49,294 nt of DNA, taken from contig WJIO01000369.1 in NCBI GenBank assembly GCA_014730235.1, positions 1 to 49,294 of the forward strand, read 5' to 3'. This document shows, one piece after another, positions 1 through 49,294 of this stretch. The stretch is from Candidatus Poribacteria bacterium. Its GTDB lineage: Bacteria; Poribacteria; DTPJ01; WJIO01. A model generated the notes under the pieces. It searched no databases. It saw only the letters and a program-made list of their open reading frames with translations, and was not told the origin of the DNA. The translations under genes and the position numbers were made by a program. Within the stretch, counting starts at the first letter, position 1. Each line of letters begins with the position of its first letter.

Positions 1-9
1 GGTGAAAAC

Positions 10-1317
10 ATGACTTCTGAAAAACCTAATATTATATTCCTACTTACAGATGATCAGCGTTGGGACACCCTGGGAAGCATGGGCAACGATATTATCCAGA
101 CACCTAACCTGGATGATATGGCAGAAAACGGCGTATTATTCAAAAATGCCTATGTCACAACTGCTATATGTTGCACCAGCAGAGCCAGTATATTCACCGG
201 TCAGTATGCCCGAAGGCATGACATCAATGACTTTGCCACTAATTTCACCGAAGAACAGATGGCCCAGACATATCCCGAAATCCTGCGAAAAGCCGGATAC
301 AGAACAGGCTTTGTAGGCAAATACGGTGTGGGCAGAGAAATGCCTGTCGATAGATTTGATTACTGGAAAGGTATACCCGGACAGCCGGTGTATGAACATA
401 AGGATGAAAACGGAAATTACAGGCATCTTACCAGCATAATGGGTGATCAGTCATTGCAATTTTTGAATGGCTGTTCTTCCGAACAGCCATTCTGCCTGTC
501 TGTCAGTTTTAAAGCCCCCCATGTCCAGGATGCCGATCCCCGGCAGTTTATCTATGACCCGAAACTTAAAAACCTGTATAAAGACGATGTGATACCTGTT
601 CCTAAAACCGCTGATCCCAAATATTACGAATCGTTCCCGGAATTCTTCCGAAAAGATAACGAAGCCCGGGTACGATGGGAGAGAAGATTTGCCACACCAG
701 AGATGTATCAGGAATCAGTAAAAGGTTACTACCGACTAATTACTGGTGTTGATATAGTTGTGGGGCAAATCAGAGATGAGTTAAAAAAACTTGGTCTTGC
801 TGATAATACCGTTATTATGCTGTTGGGTGATAACGGCTTTTATCTTGGCGAACATGGTTTAGCCGGGAAATGGTATGGACACGAGGAGTCCATAAGAGTT
901 CCCCTGGTAGTTTACGATCCAAGGCTGCCAGAGGAAAATAAAGGGCAAAAGCGGGAAGAGATGGCTCTCAATGTGGACATTGCCCCTACTATACTTTCCC
1001 TGGCCGGTATAGATGCACCATCAGATAATCAGGGTCTCGATCTCGTTCCCCTGCTTAACGGTGAATCACCGGTATGGCGGGAGGATTTTCTGTATGAACA
1101 CCTCTTTGATCACCCCAGAATTCCAAAGTCCGAAGGGCTTGTAGGCAAACAATACAAATATTTGCAGTATATCGAGCAAAAACCAGTATACGAAGAGCTT
1201 TATGACACATTAAATGACCCGTTTGAAGAGAAAAATCTGGCTTACGATAACCAGTATCAGGATATTCTTAAACAGATGAAAAAACGATATGAGGAGCTAA
1301 AGGAATCATTAAAATGA
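10..1317 (+). CDS. Sulfatase (alkaline phosphatase superfamily, S1-type)
   Basis: A 435-residue sulfatase expected to hydrolyse sulfate esters, probably on sulfated polysaccharides. The N-terminus carries the metal-binding Asp pair (LLTDDQRWDTLG, D14/D15). The active-site segment ICCTSRASIFTGQ puts the formylglycine-precursor cysteine at C54, followed by C55-T56-S57-R58. A C-terminal metal site is visible in LLGDNGFYLGEHGLAGKW. The closest pattern is the heparan/N-sulfoglucosamine sulfatase-like group, which usually has CCPSR; here Pro is replaced by Thr. No signal peptide is visible, so it may be cytoplasmic. GGTG sits just upstream of the ATG, and the window begins nine bases before it. Its stop overlaps the next start (ATGA), which implies translational coupling. 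Family assignment is secure; the substrate is not known. Confidence 0.93.
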   Translation: MTSEKPNIIFLLTDDQRWDTLGSMGNDIIQTPNLDDMAENGVLFKNAYVTTAICCTSRASIFTGQYARRHDINDFATNFTEEQMAQTYPEILRKAGYRTGFVGKYGVGREMPVDRFDYWKGIPGQPVYEHKDENGNYRHLTSIMGDQSLQFLNGCSSEQPFCLSVSFKAPHVQDADPRQFIYDPKLKNLYKDDVIPVPKTADPKYYESFPEFFRKDNEARVRWERRFATPEMYQESVKGYYRLITGVDIVVGQIRDELKKLGLADNTVIMLLGDNGFYLGEHGLAGKWYGHEESIRVPLVVYDPRLPEENKGQKREEMALNVDIAPTILSLAGIDAPSDNQGLDLVPLLNGESPVWREDFLYEHLFDHPRIPKSEGLVGKQYKYLQYIEQKPVYEELYDTLNDPFEEKNLAYDNQYQDILKQMKKRYEELKESLK

Positions 1318-2090
1318 AAGAAAATCTCAAGCTGATGACTGTCAACCTTCGTTATGGAACTGCAAAAGACGAGGAATACGTCTGGGAAAACCGCCTTCCT
1401 GTGATGATGGAGATGCTGAATACATACAGACCTGACGTTTTTGGCGTGCAGGAAGGCCTGCGCTTCCAGATTGATCAGATCATAGAGCATGTACCTGGTT
1501 ATGCCTGCTTTGGTGAGGGAAGGGATGGTCTGGGTGAAAGCGAGCATGTGGCCATATTCTACAACGTAAATAGAATTCACTGCATTCAGGGAAATACCCT
1601 CTGGCTGTCGGAAACACCGGAAGTTCCCGGAAGCAAAAGTTGGGAATCCAGTCTCTCCCGACTGGTTACATGGGGGAGATTTCAGATTAAATCCACCGGA
1701 TTTCCCTTTTGTTTCTATAACACCCACTTCGACCACCGTTCGGAAATAGCACGTCAGGAAAGCGCAAAGCTGGTCTGGAGTCGTATAAAGGATCACAGCG
1801 AACAATGCTTCTTCACCGGTGATTTTAACTGCACGGAAGAAAGCTTTGCATGGAAGTATCTCACAGAAAAAGACCGCATGACCGACGCATGGCATGCAGC
1901 AGAAAACCAGGAAAATCCCGTATCCACATATCACGGCTACAAGGGGCCAAACGAAAAAAATACCAGGATCGACTGGATACTGATGCGACCGGATTTGAGG
2001 GTTATTAAAGCTGAGACAGTGATCTTTCAAAAGGATGGTATGTATCCCTCAGATCATTACCCTGTGTTTGCTGAGGTTGAGATGCCATAA
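1314..2090 (+). CDS. Endonuclease/exonuclease/phosphatase (EEP) family hydrolase
   Basis: A 258-residue protein of the metal-dependent EEP phosphodiesterase fold (the DNase I, inositol phosphatase and sphingomyelinase superfamily). Visible motifs, in order: MTVNLRYGT at the N-terminus, the metal-ligand glutamate in FGVQEGLRFQ, FYNTHFDHRS with a catalytic His, FTGDFNCTEES, RIDWIL, and the terminal SDHYPVFAEVE with the Asp-His pair. No signal peptide is seen. It starts inside the stop codon of the sulfatase gene, so the two are probably co-translated. EEP proteins next to sulfatases in catabolic loci often lack a proven substrate; a phosphodiester or sugar phosphate is possible. The fold is certain, the substrate is not. 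Confidence 0.9.
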   Translation: MKENLKLMTVNLRYGTAKDEEYVWENRLPVMMEMLNTYRPDVFGVQEGLRFQIDQIIEHVPGYACFGEGRDGLGESEHVAIFYNVNRIHCIQGNTLWLSETPEVPGSKSWESSLSRLVTWGRFQIKSTGFPFCFYNTHFDHRSEIARQESAKLVWSRIKDHSEQCFFTGDFNCTEESFAWKYLTEKDRMTDAWHAAENQENPVSTYHGYKGPNEKNTRIDWILMRPDLRVIKAETVIFQKDGMYPSDHYPVFAEVEMP

Positions 2091-2720
2091 ATGAAAAAAC
2101 ATAATGGAGATAAAACATTGAATAAAATATTAGATGCCAGGGGTTGGGCGTGCCCAAAACCTGTTCTGGAAACGAAGAAGATGCTCCAGAATACAAATGA
2201 ATTTACAGTAATAGTTGACAACAAGGCCGCGAGAGAAAATGTTTCACGCCTTGCTGTCAAATCAGGATGTGAAGTAGAAGTAGAGGAAAAGGGGGATGGA
2301 ATATATCTTCATCTCAAAAAGGAATCTGAAAGCATTGAAACAGAACAGGATAATGAAGTTGAGGAATACATATCGTGTGAAAATGGTAATATTGTTCTAT
2401 TTATTGCCTCTGATAAAGTAGGTAGTGGAAGCGATGAATTAGGAGGTATACTTATACGGGCATTTATGCACACGTTTTTAGAAGTAAACCCCAAACCAAA
2501 CATAATTATACTGTTAAATGGCGGCGTTAAACTTGCCACCAAAGATTCCCCGGTTCAGGAAGACCTGAAAAACCTGTCCAGAACGGGTGTTAAAATATTG
2601 GTATGTGGAACATGCCTGAACTATTTCCAGCTTATGAATGAAGTAGCTGTAGGTGAAGTGTCTAATGCCTATACAATAGCTGAGACACTCTTACAGGCTG
2701 GAAAAGTTGTCAAATTTTAA
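2091..2720 (+). CDS. yedF: Sulfurtransferase-like protein YedF (TusA domain + DsrE-like domain)
   Basis: A 209-residue protein with an N-terminal TusA/SirA-like domain (LDARGWACPKPVLETKK, with the CPxP motif cysteine near residue 21) and a C-terminal DsrE-like half (about residues 90-209) ending in a CGTC motif (LVCGTCLNYFQL). This two-domain layout is that of the YedF family, linked to selenium or sulfur handling. The ATG follows the upstream stop codon directly, so it is probably the third gene of the sulfatase transcription unit. A downstream TTG at about 2118 would give the more usual short N-terminus. Convergent with the next gene, only 7 bp away. Confidence 0.88.
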   Translation: MKKHNGDKTLNKILDARGWACPKPVLETKKMLQNTNEFTVIVDNKAARENVSRLAVKSGCEVEVEEKGDGIYLHLKKESESIETEQDNEVEEYISCENGNIVLFIASDKVGSGSDELGGILIRAFMHTFLEVNPKPNIIILLNGGVKLATKDSPVQEDLKNLSRTGVKILVCGTCLNYFQLMNEVAVGEVSNAYTIAETLLQAGKVVKF

Positions 2721-2727
2721 TAACATT

Positions 2728-3756
2728 TCAGTCAAATTTAACTTGTTTACCTTCTCTGGCTGATTCATATATACCTAGCACCACTTCCAGGGCATCTTTT
2801 CCCTTGTTACCGTCAATATATGGTTCTCTGTCTTCTAATATAGCCAGCACAAAATCTTCAATCTGTCTTGGGTGGCTGTCACCGTAGTAAGATTTTCCCT
2901 GGAATCGGACATCCTGGAAACACAAAGCCTGCATATCTTTCAGGTTTTCGTCTTCAATATCCCATCTTGCCAGTTTAGTTCCCTCTATGACTACAGTTCC
3001 TTTTGTGCCCGAAATATGTAGTTGTTCCGGCATATTTGGAACTGTGGATACTGAAGCCTCAACTGTTCCCAGAGCACCGTTTTTAAATTTGATACTGGCT
3101 ACACAAATATCTTCGGCTTCTATAGGGTGAGTAAGGGTTGATATATTGGCTGACATAGCGTCAACAGGCCCCATAAACCATCTTAAAAGGTCAACCATAT
3201 GTATGGCCTGATTAATTAATGCACCCCCGGCGCCTTTGGATAATATACCCCGCCAGGATCTGCCATAATCATAATATTCGTTGCTTCTATACCATTTTGT
3301 ATAAGATCCACCCATTACAAGTTGGCCCAACCTTCCATCCTCAATAGCTTTTTTTATACATTGAGCGGCAGGATCAAAACGGTGTTGAAATATAGCCCCC
3401 AGTTTTACGTTGGCCTTTTTACATTCATCTATCATCTCATCTGCTTCAGCCATTGTAATAGCCATTGGTTTTTCAACAATAACATGTTTGCCAGCTCGGG
3501 CCGCGTCAATAGCCATAGGGGAATGAAGATAATGGGGAGTACAGATACTTACCGCATCCACCTCATCATTATTCAGCAGTTCATTATATTCTTTATAATA
3601 ACTTGAAATTTCATATTTATCAGCAAAACCTTTGGCCTTATCTTCCTGTATATCTGCAACAGCCACCAATCGGGCGTTTTCGATCTTATCCAAAGCAGCG
3701 GCATGAGTAGGTGCTATCACTCCACAGCCGATTATACCGAATCTTACTTCATTCAT
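2728..3756 (-). CDS. Gfo/Idh/MocA family oxidoreductase
   Basis: A 342-residue NAD(P)-dependent sugar dehydrogenase-like protein. The N-terminal Rossmann fold shows the dinucleotide motif FGIIGCGVIAPTHAAAL, followed by the family hallmark EKPMAIT (catalytic Lys in EKP) and QAIHMVDLLRWF in the C-terminal domain, which carries the conserved His. The frame is open seven codons further upstream (to 3777), but the ATG at 3756 is preceded by AAGGA at a good distance and gives the normal family N-terminus, so I chose it. It probably oxidises or epimerises a sugar or inositol released by polysaccharide breakdown. It is a single gene facing yedF, with repeats upstream. Confidence 0.92.
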   Translation of the reverse strand: MNEVRFGIIGCGVIAPTHAAALDKIENARLVAVADIQEDKAKGFADKYEISSYYKEYNELLNNDEVDAVSICTPHYLHSPMAIDAARAGKHVIVEKPMAITMAEADEMIDECKKANVKLGAIFQHRFDPAAQCIKKAIEDGRLGQLVMGGSYTKWYRSNEYYDYGRSWRGILSKGAGGALINQAIHMVDLLRWFMGPVDAMSANISTLTHPIEAEDICVASIKFKNGALGTVEASVSTVPNMPEQLHISGTKGTVVIEGTKLARWDIEDENLKDMQALCFQDVRFQGKSYYGDSHPRQIEDFVLAILEDREPYIDGNKGKDALEVVLGIYESAREGKQVKFD

Positions 3757-3787
3757 ATTATTATCCTTTAAAAACATATTTCTGATA

Positions 3788-3987
3788 TTTCTAAAATTAA
3801 CTAAAACCAGATGTGCAGTGATTAAAGAGATACTAGCAAATGAAAATGCTATCAGGCTGTCATTCCTGCTTCAAGCTTTTTCAAAAAGCTTGAAGCAGGA
3901 ATGACATAGAACTATATTCTTTGAGCGTTTTCATTTGTTCCTTCATGCTGAATTCTTATAAACATTGGTTTTAGAGATTTTTTAGAA
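3788..3987. repeat. PR2 palindromic element
   Basis: About 200 bp with imperfect inverted ends: TTTCTAAAATTAACTAAAAC on the left and, complementary, GGTTTTAGAGATTTTTTAGA on the right. A second inner inverted pair is GCAAATGAAAATGCT and GAGCGTTTTCATTTG. The centre is a near-perfect hairpin of TGTCATTCCTGCTTCAAGC and its complement. The same left half recurs at 13698. The centre is shared with PR1, but the ends are different. No clear target duplication was found. With PR3 it fills the gap 3757-4107. Confidence 0.75.
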
Positions 3988-4007
3988 TTCTCAGTATTTA
4001 AATTTCC

Positions 4008-4077
4008 CCTTAATGGGCAAAGCCCATTTCCCACTTAATAAGGGGACGAGGAGATTTTTAGCGCGTTTGAAAACCTA
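4008..4077. repeat. PR3 repeat, copy 1
   Basis: About 70 bp with TAATGGGCAAAGCCCATT (a small palindrome), then CTTAATAAGGGG, then GATTTTTAGCGCG and TTGAAAAC. A second copy lies at 39750-39819 with the same order of blocks, and a fragment of the CCCTTAATAAGGG block lies near 11405. Both full copies sit beside a PR1 or PR2 element. No coding potential was seen. Confidence 0.65.
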
Positions 4078-4107
4078 AGAATTGTTATTGAAAAACACTT
4101 GAAGTTT

Positions 4108-4836
4108 TTAAACTTTTAATATTGCCTTTAGAGTTTCCGCATTTCGAACAGCATTGCCATCTGCATCATTATTAAAATATGCAAACACATCAAAATTCAT
4201 GCTATCCCATTCGTTAAAACGATCAGCCCACCATTTTAAATCATTATCAGAATAAAAACCACTATACAAATGCTCATGGCTGGGGCCATGAAAGCGCACA
4301 TATACAAATTGTGCTGTAGCTCTTAGTATACATGGCAACTGTGCGCCACTCATTACGCAATAAGCGACGTTATAATGATTTAGAAGCTCAAATATATCAT
4401 CACGATGCCAGCTTGAATGTCGAAATTCTACTGCAACTTTCATCCATTCCGGAATTTGCTTTAAAAAATACTCAAGTCGAGGATAATCATATTCAAGGCT
4501 GGGTGGAAGTTGAACAAGTAAAACTCCTCGCTTATCATCTAGATTTATTAATCCTCTAATTATTCTTTTCATCCATTTTTCTGGCGCATATAAACGCGAA
4601 AAATGAGTTAAACCGCGATAAGCCTTTATGGTCATAATAAATTCATTTGGCACGCGACGACACCAATTAGCAAATGTAGTATCTCTAGCCCAATGATAAT
4701 ATGTGCTATTAACTTCTACAGTATAGAATTTCTCAACATAATAGTCAAGACGTCTGATCTTTGGAATTCCTTCGGGATATAAAACTCCTTCCCAATGATC
4801 ATAACTCCAACCTGATGTGCCAATATATATTCCCAT
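4108..4836 (-). CDS. DUF72 family protein (YecE-like)
   Basis: A 242-residue DUF72 protein, a TIM-barrel-like family of unknown biochemical function. Family motifs are visible: IGTSGWSYDHWEGVLYP at the N-terminus, VEVNSTYYHW, VLLVQLPPSLEYD, VAVEFRHSSWHRDD, VYVRFHG and FAYFNND. The length matches the family. It stands alone on the minus strand and is enclosed by repeats: PR2 and PR3 downstream, PR4 with nested PR1 from 31 bp upstream. That setting would suit an acquired cassette, but I see nothing else that proves transfer. Confidence 0.9.
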   Translation of the reverse strand: MGIYIGTSGWSYDHWEGVLYPEGIPKIRRLDYYVEKFYTVEVNSTYYHWARDTTFANWCRRVPNEFIMTIKAYRGLTHFSRLYAPEKWMKRIIRGLINLDDKRGVLLVQLPPSLEYDYPRLEYFLKQIPEWMKVAVEFRHSSWHRDDIFELLNHYNVAYCVMSGAQLPCILRATAQFVYVRFHGPSHEHLYSGFYSDNDLKWWADRFNEWDSMNFDVFAYFNNDADGNAVRNAETLKAILKV

Positions 4837-4866
4837 TTTTCATTCCGAAAAATATATAATGAATAA

Positions 4867-5083
4867 TCGTTAAAAAATGAGCTTCTTCCGGGTTCAGTGT
4901 GATAATAATTTGAATTTGAAATTCTTTCAGCTTGTCATTCCTGCGAAAGCGGGAATGACAGCATAAAAAAGTTTCTTATCTTTACCACACTGAACCCGGA
5001 AGAGGCAAAAATAAAAGATATGTTTATTATACACACTTTTTTTCTAAAGTTAATCATAAAATTTGTCATTCATTTTTTAACGA
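4867..5083. repeat. PR4 element, copy interrupted by PR1
   Basis: The outer inverted repeat is perfect: TCGTTAAAAAATGA at 4867-4880 and TCATTTTTTAACGA at 5070-5083. The inner sequence after the PR1 insert (AAAGATATGTTTATTATAC, then ATAAAATTTGTCATT) matches the reverse complement of the PR4 copy at 46510-46609. PR1 (4881-5006) sits directly after the left end, so this is a PR4 element split by a later PR1 insertion. It fills most of the gap 4837-5161. Confidence 0.8.
4881..5006 (-). repeat. PR1 MITE, short-core copy nested in PR4
   Basis: 126 bp. Ends: GCTTCTTCCGGGTTCAGTGT on the left and CACTGAACCCGGAAGAGGC on the right. Core is GTCATTCCTGCGAAAGCGGGAATGAC. Flanks are AAAAATGA (4873-4880) and AAAAATAA (5007-5014), an 8-bp target duplication with one mismatch; the uninterrupted target is present in the other PR4 copy. 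It is oriented with the minus-strand DUF72 gene 44 bp away. Confidence 0.85.
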
Positions 5084-5161
5084 TTACAATGAGGGAAGAC
5101 TACTGAAAATAAAAAGAAGGTGAGACACTGAAAAATATCTCACCTTCTTTAACGCTATTAT

Positions 5162-5377
5162 CTATTCGTTATCTTCTTTTTTCTTTTTCTCCCTGGCATG
5201 TAAGCCTTTATCGAGTTTTTCGAGCCTTTTATGCTCTTCCTCGGCTATTAGCTTCTTCATTTCTTCTTTTTTTTCTTCCGATATGGTTATTTTACCTATT
5301 TTACTGGTCTCGTCCAAACCGGCTTCCTTTATCTTAGCCTTAAGAGCTTCTTTTTCTTTTTCCGTAAGTTTTCTCAT
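5162..5377 (-). CDS. Small Lys/Glu-rich helical protein, unknown function
   Basis: A 71-residue protein in which Lys and Glu dominate, predicted almost wholly helical with a C-terminal basic-acidic tail (REKKKKEDNE). No known domain recognised and no signal peptide. I accept it as a gene because a strong ribosome binding site (AAGGAGG) lies nine bases before the ATG and the codon pattern is coherent. It follows korB at 183 bp on the same strand, with a tandemly repeated leader between them. It could be a nucleic-acid- or ribosome-associated small protein, but nothing in the sequence shows this. Confidence 0.65.
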   Translation of the reverse strand: MRKLTEKEKEALKAKIKEAGLDETSKIGKITISEEKKEEMKKLIAEEEHKRLEKLDKGLHAREKKKKEDNE

Positions 5378-5401
5378 TATCTCAAACCTCCTTCACGCCG
5401 G

Positions 5402-5446
5402 ATATCTAACTTTTCGTTATACATATCTAACTTGTTCGTTATACAT
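5402..5446. repeat. Tandem duplication of a ~22-bp unit
   Basis: The unit ATATCTAACTT(T/GT)CGTTATAC occurs twice in direct tandem, 21 and 22 bp long, between korB and the small Lys/Glu-rich gene. It lies in the predicted 5' leader of that gene (minus strand), about 25 bp above its start. It could hold a regulator site or be a replication slippage product. Confidence 0.6.
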
Positions 5447-5560
5447 TAATTTTCCAATAAAAATTACTCCCTCTTCATCACCTCCTTATAACTTAGACGT
5501 ACAAGTCTTTAAAAAAGTTTATATTAATTTGACTTACTCCTGAAAAGCACTATTTCTCTC

Positions 5561-6424
5561 TTAAAAACCTCTTTTAGAATCAATAAGCTCCGATAGCTTA
5601 TCAAAATCAGGAGTTCTATCATAAAGCGGCATTTCGTATTTATCGTATACTGAAAGGCTTTCTTCAAAGAATGGTTTTTCATTTATGTAAAATACACCAA
5701 GGGGAAGTTTTTCCATTTCCAGAGACCGTTTAAAAGCCTCTGTCTTATTTGTAGGATCATAATCTTCTTCCAAATAATATGTATTATTCTTAAACCACTC
5801 ATATGTATTAACCTTGTTATACGAGACACAAGGCTGAAATATATCTACAAGGGCATAGCCCCTGTGTTCAATAGCTTTCTTTATTATATCCCTGGTCTGT
5901 TTAACATCACCAGCAAAAGCCCTGGCCACAAAAGAAGCATCAAGGCTTATCGCCAGAGCAATAGGATTCAGCGGTTCGTTAAATACACCTTTAACCTGTA
6001 TAGACGTCTCAAAACCCTTTTGGCTGGTAGGCGATGCCTGTCCCTTAGTAAGGCCATAAACCATATTATTATGAACCAGATTTGTTATATCCGGGTTTCT
6101 TCTGATAGCATGTATAAAATGGTTGCCGCCCTCCCCATAACTACATCCATCGCCGCTTTCTACTATAACCACTATCTCCCGGTTAGATGCCTTGATGGCT
6201 GTAGCTGGAGGCAGGGAGCGACCATGCAAACCGTTAAAGTAATTTGTCTTGAGATATTGAGGCATTTTTGCCGCCTGACCTATACCGGAGACCATAACAA
6301 GATTTTCAGGTTTTATTTCCAGATCAACCAGAGCCTGCTTAAGTGCATTCAGAATAACAAAATTCCCACATCCGGGGCACCATGCTATATCTATGTCTCC
6401 CATATCAAACTTCGTTGAACTCAT
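5561..6424 (-). CDS. korB: 2-oxoacid:ferredoxin oxidoreductase, beta subunit (TPP-binding)
   Basis: A 287-residue beta subunit of a 2-oxoacid:acceptor oxidoreductase. With CoA it oxidises a 2-oxoacid to the acyl-CoA and CO2, reducing ferredoxin. The cluster-binding motif WCPGCGN sits near the N-terminus. The thiamine-diphosphate site is visible as [13 protein letters not shown] followed by [12 protein letters not shown]. Length fits KorB. AGGAGG overlaps the end of korA and stands eight bases before the ATG; the two genes are 4 bp apart, so they form one operon. The two-subunit architecture favours 2-oxoglutarate, but pyruvate or other 2-oxoacids cannot be excluded by eye. Confidence 0.92.
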
Positions 6425-6428
6425 TTAT

Positions 6429-8156
6429 TTAATCCTCCTGATCTAACATTGACCTTAATTTATTTTCGATTTCCTCAACAGAAAAGGCCAGGCCGTTATA
6501 TTTAAGTATCTTATCATGAGTATCAATACAAAAATTCATTTTAAGCAGTTGACCAAATTGTCCGGTAGCATTATTTTCTATAAGTATCAATTTTTCAGCT
6601 TTTTCCAGTTTTTCCGCCGTATCAGGATGCAGCGGATACACCTGCTTAAAGTGCAGCATTGACAAATCATCATTATCTATATTTTCCATAGCTTCTTTAA
6701 TTGCCGCGTATGTGGATCCCCACGCTATTATCAGGTTTTTGTAATCTTCTGATCCCACCAGTTCCGGCGGAATTATATCTTCTTTCATAACTTCCAGCTT
6801 ATTAAGCCTTTTTTGCACCATGCTTATGCGTACATCAAAATCTTCGGTGATATAACCGGCTTCATCATGTTCGTCACTGTCAGCACAAACCAGGCCTTTG
6901 CCATAACCGGGAACGCCTCTTGGGGATATACCGTTTTCGGTAATTTTATATCGCTTATAATCTTCTTCTGTTTCTATTATATGTTTTTCTACATCTAAAT
7001 CGTCGAGTTTTAAAGTGGTTATATTATAATTCGAGTCCACAAGAAATTGGTCTGTAAGTAAAATTACAGGTACCTGATATTTATCAGCCAGGTTAAAGGC
7101 ATTCTGGCTTAGATAAAAAGCCTCTTCTATAGTTCCGGGTGAAAGCATAATTCGGGGAAAATCACCATGACCTGCAAATAAGGCAAACAAAAGATCCCCC
7201 TGCTCCGTCCTGGTTGGTAAACCCGTAGCTGGTCCCGGTCTTTGGGCCAGGTGTATAACAACCGGGGTTTCCAATATCCCGGCCAGGCTGATGCCTTCGC
7301 TCATAAGGGCAACTCCACCACCTGAAGTGGAGACAATAGCCCTGGCCCCAGCATACCATGCGCCTATGGCCATGTTGATGGCACTAATTTCATCCTGAAC
7401 CTGTTCCGCGACAATGCCAAATTCTTCAGCATTTTTTGACAGAAAAGTGGAAACTCCTGTGGATGGTGACATAGGATAAAATGAAGTAAAATTACAACCA
7501 CCGGCAATAGCACCTATTGCCACAGTTTCTGTTCCACTTACCAGCAGATCGTCTTTTATTGAATCGTCTTTGGGTATTTGCAGTTTTTTACCTTCAAGCA
7601 ATTCCTCGCAGGCTTCGTATCCATGTTTAGCAGCTTCTATGTTATTCTGAACTACTTCATCTCCCTTACTGGAAAATTGATGTTCCAGATAATCATAAAA
7701 CATCTGCAGATCAACTTCAAAAAAGCCTAATAATACAGCCGCTGCCACAGTATTGGTATATATTTTACCTCCTGCTTCAGCCGCTATTTGAGAAAAGGGG
7801 ATATTTACTGAATTATCGCCCCTGTATTCATCCTCAAAAATTTTCTCTTCACCCACAACTACTGTTTCTGATGAAATACGATTTTTTAAATGGTCAACCG
7901 CACCTTTGCTGAAAGGAATAAGAATATCAATCCTGTCAACAGGAGCGGCAACTCTATTTGAGGAAACCCGAATAGATGTGGAATTAGTGCCTCCACGTAT
8001 ACGGGACATAAATTCCTTTGTCGAAAATACGTTATATCCGGAAAGTTTCAAAGCATGAGTCAGGATATATTCCACTGTCTGTATTCCCTGACCCGCTTCG
8101 CCGCAAAGGACTATTGAAATTCCGTCCTTTAAATTCCATAAAACATCAATACCCAT
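6429..8156 (-). CDS. korA: 2-oxoacid:ferredoxin oxidoreductase, fused gamma-alpha subunit
   Basis: A 575-residue fusion. Residues about 10-190 are the gamma domain (VLCGEAGQGIQTVEYIL, then MSRIRGGTNS), and residues about 200-575 are the pyrimidine-binding alpha domain (YPMSPSTGVSTFLSK, EDEISAINMAIGA-type segment, VVIHLAQRPGPATGLPT). It partners korB to form an oxygen-sensitive ferredoxin-linked 2-oxoacid oxidoreductase. No delta (ferredoxin) subunit gene is present, as is usual for the KorAB type. AGGAGG lies upstream of the ATG at a good distance. It starts 20 bp after the beta-barrel gene, so co-transcription with the exported proteins upstream is likely. This supports at least partly anaerobic carbon metabolism. 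Confidence 0.92.
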   Translation of the reverse strand: MGIDVLWNLKDGISIVLCGEAGQGIQTVEYILTHALKLSGYNVFSTKEFMSRIRGGTNSTSIRVSSNRVAAPVDRIDILIPFSKGAVDHLKNRISSETVVVGEEKIFEDEYRGDNSVNIPFSQIAAEAGGKIYTNTVAAAVLLGFFEVDLQMFYDYLEHQFSSKGDEVVQNNIEAAKHGYEACEELLEGKKLQIPKDDSIKDDLLVSGTETVAIGAIAGGCNFTSFYPMSPSTGVSTFLSKNAEEFGIVAEQVQDEISAINMAIGAWYAGARAIVSTSGGGVALMSEGISLAGILETPVVIHLAQRPGPATGLPTRTEQGDLLFALFAGHGDFPRIMLSPGTIEEAFYLSQNAFNLADKYQVPVILLTDQFLVDSNYNITTLKLDDLDVEKHIIETEEDYKRYKITENGISPRGVPGYGKGLVCADSDEHDEAGYITEDFDVRISMVQKRLNKLEVMKEDIIPPELVGSEDYKNLIIAWGSTYAAIKEAMENIDNDDLSMLHFKQVYPLHPDTAEKLEKAEKLILIENNATGQFGQLLKMNFCIDTHDKILKYNGLAFSVEEIENKLRSMLDQED

Positions 8157-8176
8157 CGGTTCTACCTCCTGAAAAT

Positions 8177-8929
8177 CTATAAATAACGCTTAATATTAAA
8201 ACCGAAACGCAACCCTCCGTTTATTGTTGATCCATTCATAAGGCGGTGAAATGTTATATGTGAATCCCTGCTGAAAATAAAATCAAAATGATGTCCATAG
8301 GTTTCAGCTTTCAAACCAAAAGAAAATGAATTATCCCTGTTATCCTCTGATTTTGTGGGAAAATACTCACATATTATACTCAATTTCTGTAGTAGTCCAT
8401 TGCCCTCCATAACCATTATAGAAGCGCCAAATCCCGCTCCAAATTTCTGTTCTTGGCTTTCAAAACCGACATCCACAACTGGAGTTAATCTGTCAAATAA
8501 AGGATCACTTTTTAAAGACAGAATAAATGCACCGCCGTTCTTTCTTTCCTCTTCTCCTGATTCCAGGTCAAATTCCTTGAAATTGAAATATTGAACGTCC
8601 AGTTGTGTTTGCATAGGCGTCAAAGGTATTGGATAGCTGTAATTCACCCCCAGTAAATACTCCTGACTATCCCTGATACGGCCTGCATGTATACCAAGAC
8701 CTTTAAAAACCGTTGCCCCGATTTCTATACTCACGTTTGCCCCGCTATCAAGGCCAAAAAAGGTATCCGATGGTTGGTCATGTAACGTCCCATAAAACCT
8801 GTGTTTGACATTAAATTCTATTTGCCCCACCTCCTCGTTTCCCGGGGCTGCAAGATTTAACATCTCAAGGCTGTAAACAGGTTTAGATAGCATTATAATC
8901 AACAGAAATAATAATAAAAATTTCCGCAC
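8177..8929 (-). CDS. Predicted outer-membrane beta-barrel protein (DUF5777-like)
   Basis: A 250-residue exported protein. The start is GTG, chosen because AAGGTG lies five bases before it and a clean signal peptide follows (MRKFLLLFLLIIMLSKPVYS). The mature part has alternating hydrophobic and polar strands, many Gly and aromatic residues, and ends in an aromatic-rich strand (GLRFGFNIKRYL), as in outer-membrane barrels. The opening region (FFGLDSGANVSIEIG) resembles the DUF5777 beta-barrel family, which tends to occur near cytochromes. Its upstream neighbour is a cytochrome-like protein (86 bp away) and korA follows 20 bp downstream. The barrel call is an inference from pattern; the family name is tentative. 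Confidence 0.65.
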   Translation of the reverse strand: MRKFLLLFLLIIMLSKPVYSLEMLNLAAPGNEEVGQIEFNVKHRFYGTLHDQPSDTFFGLDSGANVSIEIGATVFKGLGIHAGRIRDSQEYLLGVNYSYPIPLTPMQTQLDVQYFNFKEFDLESGEEERKNGGAFILSLKSDPLFDRLTPVVDVGFESQEQKFGAGFGASIMVMEGNGLLQKLSIICEYFPTKSEDNRDNSFSFGLKAETYGHHFDFIFSRDSHITFHRLMNGSTINGGLRFGFNIKRYL

Positions 8930-9015
8930 AATATCACCTTTTTAATAGTATTTTACTCGCTAAGTAAAGTGTCACAGGGACACGCCAACAGAATCTAAAT
9001 TATTATAAATATTGA

Positions 9016-9411
9016 TTAATCAGAGATTCCCACCCTTATTTTACCCCACACAGTAAATTTCTTTTTCTTGGGTTCAACAGGCTCAGCTTTCTCGGGTTTT
9101 GATTCAGGATCACCGGGATGCTTTCCGGCTGCAAATTCTTCGTCATTTGTAAAACCGTCACCATCGGAGTCAAAACTTCCCAATTCATCGGTATATACAT
9201 CACCGGCAGGTATTGCAAAATTTTCCCAGTCCGTACCGAAGGAGTTACGGTTACCCCCTCCGGCGGGATTCGTATGACATGTGCCACAACTAAAATTCTC
9301 ACCTTGATCAGGAAGGAGAGCAACTCTAAAAGGCCTACCTGATGCCATGAAGGAAATACTGAATATAAGAACAATTATAATCGCTGTTAAAAAATATGTA
9401 AATTTTTGCAT
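9016..9411 (-). CDS. Exported monoheme c-type cytochrome-like protein with Ca-binding repeat
   Basis: A 131-residue protein with an N-terminal signal segment (about residues 1-25), then one heme c attachment motif CGTCH in FSCGTCHTNPAGGGNRNSFG. A thrombospondin type 3 or EF-hand-like calcium loop follows (DSDGDGFTNDEEFAAGKHPG), and the tail is rich in Pro, Glu and Lys (KAEPVEPKKKK). It would act in the periplasm or on the cell surface, probably in electron transfer. It precedes the beta-barrel gene and korAB on the same strand. The heme motif and calcium loop are clear; the partner is unknown. Confidence 0.75.
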   Translation of the reverse strand: MQKFTYFLTAIIIVLIFSISFMASGRPFRVALLPDQGENFSCGTCHTNPAGGGNRNSFGTDWENFAIPAGDVYTDELGSFDSDGDGFTNDEEFAAGKHPGDPESKPEKAEPVEPKKKKFTVWGKIRVGISD

Positions 9412-9627
9412 AATTCCATAACCCCATGAGCAAATTTGTGTAATTCGTTATAATTTCCGTGTGAGTTTAATAAAATAACACGACACTACTGATAAAAATT
9501 CCAGGAAATGTTTAAGAGCATTAAAATCCAAATGGCAATTTTCATCCCGAGCGGAGCGAAAAATCTCATCTCCATATTTTCCAAAGTGAAATTTAGAGGG
9601 ATTCACAGTAAGACGAAAAATATATAT
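9412..9627. other. Intergenic region upstream of the cytochrome gene
   Basis: First part of the 753-bp divergent gap 9412-10164. It holds the leader of the minus-strand cytochrome gene and low-complexity sequence with a fragment GAGCGGAGCGAAAAATCTC of the kind common in scattered bacterial repeats. The rest of the gap is two PR1 copies (9628-9788, 9943-10103) and, between them, another repeat fragment (TCATTGCTTCGTCACTCC, about 9825). I see no small gene, RNA gene or clear promoter. Confidence 0.5.
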
Positions 9628-9788
9628 GGCTCTCCGGGTTCAGTGTGGTAAAGATAGGAAAGTTCTTTATGCTGTCATTCCTGCGAAACTCTTATTCCTT
9701 TTTGCTCAAGCTTTTTTAAAAAGCTTGAAGCAGGAATGACAAGCTGAGAAAATTTTCAAATTATTACCACACTCAAGCCGAAAGAGCC
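9628..9788 (+). repeat. PR1 MITE, long-core copy
   Basis: 161 bp, GGCTCTCCGGGTTCAGTGTG to GCCGAAAGAGCC. The core is the long type: GCGAAACTCTTATTCC is inserted before the CTCAAGC hairpin. Flanks ATATATAT and AAAACCTC do not match, so no target duplication survives. Same core type as the copies at 9943 and 11454. Confidence 0.85.
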
Positions 9789-9942
9789 AAAACCTCTGAT
9801 ACAGAATAAAAACTTACTATACATGTCATTGCTTCGTCACTCCATTCTTCGCAATAACACAGGGATGTAAAATTTATGCTTTGCATCAGAATTTCCAGCT
9901 TGCTTTGAAAGGTTCTCTGTGTTATCATTTACTTTCAAATAT

Positions 9943-10103
9943 GGTTCTTCCGGGTTCAGTGTGGTAAAGATAAGAAACTTCTTTATGCTGTCATTCCTGC
10001 GAAACTCTTATTCCTTTTTGCTCAAGCTTTTTTAAAAAGCTTGAAGCAGCAATAACAAGCTGAGGGAATTTTCAATTATAACCACACTTAACCCGGAAGA
10101 ACC
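9943..10103 (+). repeat. PR1 MITE, long-core copy with perfect 8-bp target duplication
   Basis: 161 bp, GGTTCTTCCGGGTTCAGTGT to ACTTAACCCGGAAGAACC. Flanked by TCAAATAT at 9935-9942 and TCAAATAT at 10104-10111, a perfect 8-bp direct repeat. It ends 61 bp upstream of the Gfo/Idh/MocA start and is oriented with that gene. Confidence 0.92.
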
Positions 10104-10164
10104 TCAAATATTAAGTTTGATTAAAAATTTTAATAGGTTAATAGCCTGAAGATAAGGAGAAAAA

Positions 10165-11223
10165 ATGAAAACAGTAAAATTGGGTCTTATAGGTGCAGGA
10201 GGTATAGCCCAGGCCCATATGAGAGCCATGTCAGAAGTTTCCGGTGTTGAGATAGCCGCAGCCTCAGATCTGATAGAATCCAATGTAAAACGCACTGCCG
10301 AAAGATGGGGAATACCTAAGACTTTCACTGATTATAACGAAATGCTGAAGATGGACGAACTGGATGGGGTTATAGTCTGCACACCTACAGCCGTCCATGC
10401 CCCTCCGACCATAGCAGCTCTCAAAGCTGGAAAACATGTACTTTGTGAAAAGCCAATGGAAGCGTCACTGGATGCAGCCACAGAGATGGTAGCCACTGCC
10501 CACAAAACCGGTAAAATCCTGATGATAGCTCTTAAACTACGTTATACCCCCCAGGTCATTAAAGCCAAAAAGATCATTAATGAAGGAACACTGGGAGATA
10601 TTTACTACGCAGAAACAGTAGCTGACAGAAGAAGAGGAAACCCCGGTGGAAGCTTTATAAGAAAAGCCACAGCCGGATTTGGCGCAGCCGCTGACATAGG
10701 TGTTTATGCTTTAGACACAGCCCTTTACCTTATGGGACATCCTAAACCTGTCGCGGTCATGGGCATGACCTCAAACTACCTGAGCCTGCACAACACATGG
10801 AATCCCGCTCTTAAGGAAACTGAAGTTGAGGACTTTGCCACAGGATGGATACTATTTGAAAATGGAGCGCGCCTAGTCTTCAAGACATGCTGGTGTATGA
10901 ATATGGACTCTCTGGGTGGAACTATATTCCTGGGAACAAAAGCCGGTCTACGTATTGGTGTCAGTGAAGTTCGAGGTCCCCAGGAAGGTGTTACCCTCTA
11001 TAGAGATGAATTTGGCGATCCCTTCGATATTAAAATACCCACAGGCGATGGCGTTGACGTGTTCAAAGCCGAGGATGCAGCCTTTGTGGATGCCGTTCGT
11101 GAAGGTAAACCATCACCTATAGACCCTGATGGCATGTTGCTTACGAATGTTATTATCCAGGGTGTTATTGACTCCCAGGAAAAAGGCGGTCGAGAAGTTG
11201 AGGTAAAAGTTCCTACTTTCTAA
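10165..11223 (+). CDS. Gfo/Idh/MocA family oxidoreductase
   Basis: A 352-residue NAD(P)-binding sugar dehydrogenase-like protein. Motifs: LGLIGAGGIAQAHMRAM (Rossmann), VIVCTPTAVHAPPTIAALKAGKHVLCEKPMEAS with the catalytic EKP lysine, and a C-terminal substrate domain with GAAADIGVYALDTALYLMG, where Asp replaces the more usual His-containing motif. AAGGAG precedes the ATG. It is a single gene behind a PR1 element, followed by a divergent PR1-like repeat and then uvrB. It probably acts on a monosaccharide from polymer breakdown; the substrate cannot be told. Confidence 0.93.
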   Translation: MKTVKLGLIGAGGIAQAHMRAMSEVSGVEIAAASDLIESNVKRTAERWGIPKTFTDYNEMLKMDELDGVIVCTPTAVHAPPTIAALKAGKHVLCEKPMEASLDAATEMVATAHKTGKILMIALKLRYTPQVIKAKKIINEGTLGDIYYAETVADRRRGNPGGSFIRKATAGFGAAADIGVYALDTALYLMGHPKPVAVMGMTSNYLSLHNTWNPALKETEVEDFATGWILFENGARLVFKTCWCMNMDSLGGTIFLGTKAGLRIGVSEVRGPQEGVTLYRDEFGDPFDIKIPTGDGVDVFKAEDAAFVDAVREGKPSPIDPDGMLLTNVIIQGVIDSQEKGGREVEVKVPTF

Positions 11224-11231
11224 TCAGAATT

Positions 11232-11397
11232 GGTTCTTCCGATTCAGTATGAAAATAAAATCACTTATGACTTAGCTTGCCTCGGAAGGATAAAGCTCCT
11301 GTTGAGCTTTTGCTCAATATCAGTTGCAGAATTCAGCAAGAGCTTTGTCTTCCTGTTTTAGTTTTCCACACTCAGATCGGAAAAGCCTATTTTTCCC
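11232..11397. repeat. Divergent PR1-related element
   Basis: Left end GGTTCTTCCGATTCAGTATG and right end CCACACTCAGATCGGAAAAGCC are PR1-like, but the core is different (GAAGGATAAAGCTC with a GAGCTTTTGCTC hairpin, and CAAGAGCTTTGTCTTCC as partner). No 8-bp flank match. It starts 8 bp after the oxidoreductase stop. A fragment of PR3 (CCCTTAATAAGGG) follows at about 11405. Together with the PR1 copy at 11454 it fills the 462-bp gap before uvrB. A 92-codon open frame here is made only of repeat sequence. Confidence 0.6.
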
Positions 11398-11453
11398 TTA
11401 ATAAGGGTATAGGGGGTATTTCCCCAAAAAAAAAACTGAAATTTAAAATCTTT

Positions 11454-11614
11454 GGCTCTTCCGGGTTCAGTTTGGTAAAGATAAGAAACTTCTTTATGCT
11501 GTCATTCCTGCGAAACTCTTATTCCTTTTTGCTCAAGCTTTTTCAAAAAGCTTGAAGCAGGAATGACAAGCTGAGGGAATTTTTAATTATAACCACACTT
11601 AACCCGGAAGAACC
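11454..11614 (+). repeat. PR1 MITE, long-core copy with perfect 8-bp target duplication
   Basis: 161 bp, GGCTCTTCCGGGTTCAGTTT to ACTTAACCCGGAAGAACC. Flanks AAATCTTT (11446-11453) and AAATCTTT (11615-11622) are identical. It ends 71 bp upstream of uvrB and is co-directional with it. Long core, as at 9628 and 9943. Confidence 0.92.
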
Positions 11615-11685
11615 AAATCTTTTATTACACTTGCTTATTTTCATTTCTAGGTTACGTTAAAAATTAAGAAGGAAGGTAAAAGAAA

Positions 11686-13668
11686 ATGCCAGATTTTGAA
11701 TTAATATCAGATTTTAAACCCAGTGGAGATCAACCCCAGGCCATCGAAAAATTAACCTCTGGATTATTAAATAATTATAAATACCAGACTCTTCTTGGTA
11801 TAACTGGCTCAGGAAAAACATTTACCATGGCTAACATAATAGCCAATGTGCAAAGACCGACTCTGGTAATATCTCACAATAAAACTCTGGCTGCTCAGTT
11901 ATACAGCGAATTCAAAGAATTTTTCCCCAACAATGCAGTCCATTATTTCGTCAGTTTTTATGATTATTACCAACCTGAAGCCTATATACCCCAGACTGAC
12001 ACTTTCATCGAAAAAGATACCCGAATAAACGATGAAATAAACCGACTGCGTCTGGCGGCTACAAGCTCCCTTGTGTCACGTCGGGATGTAATTATTATTG
12101 CCAGTGTATCATGTATATATGGTCTTGGTTCACCAGAGGAATATAAATCCCAAAGCCTTACCCTGAAAAAAGGGCAAATCATAACCCGAAACGAGATACT
12201 CCGCGCCCTGGTTGATATTAGATATGAAAGAAACGATGTGGACCGGGCCAGGGGTAATTTTCGAGCCAGAGGCGATGTGGTGGAAATATTCCCGGCTTAT
12301 GCCGATACAGCTTTCAGAGTAGAATTATTTGGAGATGAGATAGACAGGATAACAGAAATTAACACCCTTACTGGCGAAGTTTTGGCAGAGCCAGATGAAG
12401 CAACAGTTTTTCCAGCAAAACATTTTATGACTTCAGAGGAGATATTCGAGGAAGCTTTGCTGAATATCGAAAAAGAACTTCAGGAGCGAGTAGAATACTT
12501 CATAAGCAGGAATAAGCTGCTGGAGGCCCAGCGCATTGAGATGCGAACAAACTTCGATCTGGAAATGATGCGCGAAATGGGATACTGCTATGGTATTGAA
12601 AACTATTCCCGACACCTGGCCGGACTTGATGCAGGAGAAGCACCTTATACATTATTGGATTTCTTCCCTGATGATTACCTGTTGTTTATAGACGAATCCC
12701 ATGTAACTCTTCCTCAGATTCGGGGTATGTATCTTGGTGACCGCTCGCGAAAACAAAACTTGGTGGAATACGGTTTCAGGTTACCGTCAGCCCTCGACAA
12801 TCGACCCTTACGTTTCGATGAATTTGAAAAGCACATAAATCAGCTTATATTTGTGTCAGCAACTCCAAGTCAAGATGATATGGATATGAGCCAACAGGTT
12901 GTAGAACAGATAATCAGACCCACAGGTCTAATCGATCCCAAGGTACACGTCAGGCCTGTTGAAGGTCAAATTGATGATCTAATTGGCGCAATCAATAAGC
13001 GCGTAGAAAAAAATCAGCGGGTATTAGTGACAACCCTCACAAAACGCATGTCCGAAGACCTTGCGGAATACCTAAAAGAAATGGGTATAAAAGCCCGTTA
13101 CCTGCATTCCGAAATTAAGACTATTGAGCGAACTGAGATACTTCAGGGTTTACGTCAAGCCGAATTTGACGTATTGGTAGGTATAAATCTTATGAGGGAA
13201 GGACTGGACTTACCCGAAGTTTCCCTTGTGGCAATTCTGGATGCCGACAGTCAAGGCTTTTTAAGGTCTGAGACAGCCATGATACAGATAGCAGGAAGAG
13301 CTGCAAGAAATATTGATGGTGAAGTAATAATGTATGCCGACGAAATTACACCCGCTATGGCAAGTGTTATCAAGGAAACCGAACGCCGTCGGGAAGCTCA
13401 AATGGCTTATAACGAAGAACATGGTATAACCCCCGCTTCTATTGAAAAAGCCGTTAAAACACTTATCGAAAGGGAGGAAATCGAAGAAGAGGAAGAGGAG
13501 GAATCAATTGCAGCCACATTCATGTCAAAGGACGAAGCTGAAGATATAATCACACAATTGGAAAATGAAATGCGTGAAGCCGCCAAAAACCTTGAATTCG
13601 AAAAAGCAGCCGCTATACGTGATCAGATTGCAGAACTTAAAGAAACAGCTTCTGTAGAAATTGGTTGA
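11686..13668 (+). CDS. uvrB: UvrABC system protein B
   Basis: A 660-residue UvrB, the damage-verifying helicase of nucleotide excision repair, which works with UvrA and recruits UvrC. Visible: Walker [16 protein letters not shown], the beta-hairpin region [20 protein letters not shown], the DEAD-like box [16 protein letters not shown], helicase motifs [18 protein letters not shown] and [27 protein letters not shown], an acidic linker ([10 protein letters not shown]), and a C-terminal UVR motif (about 618-652) that binds UvrC. Full length, with AAGGAAGG ahead of the ATG. It is monocistronic, between repeats. Confidence 0.98.
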
Positions 13669-13697
13669 GCAATAGTTAAAAATTAATATCCCTTATA

Positions 13698-13842
13698 TTT
13701 CTCAAAATTAACTAAAACCAGATATTGTGTTCCTTAAAGGAACACTAGCAAATGAAAATGCTGTCAGGCTGTCATTCCTGCCTTCACAGGAATGAAATGC
13801 TTATAAAGTTTTTCATTTTTACCACACAAAACCTCGAAGAAT
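13698..13842. repeat. Chimeric repeat: PR2 left half joined to PR1-like right half
   Basis: The left part (TTTCTCAAAATTAACTAAAA ... CTAGCAAATGAAAATGCTGTCAGGCT) is PR2, as at 3788. The core is short (GTCATTCCTGCCTTCACAGG). The right part (AAAGTTTTTCATTTTTACC, then ACCACACAAAACCTCGAAGAATC) matches a decayed PR1 end, not PR2. This suggests recombination between families inside the shared core. It lies between the convergent ends of uvrB and the response-regulator gene and could serve as a terminator. Confidence 0.6.
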
Positions 13843-13857
13843 CATTTAAATTAATAA

Positions 13858-15765
13858 TTATCTCCTACCCGCAAGGTCATATTTATCCAGCTTTCTGTAT
13901 ACAGTTGCCCTGTTTATACCCAATATCTTCGCCGCTTGTCTTATATTATCACCAGTAGCCTTCAAAGCTCTTAAAATCGCCTGTTTTTCCATTTCCTCCA
14001 GGGTTGGTATCTTTTCTATAACAGGCTCCTCTTCCTCTTCATCAGATATGAAAATCTGCTTCTGAATAGAACGAATCTCATGGGGAAGACTGCTGACCTG
14101 CAATACCTCGGAATTTTCCAGGAGTACTGCACGGTTTATCATGTTTTCCAGTTCCCTTACATTACCAGGCCAGTCGTAGCTCATTAAAATCTGTAAAGCG
14201 TCCTTGGATATAAAGTTAATTGATTTATTTGACTTTTCCGATGCTCTACTCAGGAATTTTTCTGCCAGTAATGGAATATCTTCAATACGTTCCCGCAAGG
14301 GTGGTAATATAATCGGAAAAGCAGCTATTCGATAGAAAAGATCTTCCCGAAATTCTCCGTCTTTCATGGCCTCTTCCAGGTCTTTGTTTGTAGAAGCGAT
14401 AACCCTTACGTCAACAGGTATGGTATTTGTACCACCGACCCTTTGTATTTCCCTCTCCTGAAGCACTCTCAGCAAAGTTGCCTGTAAGTTGGGGTGCATC
14501 TCACCGATTTCATCCAGTAGAATTGTACCTGTATTAGCCTGTTCAAATTTTCCGATCCTTCGTGCTGATGCGCCGGTAAAAGAGCCTTTTTCATGACCGA
14601 ACAACTCGCTTTCAATAAGCGTATCCGGTATTGCTGCACAGTTCACAGCAACAAAAGGTCCGGATTTTCTACTGCTGTTAAAATGTATGGATTTGGCTAC
14701 CAATTCCTTTCCAGTTCCGCTTTCACCCCTGATCAGAACAGTAATATCGCTCTGGATTGCCTGTTTCATCAGTGTATAAACCTGGTTCATCTTTTTGCTT
14801 TTACCAATTATATTACCAAAAGAATACTCTTCTTCCAGTTCAGCCCGGAGACGTAAAACCTCAGATTTCATCTGATCAATTTCGATCTCCTTTGAAACAT
14901 CACGATAAACGGTTATATAGCCATTTATACTGTTGGATTCATCGGAAACCGGGGATACAAATTGATAAAGGATCATATTTTTAGGAGATTTTAATTCGAC
15001 TATATCTTCAGATGTATCAACCAGGGCTTTTTTCTCTGTTTTATCAAAAATCTCTGGTTCCTGGAAGCACTTTCGGATCTTCTTTCTCAGTTCATCTGCT
15101 GGTATATCGTGTATATTTTTTTCCGGTAAATCAAAAATATCTGTATACCATTTATTTGCAAAAAGCAGTTTACCTGAAACATCGAACATTGCCACAGAAT
15201 CCTGGGTAGAATCCAGAACCGCTTCCAGTCTTTTTTTACTTATTTCAATCTGACGGGTTTTATCTTCAAGTTCTATTTCTTCGTTCCATTTTTCCACCAG
15301 GGAAATTGTCATTTGCTGTATCTCTTCCCGGCGTTTGAAGGGTTTCGAAATATAAAGGAGCTTATGCAACAAGTCCATATCTTTAATGATTTCAGATAAG
15401 GTTTTATCAGAGTGGGCCGTCATTAATACAATTTCAATATTTCTGTCTATTTCTCGAATCTTTCTGGTTGTCTGGATACCATCCCATCCCGGAGGCATCC
15501 TTATATCTATATAAGCAAGGGCTATAGGGTTTTTGTTTTGTATTGATTTTTCTATTATGGAATATGCTTCATTCCCGCTATGGGCATGAAGGATCTGAAA
15601 TTCAGGCAGAAAGTCCTCCTCTATTTCCGAACCGAAGGCCTTGGCCAGATCATCTGTCGATGATTTCCGCAAAGTTGGTTTTAATATTTGTTCAAATACC
15701 TCATGAATATCTTCCTGATCATCAACTATCAAAATGCGGTTTTTCCAGCCTTCTTTAAATTTCAT
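13858..15765 (-). CDS. Sigma-54-dependent response regulator (receiver-PAS-AAA+-Fis HTH)
   Basis: A 635-residue NtrC-family activator. Receiver: [14 protein letters not shown], phosphoacceptor Asp at about 87 ([13 protein letters not shown]), MTAHSD, and lysine in YISKPFKR; there is an insertion of some 35 residues after the first helix. A PAS domain lies at about 175-290. The AAA+ domain (about 330-560) has GESGTGKE (Walker A), GSFTGA (the sigma-54 contact loop, usually GAFTGA) and [12 protein letters not shown] (Walker B). The C-terminal Fis-type helix-turn-helix includes [20 protein letters not shown]. It starts 27 bp after the kinase gene with GAGAGG before the ATG, so the two form a two-component pair. 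It implies that the cell has sigma-54. Confidence 0.95.
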
Positions 15766-15792
15766 TTCTTATACCTCTCTATAGAGATTTAA

Positions 15793-17277
15793 TTAATCAT
15801 TGGGAGATCTGGGTAAGACTATTTTCATAGTTGTTCCTTTACCAATACCATCACTAAACGCAAGTATCTGACCACCGCACCCCTTGATGAAATTTGCTAT
15901 TGAATGTAAACCAAGGCCACTACCAGATTCTTTTGTTGTATATCCCGATCGGAAAATAATATCCAGCTTATCCTGTTCAATACCAATACCATTATCGGTA
16001 ATTTCTATGACCAGAGAATCGGATTCCCTGTAATTATCAATATTTATAATTGCATTTTCCTGCTCAAATTCAGATTTTCTTAACTCATCAATGGCTTCAA
16101 TAGAATTTTTAATTAGATTTACCATCATCTGATGGAATTGGCTTTCCTGGGTTTTTATCTCTTCTGGGGCAGAATCATAGCTAATTGTAAGTTCTATATT
16201 TCTGCTTTTTATGGATTCCTGTAGAACTATTACCGCATAGTTAATAGACTCTTTAAGATTTATCAATTTGTTATAGGCACTTCTTTTGCTCAAAGTCTTT
16301 TCTGTCCTTATTATATCGGCTATACGTTCTGATGTTTTATTGACCCTATTAACAATTCTTAATATCTCTTTGTCATGGCTTTCAAATTCCTCCGCCAGGG
16401 CAATAATTAGAGGAGCGACTTTTCTTCCTTGCGCATCTTCCTTAACATATTCGCTAAAGTCCTTTTCATGTATTTTTACAGCCTTTGCCAGGGAAGAAAG
16501 ATGACGGGTTAGCTTATTATTAGCTATATTTTCCTGAATAGTTCCAATTCCTATAGTAACGCTGTTGATAGCATTTCCTATGTTATGCAGTATAGTATCA
16601 ACAATTTCCAATCTACCCTGAGCATGTGCTCTGGCTTCTCTCTCAATACTTTCCTGAAGAGCCTCTTCTGTCTTTTTGTATTCTGTTACGTCCCTTAAAG
16701 AAGCCAAAAAAGCATTATTTCCTTTCCAGTTAAATTCCAGTATTCTCATTTCTACTATTATTTCTTTACCATCTCCCTTTAAAAAGTTAACCTCTCTTAT
16801 ATCATCCTTTGCCATGTAAAAATCAAAAGATCTGCCGATAAGATTATCTAATGAACACTGAAATAACTTTTCCGCAGCCGGATTAGCAAACTGTATGTTT
16901 TTTTTCTGATCCAGTATTACAACCGCATCTGAATCCATCTCAATAAGGTCTTCGTAATTCTTCTCAAGATTCTCTATATTATTTTCTAATTCCCCGATCT
17001 TGTTTCTTAGTCCTTTAATTTCCTGGTCTTTTTTTATTGATATATCATAGACTGATAGAAGCAGTTCTATAATTTTGGGCAAATCTTCCGGTGATAGTTC
17101 GTTTTTATCGGCAACCAGGAGTTCAACAGCTTCCTCTATACCTTCGATAGAATAAGGAGAACTTTCTTTATCTTTAGAAACCAGAACATAATAACCATGT
17201 TGTTCTAATACATCTCTTAAGTATTTTAATCCTGGTGTATTGTCCTCTACCACCAGTACTTTAGTATCTATACTCAT
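15793..17277 (-). CDS. PAS-domain sensor histidine kinase with N-terminal receiver remnant
   Basis: A 494-residue soluble kinase without membrane segments. Residues 1-45 look like the start of a receiver domain (KVLVVEDNTPGLKYLRDVL), but the rest of that domain is missing. A coiled coil follows (about 85-120), then PAS (about 115-205). The dimerisation and phosphoacceptor region has ILHNIGNAINSV, a non-standard H-box that I take to hold the phosphorylated His. The ATPase domain shows the N-box MMVNLIKNSIEAID, G1 DNGIGI and G2 GSGLGLHS. It forms an operon with the sigma-54 activator downstream and is its likely partner. The signal sensed is unknown and probably cytoplasmic. Confidence 0.93.
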   Translation of the reverse strand: MSIDTKVLVVEDNTPGLKYLRDVLEQHGYYVLVSKDKESSPYSIEGIEEAVELLVADKNELSPEDLPKIIELLLSVYDISIKKDQEIKGLRNKIGELENNIENLEKNYEDLIEMDSDAVVILDQKKNIQFANPAAEKLFQCSLDNLIGRSFDFYMAKDDIREVNFLKGDGKEIIVEMRILEFNWKGNNAFLASLRDVTEYKKTEEALQESIEREARAHAQGRLEIVDTILHNIGNAINSVTIGIGTIQENIANNKLTRHLSSLAKAVKIHEKDFSEYVKEDAQGRKVAPLIIALAEEFESHDKEILRIVNRVNKTSERIADIIRTEKTLSKRSAYNKLINLKESINYAVIVLQESIKSRNIELTISYDSAPEEIKTQESQFHQMMVNLIKNSIEAIDELRKSEFEQENAIINIDNYRESDSLVIEITDNGIGIEQDKLDIIFRSGYTTKESGSGLGLHSIANFIKGCGGQILAFSDGIGKGTTMKIVLPRSPND

Positions 17278-17321
17278 TCCTGTTTTCCCGTAACCTCTTT
17301 GAAAATATACCGAAATTTCAT

Positions 17322-17375
17322 AATTAACTATAAAAAAAGCGAAGTATAGTAAACATATCTTTCATTTTTTAACTA
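17322..17375. repeat. PR4 fragment or deleted copy
   Basis: The segment GTATAGTAAACATATCTTTC plus CATTTTTTAAC is nearly identical to the right end of the PR4 copy at 46510-46609. A degenerate left end (TTAACTATAAAAAAAG) may be present at 17322. It lies about 45 bp above the histidine kinase start, within the 139-bp gap between the kinase and transporter genes. Confidence 0.55.
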
Positions 17376-17416
17376 ATATAAGTATCGGCTTTATGGGTTG
17401 ATAACTTTAGAAGAGA

Positions 17417-18322
17417 TTAAAGGGAATTTTGGCTGGATTTAAGTGTATTTCTTGATATTGTGGTAAGATAGATCCCTAAAAAAATCAAAAACATACCCGC
17501 GATAGATACAAACTTTAATTTTTCATTGAGAAACAGGAAAGCGATCAAAGCTGTACCCATAGGAACTAAATACTGCATAGGACCCAAGCGGCTCGCATCC
17601 AGTTCCTCAAGGGCCTTATACCAGAAGACAAAACCTATTGAGGTAGGAAATATGGCAAGATATAGTATCGCAAGAAAGGCATTAAGGGATGGAATGGCAA
17701 ATTCTCCAAGCCCAATAAGAATAATTAATATGGGAACAGAACCTACCAGCATATTCAGGCTTGTTACCAAAAGCCCTCCATACTCGCGCACAAGGCTTTT
17801 ACCCAAGACTGTATAAACAGCCCATGATAAAGCGGCGACAAGTGCAATAGAGTTGCCTGTAAGATGCTCTTTTTGGGTTAATTGAAAACTGGTGAGATTA
17901 CCGTTTATTACAAGTGCGCAGCCCAGCAAACCAACTATTACACCAGTTGTCTTACGAAGGTTTAGGGATTCTCCGATGAGAATTGAAAGAGGTATAATGA
18001 ATATAGGGTTTGAATTCATTATAATGCTAACATCAATAGCACTGCTGTATTTTAAAGCCCAGAATACAGAACTACCCATGATAGTAATCCCTGTCAAAGC
18101 AAGGATACCAATTCTGGCAGGTCTCTTTAAAACCAGGGATAAACTTCTGGCCTGACCCTTAATTATAATATAAAATACACATATTAAACCAGCCAGAAAA
18201 AACCTGAAAAAAGCTACTAAAAGCGGATAAACTCCCAATATATTACAAAGATAACGACCTGCTACAAATACTGTACTCCATGACAAAGAGGCTATTAAAC
18301 CTAGAATAATTGCACGTTTCAT
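17417..18322 (-). CDS. EamA/DMT-superfamily transporter
   Basis: A 301-residue inner-membrane protein with about ten hydrophobic helices in two homologous EamA halves; the first opens MKRAIILGLIASLSWSTVFVAGRYL and the second GNSIALVAALSWAVYTVLGKSL. This family exports metabolites or amino acids by drug/metabolite-type transport. The frame stays open for 47 further codons upstream, but those codons translate a PR1 repeat fragment and a broken gene, so I set the start at the ATG at 18322. No good ribosome binding site is visible there; the repeat fragment ends only 10 bp upstream. Substrate unknown. Confidence 0.87.
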   Translation of the reverse strand: MKRAIILGLIASLSWSTVFVAGRYLCNILGVYPLLVAFFRFFLAGLICVFYIIIKGQARSLSLVLKRPARIGILALTGITIMGSSVFWALKYSSAIDVSIIMNSNPIFIIPLSILIGESLNLRKTTGVIVGLLGCALVINGNLTSFQLTQKEHLTGNSIALVAALSWAVYTVLGKSLVREYGGLLVTSLNMLVGSVPILIILIGLGEFAIPSLNAFLAILYLAIFPTSIGFVFWYKALEELDASRLGPMQYLVPMGTALIAFLFLNEKLKFVSIAGMFLIFLGIYLTTISRNTLKSSQNSL

Positions 18323-18332
18323 TATAAAATTT

Positions 18333-18372
18333 GGTTTTTCCGGGTCCAGTTTGGTAAAGATAAAAAACTTAT
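18333..18372 (+). repeat. PR1 left-half fragment
   Basis: GGTTTTTCCGGGTCCAGTTT followed by GGTAAAGATAAAAAACTT matches the left 40 bp of PR1. Core and right end are absent. It abuts the truncated gene at 18369-18536, so the junction is probably a deletion endpoint. Its orientation is opposite to the minus-strand transporter just downstream. Confidence 0.75.
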
Positions 18373-18536
18373 TTAAAGCTATATGTCTTATTGATTGCGT
18401 CAATAGTAGGCGCATAAACCCAGGTTGAAAAGCCCATATGAAAACGTCGAGGAAAATTTTCATCTTTGCTTTCTGCTGTCGTTATCGCTGTTACTATTAT
18501 CAAAATTCCCAATACATACCAGAATATATATTTCAC
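18369..18536 (-). pseudogene. Truncated exported-protein gene (55-codon stub)
   Basis: A proper translation start is present: GGAGG, seven bases, then GTG at 18536. It encodes a signal peptide (KYIFWYVLGILIIVTAITTA) and the first mature residues ESKDENFPRRFHMGFSTWVY, then APTIDAINKTYSF, then a stop at the PR1 fragment. The mature start looks like the opening of a larger secreted enzyme, possibly a glycoside-hydrolase-like barrel, but I cannot name the family with confidence. I interpret it as a gene whose 3' part was deleted together with half of a PR1 element. Confidence 0.55.
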
Positions 18537-18700
18537 TTCACATCCTCCAATATCTATTCGCGTATGATACCGGCCGGAGGATCTTTACGGACACTGCCGG
18601 TTTACTACTGATTAAACTATAAGCTGCCGCAAGTCATGAAGATTGAAAATTTAATCGGGTAATCCCTTTCTTTTCTCAGAATATTCTGGCTCTTCAAGTA

Positions 18701-18747
18701 TTAAGTGGTTTTCAATAATGTCAAAATCATTATTGAAAACCACTTAA
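18701..18747. terminator. Perfect 20-bp hairpin downstream of the DUF1080 gene
   Basis: TTAAGTGGTTTTCAATAATG at 18701-18720 is an exact inverted copy of 18728-18747, with a 7-nt loop. It lies 21 bp beyond the stop of the last gene of the minus-strand operon. A U-run is missing, so it is a possible terminator or mRNA-stabilising stem rather than a classic Rho-independent site. The rest of 18541-18767 shows nothing else. Confidence 0.55.
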
Positions 18748-18767
18748 CCATGAATAACCTGAAATCT

Positions 18768-19391
18768 TTAATATTTATCTGAACCTTTAAGAGGAAGCTC
18801 TACGAGCCAGATATTACGATATTTAATCGGGTTACCATGATCCTGTAGCAACAATGGACCGGGTTCGCCAACATTTTCATCCATAGCGCCGCCGGTAGGG
18901 CCCTGCATTTCCACGTTGTTGTGGATAATCTGACCATTCTGCATAATTGTCACCCGGGCCTGATCAACTACATTTCCATCGTCGTCAACCCGGGCTCCCC
19001 TGAAAACCATGTCGTATGTCTGCCATTCTAAAGCAGGTTTACAGGCATTTACCAGCGGTGCATGCTGGTTATATATTGCCCCGCAGTCACCCATACCAGG
19101 AACTTCGATGCCATAGGAATCCAGCACCTGCACCTCATACCTTCCCTGAAGGTATACCCCGCTGTTGCCTTTGGCCTGACCTGTGGCTTCAGGCATATCA
19201 GGTTCCATCCATTCCAGATGTAACATGAAGTCGGTAAATTTCTGGTCTGTAACTATATCACCAGTACCTTTTTTGACAGTTATAACACCGTCGGATACTT
19301 CCCATCCAGCATCACCGCCATTCCGGGCGTGCCAGCCATTTAAGTCTTTGCCATTAAAAAGAACTATCGCATTTTCGGGTTTGTTTCCCAT
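18768..19391 (-). CDS. DUF1080 (3-keto-disaccharide hydrolase-type) protein
   Basis: A 207-residue DUF1080 domain protein of the concanavalin-like jelly-roll fold found in carbohydrate hydrolases and binding proteins. Motifs: VLFNGKDLNGWHARNGG at the N-terminus, WEVSDGVITVKKG, FMLHLEWMEPD, GNSGVYLQGRYEVQVLDSYG (the best conserved block), GAIYNQHAP and LLLQDHGNPIKYRNIWLV. No signal peptide is visible from this start, which has AAGGAG ahead. It is the last gene of the four-gene operon and starts 27 bp after the BMP protein gene. Members have been linked to 3-ketoglycoside cleavage, which would fit the Gfo/Idh/MocA enzymes nearby. Confidence 0.92.
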   Translation of the reverse strand: MGNKPENAIVLFNGKDLNGWHARNGGDAGWEVSDGVITVKKGTGDIVTDQKFTDFMLHLEWMEPDMPEATGQAKGNSGVYLQGRYEVQVLDSYGIEVPGMGDCGAIYNQHAPLVNACKPALEWQTYDMVFRGARVDDDGNVVDQARVTIMQNGQIIHNNVEMQGPTGGAMDENVGEPGPLLLQDHGNPIKYRNIWLVELPLKGSDKY

Positions 19392-19418
19392 TATGCTTTC
19401 TCCTTTCTTGTTGTTAAT

Positions 19419-20486
19419 TCATCCGGGTAGGTTGCCAACAACCCCCTCTACAAGCCAGTCCATGTGAAGTATCTCTTTATCAGTCATTTTAACACCTTCT
19501 TTAATTTTGACCGTTCCATTTTGATCCTTCAATGGCCCGACAAATATGTCATCTTCGTTTTCAAGTTCTTTGGTTCTGTCTTCTATCATTTTCTGAACAT
19601 CTTCCGGCACAAAATCGCTAAAAGGCGCAAGCTTTACCACACCTGATTCCAGACCATCCCAGTAATCCAGATTTTCCCAATCGCTGAATCCGGCTTTTAT
19701 TTTGTCAATCACGTCCTGATATACCACAGACCAATCCCATATAGATGCAGTTAAGAAAGATTCAGGCGCAAAGGACCGACCATCGCTGTTGTAACCGATG
19801 GAGTAGAAACCCCGCTTTTCAGCCGCCTGCAATGCCGCCGGACTGTCACCTTCGGTTATTATTATATCACATCCTGCGTCCATCAGGGCCACAGCCGCCT
19901 CTTTTTCCTTGCCGGGGTCAAACCATGCACCAGTCCATACCACATGGACAGCAGCATCAGGCTTTACTTCCCGCGCTCCCATAGCGGCTACGTTCACATG
20001 TCTTATGACTTCAGGGATAGGATGAGGAGCCACATATCCAATTTTACCGCTTTTAGTCATTTTCCCGGCGATAATACCACTGAGGTATATAGGTTGATAC
20101 ATTCTACCGTAATACGTGAATACGTTCTCAGCCCTTTTATGCCCGGAACAATGACCAAAAACTACTTCAGGAAATTTCTTCGCTACCTGTATTGTAGTAT
20201 CCATGTAACCATAACTTGTAGTAAATACCACATCATAGCCCTCAGCGGCGAATCGGGTTATAGTGCGTTCCGCTTCTGCTCCTTCAGGTACTGATTCCAC
20301 ATAGGCAGTCTCCACTTCGTTCTTATCCAAAGCTATTCGGCCCTCGTTGTGGGAATAAGTCCATCCCCCATCGCCCACCGGACCCACATAAACAAAAGCT
20401 GCCTTTAACTTCTCTGCGCTGAATGAAAATCCGGCAAATGAAGTAATGATAATGAATATTACCATTAGACTTATAAATTTTTTCAT
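19419..20486 (-). CDS. BMP-family (Med/PnrA-like) substrate-binding protein
   Basis: A 355-residue periplasmic binding protein with a signal peptide (about residues 1-23, FAGFSFS before AEKLK) and the family opening AFVYVGPVGDGGWTYSHNEGR. Further family blocks: VVFTTSYGYMDTTIQVAKKFPEVVFGHCSG, GKIGYVAPHPIPEVIRH, CDIIITEGDSPAALQAAEK and FLTASIWDWSVVYQDVIDKI. BMP proteins usually deliver purine nucleosides or related ligands to an ABC importer, but no permease or ATPase gene for it lies here. There is no lipobox cysteine, so it should be soluble. It is flanked in the operon by the M14 peptidase and DUF1080. Confidence 0.93.
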   Translation of the reverse strand: MKKFISLMVIFIIITSFAGFSFSAEKLKAAFVYVGPVGDGGWTYSHNEGRIALDKNEVETAYVESVPEGAEAERTITRFAAEGYDVVFTTSYGYMDTTIQVAKKFPEVVFGHCSGHKRAENVFTYYGRMYQPIYLSGIIAGKMTKSGKIGYVAPHPIPEVIRHVNVAAMGAREVKPDAAVHVVWTGAWFDPGKEKEAAVALMDAGCDIIITEGDSPAALQAAEKRGFYSIGYNSDGRSFAPESFLTASIWDWSVVYQDVIDKIKAGFSDWENLDYWDGLESGVVKLAPFSDFVPEDVQKMIEDRTKELENEDDIFVGPLKDQNGTVKIKEGVKMTDKEILHMDWLVEGVVGNLPG

Positions 20487-20514
20487 ACTTTTCCTCCCGT
20501 TTTTTGATTAAAAT

Positions 20515-21552
20515 TTAAAACTCCCAACATGTTGGATTAGCCAAAGCAAACTTCAATAACTCATTATATAAAAGAAGCTGTATATCAAGAATTTGCTCAT
20601 GATTGACCTGAGCATAGATTTCCTCCGCCAATCCATGCGAACATTCAAACGTAAAACTCATACCACCGCATACATGATGTAAAGCACTGGTGAGGTTAAA
20701 AGCCGAAGGTGGATATTTGCTTCCATCGTTGGACGGGTCAGATAATGGATTATTGGGCAATCCTGATCTCCTGTAGCATTCGGCCAGTTGACGGGAAAAC
20801 TTAACGATCTTTTCCTTTATATAAAAAGGCACATACGCAGCCTGAAGCACAGCAGGAGAGCTTCCATGAGAATGTAATACAGGTATAAAGTTCGGTGCTT
20901 CTTTCCTTGCTGTATCCAGTAAAGCCTTTGTTTCCCGGGCCATCGGGTTAAAAAAATCATCATGCATAATATTAATACCATCATCGTTGAAATAAGCACC
21001 CAAAAATCCCACGTCATCAACCATAGGATGTCGGCTTTTGGTCCCGGGCCAACCGTAATCGACACCATCCTTTGTTGATCCTTGTCCGTAATGTGCCATG
21101 TTCTTTGCACCTATACCCACAAAACTATCCAGTGGACATCTGCTTCTGCCATCGGGATTTCCGCAGGGGATAATCAACAATCGGCATTTTGAAGCATTTT
21201 CAAATATTTCCTGCCATTCTTTCCCCCGCAGGTCACAACCTGTTTCCAGTATATTTATAAGATTTACCAGACCAACCATACCCTCCATCTCTTGTCCATG
21301 AACAGGTCCAACAAAAAATATAACAGGCTTTGCAGATGCTGTTTTATGGGCATAAAAAGCCGGATTTCCAGCACCACACGCCGAATTATAATTAGCCTGA
21401 GATTTGAAATTTTCCTTCTTACCGTAACTTATCAGGTATACAGGCTTATCGCCAGGTGACCTGGCGATAATTTTAACATTACCGCGTTTTACTGAGGATA
21501 CAGCTTCATCTATCTCTTGAATTTTACCTTTCCAGAAAGATGGTAGGTTCAT
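20515..21552 (-). CDS. M14-family zinc carboxypeptidase
   Basis: A 345-residue metallocarboxypeptidase-like protein. Zinc ligands are visible as HGQEMEG (His and Glu) and the third His in LHSHGSSP. The substrate-binding NPDGR is present, and the catalytic Glu is in FTFECSHG near the C-terminus. Many Cys residues and no signal peptide suggest a cytoplasmic enzyme, unusual for M14 proteins. It starts 3 bp after the stop of the isomerase-like gene and is followed after 28 bp by the BMP gene. It may remove an amino acid from an imported conjugate. The fold and active site are clear; the substrate is inference. Confidence 0.9.
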   Translation of the reverse strand: MNLPSFWKGKIQEIDEAVSSVKRGNVKIIARSPGDKPVYLISYGKKENFKSQANYNSACGAGNPAFYAHKTASAKPVIFFVGPVHGQEMEGMVGLVNLINILETGCDLRGKEWQEIFENASKCRLLIIPCGNPDGRSRCPLDSFVGIGAKNMAHYGQGSTKDGVDYGWPGTKSRHPMVDDVGFLGAYFNDDGINIMHDDFFNPMARETKALLDTARKEAPNFIPVLHSHGSSPAVLQAAYVPFYIKEKIVKFSRQLAECYRRSGLPNNPLSDPSNDGSKYPPSAFNLTSALHHVCGGMSFTFECSHGLAEEIYAQVNHEQILDIQLLLYNELLKFALANPTCWEF

Positions 21553-21555
21553 ACA

Positions 21556-22380
21556 TTATCCCTTTATCTGATCTAAGATACGTCGAATATACTGGACATC
21601 TTCCCGGGTTCTGGCTATAAGGTGATCCATCCCATGCTCATAGAAATTATGAAAACACAGGGGACCATCATATTGGGCCTTTCTTAATGACTGTATTACA
21701 TTTTTCCAGTCTATAATACCATCAGCCAGGGGAACCCAGAGCTTGCGCCAGTGAAGCTTATAAGTTTCGTGATGAGGAAGTAAAAAGGCGGCTGCGCTTT
21801 TTACCCCTACATAACATAAATAAGGTTTGATAATATCCACCGACTTTTCCCATGTTTCATGACCTTCCTGATGAACCATATTACCCGGATCTATATGACT
21901 TCCTATGTATTCCGGATTAAAGCCATTCAAAAGGAAATAGCTTGAGCTACTGCTGTAATGCAAAGTTCCACCGTGCATCTGAAGCACAGCTTTAATCCTG
22001 TATTTTTCCCCTAATTTTTCCAGCTTTTCCAGAACTTTCCTGGCCCTTGCAAAATCTTCGTGAAAGGTACCCATGCCCCGATAACCAAAACCACCGTATC
22101 TATACATTTCAACGCCATTATCCGCAAAGATGCTATACATATTTTCAAAGTCGGGGTCATCTACATTTGTAAGGCTTGTAGTCGCACTTTTCGTGGATAG
22201 ACCAAAGGACTGCATAATTTTAATATATTCAGATAGCGATTCAGACAGATTATCGTAAGTAACCCAATATCCATTCCTTACCATCACATCAACACCATCA
22301 AAACCAATGTCTTTCAACGTCTCCCCTAGTTTCTCCGCCGAAAGCTCTTTAAAGAATTTTGGAAATTCTAAAAAATCCAT
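21556..22380 (-). CDS. Sugar phosphate isomerase/epimerase-like TIM barrel (AP2Ec superfamily)
   Basis: A 274-residue protein of the xylose isomerase-like TIM-barrel superfamily. Visible features: DIGFDGVDVMVR near residue 30, YRIKAVLQMHGGTLHYS (metal-site His), EYIGSHIDPGNMVHQEGHETWE (conserved His-x-Asp) and WVPLADGIIDWKNVIQSLRKAQYDGPLCFHNFYEHG at the end. These enzymes isomerise or epimerise sugars or dehydrate inositols and often accompany Gfo/Idh/MocA dehydrogenases. It is the first gene of the minus-strand operon, with GAGGGG before the ATG, and is divergent from another Gfo/Idh/MocA gene. Confidence 0.88.
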   Translation of the reverse strand: MDFLEFPKFFKELSAEKLGETLKDIGFDGVDVMVRNGYWVTYDNLSESLSEYIKIMQSFGLSTKSATTSLTNVDDPDFENMYSIFADNGVEMYRYGGFGYRGMGTFHEDFARARKVLEKLEKLGEKYRIKAVLQMHGGTLHYSSSSSYFLLNGFNPEYIGSHIDPGNMVHQEGHETWEKSVDIIKPYLCYVGVKSAAAFLLPHHETYKLHWRKLWVPLADGIIDWKNVIQSLRKAQYDGPLCFHNFYEHGMDHLIARTREDVQYIRRILDQIKG

Positions 22381-22463
22381 TTTATTCCCCTCGTATTTTA
22401 ATTATTATCAATATATCCATGAGTTTAAGCCAGAAAATCTTCTTTGTCAATACCACAAAATAC

Positions 22464-22492
22464 TTGCATTAATACCCTGGCGGGATTATAAT
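22464..22492 (+). promoter_or_regulatory. Putative sigma-70 promoter for the Gfo/Idh/MocA gene at 22570
   Basis: TTGCAT at 22464-22469, a 17-bp spacer, and a perfect TATAAT at 22487-22492, 78 bp before the ATG. The -35 box is weak (three of six). The gap 22381-22569 is a divergent promoter region; the minus-strand promoter is not evident. Confidence 0.5.
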
Positions 22493-22569
22493 ACTGTTTA
22501 TTGAGTTAATAATCAAGGGCATTTGCTCATATTCATAAATTTACTCGTTTTTTAAGGAGATAATTATAA

Positions 22570-23571
22570 ATGGAAGAAGTCTGCAAGGTTGGCATAATAG
22601 GTTGTGGCGGGATTTCCCGGATGCACGCTGGTTGGTATAAAAACTATTCAAGAACACAGATGGTAGCATGCGCTGATATTAATAAAGAGAATGCAGAAAA
22701 ATTTGCTGAGGAATTTGAGCTTGAGAAAGCATATACTGATTATATAGAAATGCTGGAAATAGAACAGCCTGACATAATAAGTATATGCACATGGCCTAAA
22801 CAGCACGCAGAAATAACCGTTGAATCGGCAAAACGCGGGGTAAAAGGTATTCTCTGCGAAAAACCAATAGCAGAAAACCTGGGTCAGGCCGATGAGATGA
22901 TAAAGGTATGTGAGGAAAACAACGTGCAGCTTGCTATTGACCATCAGCTGCGTTTCTCAGAAGTTTATGTTACAGCCAAAAAACTGATTGAGGACGGTGC
23001 TATCGGTGACCTGTTCCGTATATACGCCCTTTGTGGAGGCGGCGATCTAAAGGATAATGCCACCCATACCATTGATCTTATGAGATACATACACAACGAC
23101 ATACAAATAGAATGGGTATTTGGACAGATCGAAAGAACAGATAATATTATGCGATACGGCCTGGCCTCTGAGCAGTTTGTCCTGGGATATATGAAGTTTA
23201 GCGATAATGTTCGAGGTATAATCGAGGTAGGACAGGATACGGCTCCTGGCTATCATCATATATATCTTTATGGCACAGAGGGCGAAATAGAATTAGGCGT
23301 ACCCGGAGGCCCCGGCATCCGCAAAAGGACAAAAGCCAGTGCTGGCGATTGGATAACTCCCGATTTAGTGCCAGGTCATGGCCCTGTGGAGGATTTGGTA
23401 GAATGTATAGAGCAGGGCAGACCTCATCGCTCCAGTGGCTACCAGGGAAGAGCCACCCATGAAGTATTAATGGCTATCTACGAAGCGTCCCGAAAACGCA
23501 GACGAATCAAACTACCTCTGGAAGAAAAGGAATCTCCATTAGATTTGATGATCAAAGAAGGTCTGGTTTAG
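22570..23571 (+). CDS. Gfo/Idh/MocA family oxidoreductase
   Basis: A 333-residue oxidoreductase with the Rossmann motif VGIIGCGGISRMHAGWY, DIISICTWPKQHAEITVESAKRG, the catalytic EKP in ILCEKPIAENLG, and HTIDLMRYIH in the C-terminal domain. Strong AAGGAG upstream. It diverges from the isomerase-peptidase operon, and the two together look like a small sugar-catabolic locus. Its N-terminus is closest in style to the enzyme at 2728-3756; the two share the GVIA/GGIS-type loop but are clearly different genes. Substrate unknown. Confidence 0.93.
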   Translation: MEEVCKVGIIGCGGISRMHAGWYKNYSRTQMVACADINKENAEKFAEEFELEKAYTDYIEMLEIEQPDIISICTWPKQHAEITVESAKRGVKGILCEKPIAENLGQADEMIKVCEENNVQLAIDHQLRFSEVYVTAKKLIEDGAIGDLFRIYALCGGGDLKDNATHTIDLMRYIHNDIQIEWVFGQIERTDNIMRYGLASEQFVLGYMKFSDNVRGIIEVGQDTAPGYHHIYLYGTEGEIELGVPGGPGIRKRTKASAGDWITPDLVPGHGPVEDLVECIEQGRPHRSSGYQGRATHEVLMAIYEASRKRRRIKLPLEEKESPLDLMIKEGLV

Positions 23572-23637
23572 GAATGTCATTGTGTCATTACGAGGAATGG
23601 AGTTATGCCTGGTTACCTGAAAGAGAGGGATAATACG

Positions 23638-24405
23638 ATGAAGATCACAAAATTATTATGTTTCTTTTCGATTTTTATAAGCCTTTTGTTTGCAACAATA
23701 TGTAGCGCTAAAATCGATCCAGACACAATAGTAGGATTGTGGTTATTTGATGAAGGTAAAGGTGATGAGGCCAAGGATGATGTTGACAAGTATGATGGGC
23801 AGTTAGAAGGTAATCCCGAATGGGTTGACGGCAAATTCGGAAAGGCATTGAAATTCAGCGGTTCTGATTATATAGAACTCAAAGATTCTGGCCCGGATTT
23901 ACATTTCGGTGGAACAGCCGCTTTTACTATTACAGCATGGGTTCAAAGCAACGGTGGAGGAACGGTTATAGGTAAATTCAACGGTGGAGTAATTGGGGCA
24001 TACATTGTCACCATTACTGGCGGAATAGTCGGATTCCATCGGGAAGTAGCACCCTGGGGATTATCAGGCACAAAAGCCCTCCCCGCGGGAGATTTTGGAC
24101 ATTTGGCGGTAACATACGATGGGGCTGAGATGAAGATCTATGTCAATGGAGAACTTGATACCACTCAGAAAAGACCTGCACAAAATACAGATACAGCCAC
24201 ACCAGTTCTCATCGGTGCCCGACTTACCAACGGTAACCCAAGCGATTTTTTCAGAGGTGTTCTGGATGAGGTTGCTTTGTTTAACGTTGCTCTTACAGAA
24301 GACCAGATAAAGGAGGTAATGAAGGGTTTATCTCCAAAACTTCAGCCTGTATCTGCAATGGAAAAACTAATGACAAAATGGGGAGCAATAAAAACTGCTT
24401 ATTAA
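23638..24405 (+). CDS. Exported LamG/concanavalin A-like lectin domain protein
   Basis: A 255-residue secreted protein. I set the start at 23638 rather than the upstream in-frame ATG at 23605, because GAGAGGG lies before it and a clean signal peptide follows (KITKLLCFFSIFISLLFATICSA). The mature part is one LamG-like jelly roll: VGLWLFDEGKGDEAKDD, GQLEGNPEWVDGKFGKALKF, ITAWVQSNGGG, LAVTYDGAEMKIYVNGEL and GVLDEVALFNVALTEDQIKEV. Such domains bind glycans. A PR1 element begins 8 bp after the stop, and the lyase gene follows, so the two may act on the same polymer. Confidence 0.88.
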   Translation: MKITKLLCFFSIFISLLFATICSAKIDPDTIVGLWLFDEGKGDEAKDDVDKYDGQLEGNPEWVDGKFGKALKFSGSDYIELKDSGPDLHFGGTAAFTITAWVQSNGGGTVIGKFNGGVIGAYIVTITGGIVGFHREVAPWGLSGTKALPAGDFGHLAVTYDGAEMKIYVNGELDTTQKRPAQNTDTATPVLIGARLTNGNPSDFFRGVLDEVALFNVALTEDQIKEVMKGLSPKLQPVSAMEKLMTKWGAIKTAY

Positions 24406-24413
24406 ATTTACTT

Positions 24414-24555
24414 GGCTCTTCCGGGTTCAGTGTGGTAAGGATAAGAAACTTCTTCATGCTGTCATTCCTGCTTCAAGCTTTTTTAAAAAAGCTTGAAGCA
24501 GGAATGACAAGCTGAAAGAATTTTCAATTATAACCACACTGAACCCGGAAGAGCC
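24414..24555 (+). repeat. PR1 MITE, medium-core copy with perfect 8-bp target duplication
   Basis: 142 bp, GGCTCTTCCGGGTTCAGTGT to ACTGAACCCGGAAGAGCC, the copy closest to the consensus. Flanks ATTTACTT (24406-24413) and ATTTACTT (24556-24563) are identical. Inserted directly after the LamG stop codon and 27 bp before the lyase start, co-directional with both. Confidence 0.94.
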
Positions 24556-24582
24556 ATTTACTTAAAAGAAAAGGACTGATCA

Positions 24583-26634
24583 ATGCTAAGGATTTTTCTT
24601 ATTATGCTGTTAGGAATTTTTACCGGAAGCCTGTTTGCCGCTTCTACGGCTCAGGCCAGGATTGTATTTATGTCACCGGAAATCATGAAACGAGCCAAGA
24701 ACAGGATTAACAAACACGAATGGGCTTTAGCCGTTTATAAGGGCATGAAAGCCAGCGCTGACAGATGGATGGAAAATAAAATCCCATTGCCGGAAGGGCC
24801 TACAGGCTGGTATCACAACTATTTCTGTCCGGAACACGGTGTTCAACTCAGGTATAACTATAATAAACCCCATGAGCATGTTTGCCCGGAGGACGGAAAA
24901 GTCTGGACTGGTGATAAATATGACGAATACTGGCGAACTGTTACCCATAACAACATCGCAAATTCTGCTGTAAACCTTGCTATGGTATATGGCTTTGAAG
25001 GTAAAGAGGAATACGCCAGGGCTGCGGGAGATATACTTCTGGAATATGCGGATTTTTATGGGCCTCATATAGCCAATAAGGACAAAAAGCGCATAATGTG
25101 GCAAAGTCTGGATGAAGCAACATTTATATTAAAACCTGTCCAGACCTATGAACTTATATATGATTCGGGTGTTTTGTCAGATGAAGAAAAACGTCATATT
25201 GAGGATGACTGGCTTCGCCCAACGGCCTTGTTCCTGAAAAGCGAAAGACGGGTTATACATAATATACACTGCTGGTATAACGCCGCTATTATATCCATAG
25301 GCCTGATGCTGGATGACCAGGAACTGGTGGACTTCGCAGTTTCAGGTCCTAAGGGCGGTTTTCAGGAGCAGATCAGCGAGGGAGTAAAGGAGGACGGATT
25401 ATGGTATGAAGGTTCTTTCGGATATCATTTTTACACCCTCATAGCCTTGAAAAACTTTATAATACCAGCTTTGAATAATAATATTGATATATCCAGTGAA
25501 CTGAAAGTCATAAAGCGCATGTTTAAAACCCCCCTGCTTATGGCCAATGAGAGTTTTGAAGTGCCTCCAACCAACGACAGCGGCAGGGGAAATGTTATGA
25601 ATTATGTATCCCTGTATGAGATCGCCGCTGGAATTTTCCCGGAAGAAGAGAATTTCGCCCCATTTGTTGCTTATACTTATGACAACACAGGCAGACACAG
25701 GGCCAGATCAGAAGCCCTGTTTTACGGTTTGGAGGAACTTCCGCCAGGTAAACGGATAAAAGTTGAAAGTACGAATTTTTCCGGCGTTGGTCTTGCTGTG
25801 CTGAGAAACTATGTGGGTGAATATGAAAATTACATCATGTTTAAATATGGACCTCATGGCGGAGGACATGGACATCCTGATAAGATGAATATCATATTGT
25901 CAGGCCTGGGACAGATGCTTGCTCCTGACACCGGTACGGCTGGATATGGTCTGGAGGTAAATAGAACATGGTACAGGCAAACCCTAAGCCACAGCACCAT
26001 AGTCATAGATAAAGAACCCCAGAAGCCCACAGAGGGTGAGTTGATTGATTTCAATCCAGAGGGTAAAGCGCAGTGGGTCAGCGCAAAAGCTGGAGAAGCT
26101 TATCCTGGTGTTGACTGGCAGAGGTCAGTTTTTCTAGATGAAGAAGGCTACATTGTGGTTATAGATGTTCTTAAAAGCCCGAATGAGCATACCTATGATT
26201 GGGTTTATCATAACTACGGTGAACTTGAAGTCACTGATCTGGACATGCAGACCTGTGACAGAAAAGAGTTTGGGGAATCCACAGCATATCAGGTTCCCAA
26301 AAATTTATTAACTGCTGATACAGATAATGACGTAAAAGGTATATGGAAGCTGGATTCTCAGAAGAAAGGCCATCTTCATGTTACAGGTAGTCCTGAGACA
26401 AAGGTTTTTTCCGCAGTAGGCCCGGGAAATCCCGCAAAGATTGATGTTCCCATGATAGTTGTCAGGCGTAAAGGAAAGGATATGGTATTTTTGGCAGTTC
26501 TTGAGCCTGTAGATGGGCAGGCAAAAATTGAATCTATATCCCGGAAAGATAGTGCTGTTACGGTCAAATCTGTTGATGGTAAATCCAGAAAGTTTGCAGT
26601 TGTTAATGGTAATCCAGAAGTGGAGGATTTATAA
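24583..26634 (+). CDS. Exported heparinase II/III-family polysaccharide lyase
   Basis: A 683-residue secreted enzyme with a signal peptide (MLRIFLIMLLGIFTGSLFAA, then STAQA). An alginate-lyase-type alpha/alpha toroid covers about 60-350 (VNLAMVYGFEGKEEYARAAGDILLEY, VIHNIHCWYNAAI with the likely catalytic Asn/His region, GSFGYHFYTL). A heparinase II/III-like beta-sandwich follows from about 395 (MFKYGPHGGGHGHPDKMNI, GYGLEVNRTWYRQTLSHSTIVID). Such lyases cleave uronic-acid polymers by beta-elimination. Its end overlaps the next gene by one base (TAATG), so the two are coupled. The polymer cleaved, alginate-like or glycosaminoglycan-like, cannot be decided by eye. Confidence 0.92.
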   Translation: MLRIFLIMLLGIFTGSLFAASTAQARIVFMSPEIMKRAKNRINKHEWALAVYKGMKASADRWMENKIPLPEGPTGWYHNYFCPEHGVQLRYNYNKPHEHVCPEDGKVWTGDKYDEYWRTVTHNNIANSAVNLAMVYGFEGKEEYARAAGDILLEYADFYGPHIANKDKKRIMWQSLDEATFILKPVQTYELIYDSGVLSDEEKRHIEDDWLRPTALFLKSERRVIHNIHCWYNAAIISIGLMLDDQELVDFAVSGPKGGFQEQISEGVKEDGLWYEGSFGYHFYTLIALKNFIIPALNNNIDISSELKVIKRMFKTPLLMANESFEVPPTNDSGRGNVMNYVSLYEIAAGIFPEEENFAPFVAYTYDNTGRHRARSEALFYGLEELPPGKRIKVESTNFSGVGLAVLRNYVGEYENYIMFKYGPHGGGHGHPDKMNIILSGLGQMLAPDTGTAGYGLEVNRTWYRQTLSHSTIVIDKEPQKPTEGELIDFNPEGKAQWVSAKAGEAYPGVDWQRSVFLDEEGYIVVIDVLKSPNEHTYDWVYHNYGELEVTDLDMQTCDRKEFGESTAYQVPKNLLTADTDNDVKGIWKLDSQKKGHLHVTGSPETKVFSAVGPGNPAKIDVPMIVVRRKGKDMVFLAVLEPVDGQAKIESISRKDSAVTVKSVDGKSRKFAVVNGNPEVEDL

Positions 26635-27680
26635 TGACATCCAGGGAAAGACTGCTGTGCGCCATTGCCCATGAAACTCCGGATCGGGTTCCTGTGGGAC
26701 CTTTTGGTCTAGGCCATCTCGGTTATAATAGCGAAATGGCGACAGAGCTTATACAAAAGACGGATCCCTTTATCTCCGGTGGTGTGGGCGGAAACGCCCT
26801 TATGGGCGATCTGGTTAAGACAGAAAGAGTACAGGAAGGTAACGATACGGTTATTACTATATTCACACCAAAAGGCAATTTAACACAGAGACATCGGAGA
26901 ACAGATATAACCGGATATACTGTGGAATTTCCATGTAAAAACGCGGAGGATGTGGAAAAATACATGTCCATACCCTATAAACCATCTAAGCCTAATGTGG
27001 AACACTTTATAAATCGAAAGGATGAGATAGGTGAAGAGGGTCTTGTTCTGGCCGGTATACCCGATGCAATATGTCTTCCCGCCACGATAATGTCACCTAT
27101 GGATATGTGTTTGCTCTGGGCTGATGAACCTGATCTAATGACAGAGGTTGTGGAAACTGTTTCTGAGAGAATTCTTGAGTTCGTAGAAAAAGCCTGTAAA
27201 GCCGGCGTGGACGGATTCCGGGTGATTGGGGGAGAGTATGCCTCCGAACAGTTAGGCCCCAGGGGTTTTAAAGCTCTGGTTAAACCTTATGATACTGAGC
27301 TTTCAAGACTTATACATAAATACGGTGGCGTCGTATATTACCATAATCATGGAGATGTAGACGCATTTCTGGAAGATTTTGCCGATCTGGAAATAGACGC
27401 CCTTGATCCCCTGGAAGTTCCTCCCTATGGAAATGTAGATCTGGCCGATGCCAAAAGACGTATAGGCAGCAAAGTCTGTCTTGTAGGCGGGTTGGATGAT
27501 ATGGAAGTATTGGAATCCCTGGACGAAGAGACAATAAAGGAAATGGGGCGCAAGTGCATTGAAGCCGCCGGGCCTGACAGCTACGTGTTAGGCGGCACAG
27601 CATCGGGAACTTATACAGAAAAAGCCGCCCAGAATTTTATCGCCCTGGTTGATGTTGCCAGGAAATATGCCCTTAAATAG
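26634..27680 (+). CDS. Uroporphyrinogen decarboxylase-like (URO-D/MtaA) protein
   Basis: A 348-residue URO-D superfamily protein, opening MTSRERLLCAIAHETPDRVPVGPFG, with PATIMSPMDMCLLW, VEKACKAGVDGFRVIGGEYASEQLGPRGF, VVYYHNHGDVDAFLEDFADLEIDALDPLEVPPYGNVDLADAK and CLVGGLDDMEVLE. This is the type found in carbohydrate-catabolic loci and in corrinoid methyltransferases, not a heme enzyme (the HemE N-terminal signature is absent). It may demethylate a methylated sugar or act on a one-carbon substrate, but no corrinoid protein is nearby. It starts in the lyase stop codon, hence a functional link to the polysaccharide lyase. Confidence 0.88.
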   Translation: MTSRERLLCAIAHETPDRVPVGPFGLGHLGYNSEMATELIQKTDPFISGGVGGNALMGDLVKTERVQEGNDTVITIFTPKGNLTQRHRRTDITGYTVEFPCKNAEDVEKYMSIPYKPSKPNVEHFINRKDEIGEEGLVLAGIPDAICLPATIMSPMDMCLLWADEPDLMTEVVETVSERILEFVEKACKAGVDGFRVIGGEYASEQLGPRGFKALVKPYDTELSRLIHKYGGVVYYHNHGDVDAFLEDFADLEIDALDPLEVPPYGNVDLADAKRRIGSKVCLVGGLDDMEVLESLDEETIKEMGRKCIEAAGPDSYVLGGTASGTYTEKAAQNFIALVDVARKYALK

Positions 27681-27745
27681 TATTCGTTATTTTTCTCAGG
27701 ATTGCAACTGTTAATCATTTAGTTCTATGTTTAATTATAGAATTC

Positions 27746-27818
27746 GTCATTCCTGACTTTGCAGGAATGACAAGTTGAGAGAATTTTTAATTGTAACCAC
27801 ACTGAACCCGGAAGAACC
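27746..27818 (+). repeat. PR1 right-half fragment
   Basis: GTCATTCCTGACTTTGCAGGAATGAC core followed by AAGTTGAGAGAATTTTTAATTG and the right end ACCACACTGAACCCGGAAGAACC. The left end is lost. Together with a promoter at 27986 this is what the 415-bp gap 27681-28095 holds; nothing else was seen. Confidence 0.75.
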
Positions 27819-27985
27819 TCAATTTTTAAATTTATTCATAGAAAAACAGTGAATACTAAACAAATAATATGTTAATAGAAAATGACATGAGTCTATTTTG
27901 TTTTAAAGATGTAAAAATCTACTCCTTCCCAATCGCCAAACCTAATTCTGAAGACCCAGAACATTATTGAAATTTGCTTTTCTTC

Positions 27986-28014
27986 TTGACTGACAGAAAA
28001 TGACCTAATATAAT
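27986..28014 (+). promoter_or_regulatory. Near-consensus sigma-70 promoter for hisI
   Basis: TTGACT (27986-27991), a 17-bp spacer, and perfect TATAAT (28009-28014). It predicts a leader of about 75 nt before hisI. This is one of the two best vegetative promoters in the window. Confidence 0.8.
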
Positions 28015-28095
28015 AATTATGTAAAATTGTATTAAAACTGAAATATACTAAAAATAGAGGTTATAAGGCGGTATAATAGTATTATGGAGGTAGAA

Positions 28096-28440
28096 ATGGA
28101 GGATGAAATATTCCCTGAGCTGGATTTCCAGAAGCGCGGTGGTTTTATTGTCACCATAACCCAGGATATAGACACCGGCGAGGTACTCATGGTAGCATAT
28201 TCAAACCAGGAATCCCTGAAAAAGGCACTGGACATGAAACAGGGTATATACTGGAGTACATCCCGGAATGAGTTATGGCATAAAGGCGCAACATCAGGCA
28301 ACATTCAGGAACTGGTTAAAGTTCTTTATGACTGCGACGGGGATGCCCTTGTGTTTAAAGTCAAACCACAGGGGCCGGCTTGTCACACAGGCGAAAGAAC
28401 GTGTTTTTATAGAACCTTATGGGATAACAAGGCAAAGTAA
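28096..28440 (+). CDS. hisI: Phosphoribosyl-AMP cyclohydrolase
   Basis: A 114-residue HisI, which opens the purine ring of phosphoribosyl-AMP in histidine biosynthesis. Conserved blocks: GEVLMVAYSNQESLKKAL, YWSTSRNELWHKGATSGNIQ, the metal-binding DCDGDALVFKV and GPACHTGERTCFYR with its zinc cysteines and His. I chose the ATG at 28096 over 28084, because GGAGG lies five bases before it. It is the single-domain form without HisE. No other his gene is in the window; it has its own promoter and is followed after 24 bp by an exported CBM9-like gene. Confidence 0.95.
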   Translation: MEDEIFPELDFQKRGGFIVTITQDIDTGEVLMVAYSNQESLKKALDMKQGIYWSTSRNELWHKGATSGNIQELVKVLYDCDGDALVFKVKPQGPACHTGERTCFYRTLWDNKAK

Positions 28441-28464
28441 AAGACTATAATGAGGGGAGATCCT

Positions 28465-29250
28465 ATGCGGAATTTTACATTAACAATAATGGCATTCATA
28501 GTCTGTTATGGGGGGATGGCCTCGGCACAAACACCAGAGGAAATAGCTTTGCCAAAAAAGCTAACTGAAATTCCAAAAGCAGTTCCCACCCCGATAATAG
28601 ATGGTGATTTGGGAGATTGGCCCTTGTTGGAAATGGGAGCGTTTATAAGTGATGAAAACAGACAGGGGTTGGATGATTGCAGTGCCGTTATTATGATGAT
28701 GTGGGATGAGCAAAATCTTTACTTTGCGGCTAAAGTTTATGATGATGATCTTATTCAGGGAAAAGTTGGTGACCAGTTGTGGATGGAAGACGACATCCAG
28801 TTTGATCTGGATATAGACCGAATGGGTGATATAACAAATCCTATATTTAACGCGGATGATTTCCAGATCGGGTTTTCTCCCGGAGACTTCAAACGCGAAA
28901 AACCGGAAATATATGGATGGAATCCCAGGGGTGAAACACCTATGAACGCCCCTGAAAATGCGAAAATAAGTTCACAGAAGTTTAAAGATGGGTGGACAAT
29001 TGAAGCCCGAATCGGTCTGGAGGATTTTAATGCAGATCTGATAGGCTATGCTGAATTCAAAGAAGGCATGATTTTCGGATTCGGAAGGGCCATAAATGAC
29101 TATGACACAACCGGTGTTGGTGATGGCATATCAAGTGACGGTGCGTGGCAGGATACAAGCCTGATGTATGAGCTTGAACTTACAGGCCCTTTTGACGTTA
29201 AATCTCAAATGAAAATTATTTCATATTGGGGTAAAGTCAAAAACCTCTAA
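28465..29250 (+). CDS. Exported CBM9-like carbohydrate-binding domain protein
   Basis: A 261-residue secreted protein. The start at 28465 is preferred over the in-frame ATG at 28450, since GGGGAG lies upstream of it and a signal peptide follows (RNFTLTIMAFIVCYGGMASA). The mature part matches the CBM9/DOMON-like fold: PTPIIDGDLGDWPLLEM, AVIMMMWDEQNLYFAAKVYDDD, QLWMEDDIQFDLDID, DDFQIGFSPGDF and GWTIEARIGLEDFN. Such domains bind xylan-like sugars or act as sensors of extracellular glycans. Its link to hisI is probably positional only. Confidence 0.82.
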   Translation: MRNFTLTIMAFIVCYGGMASAQTPEEIALPKKLTEIPKAVPTPIIDGDLGDWPLLEMGAFISDENRQGLDDCSAVIMMMWDEQNLYFAAKVYDDDLIQGKVGDQLWMEDDIQFDLDIDRMGDITNPIFNADDFQIGFSPGDFKREKPEIYGWNPRGETPMNAPENAKISSQKFKDGWTIEARIGLEDFNADLIGYAEFKEGMIFGFGRAINDYDTTGVGDGISSDGAWQDTSLMYELELTGPFDVKSQMKIISYWGKVKNL

Positions 29251-29290
29251 CTCGATTGTTATATAATTCAGATTTAATAAATCCTTGAAC

Positions 29291-29389
29291 GGGCACGCTG
29301 ATGAAGCTTTAAAATTTAATTGGATAATTTCCTGAATTCATATTTGCCATTCTGAGACGATTTATTAACCAACCTTCATCAGCGTGCTC
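29291..29389. terminator. Long-range inverted repeat between convergent genes
   Basis: GGGCACGCTGATGAAG (29291-29306) and CTTCATCAGCGTGCTC (29374-29389) pair over 16 bp with one mismatch, separated by 67 nt, and ATTTTTTATAA follows on the plus strand. It lies between the convergent CBM9-like and methyltransferase genes. It could work as a terminator for the plus strand or be another small palindromic element. Confidence 0.5.
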
Positions 29390-29402
29390 ATTTTTTATAA
29401 AT

Positions 29403-30149
29403 TTATTTCTTGTGAAATTCCAGCCATATACCGTAATTCACACCATCAGAATCCGGAGGTGTGGGTGTATGTATCCTGTAATCCTCGATATTCAGGGATT
29501 CCATTATACCTTTGAGTTCATCAGCCGTATCAGAAACACTGTATTTAGGCATCCCGCCTTTACCTTTTCCCTGTCTTGAGCGAACAGCTTTAGCTATTTC
29601 TACAGGCATATTTCGGGAAAAACCTCTACCTATAAAGGCTGTACCCTCGGGTTTCAATACTCGATATATCTCACCAAAGGCCTTTTCTTCATCATCCCAG
29701 AAATGGAATGAACCCCTTGAAACTACAATATCTGCGTAATTATCCCTGAATGGCAAAGCCTGGGAATCGGCAAATATCGCGCTGACCCGATGGCCAAACT
29801 CCGCTTCTTCTGCGGCTTTGTAAAATATAGGGAAGAAGAAAGGATTTATATCCGCGTTGACCCAGTGCATGTTTTGGGTGACTTTACATAACTCAACAAT
29901 CAAATTACCCGGCCCGCTTCCAAGATCAACACCGATGCCCCTTTTATCATGCAATTTAAAATCCTCTGTTATTTGTTGGGCCAAAGGAGCGTAAACTGGT
30001 GCCAGGGTGGTATTGGCCGTTTTTTGAAAATTAACAGCATATTCCAGGGTATATTCCTCGGGTGAAGGCACAAGCAGCGGCTCTGCAAGGCATAAACTGC
30101 CGATTATAAGTAAACCGCCGACTAATGCTAATAATCCTTTGTATTTCAT
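29403..30149 (-). CDS. SAM-dependent methyltransferase with N-terminal export signal
   Basis: A 248-residue class I methyltransferase. Motif I is GIGVDLGSGPGNLIVEL; NADINPFF, AIFADSQALPFRDNYADIVVSRGSFHFWDD and IYRVLKPEGTAFIGRG follow the Ubie/Methyltransf_11 pattern. Unusually it begins with a signal peptide or anchor: MKYKGLLALVGGLLIIGSLC, then LAEPLL. SAM enzymes are normally cytoplasmic, so the protein may be anchored with its domain inside or exported. Start at 30149 has GGAGG upstream and overlaps the stop of the ABC ATPase (ATGA). It is the last gene of the four-gene operon. The substrate is unknown. Confidence 0.87.
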   Translation of the reverse strand: MKYKGLLALVGGLLIIGSLCLAEPLLVPSPEEYTLEYAVNFQKTANTTLAPVYAPLAQQITEDFKLHDKRGIGVDLGSGPGNLIVELCKVTQNMHWVNADINPFFFPIFYKAAEEAEFGHRVSAIFADSQALPFRDNYADIVVSRGSFHFWDDEEKAFGEIYRVLKPEGTAFIGRGFSRNMPVEIAKAVRSRQGKGKGGMPKYSVSDTADELKGIMESLNIEDYRIHTPTPPDSDGVNYGIWLEFHKK

Positions 30150-30811
30150 CCGTTATCCTCCATCTGCTGGATTTTACCTTCTTTTAAATGAACTATGCGG
30201 TCGGCAAACTGGTCAACCGCTTCTCCATGAGTAACAACAACCACTGTTCCGCCGTTGCGATGATATTCTGAAAGGTATCCCACAGCTTCTGCAGCGTTTT
30301 CCGGATCCAGGTTTCCCGTCGGCTCATCAGCCAGCACAAGCTTGGGTTGATTCAATAAAGCCCGAGCAATGGCTGTTCTTTGCCTTTCTCCTGCGCTTAA
30401 TTCTGAGGGTTTATGTGTTTCTCTTCCTGAAATATTTAGGCGTTCCAAAAGCTTTTTAGCTTCCGGGGTTTTCTTTTTGCCCGAGTGGGAAGAAAGTATA
30501 ACGTTTTCAACTACATTCAGATAAGGAATAAGATGGAACATCTGAAAGACAAAGCCTATATTCTCAGCCCTAAAGTTTGCCCTCCGACGGTCTCCCATGG
30601 AATAAATATCTTTTCCATCCACCACTATATTACCCATACTGGGTCTTAACATACCACCAATAGTCAGCAAGAGGGTTGTTTTACCACTTCCACTGTGACC
30701 CCGAACTACAACAAATTCCCCCTGTTCTATATGTAAGCTAACATCATCTAATGCTTTGATTTCTCCCCGTTTGGTTCTGTATATTTTACTTAAATTTTCA
30801 AGATGCACCAT
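30146..30811 (-). CDS. ABC transporter ATPase, LolD/MacB type
   Basis: A 221-residue ATPase of the class serving FtsX-like permeases. Walker A GHSGSGKTTLL, Q-loop region FRAENIGFVFQMFHLIPYLNVVENV, signature LSAGERQRTAIARALL, Walker B LVLADEPTGNLDPENA, and the switch His in VVVVTHGE. The size fits LolD/FtsE/MacB-type ATPases. It lies 5 bp after the permease gene and overlaps the methyltransferase gene by 4 bp. It should power conformational change across the inner membrane rather than transport through the permease channel. Confidence 0.95.
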   Translation of the reverse strand: MVHLENLSKIYRTKRGEIKALDDVSLHIEQGEFVVVRGHSGSGKTTLLLTIGGMLRPSMGNIVVDGKDIYSMGDRRRANFRAENIGFVFQMFHLIPYLNVVENVILSSHSGKKKTPEAKKLLERLNISGRETHKPSELSAGERQRTAIARALLNQPKLVLADEPTGNLDPENAAEAVGYLSEYHRNGGTVVVVTHGEAVDQFADRIVHLKEGKIQQMEDNG

Positions 30812-30816
30812 TTTTA

Positions 30817-31980
30817 TTAATCCCTCAATGTATTAGCTGGATCCTGAGTTACAGCTACCATAGCAGGTATAAAGCTGGAAACAGCGGCAAAAACCGGAGC
30901 AGCGATCAATGACCATCCCAGGATATTGTAAAGGGGTTTTATGGATTTTGCCGTAATCTCGAATATATCCGGACCGTATTGCAGCGCAAACCATGTTCCA
31001 ACAGCAAAACCAATTCCAGCACCCAAAAAACCGATGATAAGGGCTTTCCCCAGAAACAATATAGATATTTTTCCTGAACCATATCCCAGAGCCCGCATAA
31101 CGCCGATCTCGTTTTGCCTTTCCCTGACGTTCATCATCGCCAGAACACCTATCCATGCGGCACATACAATAAGCATTATAGGCATGATCAGGGAAAAATG
31201 ACTTGAGATCATCAGCCGCTGTTTTTCCCTGGCTTTGGCTATGGAGCGTATTTGAATAACCTTTGCCTCCGGAAGAAGTTGTTCCAGTTCTTCCCGGAGT
31301 ATATCCAGCGAGTCTTTGTTTTCATCCAGACATAGACATTCCAGGGCTTTTATTTCATTTACCCGCTTCTCTTTATTCAAAAGCTCCTGCACGTCCTTAA
31401 GATGTGCGTATATGCGTATATCTTCATCGCTTCCTGTTTCTGGTCTGCGTCGTGCAATTCTGAAACTCTTACCCATTATTTGTATCTGATCCTGTGGCCC
31501 AAGTATATTAGCCAGTTCATATCCCACGTATACAGTTCCCCGGTCTATAGTATACGCGTTTTTAGGCTCCATGGTAAAAGTCATAGGTCGTTGTGCCTTG
31601 CCCGGTGGGGTTATTTCCTCAGGAGCGATTCCCGTCAGTATCACCTGCATACCACGCCATGTAATTCTCTCTTGAAGCGTAGCGATCAGATGATTGTAGG
31701 ACATATCTCCACGATCGGCAAATCTGCTTACATAATCTTCAGGCATGGTGTGTTCCGAAAAACCCACGTTCCAGAACTTACTCATGTCTGTCTCTCTTGG
31801 TATAATCCGCAGGTTAAAACCTATATCCCGCATAAGCCTTGTTGTTTCCCGCTTGGACGCTTGTCCTGTGGTAAAAAATGATACAAACAGTGTTACAGCG
31901 GTAACAGTTGCCAGAATACTGAAGAAGAAATTTATCTTTCTGTGCAGTATTTCCTTAAATATCAGGTATAATGTATTCAT
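30817..31980 (-). CDS. ABC permease of the FtsX/MacB/LolC type
   Basis: A 387-residue permease with the type VII topology: one N-terminal membrane helix (INFFFSILATVTAVTLFVSFF), a large periplasmic domain (about 45-255), and three C-terminal helices starting at SLIMPIMLIVCAAWIGVLAMM. The cytoplasmic FtsX-family loop is visible as NVRERQNEIGVMRALGYGSGKI. Such permeases move lipoproteins or drive periplasmic partners by mechanotransmission. No HlyD-like adaptor or TolC gene accompanies it; instead it sits between an anchored periplasmic protein (4-bp overlap upstream) and its ATPase. The single permease probably forms a homodimer. Confidence 0.93.
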   Translation of the reverse strand: MNTLYLIFKEILHRKINFFFSILATVTAVTLFVSFFTTGQASKRETTRLMRDIGFNLRIIPRETDMSKFWNVGFSEHTMPEDYVSRFADRGDMSYNHLIATLQERITWRGMQVILTGIAPEEITPPGKAQRPMTFTMEPKNAYTIDRGTVYVGYELANILGPQDQIQIMGKSFRIARRRPETGSDEDIRIYAHLKDVQELLNKEKRVNEIKALECLCLDENKDSLDILREELEQLLPEAKVIQIRSIAKAREKQRLMISSHFSLIMPIMLIVCAAWIGVLAMMNVRERQNEIGVMRALGYGSGKISILFLGKALIIGFLGAGIGFAVGTWFALQYGPDIFEITAKSIKPLYNILGWSLIAAPVFAAVSSFIPAMVAVTQDPANTLRD

Positions 31981-33212
31981 CCAGTTGCCCTCCTGCGACC
32001 ATTTAACACTATAAATAAACCAATAAGAAGGATCAGCACCAGCATTATCCCACTTACAAGTATAACAATCCTGTAAATTCCCCTGTTTTCTTCAGATCCC
32101 GAATCTGAAGATGATGACACCATCTTCTGTAATTGAGCCGGCGAAACGGTTGCGGATACAGAAGGCTTTTCCAGTTCTACCACTTGTTCCCTGTAACCAC
32201 TCAAACCGGGGATTGAACCTTCACCCTGAGCAGCGGCTCCAGCAGCTAGAATCTGGCTGATCTCTGTTTTAACCATAGGGCTTTCCGGGTCAAATCCCAA
32301 TACCTTGAATGCATCTGTCTGAGTTTTCTTATCCCAGCGCAGGGGTATCATAGTTCCCATCATCCATTTTCTATCCAACCCACATTCGCAAGAAGCTCCG
32401 ATGAGGGAAAGAATTCTGTAGACATTTCCGTTGGTGATCTCATCATCGCTTAGTATAGGACCGATTCTACGCCCTCTGCCGTATATCAGGGCAGCCCAGG
32501 GGCCTGTTTCCTTTTTATTTATATGGTCTTCCACACCCAAACCCCAGAGCAAAACCAGTTCTTTATCAAATTCATCCGGAGATATCTGGATCAGGCGTGG
32601 AGGTTTTTCAATGACTTTGGGTAACTGGCGCATTATCTTTTCTATTTCGCTTATGGCGATATTTATTTCTTCCAGGGCTTTCTCATTCTTAGCCTTATCC
32701 TTTCCCTGTATAAATACCACCGCGCAGTATTTATTGACCACAGAATCCCGTATTTCACGACGCTTCGGTGAAATAACAATTTCCTCCAGGGATGACCACA
32801 AAGGCTCTTTACGCATATCACCGGATTCAGGAACAGGTATTTTCATGGAATGACCCGATGGTGAAACAAGAATAGCTCCGGGAAATGAATCCAACTCCCA
32901 GAATTTAAGATATTTACCGGCTGTATCCCACGTCTCATCATCATAATCATCCTTGCTGTCCAGATTAATAATCTGAGACTCTACGTTACTATCCATAAGA
33001 GAAGCATAAGAAATTCGCCTGAAAGACGATACCATGCTTTCTGCTGTGCTGTTATTTACATAATAAAATAATTTGTAATGAGCAGGATCAATATCAACAA
33101 AGCCCACATCCCGAACGTTATACATACAGCAATAAGCTTGGTTATATACAAGACACAGAAATAAAAGTGTTAGCGTCAAAACAACATAATTAGCTTTCAT
33201 TGTTTTTATCAT
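31977..33212 (-). CDS. Membrane-anchored periplasmic protein, two thioredoxin-like halves (unknown)
   Basis: A 411-residue protein of no family I can name. It has an N-terminal signal (YVVLTLTLLFLCLVYNQAYC), followed by CMYNVRDVGFVDI. Region about 45-155 has strand-helix order and an FPGAILVSPSG block that suggest a thioredoxin-like fold; region about 165-300 may be a second one (YCAVVFIQGKDKAKNEKAL, GPWAALIYGRGRRIGP). Then comes a CECGLDRKWMMGTMIPLRW block with a Cys pair, an Ala/Gly/Ser-rich linker, and one C-terminal membrane helix (IYRIVILVSGIMLVLILLIG) with a basic tail. TTG at 33221 is also in frame; the ATG at 33212 has GGAG just upstream. First gene of the ABC operon. The fold is inference. 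Confidence 0.7.
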   Translation of the reverse strand: MIKTMKANYVVLTLTLLFLCLVYNQAYCCMYNVRDVGFVDIDPAHYKLFYYVNNSTAESMVSSFRRISYASLMDSNVESQIINLDSKDDYDDETWDTAGKYLKFWELDSFPGAILVSPSGHSMKIPVPESGDMRKEPLWSSLEEIVISPKRREIRDSVVNKYCAVVFIQGKDKAKNEKALEEINIAISEIEKIMRQLPKVIEKPPRLIQISPDEFDKELVLLWGLGVEDHINKKETGPWAALIYGRGRRIGPILSDDEITNGNVYRILSLIGASCECGLDRKWMMGTMIPLRWDKKTQTDAFKVLGFDPESPMVKTEISQILAAGAAAQGEGSIPGLSGYREQVVELEKPSVSATVSPAQLQKMVSSSSDSGSEENRGIYRIVILVSGIMLVLILLIGLFIVLNGRRRATG

Positions 33213-33241
33213 TATCTCCAAATCATTTGTTAAAAAGGTTC

Positions 33242-33369
33242 GGCTTTTCCGGCTTGAGTGTGGTGATAATTTGAAAATTTTCTCAGACTGTCATTCCTGC
33301 GAAAGCAGGAATCCAGTAGATCCGCATAAAGAAGTCTCTTATCTTTACCACACTAAATCCGGAAGAACC
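33242..33369 (-). repeat. PR1 MITE, short-core copy
   Basis: 128 bp, GGCTTTTCCGGCTTGAGTGT to CACTAAATCCGGAAGAACC. Core GTCATTCCTGCGAAAGCAGGAATCC is followed by an extra AGTAGATCC. Flanks AAAGGTTC (33234-33241) and AAAGGTCT (33370-33377) agree at six of eight positions. It lies about 30 bp above the start of the ABC operon and is co-directional with it. Confidence 0.82.
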
Positions 33370-33620
33370 AAAGGTCTAAATAAGAAAAATCACAAATTAT
33401 ACAGGAAAAACCCACTTCGATTGTAATTCCTGCAGCGTTCTGATTCCTGACTTCGATTGTATTTTCTGGATTCCATTTCTTATTGGAATAAAGGTTAAAG
33501 AAAACATACTGATACTTTATCCCACACATGATCGAAACAGTTGTTTATCAGCTTAACACAAATACATTTAATTTTGGAATTAATTTACATTAATTTTACA
33601 TTAATTTTGATGGAAGGATT
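33370..33620. other. Intergenic region with short direct repeats
   Basis: Between the Wzc-like gene's stop and the PR1 copy. It holds decayed core-like sequence (TAATTCCTGCAGCGTTCTGATTCC), the 12-mer ACTTCGATTGTA twice (about 33414 and 33449), a small hairpin (ATTCCA/TGGAAT) and ACATTAATTTT twice at about 33587. No gene or clear terminator was found. Confidence 0.5.
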
Positions 33621-35627
33621 CTATTGAGGATAATAATTCTTATAATCTCTTTTCCCTGCTGATGAGAAATTCATAACTACACCAATAAGCCTACCGCCGG
33701 AGTAATCTATCATCTCTTTGGCATGGCGCGCTATATCTTTCTTGGTTTCACCAGTTTTAACGACCAGAACAACACCATCAACCTTTGGACTTATAGCGAG
33801 GGATTCTGAAGTTATAATAGTCGCTGGAGAATCAATTATTACAACATCAAATTCCTCCCTGGAAAGTTCCAGGAAATCATCCATACCGGCTGAGTTTAAT
33901 AAAGCAGAAGGATCAATACCATCAATTGTTCTACCAGCAGGAATGATATATAGATTACCTATAGATGTGGGGTTGACAATCTCTTCAAAATTGGCATGCC
34001 CTGCGATAAAATCGGTTAATCCCGCGGTCATATCAACACCCATAATTTCATGTTGAACAGGGGTATGACAATCAGTATCCACCAGTAAGGTTTTTTTGCC
34101 TGTCTGGGCTGTAGATATTGCAATATTGGCTGCAACTATGGATTTACCCTCTTCAGGCAAAGGGCTGGCAATCAGCACAGATACGCATCTGTCTATAGTC
34201 TTTTCAGGTATGCTCAGGGGATATTTACAACCGTTGATGGCAGCCAGAGTCTCAACATTTAACATGCGATATGATTCGCTGTAAAATTTTCTCAACCACT
34301 TTTTATGCTCAGATTTGGGATCTTTATAAGTTATCAGCATATCGCTGAGGGGTTTATTCTTCGTTCCCTTTAACCTAGGGATGTTACCCAGTATTGGCAG
34401 AGAAACAGACTTTTTGACATCCCAACTACTGCGCATAGAAGCGTCCAGGTATTCCAGCAGAACAGCTAACCCAAATCCTGCGAACAGCCCTACCACCGCA
34501 GCCAATGAAAGCCCGGAACGCCTGCTTTGCTCTGTAGGAACCAGGGGCAAAGTCGCCGCCTCTACTAATTCCGGTTTTCTCTTCTGCATAATGTTTTGAG
34601 CCTTAAGCTCCTGTTGACTTGCCTTTAACATACCGTATAGCTGTTGCTTAAACCTGACTTCTGCTGATAATTTTCTCAGATCATAGAGATTGTCAAATTT
34701 AACTTTGGCTTTACCTTGTTCTATTTCCAACCTTCTTTCAAGCTCCTGAATTTCTTTTTTCAGATTTTTTACTCTGGGGTCCCAGTCTCCATAATCCTTT
34801 TGCAAAAGTCTCAACTGGAGTTCGTTTTCCATTATCCTGGATTTCAGAGAAGCAATACCCATAGGAAATTCATCTTCCGCTTCATACATGCCAGCACCCA
34901 GCAATCCGCTGATAGCAGGCACAATTCCCCGCTCTTCTGCTATTCTATAAAGCTCATCTGTCGTATCTTCCAGGTCTTTTTCCAGAGCGGCAAGTTCCTC
35001 ATTCATCAAATCGTCTAGCTCTTTCCATGCCTCTTGCTTATAACTGTCATATACTTCAATATATGCTTCGGCAGCCGTATTTGCTATATCCATGGCCTCC
35101 TTGGGAGAATAGCTACGGGCAGAAACTTCAATAAGGTTCAGCTTGCGTTTGTTGACACTGAGCTTCCAGTCCACGTCTATTCTGCCTTGAAGTGCTCGAA
35201 TCAGATTTCTTTTCTTCCTATCCGGGTCAATTTCAACAAAAACACCTTCAGTTGGCTCAGTTTTTTCTGTTTCTTTATGATACAATTCTTTAAGCTCAAG
35301 CTTTTCAATAATCTTTTCAGCGACTCTCTTACCCCGTATTATTTCAAACTCTGATTCCATATCGACATACATACGGGAACCACCCAGCAAATCTCCAAAA
35401 GCCCCAAAGCTGCTGCTGGTAATCATTACAGGTCTGATAACAGCTTCAGCCTTATATGGGCCTTCGGGTACCTGCGCATAATAAAAGGTAAATACTTCCA
35501 CCACAGCGATGACCAGAAGAATAACCCACCACCTGCGCTTGATTATTCCCCACAGTTCTTTTAATATATTATGTACTTCCTGTTCGTCTTGCTGATAATT
35601 ACTTTCTGGAATTTTCTGTATACTCAT
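33621..35627 (-). CDS. Wzc-like polysaccharide co-polymerase with tyrosine autokinase domain
   Basis: A 668-residue inner-membrane protein. A first membrane helix (WWVILLVIAVVEVFTFYYA, about 33-51) opens a Wzz domain, then a coiled coil (about 190-350) and a second helix (SLAAVVGLFAGFGLAVLLEY, about 375-395). The cytoplasmic BY-kinase domain (about 430-660) has ASPLPEEGKSIVAANIA (Walker A), TLLVDTDCHTPVQHE (Walker A', usually DxDxR, here without the Arg) and FDVVIIDSPA (Walker B). The tail is short with three Tyr (DYKNYY). It should control chain length and export of an exopolysaccharide or capsule. It starts 12 bp after the SLBB gene, its probable outer-membrane partner. Confidence 0.94.
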   Translation of the reverse strand: MSIQKIPESNYQQDEQEVHNILKELWGIIKRRWWVILLVIAVVEVFTFYYAQVPEGPYKAEAVIRPVMITSSSFGAFGDLLGGSRMYVDMESEFEIIRGKRVAEKIIEKLELKELYHKETEKTEPTEGVFVEIDPDRKKRNLIRALQGRIDVDWKLSVNKRKLNLIEVSARSYSPKEAMDIANTAAEAYIEVYDSYKQEAWKELDDLMNEELAALEKDLEDTTDELYRIAEERGIVPAISGLLGAGMYEAEDEFPMGIASLKSRIMENELQLRLLQKDYGDWDPRVKNLKKEIQELERRLEIEQGKAKVKFDNLYDLRKLSAEVRFKQQLYGMLKASQQELKAQNIMQKRKPELVEAATLPLVPTEQSRRSGLSLAAVVGLFAGFGLAVLLEYLDASMRSSWDVKKSVSLPILGNIPRLKGTKNKPLSDMLITYKDPKSEHKKWLRKFYSESYRMLNVETLAAINGCKYPLSIPEKTIDRCVSVLIASPLPEEGKSIVAANIAISTAQTGKKTLLVDTDCHTPVQHEIMGVDMTAGLTDFIAGHANFEEIVNPTSIGNLYIIPAGRTIDGIDPSALLNSAGMDDFLELSREEFDVVIIDSPATIITSESLAISPKVDGVVLVVKTGETKKDIARHAKEMIDYSGGRLIGVVMNFSSAGKRDYKNYYPQ

Positions 35628-35639
35628 TTTATAACCTGT

Positions 35640-38600
35640 TTATTTTACTGCATCAAGGATTAATTTAATAGTGACCACCAACGCCAGCGTAGTAACGGTA
35701 AATTTAACAGCCGTTATCACCTGTCCCCATCTGTCAGTAATCTTCTGAACCATTATCTTTGTAGGAACAACTATTATATCTCCGGGCGAGAGAGATGCCT
35801 TATCCTCTCTTACCACCATTCCGTTGGCCTTTACCACATATACGGCTTCCATGTCTGCATCCCTTGAAAAGCCTCCGGCCATTTCTATATAATCTTTAGG
35901 TTTTCTTGTCTTTATACTCTCAACATAAACATAAGAACCCGGTTGAATTACAGCTCCAGTTACAGATATAATATTTAACATAGGAGGAACCACAATTTCA
36001 TCACCGTTTTCAAGGATTATATCGTCCTTTTTCCCTGGATGATTTATAGCATCCTGCAAATTTACAATAAGCCTACCCGGTGGAAGGTAGCTCTCAATAC
36101 TTCTTGCCGGTGTTACCATTGTAAGTTGAGGTTGTGTTATACCTTCTATACCTGATATAGCGCTTTCCGTTTGTTCAGGAATCTGGGATATAGCATCAGA
36201 AGCAACAGAGCCAAAACCCGCTATTGGGGGAATTGAAGGTTGAGGCACAGCCTCTCCGACCTCAGTCTCACCAACGCGCCTTTGTTCTATAAGCCAGCCT
36301 TTAGCAACTTCACGCCAGTATTCCTGTTCACTTAGATTTTCCAGAAGCCCTCTTACTTGGTCAACGCTTTTCCTTTGTTCTTCCAAGGCAAGGTAATCAA
36401 TGCTTCTTGTTATAACAGACGCTTCCGGATAGGCCCTATCCGTTAGCCCACCGGCTCTTTTTATAAGATCGCTCAATCGTTCATTCCGTTTAAGGGCGTA
36501 ACTTCCAGGATATTTAACCTCACCGGCAATAGTTACGGTAGGTAAAGTGTCCAGAAATTCATTATCTTTACGGATAGAAACAACATCTTCATCATGAAGC
36601 ACAGGATCCAATGACTCATCCCCGGCACTGATGGAATTCAGGTCAACATTAATTACTTTGGTTTTACCTTCTTCATCTATTCGCGTAATTTCTGCATAAT
36701 CCAAAGCTCCGGGAATCACTCCGCCTGAGATGAAAAGAAGGTCTGAAAGCCGCATTCCTTCAGTTCTTGTATATATGTCAGGTCTTTGAACAGCTCCATA
36801 CATAATGACTATATTGTCAGGTTTGTATTGGGCTTCTCTTATTGTATAAACGGTTAACATGTCCTCATCTTGCAAAAGTATATCTTCCGCAGGATTCCCT
36901 GACATGGCCTTGCGAAGATTAACCGGTATAGTCACAAAAGTTTCGTAGTTAGAACGAAATCTCTTTAAGTCAGCCCTTTCCAGGTATGCGTTTGGCAGCA
37001 AGCCACCAGCTCTTTTAATCAAATCCGATATTCTCATACCGTCTGTTCGTTCAAAAACACTGCCCATATTCGGTTCTGTATCTTCTTCTTGTTCTCTTCC
37101 TGCACGACCTTGAGGTGTTAAAAATGGACTTTCTACACCCTCTCCCTGAACTTGATCAGGTAAAGCAATAACAGCCGGGCCTTCTTCCTCTTCCTCCTCC
37201 TCTTCTTCCTGTATCCTGGTACTGAGGTTAGCCTCTCCCTGACGTGTCACATCCGGCACTTCCCTGGGTTTATTAATTATGGGTATATCACCAGGCCTAT
37301 GAACCGCTCCAACAATAGTGACCTTTCTATAAGGTTCCCATCTAGCTTCTTGATATGTATAAATCCTTAACCTATCACCGTCTTTGAGTTCCAGATTATT
37401 GCTGGGATCATCCCTGAGAGCCAACTTGGGTTTAATAAATATACCATTTGTTACCTGTTGTCTTTCGTCAAGTCTTAACAATAAGGCTCTTTCGGGATAA
37501 GCCGATGGTAGCATACCGCCTGCCAGATGTATCAAATCGGCGATCTTCATTCCATCAGTCCTGGGATAATTACCCGGATTCTGAATTCCTCCAAAAATGT
37601 TAACCTCTCTTGCCGGTCTCCATATTGCTTCCTGGATGCTGTATACTATAAGAAGGTCTCCGTCTTTAAGTTCCACTTCTTTCTCATAACCTTTAAGGTT
37701 TAGGGGTATACTCTTGGTCATCTCACCATTTTCATCCATACGCATGAGCCATGCTCTCTCCTGGTATGCTTCCGGCAACAGCCCCCCGGCCTGCATTAGA
37801 AGATCAGCCACAGTCATACCGTCATGCCTGTCATAGATGTCGGGATTTTGCACAGCCCCGCGCACCGTAACCATCCTGTCTCCGTTCCACTGCACCTCCC
37901 ATTTGGAGTATATTATCAGTTTATCCCACTGCTTCAGGGTAACATTATCCACAATATCCCCGGCAAGTGCTTTTGAAAGGTTTACCGGAATAAGTCTGGT
38001 AGTAGTCTTGTCTGAATTCAGCCTTAAAATATCAGCCCTCTCCAGATAAGCTTCTCCCAGAAGACCCTGAGCTACATTTATAAGGTCAGAAACCGTCATA
38101 CCTTCTTTCAACTGGTATATACCGGGCATACGAACCTTACCTTCAATGGTAACAGTATTCATGCGCTCCATAGGTATTGAAAAAACGGTTACTATGTCAC
38201 CGTCAAATACTACAGGATTCTCTTGCTCAGAATCTGACAGATTAACATCAACAAGTATTCTTTGCTTGCCCGGTTCAACTGAGTCTATACGGACACGTTG
38301 TAGTAATCCACTGGGGCGCATACCTCCAGCTAAACTCAGTAATTCCAGCAAATTTTCGTCGTCTTTCATTTCATATATAGCAGGTCTTTTCACCTCTCCG
38401 GTTACATGGGCAGTTTTACCAATTGGAGCGATAAATATGGTATCTCCGGCGTTTAATGTATAATCTTGGCTGGAATCACCGTTCATCAGAAATTTGTAGA
38501 AATCTACTTCCTTGCTTTCGCCATTTCTAAGGAGCTTTATGTTTCTCAAAGAACCATAATCGCTGGGCCCTCCGCATAAATACAGTGCGTTGAATAGTGT

Positions 38601-39509
38601 TGTAACGTTGCTTATTGCATAGCCACCGGGTCTGAAAGCTTCGCCAGCGATGGATATTTGTATACTTCGCAAACTCTCCAATTGAGCGATAACTGTAACG
38701 TTTTTATAAAACTGGTTTAGAATATCCTTTATCGTCTGTTGGAATTGTGTCAGAGTCATTCCCCGGGCCACCAGGTTACCAAATTGTGGTATAATAACTT
38801 CACCTGTAGGGCCGACAGCCAGTTCCATAGTTTGTATTTCTATAACATCGCTCCAGTAAGATACCATTATCTTGTCGCCGGGACTCAAAACATACTTGGC
38901 AGGGATAGTGGCTGTTACATTGGAGTTTATCATGTCAACAGGGCCTACAAAACCGGAAATTGCATCTTTTACATCTGTGGACAAAAATTCAGTAGGCTTT
39001 CTTGTTCGGGGAACTCTGGTTTCCTCTTCTTCGCTCTCTTCTCTTGTTTCGGTTCCCTCTTCTGTCTCTTCTATTGTATCTTCTATGCTTTCACCTGCTA
39101 AAGCTGCCTCCATATTTCTTATTCTGTTTCTTGCAGCTTCAAAATATTCATAACCAAAGCGATTTAACTCCACGTCCTTGGTTATACGCGTAATATTTCC
39201 AACTTTTCTTTCTGCTTCCTCAACAACCGAATCTTCTGCAACTCCCGCATCATCAGGAACCTTTTGGATTTCCCCCTGCTGTTGTGAAGTATCAGTCTGG
39301 GCTTGTTGTGTATCTGCTGTTGTACCTTCAGAAGCAGAGGTGTCGGAAGGTGCATCGGCGTTTCCTGAAACCTGACCTTCACCGGCAGAAGCCGAAGGGG
39401 CTGTACCCGAACCGTTATTTTGAGCTAAAGTATTATATGATATAGAAATCAATATGACTGAGATTAATATAAAAAGAATAGATATAAATAGATTTTTGTT
39501 TCTTGACAT
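35640..39509 (-). CDS. Giant SLBB-repeat polysaccharide export protein (Wza-like)
   Basis: A 1289-residue protein, about three times the length of Wza. Order: signal peptide (about 1-29), Gln/Thr/Ser/Glu-rich linker (30-170), one polysaccharide export domain (about 205-280, DKIMVSYWSDVIEIQ), then nine SLBB units from about 285 to 1250, with openings such as VTIEGKVRMPGIYQLKEGMT and VTVRGAVQNPDIYDRHDGMT. SLBB 6 is split by an insertion of some 80 residues rich in Glu (nine Glu in a row) near 815. A C-terminal membrane helix (VKFTVTTLALVVTIKLILDA) ends it. It probably spans the periplasm for exopolysaccharide export with the Wzc-like kinase downstream. Confidence 0.93.
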   Translation of the reverse strand: MSRNKNLFISILFILISVILISISYNTLAQNNGSGTAPSASAGEGQVSGNADAPSDTSASEGTTADTQQAQTDTSQQQGEIQKVPDDAGVAEDSVVEEAERKVGNITRITKDVELNRFGYEYFEAARNRIRNMEAALAGESIEDTIEETEEGTETREESEEEETRVPRTRKPTEFLSTDVKDAISGFVGPVDMINSNVTATIPAKYVLSPGDKIMVSYWSDVIEIQTMELAVGPTGEVIIPQFGNLVARGMTLTQFQQTIKDILNQFYKNVTVIAQLESLRSIQISIAGEAFRPGGYAISNVTTLFNALYLCGGPSDYGSLRNIKLLRNGESKEVDFYKFLMNGDSSQDYTLNAGDTIFIAPIGKTAHVTGEVKRPAIYEMKDDENLLELLSLAGGMRPSGLLQRVRIDSVEPGKQRILVDVNLSDSEQENPVVFDGDIVTVFSIPMERMNTVTIEGKVRMPGIYQLKEGMTVSDLINVAQGLLGEAYLERADILRLNSDKTTTRLIPVNLSKALAGDIVDNVTLKQWDKLIIYSKWEVQWNGDRMVTVRGAVQNPDIYDRHDGMTVADLLMQAGGLLPEAYQERAWLMRMDENGEMTKSIPLNLKGYEKEVELKDGDLLIVYSIQEAIWRPAREVNIFGGIQNPGNYPRTDGMKIADLIHLAGGMLPSAYPERALLLRLDERQQVTNGIFIKPKLALRDDPSNNLELKDGDRLRIYTYQEARWEPYRKVTIVGAVHRPGDIPIINKPREVPDVTRQGEANLSTRIQEEEEEEEEEGPAVIALPDQVQGEGVESPFLTPQGRAGREQEEDTEPNMGSVFERTDGMRISDLIKRAGGLLPNAYLERADLKRFRSNYETFVTIPVNLRKAMSGNPAEDILLQDEDMLTVYTIREAQYKPDNIVIMYGAVQRPDIYTRTEGMRLSDLLFISGGVIPGALDYAEITRIDEEGKTKVINVDLNSISAGDESLDPVLHDEDVVSIRKDNEFLDTLPTVTIAGEVKYPGSYALKRNERLSDLIKRAGGLTDRAYPEASVITRSIDYLALEEQRKSVDQVRGLLENLSEQEYWREVAKGWLIEQRRVGETEVGEAVPQPSIPPIAGFGSVASDAISQIPEQTESAISGIEGITQPQLTMVTPARSIESYLPPGRLIVNLQDAINHPGKKDDIILENGDEIVVPPMLNIISVTGAVIQPGSYVYVESIKTRKPKDYIEMAGGFSRDADMEAVYVVKANGMVVREDKASLSPGDIIVVPTKIMVQKITDRWGQVITAVKFTVTTLALVVTIKLILDAVK

Positions 39510-39588
39510 TAATAGATAACTCCCTATTGCACTTATATCACGAAAGGGTAATTTGTAATTAAGTTTAAGTAATTTTCAGAAAATATCT

Positions 39589-39729
39589 GGTTCTTCCGGG
39601 TTCAATGTGGTTATAATTGAAAATTCCCTCAGCTTGTCATTCCTGCTTCAAGCTTTTTCAAAAAGCTTGAAGCAGGAATGACAGCATAAAGAAGTTTCTT
39701 ATCTTTACCACACTGAACCCGGAAGAACC
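39589..39729 (-). repeat. PR1 MITE, medium-core copy with perfect 8-bp target duplication
   Basis: 141 bp, GGTTCTTCCGGGTTCAATGT to ACTGAACCCGGAAGAACC. Flanks AAATATCT (39581-39588) and AAATATCT (39730-39737) are identical. It lies 79 bp above the SLBB gene and below rpoD, co-directional with both. Confidence 0.93.
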
Positions 39730-39749
39730 AAATATCTTCAACTTTCTTC

Positions 39750-39819
39750 TAATGGGCAAAGCCCATTATTACCCCTTAATAAGGGGGCGAATGGGATTTT
39801 TAGCGCGGTTGAAAACTTT
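39750..39819. repeat. PR3 repeat, copy 2
   Basis: TAATGGGCAAAGCCCATT, CCCCTTAATAAGGGGGCGA, GGGATTTTTAGCGCGGTTG and GAAAACTT in the same order as at 4008-4077. It lies 21 bp beyond the rpoD stop and could form a terminator-like stem (CCCCTTAATAAGGGG followed by ATTTTTAG on the plus strand). Confidence 0.65.
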
Positions 39820-39840
39820 AAATTAACTACTGAGATTTGT

Positions 39841-41607
39841 TTATAAATCCTTTTGTTCTGCAAAACCTTTTAGCTGGCGGCTTCTAACGGGATGGCGTAG
39901 CTTTTTAAGAGCTTTTGCCTCAATTTGCCGAACTCTTTCACGAGTTACATTAAATACACTGCCAACCTCTTCTAAAGTACGCTGATATCCATCATTTAAA
40001 CCAAATCGCAGGGATATTACTTCCTTTTCCCGATCCGAAAGGGTATAAAGAACATCTTCAATCTGCATCCCCAGCATGCTATATATTGCTTCATTTGCAG
40101 GACATTTTGCATCTTTATCCTCGATGAAGTCAGAGAGATGAGTATTATCCTCATCACCTATGTTAGTTTCCAGAGAAATAGGCTCTTGGGCGATCTGAAG
40201 CACCTGTCGAACCTTATCAACGGGCAGATTCATCTCTTTTGCCAGTTCCTGGGGGGTAGGTTCTCTGCCGGTTTCCTGAACTATATGCTTTGAGGCTCTG
40301 ATTAGTTTATTTATTGTTTCGATCATATGAACTGGAATTCGAATAGTTCTCGCCTGGTCAGCAATGGCCCTGGTTATGGCCTGTCTTATCCACCAGGTGG
40401 CATAGGTGCTGAATTTATATCCTCTGCGATATTCAAATTTATCCACAGCTTTCATCAGACCTATGTTACCCTCCTGTATCAAATCAAGGAACATAAGTCC
40501 GGGACTTCTGTTGGTATATTTCTTGGCAATACTGATAACAAGACGTAAATTTGCCTCAACGATCTTCATTTTTGCTTCATAGGCGAGCATTTCACCTTGT
40601 CTTATGTGTTCTACTATATCCTCAATCCTACCGCTGGGAATACCAACTTCCCTTTCCAGTCGTTTGATATTACGCTTTGCTCTTACTATTTGTTTATTAT
40701 AATCCAGAAGCTTTTCCCAGTTATATTCTGCTGGAATGTTATGTTTATTCAGGGTAACGTTTTGCACAAGATTTGTTATATCTTCCGCCTTTAATCCTGA
40801 TTTCTTTTCTACGTTTTTTATTTCTGCTCTTGATGTAGCTATGCTTTCGCTTATTTTTTTTATTTTATCAACAATTTTATCTAATTCTTCCCGACATATC
40901 CCCAATTCTTTGATAATATCTACAATCTGTTTTTTCTTATGATCTATCTCTTCAATGAAATCAGCAACTTTTGCAGAAGGTATACCGTTATGTCTTATAA
41001 GATTTTCCCGATGGGCTATTCCGCTTTCCAGACTTTTTATACACTCAAGTGTTTTCTTTATATTTTTTAGTATTTTAAATTCATGATCAACTGAAGATTT
41101 TCTATGAAATGGTAAATCTATAACATTAGAGCATTTTATTTTTCTATTCAGAATTTTGCTGAATAAACACTTCATCTCTGAAATGACAATCGGAACTTCA
41201 AAAACGGTATCCTCTACTATCTTTTTACCCTTTTCAATATTTCTCGATAGTTGTATCTCCTCTTTTTTGTTGAGAAGTGGAAATCTTCCCATCTGCCTTA
41301 GATAGAGTTTCACCGGATCATCAGATCCTGAAGTCCTGCCAGGACTTAAATCCATATCTTCAATATTACAATTATCCATATTCGTTAATTCATTATCATT
41401 ATCTATATCAGCAGACTCCATCTCTTTGACATCTGATTCGCTCAAAATTTGTACATCAAGTTCTTCCAATTTTCCTAAAACGTCATCAATTTCTTCTGCC
41501 GAAACTGTTTCTTCTGGCAAAGCATTGTTAATATCACTAAATGTAATATATCCCTTTTCCCTGCCGATGCTGATGAGTTCAGCGTTAATTCTGCTTTGTT
41601 GTCTCAT
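39841..41607 (-). CDS. rpoD: Primary sigma factor RpoD (sigma-70)
   Basis: A 588-residue housekeeping sigma factor. Region 1.1 is present (about 1-60, [26 protein letters not shown]), then 1.2 ([24 protein letters not shown]), a long non-conserved region, 2.1-2.4 ([55 protein letters not shown]), 3 ([13 protein letters not shown]), and 4.2 with the helix-turn-helix ([31 protein letters not shown]). It follows dnaG by 45 bp, as in the classic macromolecular synthesis operon. AGGAGAAG precedes the ATG. The consensus promoters found in the window fit its expected specificity. Confidence 0.98.
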
Positions 41608-41652
41608 TACAACATGCTTCTCCTGTTGAAATTCCGGTTCTTGATTTAATGC

Positions 41653-43461
41653 CTAAGAACCGTCAATGGTAGACTTACCCCTTTGGCGCAGTTCCATTAA
41701 TTTCCTGGCCATAGCTATACTATCTTCATTACTTTCCTGTTTTAAAGAACGCCGGAACTCCCTTTCCCGGAATTCCTGAATTTTATTTATACATCCGCTA
41801 AATTCCTCTTCGATACGGATTTCGCTTATTGCCTCAGGATCAGCTCTTTTCAGTATCAACCCAGAAACAATATCTCTGGATTCTCTGCTTTTACATTTAT
41901 TAATTAACTCGCCCAGATCAAACTTCTCTCCGTTCTGATTATCGTTGGACCATACTATAATCTTCGCCAATTCAGCATATCCTTCCTTTGAAAAATCATC
42001 CGGTGTAAGTCTTGTTCGGGCTTGTTTAATAAGCTGAGGATGTTGTATCAGGCATTCCAGCAAACGTTTTTCAATTCTTTCCCGGGCATTCAGTCGTGAC
42101 GAGGGTTTTATGGTAGGTTGAGTAGAGCGTCGTATCCGTTTACCCGCTCCTGCGTCATCAAGTTGCTGCCATATATAATCTTCTTCTATATTCATCTTTT
42201 CAGCACTTTTTTTTACATATTCATGCTTTTCAACAGGATTATTTAAATTGGCCAGAGTTGCCACTAATTCCTCTGTAGCCTGTTTCTTTCCATCTATGCT
42301 GTTAATGCCAATCTGTTCCTGTATTTTTTGAATTTTATGGTCTACCAAATCAACTGCCTCGGAAAGCAGGTCTCGGAAAGTATCTACCCCATTTTCACGG
42401 ATAAAATCATCAGGATCCTTACCCTCAGGTAAAGTCAGCATCCTGACTTTTAAATCACCTTTAACCAGCAAGTTTAACCCTCTGGCAGTAGCCGCTGCTC
42501 CAGCAGTATCAGAATCATACGCAATAATAACTTCGTTGGTGTAACGTTTGATTAAGTTTACATGACCTTCACTTAATGATGTGCCTAAAGATGCCACTAC
42601 ATTATGGATTCCTTCCTGAAAGCATGTTATAACATCCATATAGCCCTCGGTAAGTATAACGAATCCCTCTTTGCTAATGGCTTCTTTAGCCAGGTTTAAA
42701 TTATAAAGTGATCTGCTTTTATTATAAAGCGGGGTTTCCGGTGAATTCATGTATTTTATATCAGATCGCGTCACAGGGTCTTCAGATGAGCTAATTGTTC
42801 TCCCCCCAAAGCCGATTGGTTCACCCCGAACATCAAATATAGGAAACATCACCCGGCCGCGAAAACGGTCATAATAACCGTCTTTCTGCTTTCGCTCTAA
42901 AATAAAACCTCCTTTAAGCATCACTTTTGTAGAAAATCCAGCTTTTCCAGCGGCTTTTAAAAACGCGTCCCAACTTGGTAAAGAATAGCCAAGTTTGAAG
43001 CTATCTATCGTATTATCTTTAATACCACGTTCCCTGAAGTATGTCAAGGCCTCTTTGCCATATTTGCTATTTAAAAGCACTTTTTGGTAATAACTTACGG
43101 CGGATCTGTTTAATTCCAGCAGTTCATCCCTGGATTTTCTGAGAATTTTACTCCCTTTGGACTCAGGAAGAGAGACACCACACTTTGAAGCCAGGAACTT
43201 CACAGCTTCCGGATATTCCATCTTTTCATGCTTCATTAAAAACGTAAAAATATCTCCTGCCTCTCCGCATCCAAAGCACTTAAACATCTGTCTCTCACGA
43301 CTTACCATAAAAGACGGTGTTTTTTCATCATGAAAAGGACATAGACCTTTGAAATTTTTTCCAGCAGCGGAAAGAGGCACATACTCGGATATAATATCCA
43401 CTATATCACAGCGTTCCTTTATTTCTTCCTTTACGTTATCTGTTATAAATCCTTTAGCCAA
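41653..43461 (-). CDS. dnaG: DNA primase
   Basis: A 602-residue DnaG that makes RNA primers for replication. The N-terminal CHC2 zinc finger is visible (LCPFHDEKTPSFMVSRERQ, then FKCFGCGEAGD), then the primase core (YDRFRGRVMFPIFDVRGEPIGFGGR) and the TOPRIM domain (VILTEGYMDVITCFQEGI, VIIAYDSDTAG). The start is TTG at 43461, with GAGGTG nine bases ahead; I see no better ATG. It lies 47 bp after mutS2 and 45 bp before rpoD on the same strand. Confidence 0.97.
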   Translation of the reverse strand: MAKGFITDNVKEEIKERCDIVDIISEYVPLSAAGKNFKGLCPFHDEKTPSFMVSRERQMFKCFGCGEAGDIFTFLMKHEKMEYPEAVKFLASKCGVSLPESKGSKILRKSRDELLELNRSAVSYYQKVLLNSKYGKEALTYFRERGIKDNTIDSFKLGYSLPSWDAFLKAAGKAGFSTKVMLKGGFILERKQKDGYYDRFRGRVMFPIFDVRGEPIGFGGRTISSSEDPVTRSDIKYMNSPETPLYNKSRSLYNLNLAKEAISKEGFVILTEGYMDVITCFQEGIHNVVASLGTSLSEGHVNLIKRYTNEVIIAYDSDTAGAAATARGLNLLVKGDLKVRMLTLPEGKDPDDFIRENGVDTFRDLLSEAVDLVDHKIQKIQEQIGINSIDGKKQATEELVATLANLNNPVEKHEYVKKSAEKMNIEEDYIWQQLDDAGAGKRIRRSTQPTIKPSSRLNARERIEKRLLECLIQHPQLIKQARTRLTPDDFSKEGYAELAKIIVWSNDNQNGEKFDLGELINKCKSRESRDIVSGLILKRADPEAISEIRIEEEFSGCINKIQEFREREFRRSLKQESNEDSIAMARKLMELRQRGKSTIDGS

Positions 43462-43508
43462 TCTTTATTACACCTCTGAAATTATCATATAATATAAATG
43501 CAAATAAA

Positions 43509-45932
43509 TCAAACTAATTCTACCACAGTAACACCCGATCCGCCTTCGTTTGTATTACCAAGACGAAAGTTTGAAACATGGGGATGGTCGCTTAATAATT
43601 CGGTAACAGCCTGTCGCAAAGCCCCGGTTCCTTTGCCATGCACTATAGATACTGATTCCAAACCGGCTAAGGCAGCATCATCCAGGTATTTATCGGTCTT
43701 TCTAAGGGCTTCGTCGGCTCTTGCACCTCTCAAATCTAGAGAGGGTAATACATTGGATTTTCTCGACCGTTGAATTTTAACTATATTCTTTAAACCGGGG
43801 GTTGATTTGCTGGAATCCCGAGTATCCTTGAAATTCCGGGTAACTCTGGATTTCTCTTTTTTGGCCTTATCAGTAATCCGTATATCCGAAACTGACAGGT
43901 TTAGTTTGATGCCATTCATCATAACCTGAATAGTATCTTTTGAATCGGGAAGGCTTGTTAACGTGCCAAAGTTATCCAGGCTTTCAATATAAACCTTATC
44001 ACCTATTTTTAGTTCTTCAGCATCAACTTTCCTTCCAATATCACGTTTTTCTGGTCTTATTGATCTGCTTATTTCTTTTTTTCTTTCTGAGATCTTTTGT
44101 CTTGCTTTCTGGATAACCTGTTCCGATGCTTTTTCTTTGCGGAGTTCCGATATAGTGTCGTCTATAAGTTTTTTTGATTTCTGGATAATATTCGCAGCTT
44201 CCCGGTAGGCTTCATTTTCCAGTTCTCGTCTTTTGCTCTTAAGCTGCTGCAAAAGCATTTCGTGTTCCTGCTGTGTTCTGGATGCGGAACGAACTTTTTC
44301 CTCTGTAATACGCTTTTGCTCTTCCAGTTCCCGACGCATGTTATCGACATTTGCAATAAGATCAGCCACTTCCATTATTTCTGATCCCAGGTATTTTTCA
44401 GCATTTTCCAGAATTTCCTCTGGAAGTCCAAGTTTACTGGCAATCTTAAGGGCATTGCTGCTGCCGGGAATACCGATTCTTAATTCATATGTAGGACTCA
44501 GGGTTTCCAGGTTAAAAGCCATAGATGCATTTTCCATACCTTCTTGGGAATGTGCGTGGGCTTTTAATGAATCATGGTGGGTTGTGGCGATGGTTAATGA
44601 GTTCAAAGAATGAAGATAATCGAGGATAGCCATTCCTAGAGCTGCACCTTCTGATGGTTCTGTCCCGGCTCCCAGTTCGTCCAGGAGAATCAGGGAAGAA
44701 TAATCGGCTTCTTTTATTATACCGATAATACGGGTCATATGGGATGAAAAAGTGCTCAGGTTTTGCTCGATGCTTTGCTCATCACCAATGTCAGCAAAAA
44801 CGTCGGTGAAAACGGACATTTGGCTTTCGTCCTCGGCAGGAATATGAAGACCGCTTTGCATCATCAGTGTAAGTAAACCGGCTGTTTTCAGGGCAACAGT
44901 TTTTCCACCGGTATTTGGTCCAGTTATCACCAGGGTTCTGAAGTCTTTTCCCGCGTAAAGATCAATTGGTATGACTTTATGACCCTCCTGGGATATCATT
45001 TGTAAAATAGGATGTCGGGCTTTTTTGAGATCAATATATCCGTCTTCATTCAAAATAGGTTTAGTTGTATCCAGTTTAAGACAAAACGATGCTTTGGCGT
45101 TCATCATATCAATTTCAGCCAAAATATCTACAGTTATCTCCAGTTCTGGAAGTATATCATGAACCTTTGTCGTAAGTTCCCGAAGAATTCTTCGCTCTTC
45201 GGCCAGTTCCTGATCCGCCAGTTCGCGCATCTGGTTATTAAGCTCAACGGTTTTTTCCGGCTCAACAAAAACGGTAACACCACTGGTGGAACTTGCCTGG
45301 ATCACCCCCGGAATACTGCCTTTGTAATTTTGTTTTACGGGGATGACATACCTGTTGTTACGAAGTGTTATGACGTTTTCCTGGATAGCGGTACGATAAT
45401 TGGGGGAGTGCAGTATTGATTCAAGCTGGTCAATAATTTTCTGGCGAACGGATACTAACTGCTTGCGTATTCTGGAAAGTGCCGGGCTGGCATTATCCAT
45501 AATAGCACCATCCGGATCAATGCACCTATTAATTTCTTCTTCCAGTTCTGGAAAGCTTATGATATTGTCGATAATTTCTGATACAAGGGGTGCTTCTTCT
45601 GATATCTTTTTATGAAATTTTTTAAGGTTTTTTGCTACCCGAGAAATAGAAGATATGTCCAGAATTTGATTTGGTTCAAGTATAGCACCTGATACTTCTG
45701 CAAGTTTCATTAAGTTTCTTATATCTTTAATCCCACCCAGGGGTAGACCACCTTTTAATATCTTTATCTCTTTTAATTCACTGCATATATCCAGCATATA
45801 TTTGATCTGTTCTGTATTAACGACAGGATGCAGATCATCTATAAGGGATCTACCGAGATTGGATGAGCAGTATTCCCCAATCATTCCCCGGATTTTGTCA
45901 AATTCCAATATTTTTTCTAGATCTTGATTCAT
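43509..45932 (-). CDS. mutS2: Endonuclease MutS2
   Basis: An 807-residue MutS2, which lacks the mismatch-recognition domains of MutS1 and is linked to suppression of recombination or rescue of collided ribosomes. The ATPase has VITGPNTGGKTVALKTAGLL (Walker A), SSLILLDELGAGTEPSEG (Walker B) and TIATTHHDSLKAHA. A coiled coil lies at about 515-640, and a C-terminal Smr nuclease domain (LPSLDLRGARADEALRKTD, VSIVHGKGTGALR) completes it. No ribosome binding site is visible before the ATG; a PR1 element ends 18 bp upstream. It leads the dnaG-rpoD genes, where rpsU is found in many other bacteria. Confidence 0.97.
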   Translation of the reverse strand: MNQDLEKILEFDKIRGMIGEYCSSNLGRSLIDDLHPVVNTEQIKYMLDICSELKEIKILKGGLPLGGIKDIRNLMKLAEVSGAILEPNQILDISSISRVAKNLKKFHKKISEEAPLVSEIIDNIISFPELEEEINRCIDPDGAIMDNASPALSRIRKQLVSVRQKIIDQLESILHSPNYRTAIQENVITLRNNRYVIPVKQNYKGSIPGVIQASSTSGVTVFVEPEKTVELNNQMRELADQELAEERRILRELTTKVHDILPELEITVDILAEIDMMNAKASFCLKLDTTKPILNEDGYIDLKKARHPILQMISQEGHKVIPIDLYAGKDFRTLVITGPNTGGKTVALKTAGLLTLMMQSGLHIPAEDESQMSVFTDVFADIGDEQSIEQNLSTFSSHMTRIIGIIKEADYSSLILLDELGAGTEPSEGAALGMAILDYLHSLNSLTIATTHHDSLKAHAHSQEGMENASMAFNLETLSPTYELRIGIPGSSNALKIASKLGLPEEILENAEKYLGSEIMEVADLIANVDNMRRELEEQKRITEEKVRSASRTQQEHEMLLQQLKSKRRELENEAYREAANIIQKSKKLIDDTISELRKEKASEQVIQKARQKISERKKEISRSIRPEKRDIGRKVDAEELKIGDKVYIESLDNFGTLTSLPDSKDTIQVMMNGIKLNLSVSDIRITDKAKKEKSRVTRNFKDTRDSSKSTPGLKNIVKIQRSRKSNVLPSLDLRGARADEALRKTDKYLDDAALAGLESVSIVHGKGTGALRQAVTELLSDHPHVSNFRLGNTNEGGSGVTVVELV

Positions 45933-45950
45933 TATAAATCTAAATAGTAT

Positions 45951-46070
45951 GGTTCTTCCGGATTTAGTGTGGTTATAGTTGAAAATTCTCTCAACTTGTC
46001 ATTCCTGCAAAGGCAGGAATGACAGCATAAAAAAGTTTCTTATCTTTATCACACCGAACCCGGAAGAGCC
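45951..46070 (-). repeat. PR1 MITE, short-core copy with perfect 8-bp target duplication
   Basis: 120 bp, GGTTCTTCCGGATTTAGTGT to ACCGAACCCGGAAGAGCC. Core GTCATTCCTGCAAAGGCAGGAATGAC. Flanks AATAGTAT (45943-45950) and AATAGTAT (46071-46078) are identical. It ends 18 bp above the mutS2 start and is co-directional with it. Confidence 0.93.
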
Positions 46071-46123
46071 AATAGTATTTACTGTCTTTCTGCAAATAAT
46101 TCTAAAAAATTAAAGATTAGTTT

Positions 46124-46256
46124 TTATCATTCCTGCTTCAAGCTTTTTTAAAAAAAGCTTGAAGCAGGAATGATAAGTAAAACATGTCAAAGATGACAAG
46201 TAAAGTAAATTTTTATGTGTGAGTTTCTCAATTAACACACTTAACTATGAAGAGGC
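46124..46256 (+). repeat. Decayed PR1 with a perfect core hairpin
   Basis: A perfect inverted repeat TTATCATTCCTGCTTCAAGC ... GCTTGAAGCAGGAATGATAA occupies 46124-46176. Downstream, TTCTCAATTAACACACTTAACTATGAAGAGGC (46225-46256) is a decayed PR1 right end. The left end is lost. Region 46257-46438 holds no gene or other repeat that I can see. Confidence 0.6.
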
Positions 46257-46438
46257 TAAATTTTTAGGCTAATGATGAGAGAACTATAAAATGAATCTGG
46301 AAAAAGTGGTATCAGATATATAAGAGAGGTTCTTTGAAGCAAAGATAAAATTACCGATTACTAATATCATTATAACGGCAAACATTTACCTTGTCAAGAT
46401 GGATGAAATCGGGTTTATACAGCAAATAGACAAACCTA

Positions 46439-46467
46439 TTGACATAGAATAACTGATATAATATAAT
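46439..46467 (+). promoter_or_regulatory. Consensus sigma-70 promoter
   Basis: Perfect TTGACA (46439-46444), a 17-bp spacer, and perfect TATAAT (46462-46467). The next gene on this strand starts at 46886, so the leader would be about 410 nt and would contain the PR4 and PR1 elements. It may alternatively drive an untranslated RNA. Confidence 0.75.
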
Positions 46468-46509
46468 AGCGAAAGCATAAGGTGCGAATATATTATTTTG
46501 TTAAAGTAA

Positions 46510-46609
46510 TCGTTAAAAAATGGATATCACTTAGTTGTCATTTCTGCGTTCTCAGGAATGACAAATTTTATAATTGAGTATAGTAAACATATCTTTCATT
46601 TTTTAACGA
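46510..46609. repeat. PR4 element, intact copy
   Basis: 100 bp with inverted ends TCGTTAAAAAATG (46510) and CATTTTTTAACGA (ending 46609). The core GTCATTTCTGCGTTCTCAGGAATGAC is PR1-like. It contains GTATAGTAAACATATCTTTC, also present at 17343 and, inverted, at 5016. It is the undisturbed reference for the interrupted copy at 4867-5083. Confidence 0.78.
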
Positions 46610-46692
46610 CTAAGTTAAAGAGAGGTTTTTTCTTACTAAAAAACAAATTTTAATAATGTAGTTCTTCATGTCTAAGTTTGGTAGATTAAATG

Positions 46693-46813
46693 GGCTATTC
46701 CGGGTATGATGTGGAAATATTTTGAAAATTTTTTAAGCTTATCATTCCTGCAAAAGCATGAATGACAAAACATAAGAGTTTCTTATTATTACCGCACTTA
46801 ACTCAGAAGAACC
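46693..46813 (-). repeat. PR1 MITE, diverged short-core copy
   Basis: 121 bp, GGCTATTCCGGGTATGATGT to CTTAACTCAGAAGAACC, with core ATCATTCCTGCAAAAGCATGAATGAC. Flanks do not match. Orientation is minus, opposite to the plus-strand gene 72 bp downstream; this is the only near-complete copy with that arrangement. Confidence 0.75.
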
Positions 46814-46885
46814 AATTAGTTTTAAAACAGAAAGCCTTATCAATTCAGTTTGCATGCTTGAATAATGAAAGAGGAGGATTGGTGT

Positions 46886-48070
46886 ATGGCCACGGATTTT
46901 CACTTTGATTTCAGAGATATATTTCGAGCCGGTCGTTCAGGTTTTAAAGGCAAAAAAATGATGATGCACTTTCTCGGGCTCATGATGGGATATGTCATTT
47001 ATGAAATCCTAACTTACCTGAGTCTTATAGGAAGTGGTGCCGTAAGGGAATTCTGGGATAATTATGGTCTGCGTCCCGTATTTTTCATCGCTGGTAAGTT
47101 ATCAATACAATTACCTTTAATAACCCTTATTGCTATGGGTATAGGTATATTTATATGGTGCATAATTTACTATATTTTCACCACAGCCGTATCCAAAGTC
47201 GCAATTGAGGAATTAAGAGGCGATGAATTTTATTCCATGAAAGAAGCCATTAAATTTTCTGCCAAAAACTGGAAGAGCATATTTGTGGCAATGATAGCTC
47301 TTATAGGAATTTTCCTGTTCTGTATATTCTGGCCTGCGCTTGTGGGTATTCTTGACCTTATACCCGGTGTAGAGCAGGCGGCTGAGCACTTTGGCGCGCC
47401 TCTAACCACTTTTCTTACTATACCGGTATATTTTATAGGTCTTTTCCTGATACTGCTTATCGTGGCATTTCTAGTGGGGTTATTCCTTATACCATCTATA
47501 GTTGCTGTTACGGGGGAAGATACATTCGAGACTGTTTACCAGTTGTTCTCCGTAATCTGGAATCAACCTTGGCGACTGTTAATATATGAATGTATTCTAT
47601 TTATTATAAAAATAGTGCAAAGTGTAATTTTTGCCGTTGTAAGTTTTGCGGGAATGTATCTGGCTTTTTTACCGTCAATGCTGTTAGCAAAGCAGGATGG
47701 TGTATATTATTTTGCCAATGTTATAGCCCGATCCCTGAAAATCATCGGATTAGACCCGGATATGGTTCTGGCAATAATACCCAACGCAAAGTTGGGGGTT
47801 AATAATATGCCCTGGACTCTTGATGTGGCCACGTTTTTCCTTTTCTGCTGTCTGATAATGATAGCAGCCATAATTCTATCCTACCCCCTCTCTATTATGT
47901 CATCGGGTTACACAATTATATATGTTGTACTTCGTAAAAGGACAACCGAGGAGAATATGCTGGATATAGAGGAAGAGGACTTTGACTTTGAATATTCTGA
48001 TGAAGACTCCGAAGACGAAGAAAATGCTGAAGAAGAGGATTCTTCGGATTCAGGCACAGATGAAAACTAG
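46886..48070 (+). CDS. Polytopic membrane protein with acidic C-terminal tail, unknown function
   Basis: A 394-residue protein I do not recognise. It opens with a short cytoplasmic part (ATDFHFDFRDIFRAGRSGFKG), then has about seven hydrophobic helices between residues 25 and 345, including long pairs around 90-115, 145-175 and 190-230. The last 40 residues are almost wholly Asp, Glu and Ser. AGAGGAGG lies eight bases before the ATG at 46886, so I prefer it over the ATG at 46865. It precedes secA by 132 bp, with a small hairpin between. It could be an envelope or transport accessory, but nothing in the sequence decides this. Confidence 0.75.
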   Translation: MATDFHFDFRDIFRAGRSGFKGKKMMMHFLGLMMGYVIYEILTYLSLIGSGAVREFWDNYGLRPVFFIAGKLSIQLPLITLIAMGIGIFIWCIIYYIFTTAVSKVAIEELRGDEFYSMKEAIKFSAKNWKSIFVAMIALIGIFLFCIFWPALVGILDLIPGVEQAAEHFGAPLTTFLTIPVYFIGLFLILLIVAFLVGLFLIPSIVAVTGEDTFETVYQLFSVIWNQPWRLLIYECILFIIKIVQSVIFAVVSFAGMYLAFLPSMLLAKQDGVYYFANVIARSLKIIGLDPDMVLAIIPNAKLGVNNMPWTLDVATFFLFCCLIMIAAIILSYPLSIMSSGYTIIYVVLRKRTTEENMLDIEEEDFDFEYSDEDSEDEENAEEEDSSDSGTDEN

Positions 48071-48134
48071 TATTTACAGTCATCCAAAAGTTATCTTCAT
48101 TCGTTAGAATATATAGTTTCAATCAAAGAAAGAA

Positions 48135-48158
48135 GTGGGCACTCTTCGATGTGCCCAC
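48135..48158. terminator. 8-bp perfect hairpin between the membrane protein gene and secA
   Basis: GTGGGCAC (48135-48142), loop TCTTCGAT, GTGCCCAC (48151-48158). No T-run follows on the plus strand (AAAACCTTTAC), so it may be a weak terminator or a structure in the secA leader. Confidence 0.5.
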
Positions 48159-48202
48159 AAAACCTTTACTATAAATATAAAAACTACAGGGAATGATTTT
48201 AG

Positions 48203-49294
48203 ATGTTTCAATCAGTTCTGGCAAAGGTCTTTGGTACAAAACACGAAAGGGATGTAAAGAAGCTTCAGCCCTGGGTTGACCAGATCAATGCCCTGGAACC
48301 GGAAATGCAGAAGCTATCCGACGCGGAACTCAAAGCGAAAACCGATGAATTCAGGGAACGACTGGATAAAGGCGAGACTCTGGATGATTTGATGGTGGAA
48401 GCCTATGCAGTGGTAAGAGAAGCGGCAGTGCGTGTTTTGGGTCAGCGTCATTACGATGTTCAGATAATGGGCGCAGTGGTTCTTCACCAGGGTAAAATAG
48501 CTGAGATGAAAACAGGTGAAGGTAAAACCCTTACCTCTACCATGCCGGTTTATCTGAACGCACTTACTGGAAAAGGTGTCCATGTCGTAACTCCTAACTA
48601 CTACCTGGCCTATCGTGACAGCGAATGGATGGGTGCAGTTCACAGATTTCTGGGTCTGTCCGTGGGGCTTATACTTCACAACATGAAGGTTCAGAACGGT
48701 AAGTTAGTTCAGGGTGAGATGGATATTGAAGAAAAGAAAAAGAGTTATAATTCGGATATCACTTATGGTGTCAACGATGCCTTTGGATTTGACTACCTCA
48801 GGGATAATAAGGCAGTAATCCCTGAGATGAGAGTACAGCGAGAACTCAACTACGCTATTGTGGACGAAGTTGACTTTATACTTATAGACGAGGCCAAAAC
48901 ACCACTGATCATATCCGACAGACCTCGAAAATCAGCCGATCTGTATTACAAAATCAATCGCATAATACCAAGGTTGAATCGAGATGTTGATTATCAGATA
49001 GATGAAAAATATTCATCAAAAGGAACAGTAACTATGACCGAAGAAGGTATAGCTCATATTGAGCGTCTTCTGGGTGTCAATAATCTTTATGATCCGCAGA
49101 ATATTGGTCTTGTGCATCATGTTGAGCAGGCCCTGGTTGCCCATACATTATACAAGCGGGATATTGATTACGTGGTAAAAGACGGTCAGGTAATAATCGT
49201 TGATGAATTTACAGGTCGTTTACAACCGGGTCGACGCTGGTCTGACGGACTTCATCAGGCTGTAGAAGCCAAAGAAAGGGTGCGCATTGAAGAA
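48203..49294 (+). CDS. secA: Preprotein translocase ATPase SecA (5' part, cut by window end)
   Basis: 364 codons of SecA, open to the end of the window. It opens [20 protein letters not shown]. Walker A is [34 protein letters not shown] and [15 protein letters not shown] follow, then the start of the preprotein-binding domain (about 225 onward) and [29 protein letters not shown]. Several usual residues differ: DEVDSILIDEARTP is here [14 protein letters not shown], and the VNDYLAxRD block reads [13 protein letters not shown] lies about ten bases before the ATG. SecA drives export of the signal-peptide proteins seen across the window. Confidence 0.95.

Follow-up and report, generated by a model that had tools for sequence, protein, structure and literature searches.

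PR1, an abundant MITE family of a Candidatus Poribacteria genome: its REP-type centre and its hybrids with other MITE families

The contig C313 of a Candidatus Poribacteria genome, analysed here as one stretch of 49,294 nucleotides (the window), carries many copies of a short inverted repeat, PR1. How does such a repeat spread, and what does it mean that its centre recurs in repeats with other ends? The preliminary description regarded PR1 as a MITE, and that part stood; it overlooked that the centre is a REP common to other MITE families and that there are nested and hybrid copies. We consider it probable that PR1 is an ISL3-moved MITE with a REP centre and that the families swap arms at this core. 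Taken alone, PR1 adds a new and very abundant family to a known type of MITE; of more interest are the common REP core and the probable exchange of arms.

PR1 in the window and in the whole genome

The consensus of the PR1 end, GGYTCTTCCGGGTTCAGTGT, has 17 matches with at most 3 mismatches in the window, and none in dinucleotide shuffles. The nine copies with inverted ends listed previously were all found at their positions, the one at 46693 being diverged, and the flanks described for them (five perfect 8-bp repeats, one with a single mismatch at 4881 and one with two at 33242) were recovered as well. The elements of the window are as follows (strand is given where one was assigned).

3782..3994, D-family MITE with REP core as in PR1; TIR CTGAKAWTTCTAAAA, 5-bp target duplication (TSD) TATTT
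4863..5087, E-family MITE hosting the PR1 copy 4881..5006; TIR ATAATCGTTAAAAAATG / GTAATCGTTAAAAAATG, 5-bp duplication AATGA
4881..5006, PR1 copy, arm B, core, arm A, nested in an E-type MITE at the E TIR; flanks AAAAATGA / AAAAATAA, one mismatch
9628..9788, PR1 copy, A, core, B, left end damaged; without target duplication
9943..10103, PR1 copy, A to B; exact 8-bp TSD TCAAATAT
11454..11614, PR1 copy, A, core, B; exact 8-bp TSD AAATCTTT
13704..13843, hybrid of D1 arm, REP core and decayed PR1 end
18333..18379, plus strand, PR1 A half alone (end match), without core or second end
24414..24555, PR1 copy, A, core, B, one long hairpin when folded; exact 8-bp TSD ATTTACTT
24461..24508, example of the shared core, a CGTC-1-type REP palindrome in its long-loop variant; GTCATTCCTGC...GCAGGAATGAC
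27682..27818, hybrid of a foreign arm 'H', REP core and PR1 B arm; without 8-bp duplication
33242..33369, PR1 copy, its centre a single REP with CCAG tail; flanks AAAGGTTC / AAAGGTCT, two mismatches
39589..39729, PR1 copy, B, core, A; exact 8-bp TSD AAATATCT
45951..46070, PR1 copy, B, core, A, of the commonest 120-bp class; exact 8-bp TSD AATAGTAT
45998..46023, example of the shared core in its N4 form; GTCATTCCTGC-AAAG-GCAGGAATGAC
46506..46613, E-family MITE with REP core as in PR1, diverged; 6-bp TSD GTTAAA
46693..46813, PR1 copy, B, core, A, old and diverged; without target duplication

In the whole genome (G000; 5.53 Mb, 451 contigs), 358 + 366 = 724 PR1 ends were counted with at most 3 mismatches to GGNTCTTCCGGGTTCAGTGTGGT. 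The reversed pattern, used as a control, had no match in the whole genome, and the PR1 end was absent from all 83 other genomes of the phylum that were searched. The count amounts to some 360 element equivalents, on average one in every 15 kb or so; the density of one per 5 kb proposed earlier holds for the window, which is richer than average, but not genome-wide. Copy number was taken solely from this whole-genome pattern count, because the stretches that were read (1.16 Mb, 21% of the genome) came from contigs partly chosen for holding PR1.

Among 116 convergent pairs of PR1 ends in the 1.16 Mb, 50 have exact 8-bp flank repeats, compared with a mean of 0.59 for shuffled partners, and in a further 20 the flanks are one base apart. 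Exact repeats of 6, 7, 8, 9 and 10 bp were found at 2, 7, 50, 1 and 0 pairs, and this sharp peak shows that the duplication length is 8, not 7 or 9. The arrival of PR1 by transposition, put forward from the window, is thus borne out by copies elsewhere in the genome, whose flanking 8-mers agree far above chance. A paralogous empty site was also found: PR1 (L131 7231-7351) splits an E element at AAAAATGA, which is duplicated there and single in unbroken E copies. Of the short pairs, 63 of 113 are without an exact TSD, due in part to decay, nesting and hybrids.

The 113 paired copies range from 52 to 244 bp, with TIRs of 22-23 bp. Most fall into size classes of 120, 141, 164 and 205 bp, which differ chiefly at the centre, TGTCATTCCTGC-(N4, N25, N48 or about N90)-GCAGGAATGACA; the main arms are A (GGYTCTTCCGGGTTCAGTGTGGTAAAGATAAGAAACTTCTTTATGC) and B (GGYTCTTCCGGGTTTAGTGTGGTTATAATTGAAAATTCTCTCAGCT), the C, F and G arms being rarer. 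PR1 is a real MITE family: it is shorter than 300 bp and without coding capacity, and has terminal inverted repeats and a TSD of fixed length. At TIR positions 16 and 18, the left and right variants of the 113 copies agree above shuffles (z 6.3 and 4.8), as if the arms of one copy were sometimes corrected against each other. Apart from these positions left-right covariation is weak, and we make no claim of structural selection on the TIRs.

The centre of PR1 and the families that share it

The core of PR1 reads TGTC-ATTCCTGC-NNNN-GCAGGAAT, that is, a CGTC/TGTC tag, an 8-bp stem from AT and a 4-nt loop. In Di Nocera et al. (2013, PMC3733652), CGTC-1 REPs, among them dRS3 of Neisseria, are defined by an 8-bp stem starting with AT, a 4-nt loop and a CCA tail, with TGTC variants. 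The N48 class of the core, GGAATCCAG..CTGGATTCC, also has the CCA tails and the head-to-head dimer of CGTC-1. The N4 class, commoner than N48, is without the CCA tail, as a fused dimer would be, and may have arisen when a head-to-head dimer collapsed between its equal stems. By its sequence, PR1 has a CGTC-1-type REP palindrome at its centre, either singly or as a dimer of head-to-head units. In the sequence read, a core lies within 75 bp of 287 of the 332 PR1 ends; the other 45, without a nearby core, include short coreless copies with near-perfect TSDs. One PR1 copy (L104 10844-11005, exact TSD TTTTTAAT) has a different palindrome at its centre, GTAGGGACACGGTATACCGTGTCCCTAC, resembling a GTAG-tagged REP.

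Three further MITE families were recognised: E (TIR GTAATCGTTAAAAAATG, duplications of about 6 bp such as AATATT and GTTAAA), D (TIR CTGAKAWTTCTAAAA, duplications of 5-6 bp such as TATTT and TGGTT) and K (TIR CCAAGCATAAAATTTATGTCC, 9-bp duplications). The centres of E and D are the REP core as in PR1, although their TIRs and duplication lengths differ, which points to other transposases. In the sequence read, 183 core units were typed, with both arms in 151, one arm in 27 and no recognised arm in 5. With P for PR1, the pairs of arms were P|P 110, E|E 11, D|D 6, E|P 16, D|P 4, D|E 1 and others 3, and the core size classes N4, N25, N45 and N48 occurred inside and outside paired PR1 copies. An exact 8-bp TSD surrounds about 46 of 104 PR1-PR1 units versus none of 27 others (Fisher p = 2e-6). 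A subfamily of E, 91 bp long and coreless, has its own duplications (L053 14564-14654, L102 8802-8892, L105 9015-9105); its junction relative to core-bearing E lies at an AAT microhomology, and it is either a deletion product or the ancestral state. In the window, a further core with an 'I' arm (TTTACTG...GATTAGTTTTT) at 46072-46174 adjoins the PR1 copy 45951-46070 and possibly represents a further MITE family.

Relatives also have CGTC-1 REPs (41 in G001, 172 in G008 and 12 in G010). In G008, which belongs to another family, 33 of the 42 sequences flanking REPs are repeats in their own right (0 in the control), and the REPs lie inside an element of 164-166 bp with the TIR TGACCTCATGCGTAAAGTTGGGACATT and 8-bp duplications (L268-L275). 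Among five distinct copies of this element, the duplication is exact in one and one base off in two. As these REPs are centred in an element with another TIR, REP-centred MITEs are not peculiar to PR1. The CGTC-1 REPs of G008 also occur inside a second family, with ends near GGCAGTCTCTATAGGCGATGAT.

The PR1 core thus resembles the CGTC-1 REPs, including the neisserial dRS3, described in PMC3733652, in tag, stem, loop, CCA tail and head-to-head dimers. The REPs surveyed there mostly lack an association with other repeats and have no transposase, whereas here nearly all are at the centre of TIR-bearing elements with TSDs. The same survey describes neisserial intergenic mosaic regions, made of dRS3 and other repeats (PMC3733652), and here too CGTC-1 units are interleaved with several repeat families; however, the outer repeats here are the arms of MITEs, which have TIRs and whose TSDs are of defined length. 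It likewise places the CGTC-1 dimers of H. neapolitanus always within a longer palindrome, as are the dimers here, but for that outer palindrome the accessible part reports no TIR class or target duplication (PMC3733652).

The transposase that may move PR1

The TIR of PR1 starts with GGYTCTTCCGG, like the ends of ISL3 elements, and its 8-bp duplications are AT-rich and equal in length to those of ISL3 insertions, as seen at full-length ISL3 relatives. In the same phylum an ISL3 element has a GGCTCTTCCG end; in G014 the ISL3 transposase gene lies between GGCTCTTCCGCAATTTATGTGG and GGTTCTGTCGCAATTTATGTGG, ends that are alike at 19 of 22 positions; the beginning of the PR1 TIR, GGYTCTTC, is that expected of an ISL3-type MITE when compared with GGCTCTTCCGCAATTTATGTGG. 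A search of the genome with the PF01610 profile gave three pieces of ISL3 transposase, each at the end of a contig:

C342:4019-4533 (L034), ISL3 transposase fragment at a contig end
C236:1-382 (L035), ISL3 transposase fragment at a contig end
C391:1-185 (L036), ISL3 transposase fragment at a contig end

Such a location is expected where multi-copy IS break the assembly, and multi-copy IS are probably missing from it. The visible termini of these fragments, GGTTCATCCGGTTAATGCGTAG (C342) and GGATTCATCCGGGAAATGCC (C391), are related to the PR1 TIR but not equal to it, about 16 of 23 positions being alike for C342. In both C342 and C391, the stop codon of the ISL3 gene lies inside the terminal inverted repeat. 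In a collection scan with a 58-aa C-terminal ISL3 alignment, other bacteria yielded full-length relatives of C342; these end in GGTTCATCCG and, in several cases, are flanked by exact 8-bp duplications.

No transposase gene bounded by PR1 ends was found in the 21% of the genome that was read, and inspection of coreless PR1 ends in this sequence gave no IS interior. Three spans between PR1 ends considered as autonomous elements (L049, 2.5 kb; L053, 2.8 kb; L144, 1.1 kb) contain other genes and no recognisable transposase; they are chance pairings of separate PR1 copies.

A 187-nt MITE of Microcystis aeruginosa, with an ITR from GGCTCTTCG and 8-nt direct repeats, was assigned to the ISL3 type (PMC11448079). 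Like PR1 it is short and was assigned by the match of end and TSD; however, the Microcystis genome has an ISL3 element with ends matching its MITE, of which the assembly with PR1 shows no visible counterpart, while PR1 differs in its about 360 copies, its REP core and the occurrence of this core in other MITE families (PMC11448079). This precedent (PMC11448079), the TSD statistics, the start of the TIR and the ISL3 fragments uphold the view of PR1 as a MITE whose ends are ISL3-like and whose duplications are 8 bp long. The mover had been suggested to be an ISL3 transposase encoded elsewhere in the genome; three fragments are indeed present, but none shows the exact ends of PR1. From these likenesses in sequence, we infer with good probability that an ISL3-type transposase moves PR1.

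Nested and hybrid copies and their possible origin

PR1 is frequently nested in the other families. Nine copies lie inside K elements, all at one fixed AAAACTTT site, which indicates that the nested pair was amplified as a unit (composite copies with PR1 at AAAACTTT are seen at L123 5724-5919, L131 7433-7644 and L152 18269-18464). Nine copies have an E TIR on one side, and one lies inside D. Furthermore, 24 units of mixed families join exactly at the core. The unit L101 5289-5482 consists of an E arm, the core, a complete D half and the outer end of the other E arm (E2), which is the remainder predicted from insertion of D into an E arm and loss between the two cores. The units L143 4764-4965 and L135 18566-18795 each consist of an E arm, the core, a PR1 half and an outer E end, and the E-type duplications around them (AATAAAA and GAATA, respectively) suggest that such products moved again.

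The TSDs, the common core, the nesting and the hybrids themselves are seen in the sequence; from these end products we infer that the hybrids arise by nested insertion followed by exchange or deletion between cores. The cores are often only 26-28 bp long, which is little for recombination by RecA, so that homologous recombination is no likelier than slippage during replication or single-strand annealing at the hairpins. In the mechanism proposed here, an ISL3-family transposase, the gene of which is not visible in the assembly, would recognise the 22-23 bp TIRs of PR1 and insert the element into AT-rich intergenic DNA with duplication of 8 bp. E and D, which have the same REP centre, would be moved by other transposases; one MITE would insert into the arm of another, and recombination or deletion between the two identical palindromic cores would remove the stretch between them, leaving one arm from each. 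A hybrid whose outer TIRs still match could then transpose again. The REP would thereby spread as a passenger and as the junction of several transposase systems, without a transposase of its own.

One may argue that PR1 is merely a high-copy ISL3 MITE, with an incidental REP-like centre and with hybrids made by random decay. The strong TIR and TSD evidence and the published ISL3 MITE (PMC11448079) agree with this, and the coreless copies with near-perfect TSDs indicate that the core is not needed for mobility. We nevertheless think it unlikely, because the core accompanies the large majority of PR1 ends and is equally central in E and D, a REP is central in another MITE of G008, and the mixed units meet exactly at the core, where random decay would break elsewhere. 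Quite unlikely, too, is a core that is itself mobile (REPIN-like, with a Y1/RAYT or other enzyme) and entered the centres of existing MITEs. The CGTC REPs without PR1 arms in G001, G008 and G010, the coreless 91-bp E subfamily and the one Y1 transposase in the assembly (C236:3450-3809) are consistent with such a core; however, none of the PR1 copies resembles an empty site that is clean, the coreless copies of PR1 and D have the look of deletion products, and the difference in the 91-bp E falls at an AAT microhomology. Furthermore, 178 of the 183 cores adjoin one MITE arm or two, insertion would not be expected to give different arms on the left and right, and CGTC REPs are reported to have no link to RAYT genes (PMC3733652).

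As for the mover, families besides ISL3 also give 8-bp TSDs, and no ISL3 gene with matching ends is visible; PR1 could thus be moved by a transposase of another family. This is improbable in view of the start of its TIR, GGYTCTTCC, an ISL3 signature found also in the same-phylum ISL3 and in the Microcystis ISL3 and its MITE (GGCTCTTCG). Already disfavoured, and in our opinion very improbable, is the explanation that PR1 persists chiefly for a role as regulatory RNA or as a terminator hairpin, and not as mobile DNA. PR1 avoids genes: in the sequence read, where ORFs of 100 aa or longer make up 82%, 109 of 113 PR1 midpoints fall outside them, and single strands of the copies fold into long hairpins far better than shuffles (z -7 to -17). 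However, such folding is expected from the inverted repeats, the TSDs show arrival by transposition, and PR1 shows no preference for sites between convergent genes (10 copies there, against 58 between tandem and 26 between divergent genes).

The exchange of arms between REP-centred MITEs may have a wider bearing. The movement of CGTC REPs (dRS3 of Neisseria and relatives) has been posed as an open question; PMC3733652 gives them no dedicated transposase and suggests that 'a broad spectrum of transposases' may mobilise them. We see an even balance for and against the idea that they spread as a common recombination junction of MITEs, nesting and core-core exchange swapping the TIRs and making new families, so that a REP population changes its transposase over time. 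If true, this would offer a concrete, testable route for their movement, with REPs in MITEs of three systems of TIR and duplication length; the hybrids would document arm exchange, and new MITE families could arise with no need for a fresh internal deletion in a parent IS. Mosaic non-autonomous elements made from MITEs are known from the Tn3-derived TIME and TIME-COMP (PMC4133298); TIMEs combine copies of one family, whereas here arms of different transposase systems join at the REP.

Follow-up and report, generated by a model that had tools for sequence, protein, structure and literature searches.

A conserved gene set for a probable type VII ABC transporter with a predicted thioredoxin-fold partner and exported methyltransferase-fold proteins in Poribacteria and other phyla

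Four adjacent genes on the minus strand of a 49,294-nucleotide stretch of Candidatus Poribacteria DNA (the window), at positions 29403-33212 and in the order ANCH, PERM, ATPase and MT, are best read as an undescribed type VII ABC system driving work on exported thiol-bearing partners. The coordinates confirm the gene order and junctions reported in the initial annotation, as ANCH/PERM and ATPase/MT each overlap by 4 bp (ATGA) and PERM and ATPase are separated by a 5-bp gap. ANCH begins at an ATG at 33212 and stops at 31977, while an alternative TTG at 33221 would add three residues, and good Shine-Dalgarno sequences were located at the PERM (AGGAGG) and MT (GGAGG, 7-nt spacing) starts (Table 1). 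Chance grouping of the four genes is excluded because the set is conserved across phyla. The view that the system is undescribed also held, in that the set is conserved and uncharacterised, and the literature searched contained no description of it, nor of a tandem thioredoxin-fold adaptor combined with exported propeller/methyltransferase partners. The system is testable, since the set is spread over at least eight phyla and a single cultured isolate carries three copies of ANCH.

Table 1. Genes and sequence features of the four-gene set, in window coordinates
Feature	Position	Strand	Basis or description
ANCH, 411 aa	31977..33212	(-)	exported, C-terminal anchor, two predicted thioredoxin folds
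ANCH signal peptide, to Cys29 just after it	33129..33212	(-)	Cys29 conservation, hydropathy; putative cleavage site
ANCH thioredoxin-like domain 1, ~residues 44-147, without CxxC	32772..33083	(-)	predicted model, Z ~8
ANCH thioredoxin-like domain 2, ~residues 147-273, without CxxC	32394..32774	(-)	predicted model, Z up to 9.1
ANCH C-E-C motif, residues 275-277	32382..32390	(-)	alignment of relatives
ANCH C-terminal membrane anchor, ~residues 382-400	32013..32069	(-)	hydropathy; AlphaFold2 helix 377-410
PERM, 387 aa	30817..31980	(-)	4-TM type VII ABC permease; PF02687 and full-length LolE fold match
PERM C-L-C motif, residues 215-217, extracytoplasmic domain	31330..31338	(-)	alignment of relatives
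ATPase, 221 aa	30146..30811	(-)	LolD/FtsE-like, serves PERM
MT, 248 aa	29403..30149	(-)	class I methyltransferase with predicted N-terminal export signal
MT ribosome-binding site GGAGG	30157..30161	(-)	located within the ATPase gene
MT leader, ~residues 1-22	30084..30149	(-)	basic start, hydrophobic core, then acidic residue
MT motif I VDLGSGPGN, residues 74-82	29904..29930	(-)	canonical SAM-binding loop, alignment

PERM and ATPase very probably constitute a type VII ABC transporter (MacB/LolCDE/FtsEX superfamily) that works with dedicated envelope partners. PERM contains an FtsX-type domain (PF02687, 54.1 bits against a cut-off of 25.5) and displays the topology of this superfamily, with four TM segments by hydropathy, a large domain between TM1 and TM2, and long stalk helices at residues 15-53 and 245-297 of its AlphaFold2 model. 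The fold match of this model to LolE spans the entire protein (Z 20.9, rmsd 5.2, 349 residues aligned), and MacB, HrtB, YbbP and FtsX were matched as well. ATPase scored 119.8 bits with ABC_tran, has readable Walker A (GHSGSGKT), signature (LSAGE) and Walker B (VLADEP) motifs, and obtained its best curated score, 211.7 bits, with LolD. Domain, topology and LolE match agree with the mechanotransmission class assigned in the initial annotation, the class being one of fold. Membership of a named family was rejected for LolCDE (lolCE 45 of 362.45 bits; LolD 211.7 of 307.75), FtsEX (FtsE 194.6 of 264.85 bits; FtsX 19.8 of 255), MacB (173 and 23 of 966 bits, with ATPase and permease on separate genes) and YbbAP (YbbP 12.6 of 999 bits, with four TM segments in PERM versus ten). 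Cysteine accounts for only 1.1% of PERM residues, and both cysteines of its C-x-C motif are present in all 68 relatives, down to approximately 26% identity; for a comparison of this site with LolC/E or MacB, the alignments to solved relatives extended mainly over the C-terminal half.

Profile searches assigned ANCH to no Pfam or NCBIfam family, 40 of its relatives gave no credible match in Pfam, and sequence searches of solved structures with either the ANCH sequence or the ANCH profile returned nothing credible. The AlphaFold2 model (pLDDT 86.3) and fold searches support two thioredoxin-like halves, each with Z scores of 8 to 9, the best Foldseek match being the b-b' domains of ERp57 (2.2e-06). 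As a candidate thioredoxin-fold oxidoreductase ANCH has the fold, in the predicted model, and is without the CxxC active site. Hydropathy identified a hydrophobic segment at the N-terminus in addition to the C-terminal anchor, and of the six cysteines (positions 20, 28, 29, 163, 275 and 277) Cys29 is invariant in the 40 aligned relatives, as are C275 and C277 (40/40). A C-x-C is carried by 52 of 57 ANCH members, the remaining five being short fragments. Model, fold searches, alignment and hydropathy are all in agreement with the anchored, two-halved, CEC-bearing partner that had been proposed from the sequence.

The MT protein represents a class I SAM methyltransferase domain, as it matched Methyltransf_11 with 61.8 bits (cut-off 21.2) and has a Rossmann domain with VDLGSGPGN and, at the acidic end of strand 2, NADIN. 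Although UbiE was among its Pfam matches, identity as UbiE/MenG, ArsM or BioC was rejected (35.1 of 158.35, 30.3 of 263 and 40.4 of 184.95 bits, respectively). The protein has no C-x-C, its cysteines being at positions 20 and 88 only, and its single hydropathy segment is N-terminal. The MT family was found in seven other genomes holding the system (eight with the window, among the genomes examined), where every relative has an N-terminal leader; the window MT and six of these seven passed a simple hydropathy test of the leader, which the relative at locus L018 failed. A mis-called start is argued against by these leaders, by two leaderless cousins that begin directly at the catalytic domain, and by the strong ribosome-binding site at the ATG; the predicted leader, conserved in relatives, thus supports export of MT as suggested earlier. 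A SRGS-x-x-x-W region is conserved in all exported relatives. MT lies next to ANCH-PERM-ATPase or a propeller gene in five genomes (the window, L018, L033, L110 and L112), and the propeller gene is its neighbour in four of the seven other genomes; in L109, L111 and L113 it is located elsewhere than the cassette. A contig search with the window MT alone as query found nothing.

A scan with the PERM profile uncovered 68 loci in many phyla, including Poribacteria, Aminicenantes, Omnitrophota, Planctomycetota, Verrucomicrobia, Bacteroidota and Armatimonadota. ANCH was found beside PERM in 45 of 53 testable loci and ATPase in 52 of 57. The ANCH-PERM-ATPase core recurs together in many phyla. L018 and L033 each have all four genes on the same strand, a propeller/MT gene lying between ATPase and MT, whereas the exact four-gene order of the window was not seen again among the 68 loci. 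The isolate Puteibacter caeruleilacunae JC036 carries a divergent paralogous set in the order ANCH-PERM-ATPase-propeller/MT, with all three C-x-C motifs kept. A plasmid search with PERM gave one weak 24% match, and a role in anti-phage defence was rejected, PADLOC having returned generic ABC and MT matches only.

As a fourth partner the small MT is outnumbered by a large exported propeller/MT/propeller protein, the most frequent one, which is present at 30 of 39 loci, and in the genome of the window a full protein of this type is encoded on another contig, with 53% identity to that of L018. The choice of ANCH and MT as partners in the initial annotation is supported, but its set lacked this large protein, the shared C-x-C and the link to molybdenum/tungsten genes. 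In the C-terminal propeller a C-x-C (mostly PE[AS]SxGCxC) occurs in almost all members whose sequence extends that far. Motif I of the MT domain is degenerate in many propeller proteins, so that the shared function may be something other than methylation. Compensation of a degenerate propeller MT by the standalone MT did not emerge as a rule, motif I being degraded in the window's genome, L110 and L051 and intact in L018. A dedicated lipoprotein sorter was also rejected, since some propeller proteins appear lipoprotein-like by eye (e.g. L031, L041 and L048) but many do not.

Our preferred explanation, to which we give nearly an even chance, is that a type VII ABC transporter, ANCH and an exported client together relay a ligand through C-x-C pairs. 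PERM and ATPase, probably as a homodimer of each, would use ATP binding and hydrolysis to move their extracytoplasmic domains and may form a physical complex with their partners. ANCH would serve as a tethered adaptor of two thioredoxin folds devoid of a redox site, and the client would be an exported methyltransferase-fold protein, in most genomes the large propeller/MT/propeller form; the window's genome would combine a propeller client on another contig with the exported MT, small and intact, of the operon. Along the C-x-C pairs of PERM, ANCH and the propeller protein, a thiophilic ligand, be it a metal or a metal-sulfur or thiol compound, may leave the permease cavity and reach the propeller protein via ANCH, and some methyl transfer may be involved. 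The relay itself is somewhat less than an even proposition, and the C-x-C motifs could alternatively be structural or form a disulfide. Molybdate-uptake (ModA) or MoeB genes lie near 23 of 62 loci, whereas most loci (39 of 62) have neither within reach, and ModA occurs in 11 of the 21 loci flanked by 7 kb on each side. The ModA-like protein scores above the cut-off of the modA model TIGR01256, and its neighbours include ModB-, ModC/WtpC-, MoeB- and MoaD-like proteins. Because such neighbours are frequent, molybdenum or tungsten is the leading ligand candidate, though in itself an unlikely one. A counterpart of the linked ModA protein was not detected in the genome of the window, which is weak evidence as the draft is 92% complete. 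Genes for the tungsten enzyme AOR are present in this genome. The full combination, an ATP-powered relay of a thiophilic metal or metal-sulfur ligand via C-x-C pairs, linked to Mo/W uptake and with SAM-type chemistry outside the cytoplasm, is improbable.

The exported MT may instead be a pseudo-enzyme or passenger that has the fold but meets no SAM outside the cytoplasm, acting solely as a binding module or belonging to another pathway, a sizeable minority possibility that is compatible with the ligand relay. SAM is not known to occur outside the membrane, motif I has been lost from the MT module of many propeller proteins, and the small MT was found in only the eight genomes mentioned above, with its gene apart from the cassette in three; against this, the window MT has a canonical motif I, the SRGS-x-x-x-W region is conserved, and in five genomes the gene adjoins the cassette or propeller gene. 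For SAM-dependent activity of MT in the envelope we put the odds modestly short of even; if MT works where it is apparently placed, then SAM or a substitute must exist outside the cytoplasm.

Two further readings concern the transporter. Extraction of the LolCDE or YbbAP-TesA type, close to the idea of the initial annotation, would have PERM lift an inner-membrane lipid, quinone or lipopeptide, which ANCH receives and MT or the propeller/MT protein modifies. LolE being the closest fold to PERM, the UbiE match of MT, and the action of YbbAP-TesA, a type VII ABC transporter with a periplasmic enzyme, on hydrophobic compounds (PMC12646458) are consistent with this reading, yet MT scores far under the UbiE/MenG cut-off and neither the C-x-C conserved in three components nor the Mo/W neighbours are explained by it; we consider it unlikely. 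Still less likely is thiol redox, whereby the C-x-C pairs swap electrons or disulfides among the exported client, ANCH and PERM while the ABC transporter has a regulatory role: the thioredoxin folds of ANCH and the C-x-C in three proteins would suit such a role, but neither fold has a CxxC and the nearest solved folds, the PDI b-b' domains, are without a redox site.

The proposed system resembles several known ones in part. In nitrous oxide reductase maturation, NosDFY is an ABC machine that supplies metal to a periplasmic propeller enzyme; it is of another ABC type with another partner fold, and is cited as a lead, the likeness being one of scheme with no homology claimed. The b-b' domains of PDI-type ERp57 (2h8l) are, as predicted for ANCH, tandem thioredoxin folds without CxxC, whereas ANCH is bacterial and membrane-anchored, has a C-x-C after domain 2 and bears no detectable sequence relation to them. 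FtsEX-EnvC is a type VII ABC system that acts via a periplasmic adaptor, as proposed here, but ATPase and PERM fall under the FtsE and FtsX cut-offs, and ANCH is itself membrane-anchored and is predicted to contain thioredoxin folds. LolCDE shares the LolE fold and four-TM topology with PERM and the best ATPase score with LolD, while the present set has one permease gene and other partners, and neither of its subunits attains the LolC/E or LolD cut-off. In YbbAP-TesA of E. coli a type VII ABC transporter is coupled to a periplasmic hydrolase (PMC12646458); YbbP has ten TM helices, a tethered thioredoxin-fold adaptor is not described, and the enzyme is an esterase rather than a methyltransferase-fold or propeller protein. 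As here, that system combines a type VII permease, a separate ATPase and a periplasmic enzyme, and it is by their partners that type VII ABC systems are classified (PMC12646458).

The four genes of the cassette, their junctions and the features named for them in the initial annotation are all present in the window sequence, which belongs to a 5.5-Mb draft genome, and Pfam assigned ABC_tran, FtsX and Methyltransf_11 to three of the four; ANCH, the exported, C-terminally anchored protein of 411 residues, had no Pfam match. It is well supported that the system is a type VII ABC machine (the LolCDE, MacB and FtsEX superfamily), in which the FtsX-type permease (PERM) and its ATPase work together with an exported client and an adaptor tethered to the membrane. 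Among the surrounding features, the inverted repeat has no second copy in its own genome at up to 3 mismatches, and the genes upstream of ANCH have no evident link to the cassette.

Locations of the cassette, neighbouring features and leaderless methyltransferase (MT) cousins
Feature	Location	Coordinates	Description
Cassette	window, minus strand	29403-33212	ANCH, PERM, ATPase, MT
Inverted repeat	window	29288-29392	22 nt, 86% complementary, arms 61 nt apart; between convergent MT and CBM9 genes
Palindrome	window	33290-33315	TGGATTCCTGCTTTCGCAGGAATGAC; upstream of ANCH, single copy within window
Polysaccharide export (Wzz-like, SLBB), then sigma-70, DnaG, MutS2 genes	window, same strand as ANCH	33624-45932	upstream of ANCH
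MT cousin	L115	5755-8037	directly before ABC-2 type ATPase and permease
MT cousin	L116	438-2748	directly before ABC-2 type ATPase and permease; ArsR-like gene also present

Scanning of named genomes with a PERM profile yielded 68 loci from Poribacteria, Aminicenantes, Omnitrophota, Planctomycetota, Verrucomicrobia, Bacteroidota, Armatimonadota, Hydrogenedentota and others. Partners were counted in 62 of these, leaving out six Pirellulales loci with a divergent permease only; ANCH was present in 45 of the 53 whose upstream sequence was long enough to tell, and the ATPase in 52 of 57 testable loci. A large exported propeller/MT/propeller protein was present in 30 of the 39 loci that extend far enough downstream. 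The Pirellulales permeases are 32-37% identical and keep the C-x-C, ANCH and the ATPase were not detected within reach, and in four of the six an lpxB-like gene (identified by eye) lies close by. ANCH relatives occur in 8/84 genomes of the window's phylum, its own included. The system is scattered rather than universal, since at E 1e-10 ANCH was seen in only one of 198 genomes sampled from the phylum of Puteibacter, namely Puteibacter itself. The cultured isolate Puteibacter caeruleilacunae JC036 carries three paralogs of ANCH. In one set, a divergent ANCH (CSTPVFRYALERW type) is followed in an operon by PERM, ATPase and propeller/MT, and all three C-x-C motifs are retained; another set comprises ANCH and propeller/MT only.

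The window MT belongs to a small exported family with members in seven other system-holding genomes, all eight having a basic start and leader followed by a conserved PVYxPLA segment; the leader passes a simple hydropathy threshold in seven, the exception being L018. GGAGG lies 7 nt from the window MT start ATG. As basic charge precedes and acidic charge follows the hydrophobic stretch, the positive-inside rule would place the catalytic domain outside. The distant cousins, from two genomes of the same phylum, are without leader and begin at the catalytic domain. ANCH, PERM, ATPase, propeller/MT and MT form one run on one strand in L018 and L033; L110 has ANCH, propeller/MT and MT, and in L112 the MT follows the end of a propeller protein. 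The window's own genome encodes, on contig C141, a 1554-aa propeller/MT/propeller protein 53% identical to the L018 counterpart; several more proteins resembling it lie on contigs C327, C76, C271 and C242.

Conserved cysteines are shared by PERM, ANCH and the propeller proteins. C215 and C217 of PERM are kept in 68/68 relatives, even at 26 to 34% identity, cysteine making up 1.1% of residues; C29, C275 and C277 of ANCH are invariant across 40 aligned relatives, and in the propeller proteins the C-terminal propeller has a C-x-C near its end, in most cases as part of a PEASSGCTC-like motif. In the AlphaFold2 model of ANCH (40 sequences, pLDDT 86.3), two predicted thioredoxin folds are accompanied by a helix at the C terminus. 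The ERp57 b-b' pair ranked first in Foldseek (2.2e-06). Taken singly, each predicted half matched thioredoxins at a modest Z of 8 to 9, the uniformly thioredoxin-fold match list being the stronger argument for this predicted assignment.

We favour a reading in which a thiophilic ligand would be handed along the C-x-C pairs. The machine may instead extract a lipid or quinone from the membrane, or may have a thiol redox role, and the MT module may be inactive. For a thiophilic ligand, Mo or W is tentatively the leading candidate. Genes for ModA-like double binding proteins, ModB, a ModC/WtpC-like ATPase, MoeB and MoaD are within reach in many loci of at least five phyla, with ModA in 11/21 fully testable loci; a molybdate operon would lie so near by chance in no more than a few per cent of loci, if each genome holds one or two such operons, as is assumed here. 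Three Bacteroidota loci have a gene for a TonB-type receptor close to the set.

The PERM model (41 sequences, pLDDT 87.7) matched LolE along its entire length (Z 20.9, rmsd 5.2, 349 aligned). In this model strand 209-214 is followed by helix 224-235, strand 239-243 and a stalk helix that starts at 245. This order suggests that the C-L-C is located where the extracytoplasmic domain comes closest to the membrane, near the cavity used for ligand binding in related transporters; in HrtB, heme-related tyrosines are located at the top of the stalk (MacB review, PMC5985334).
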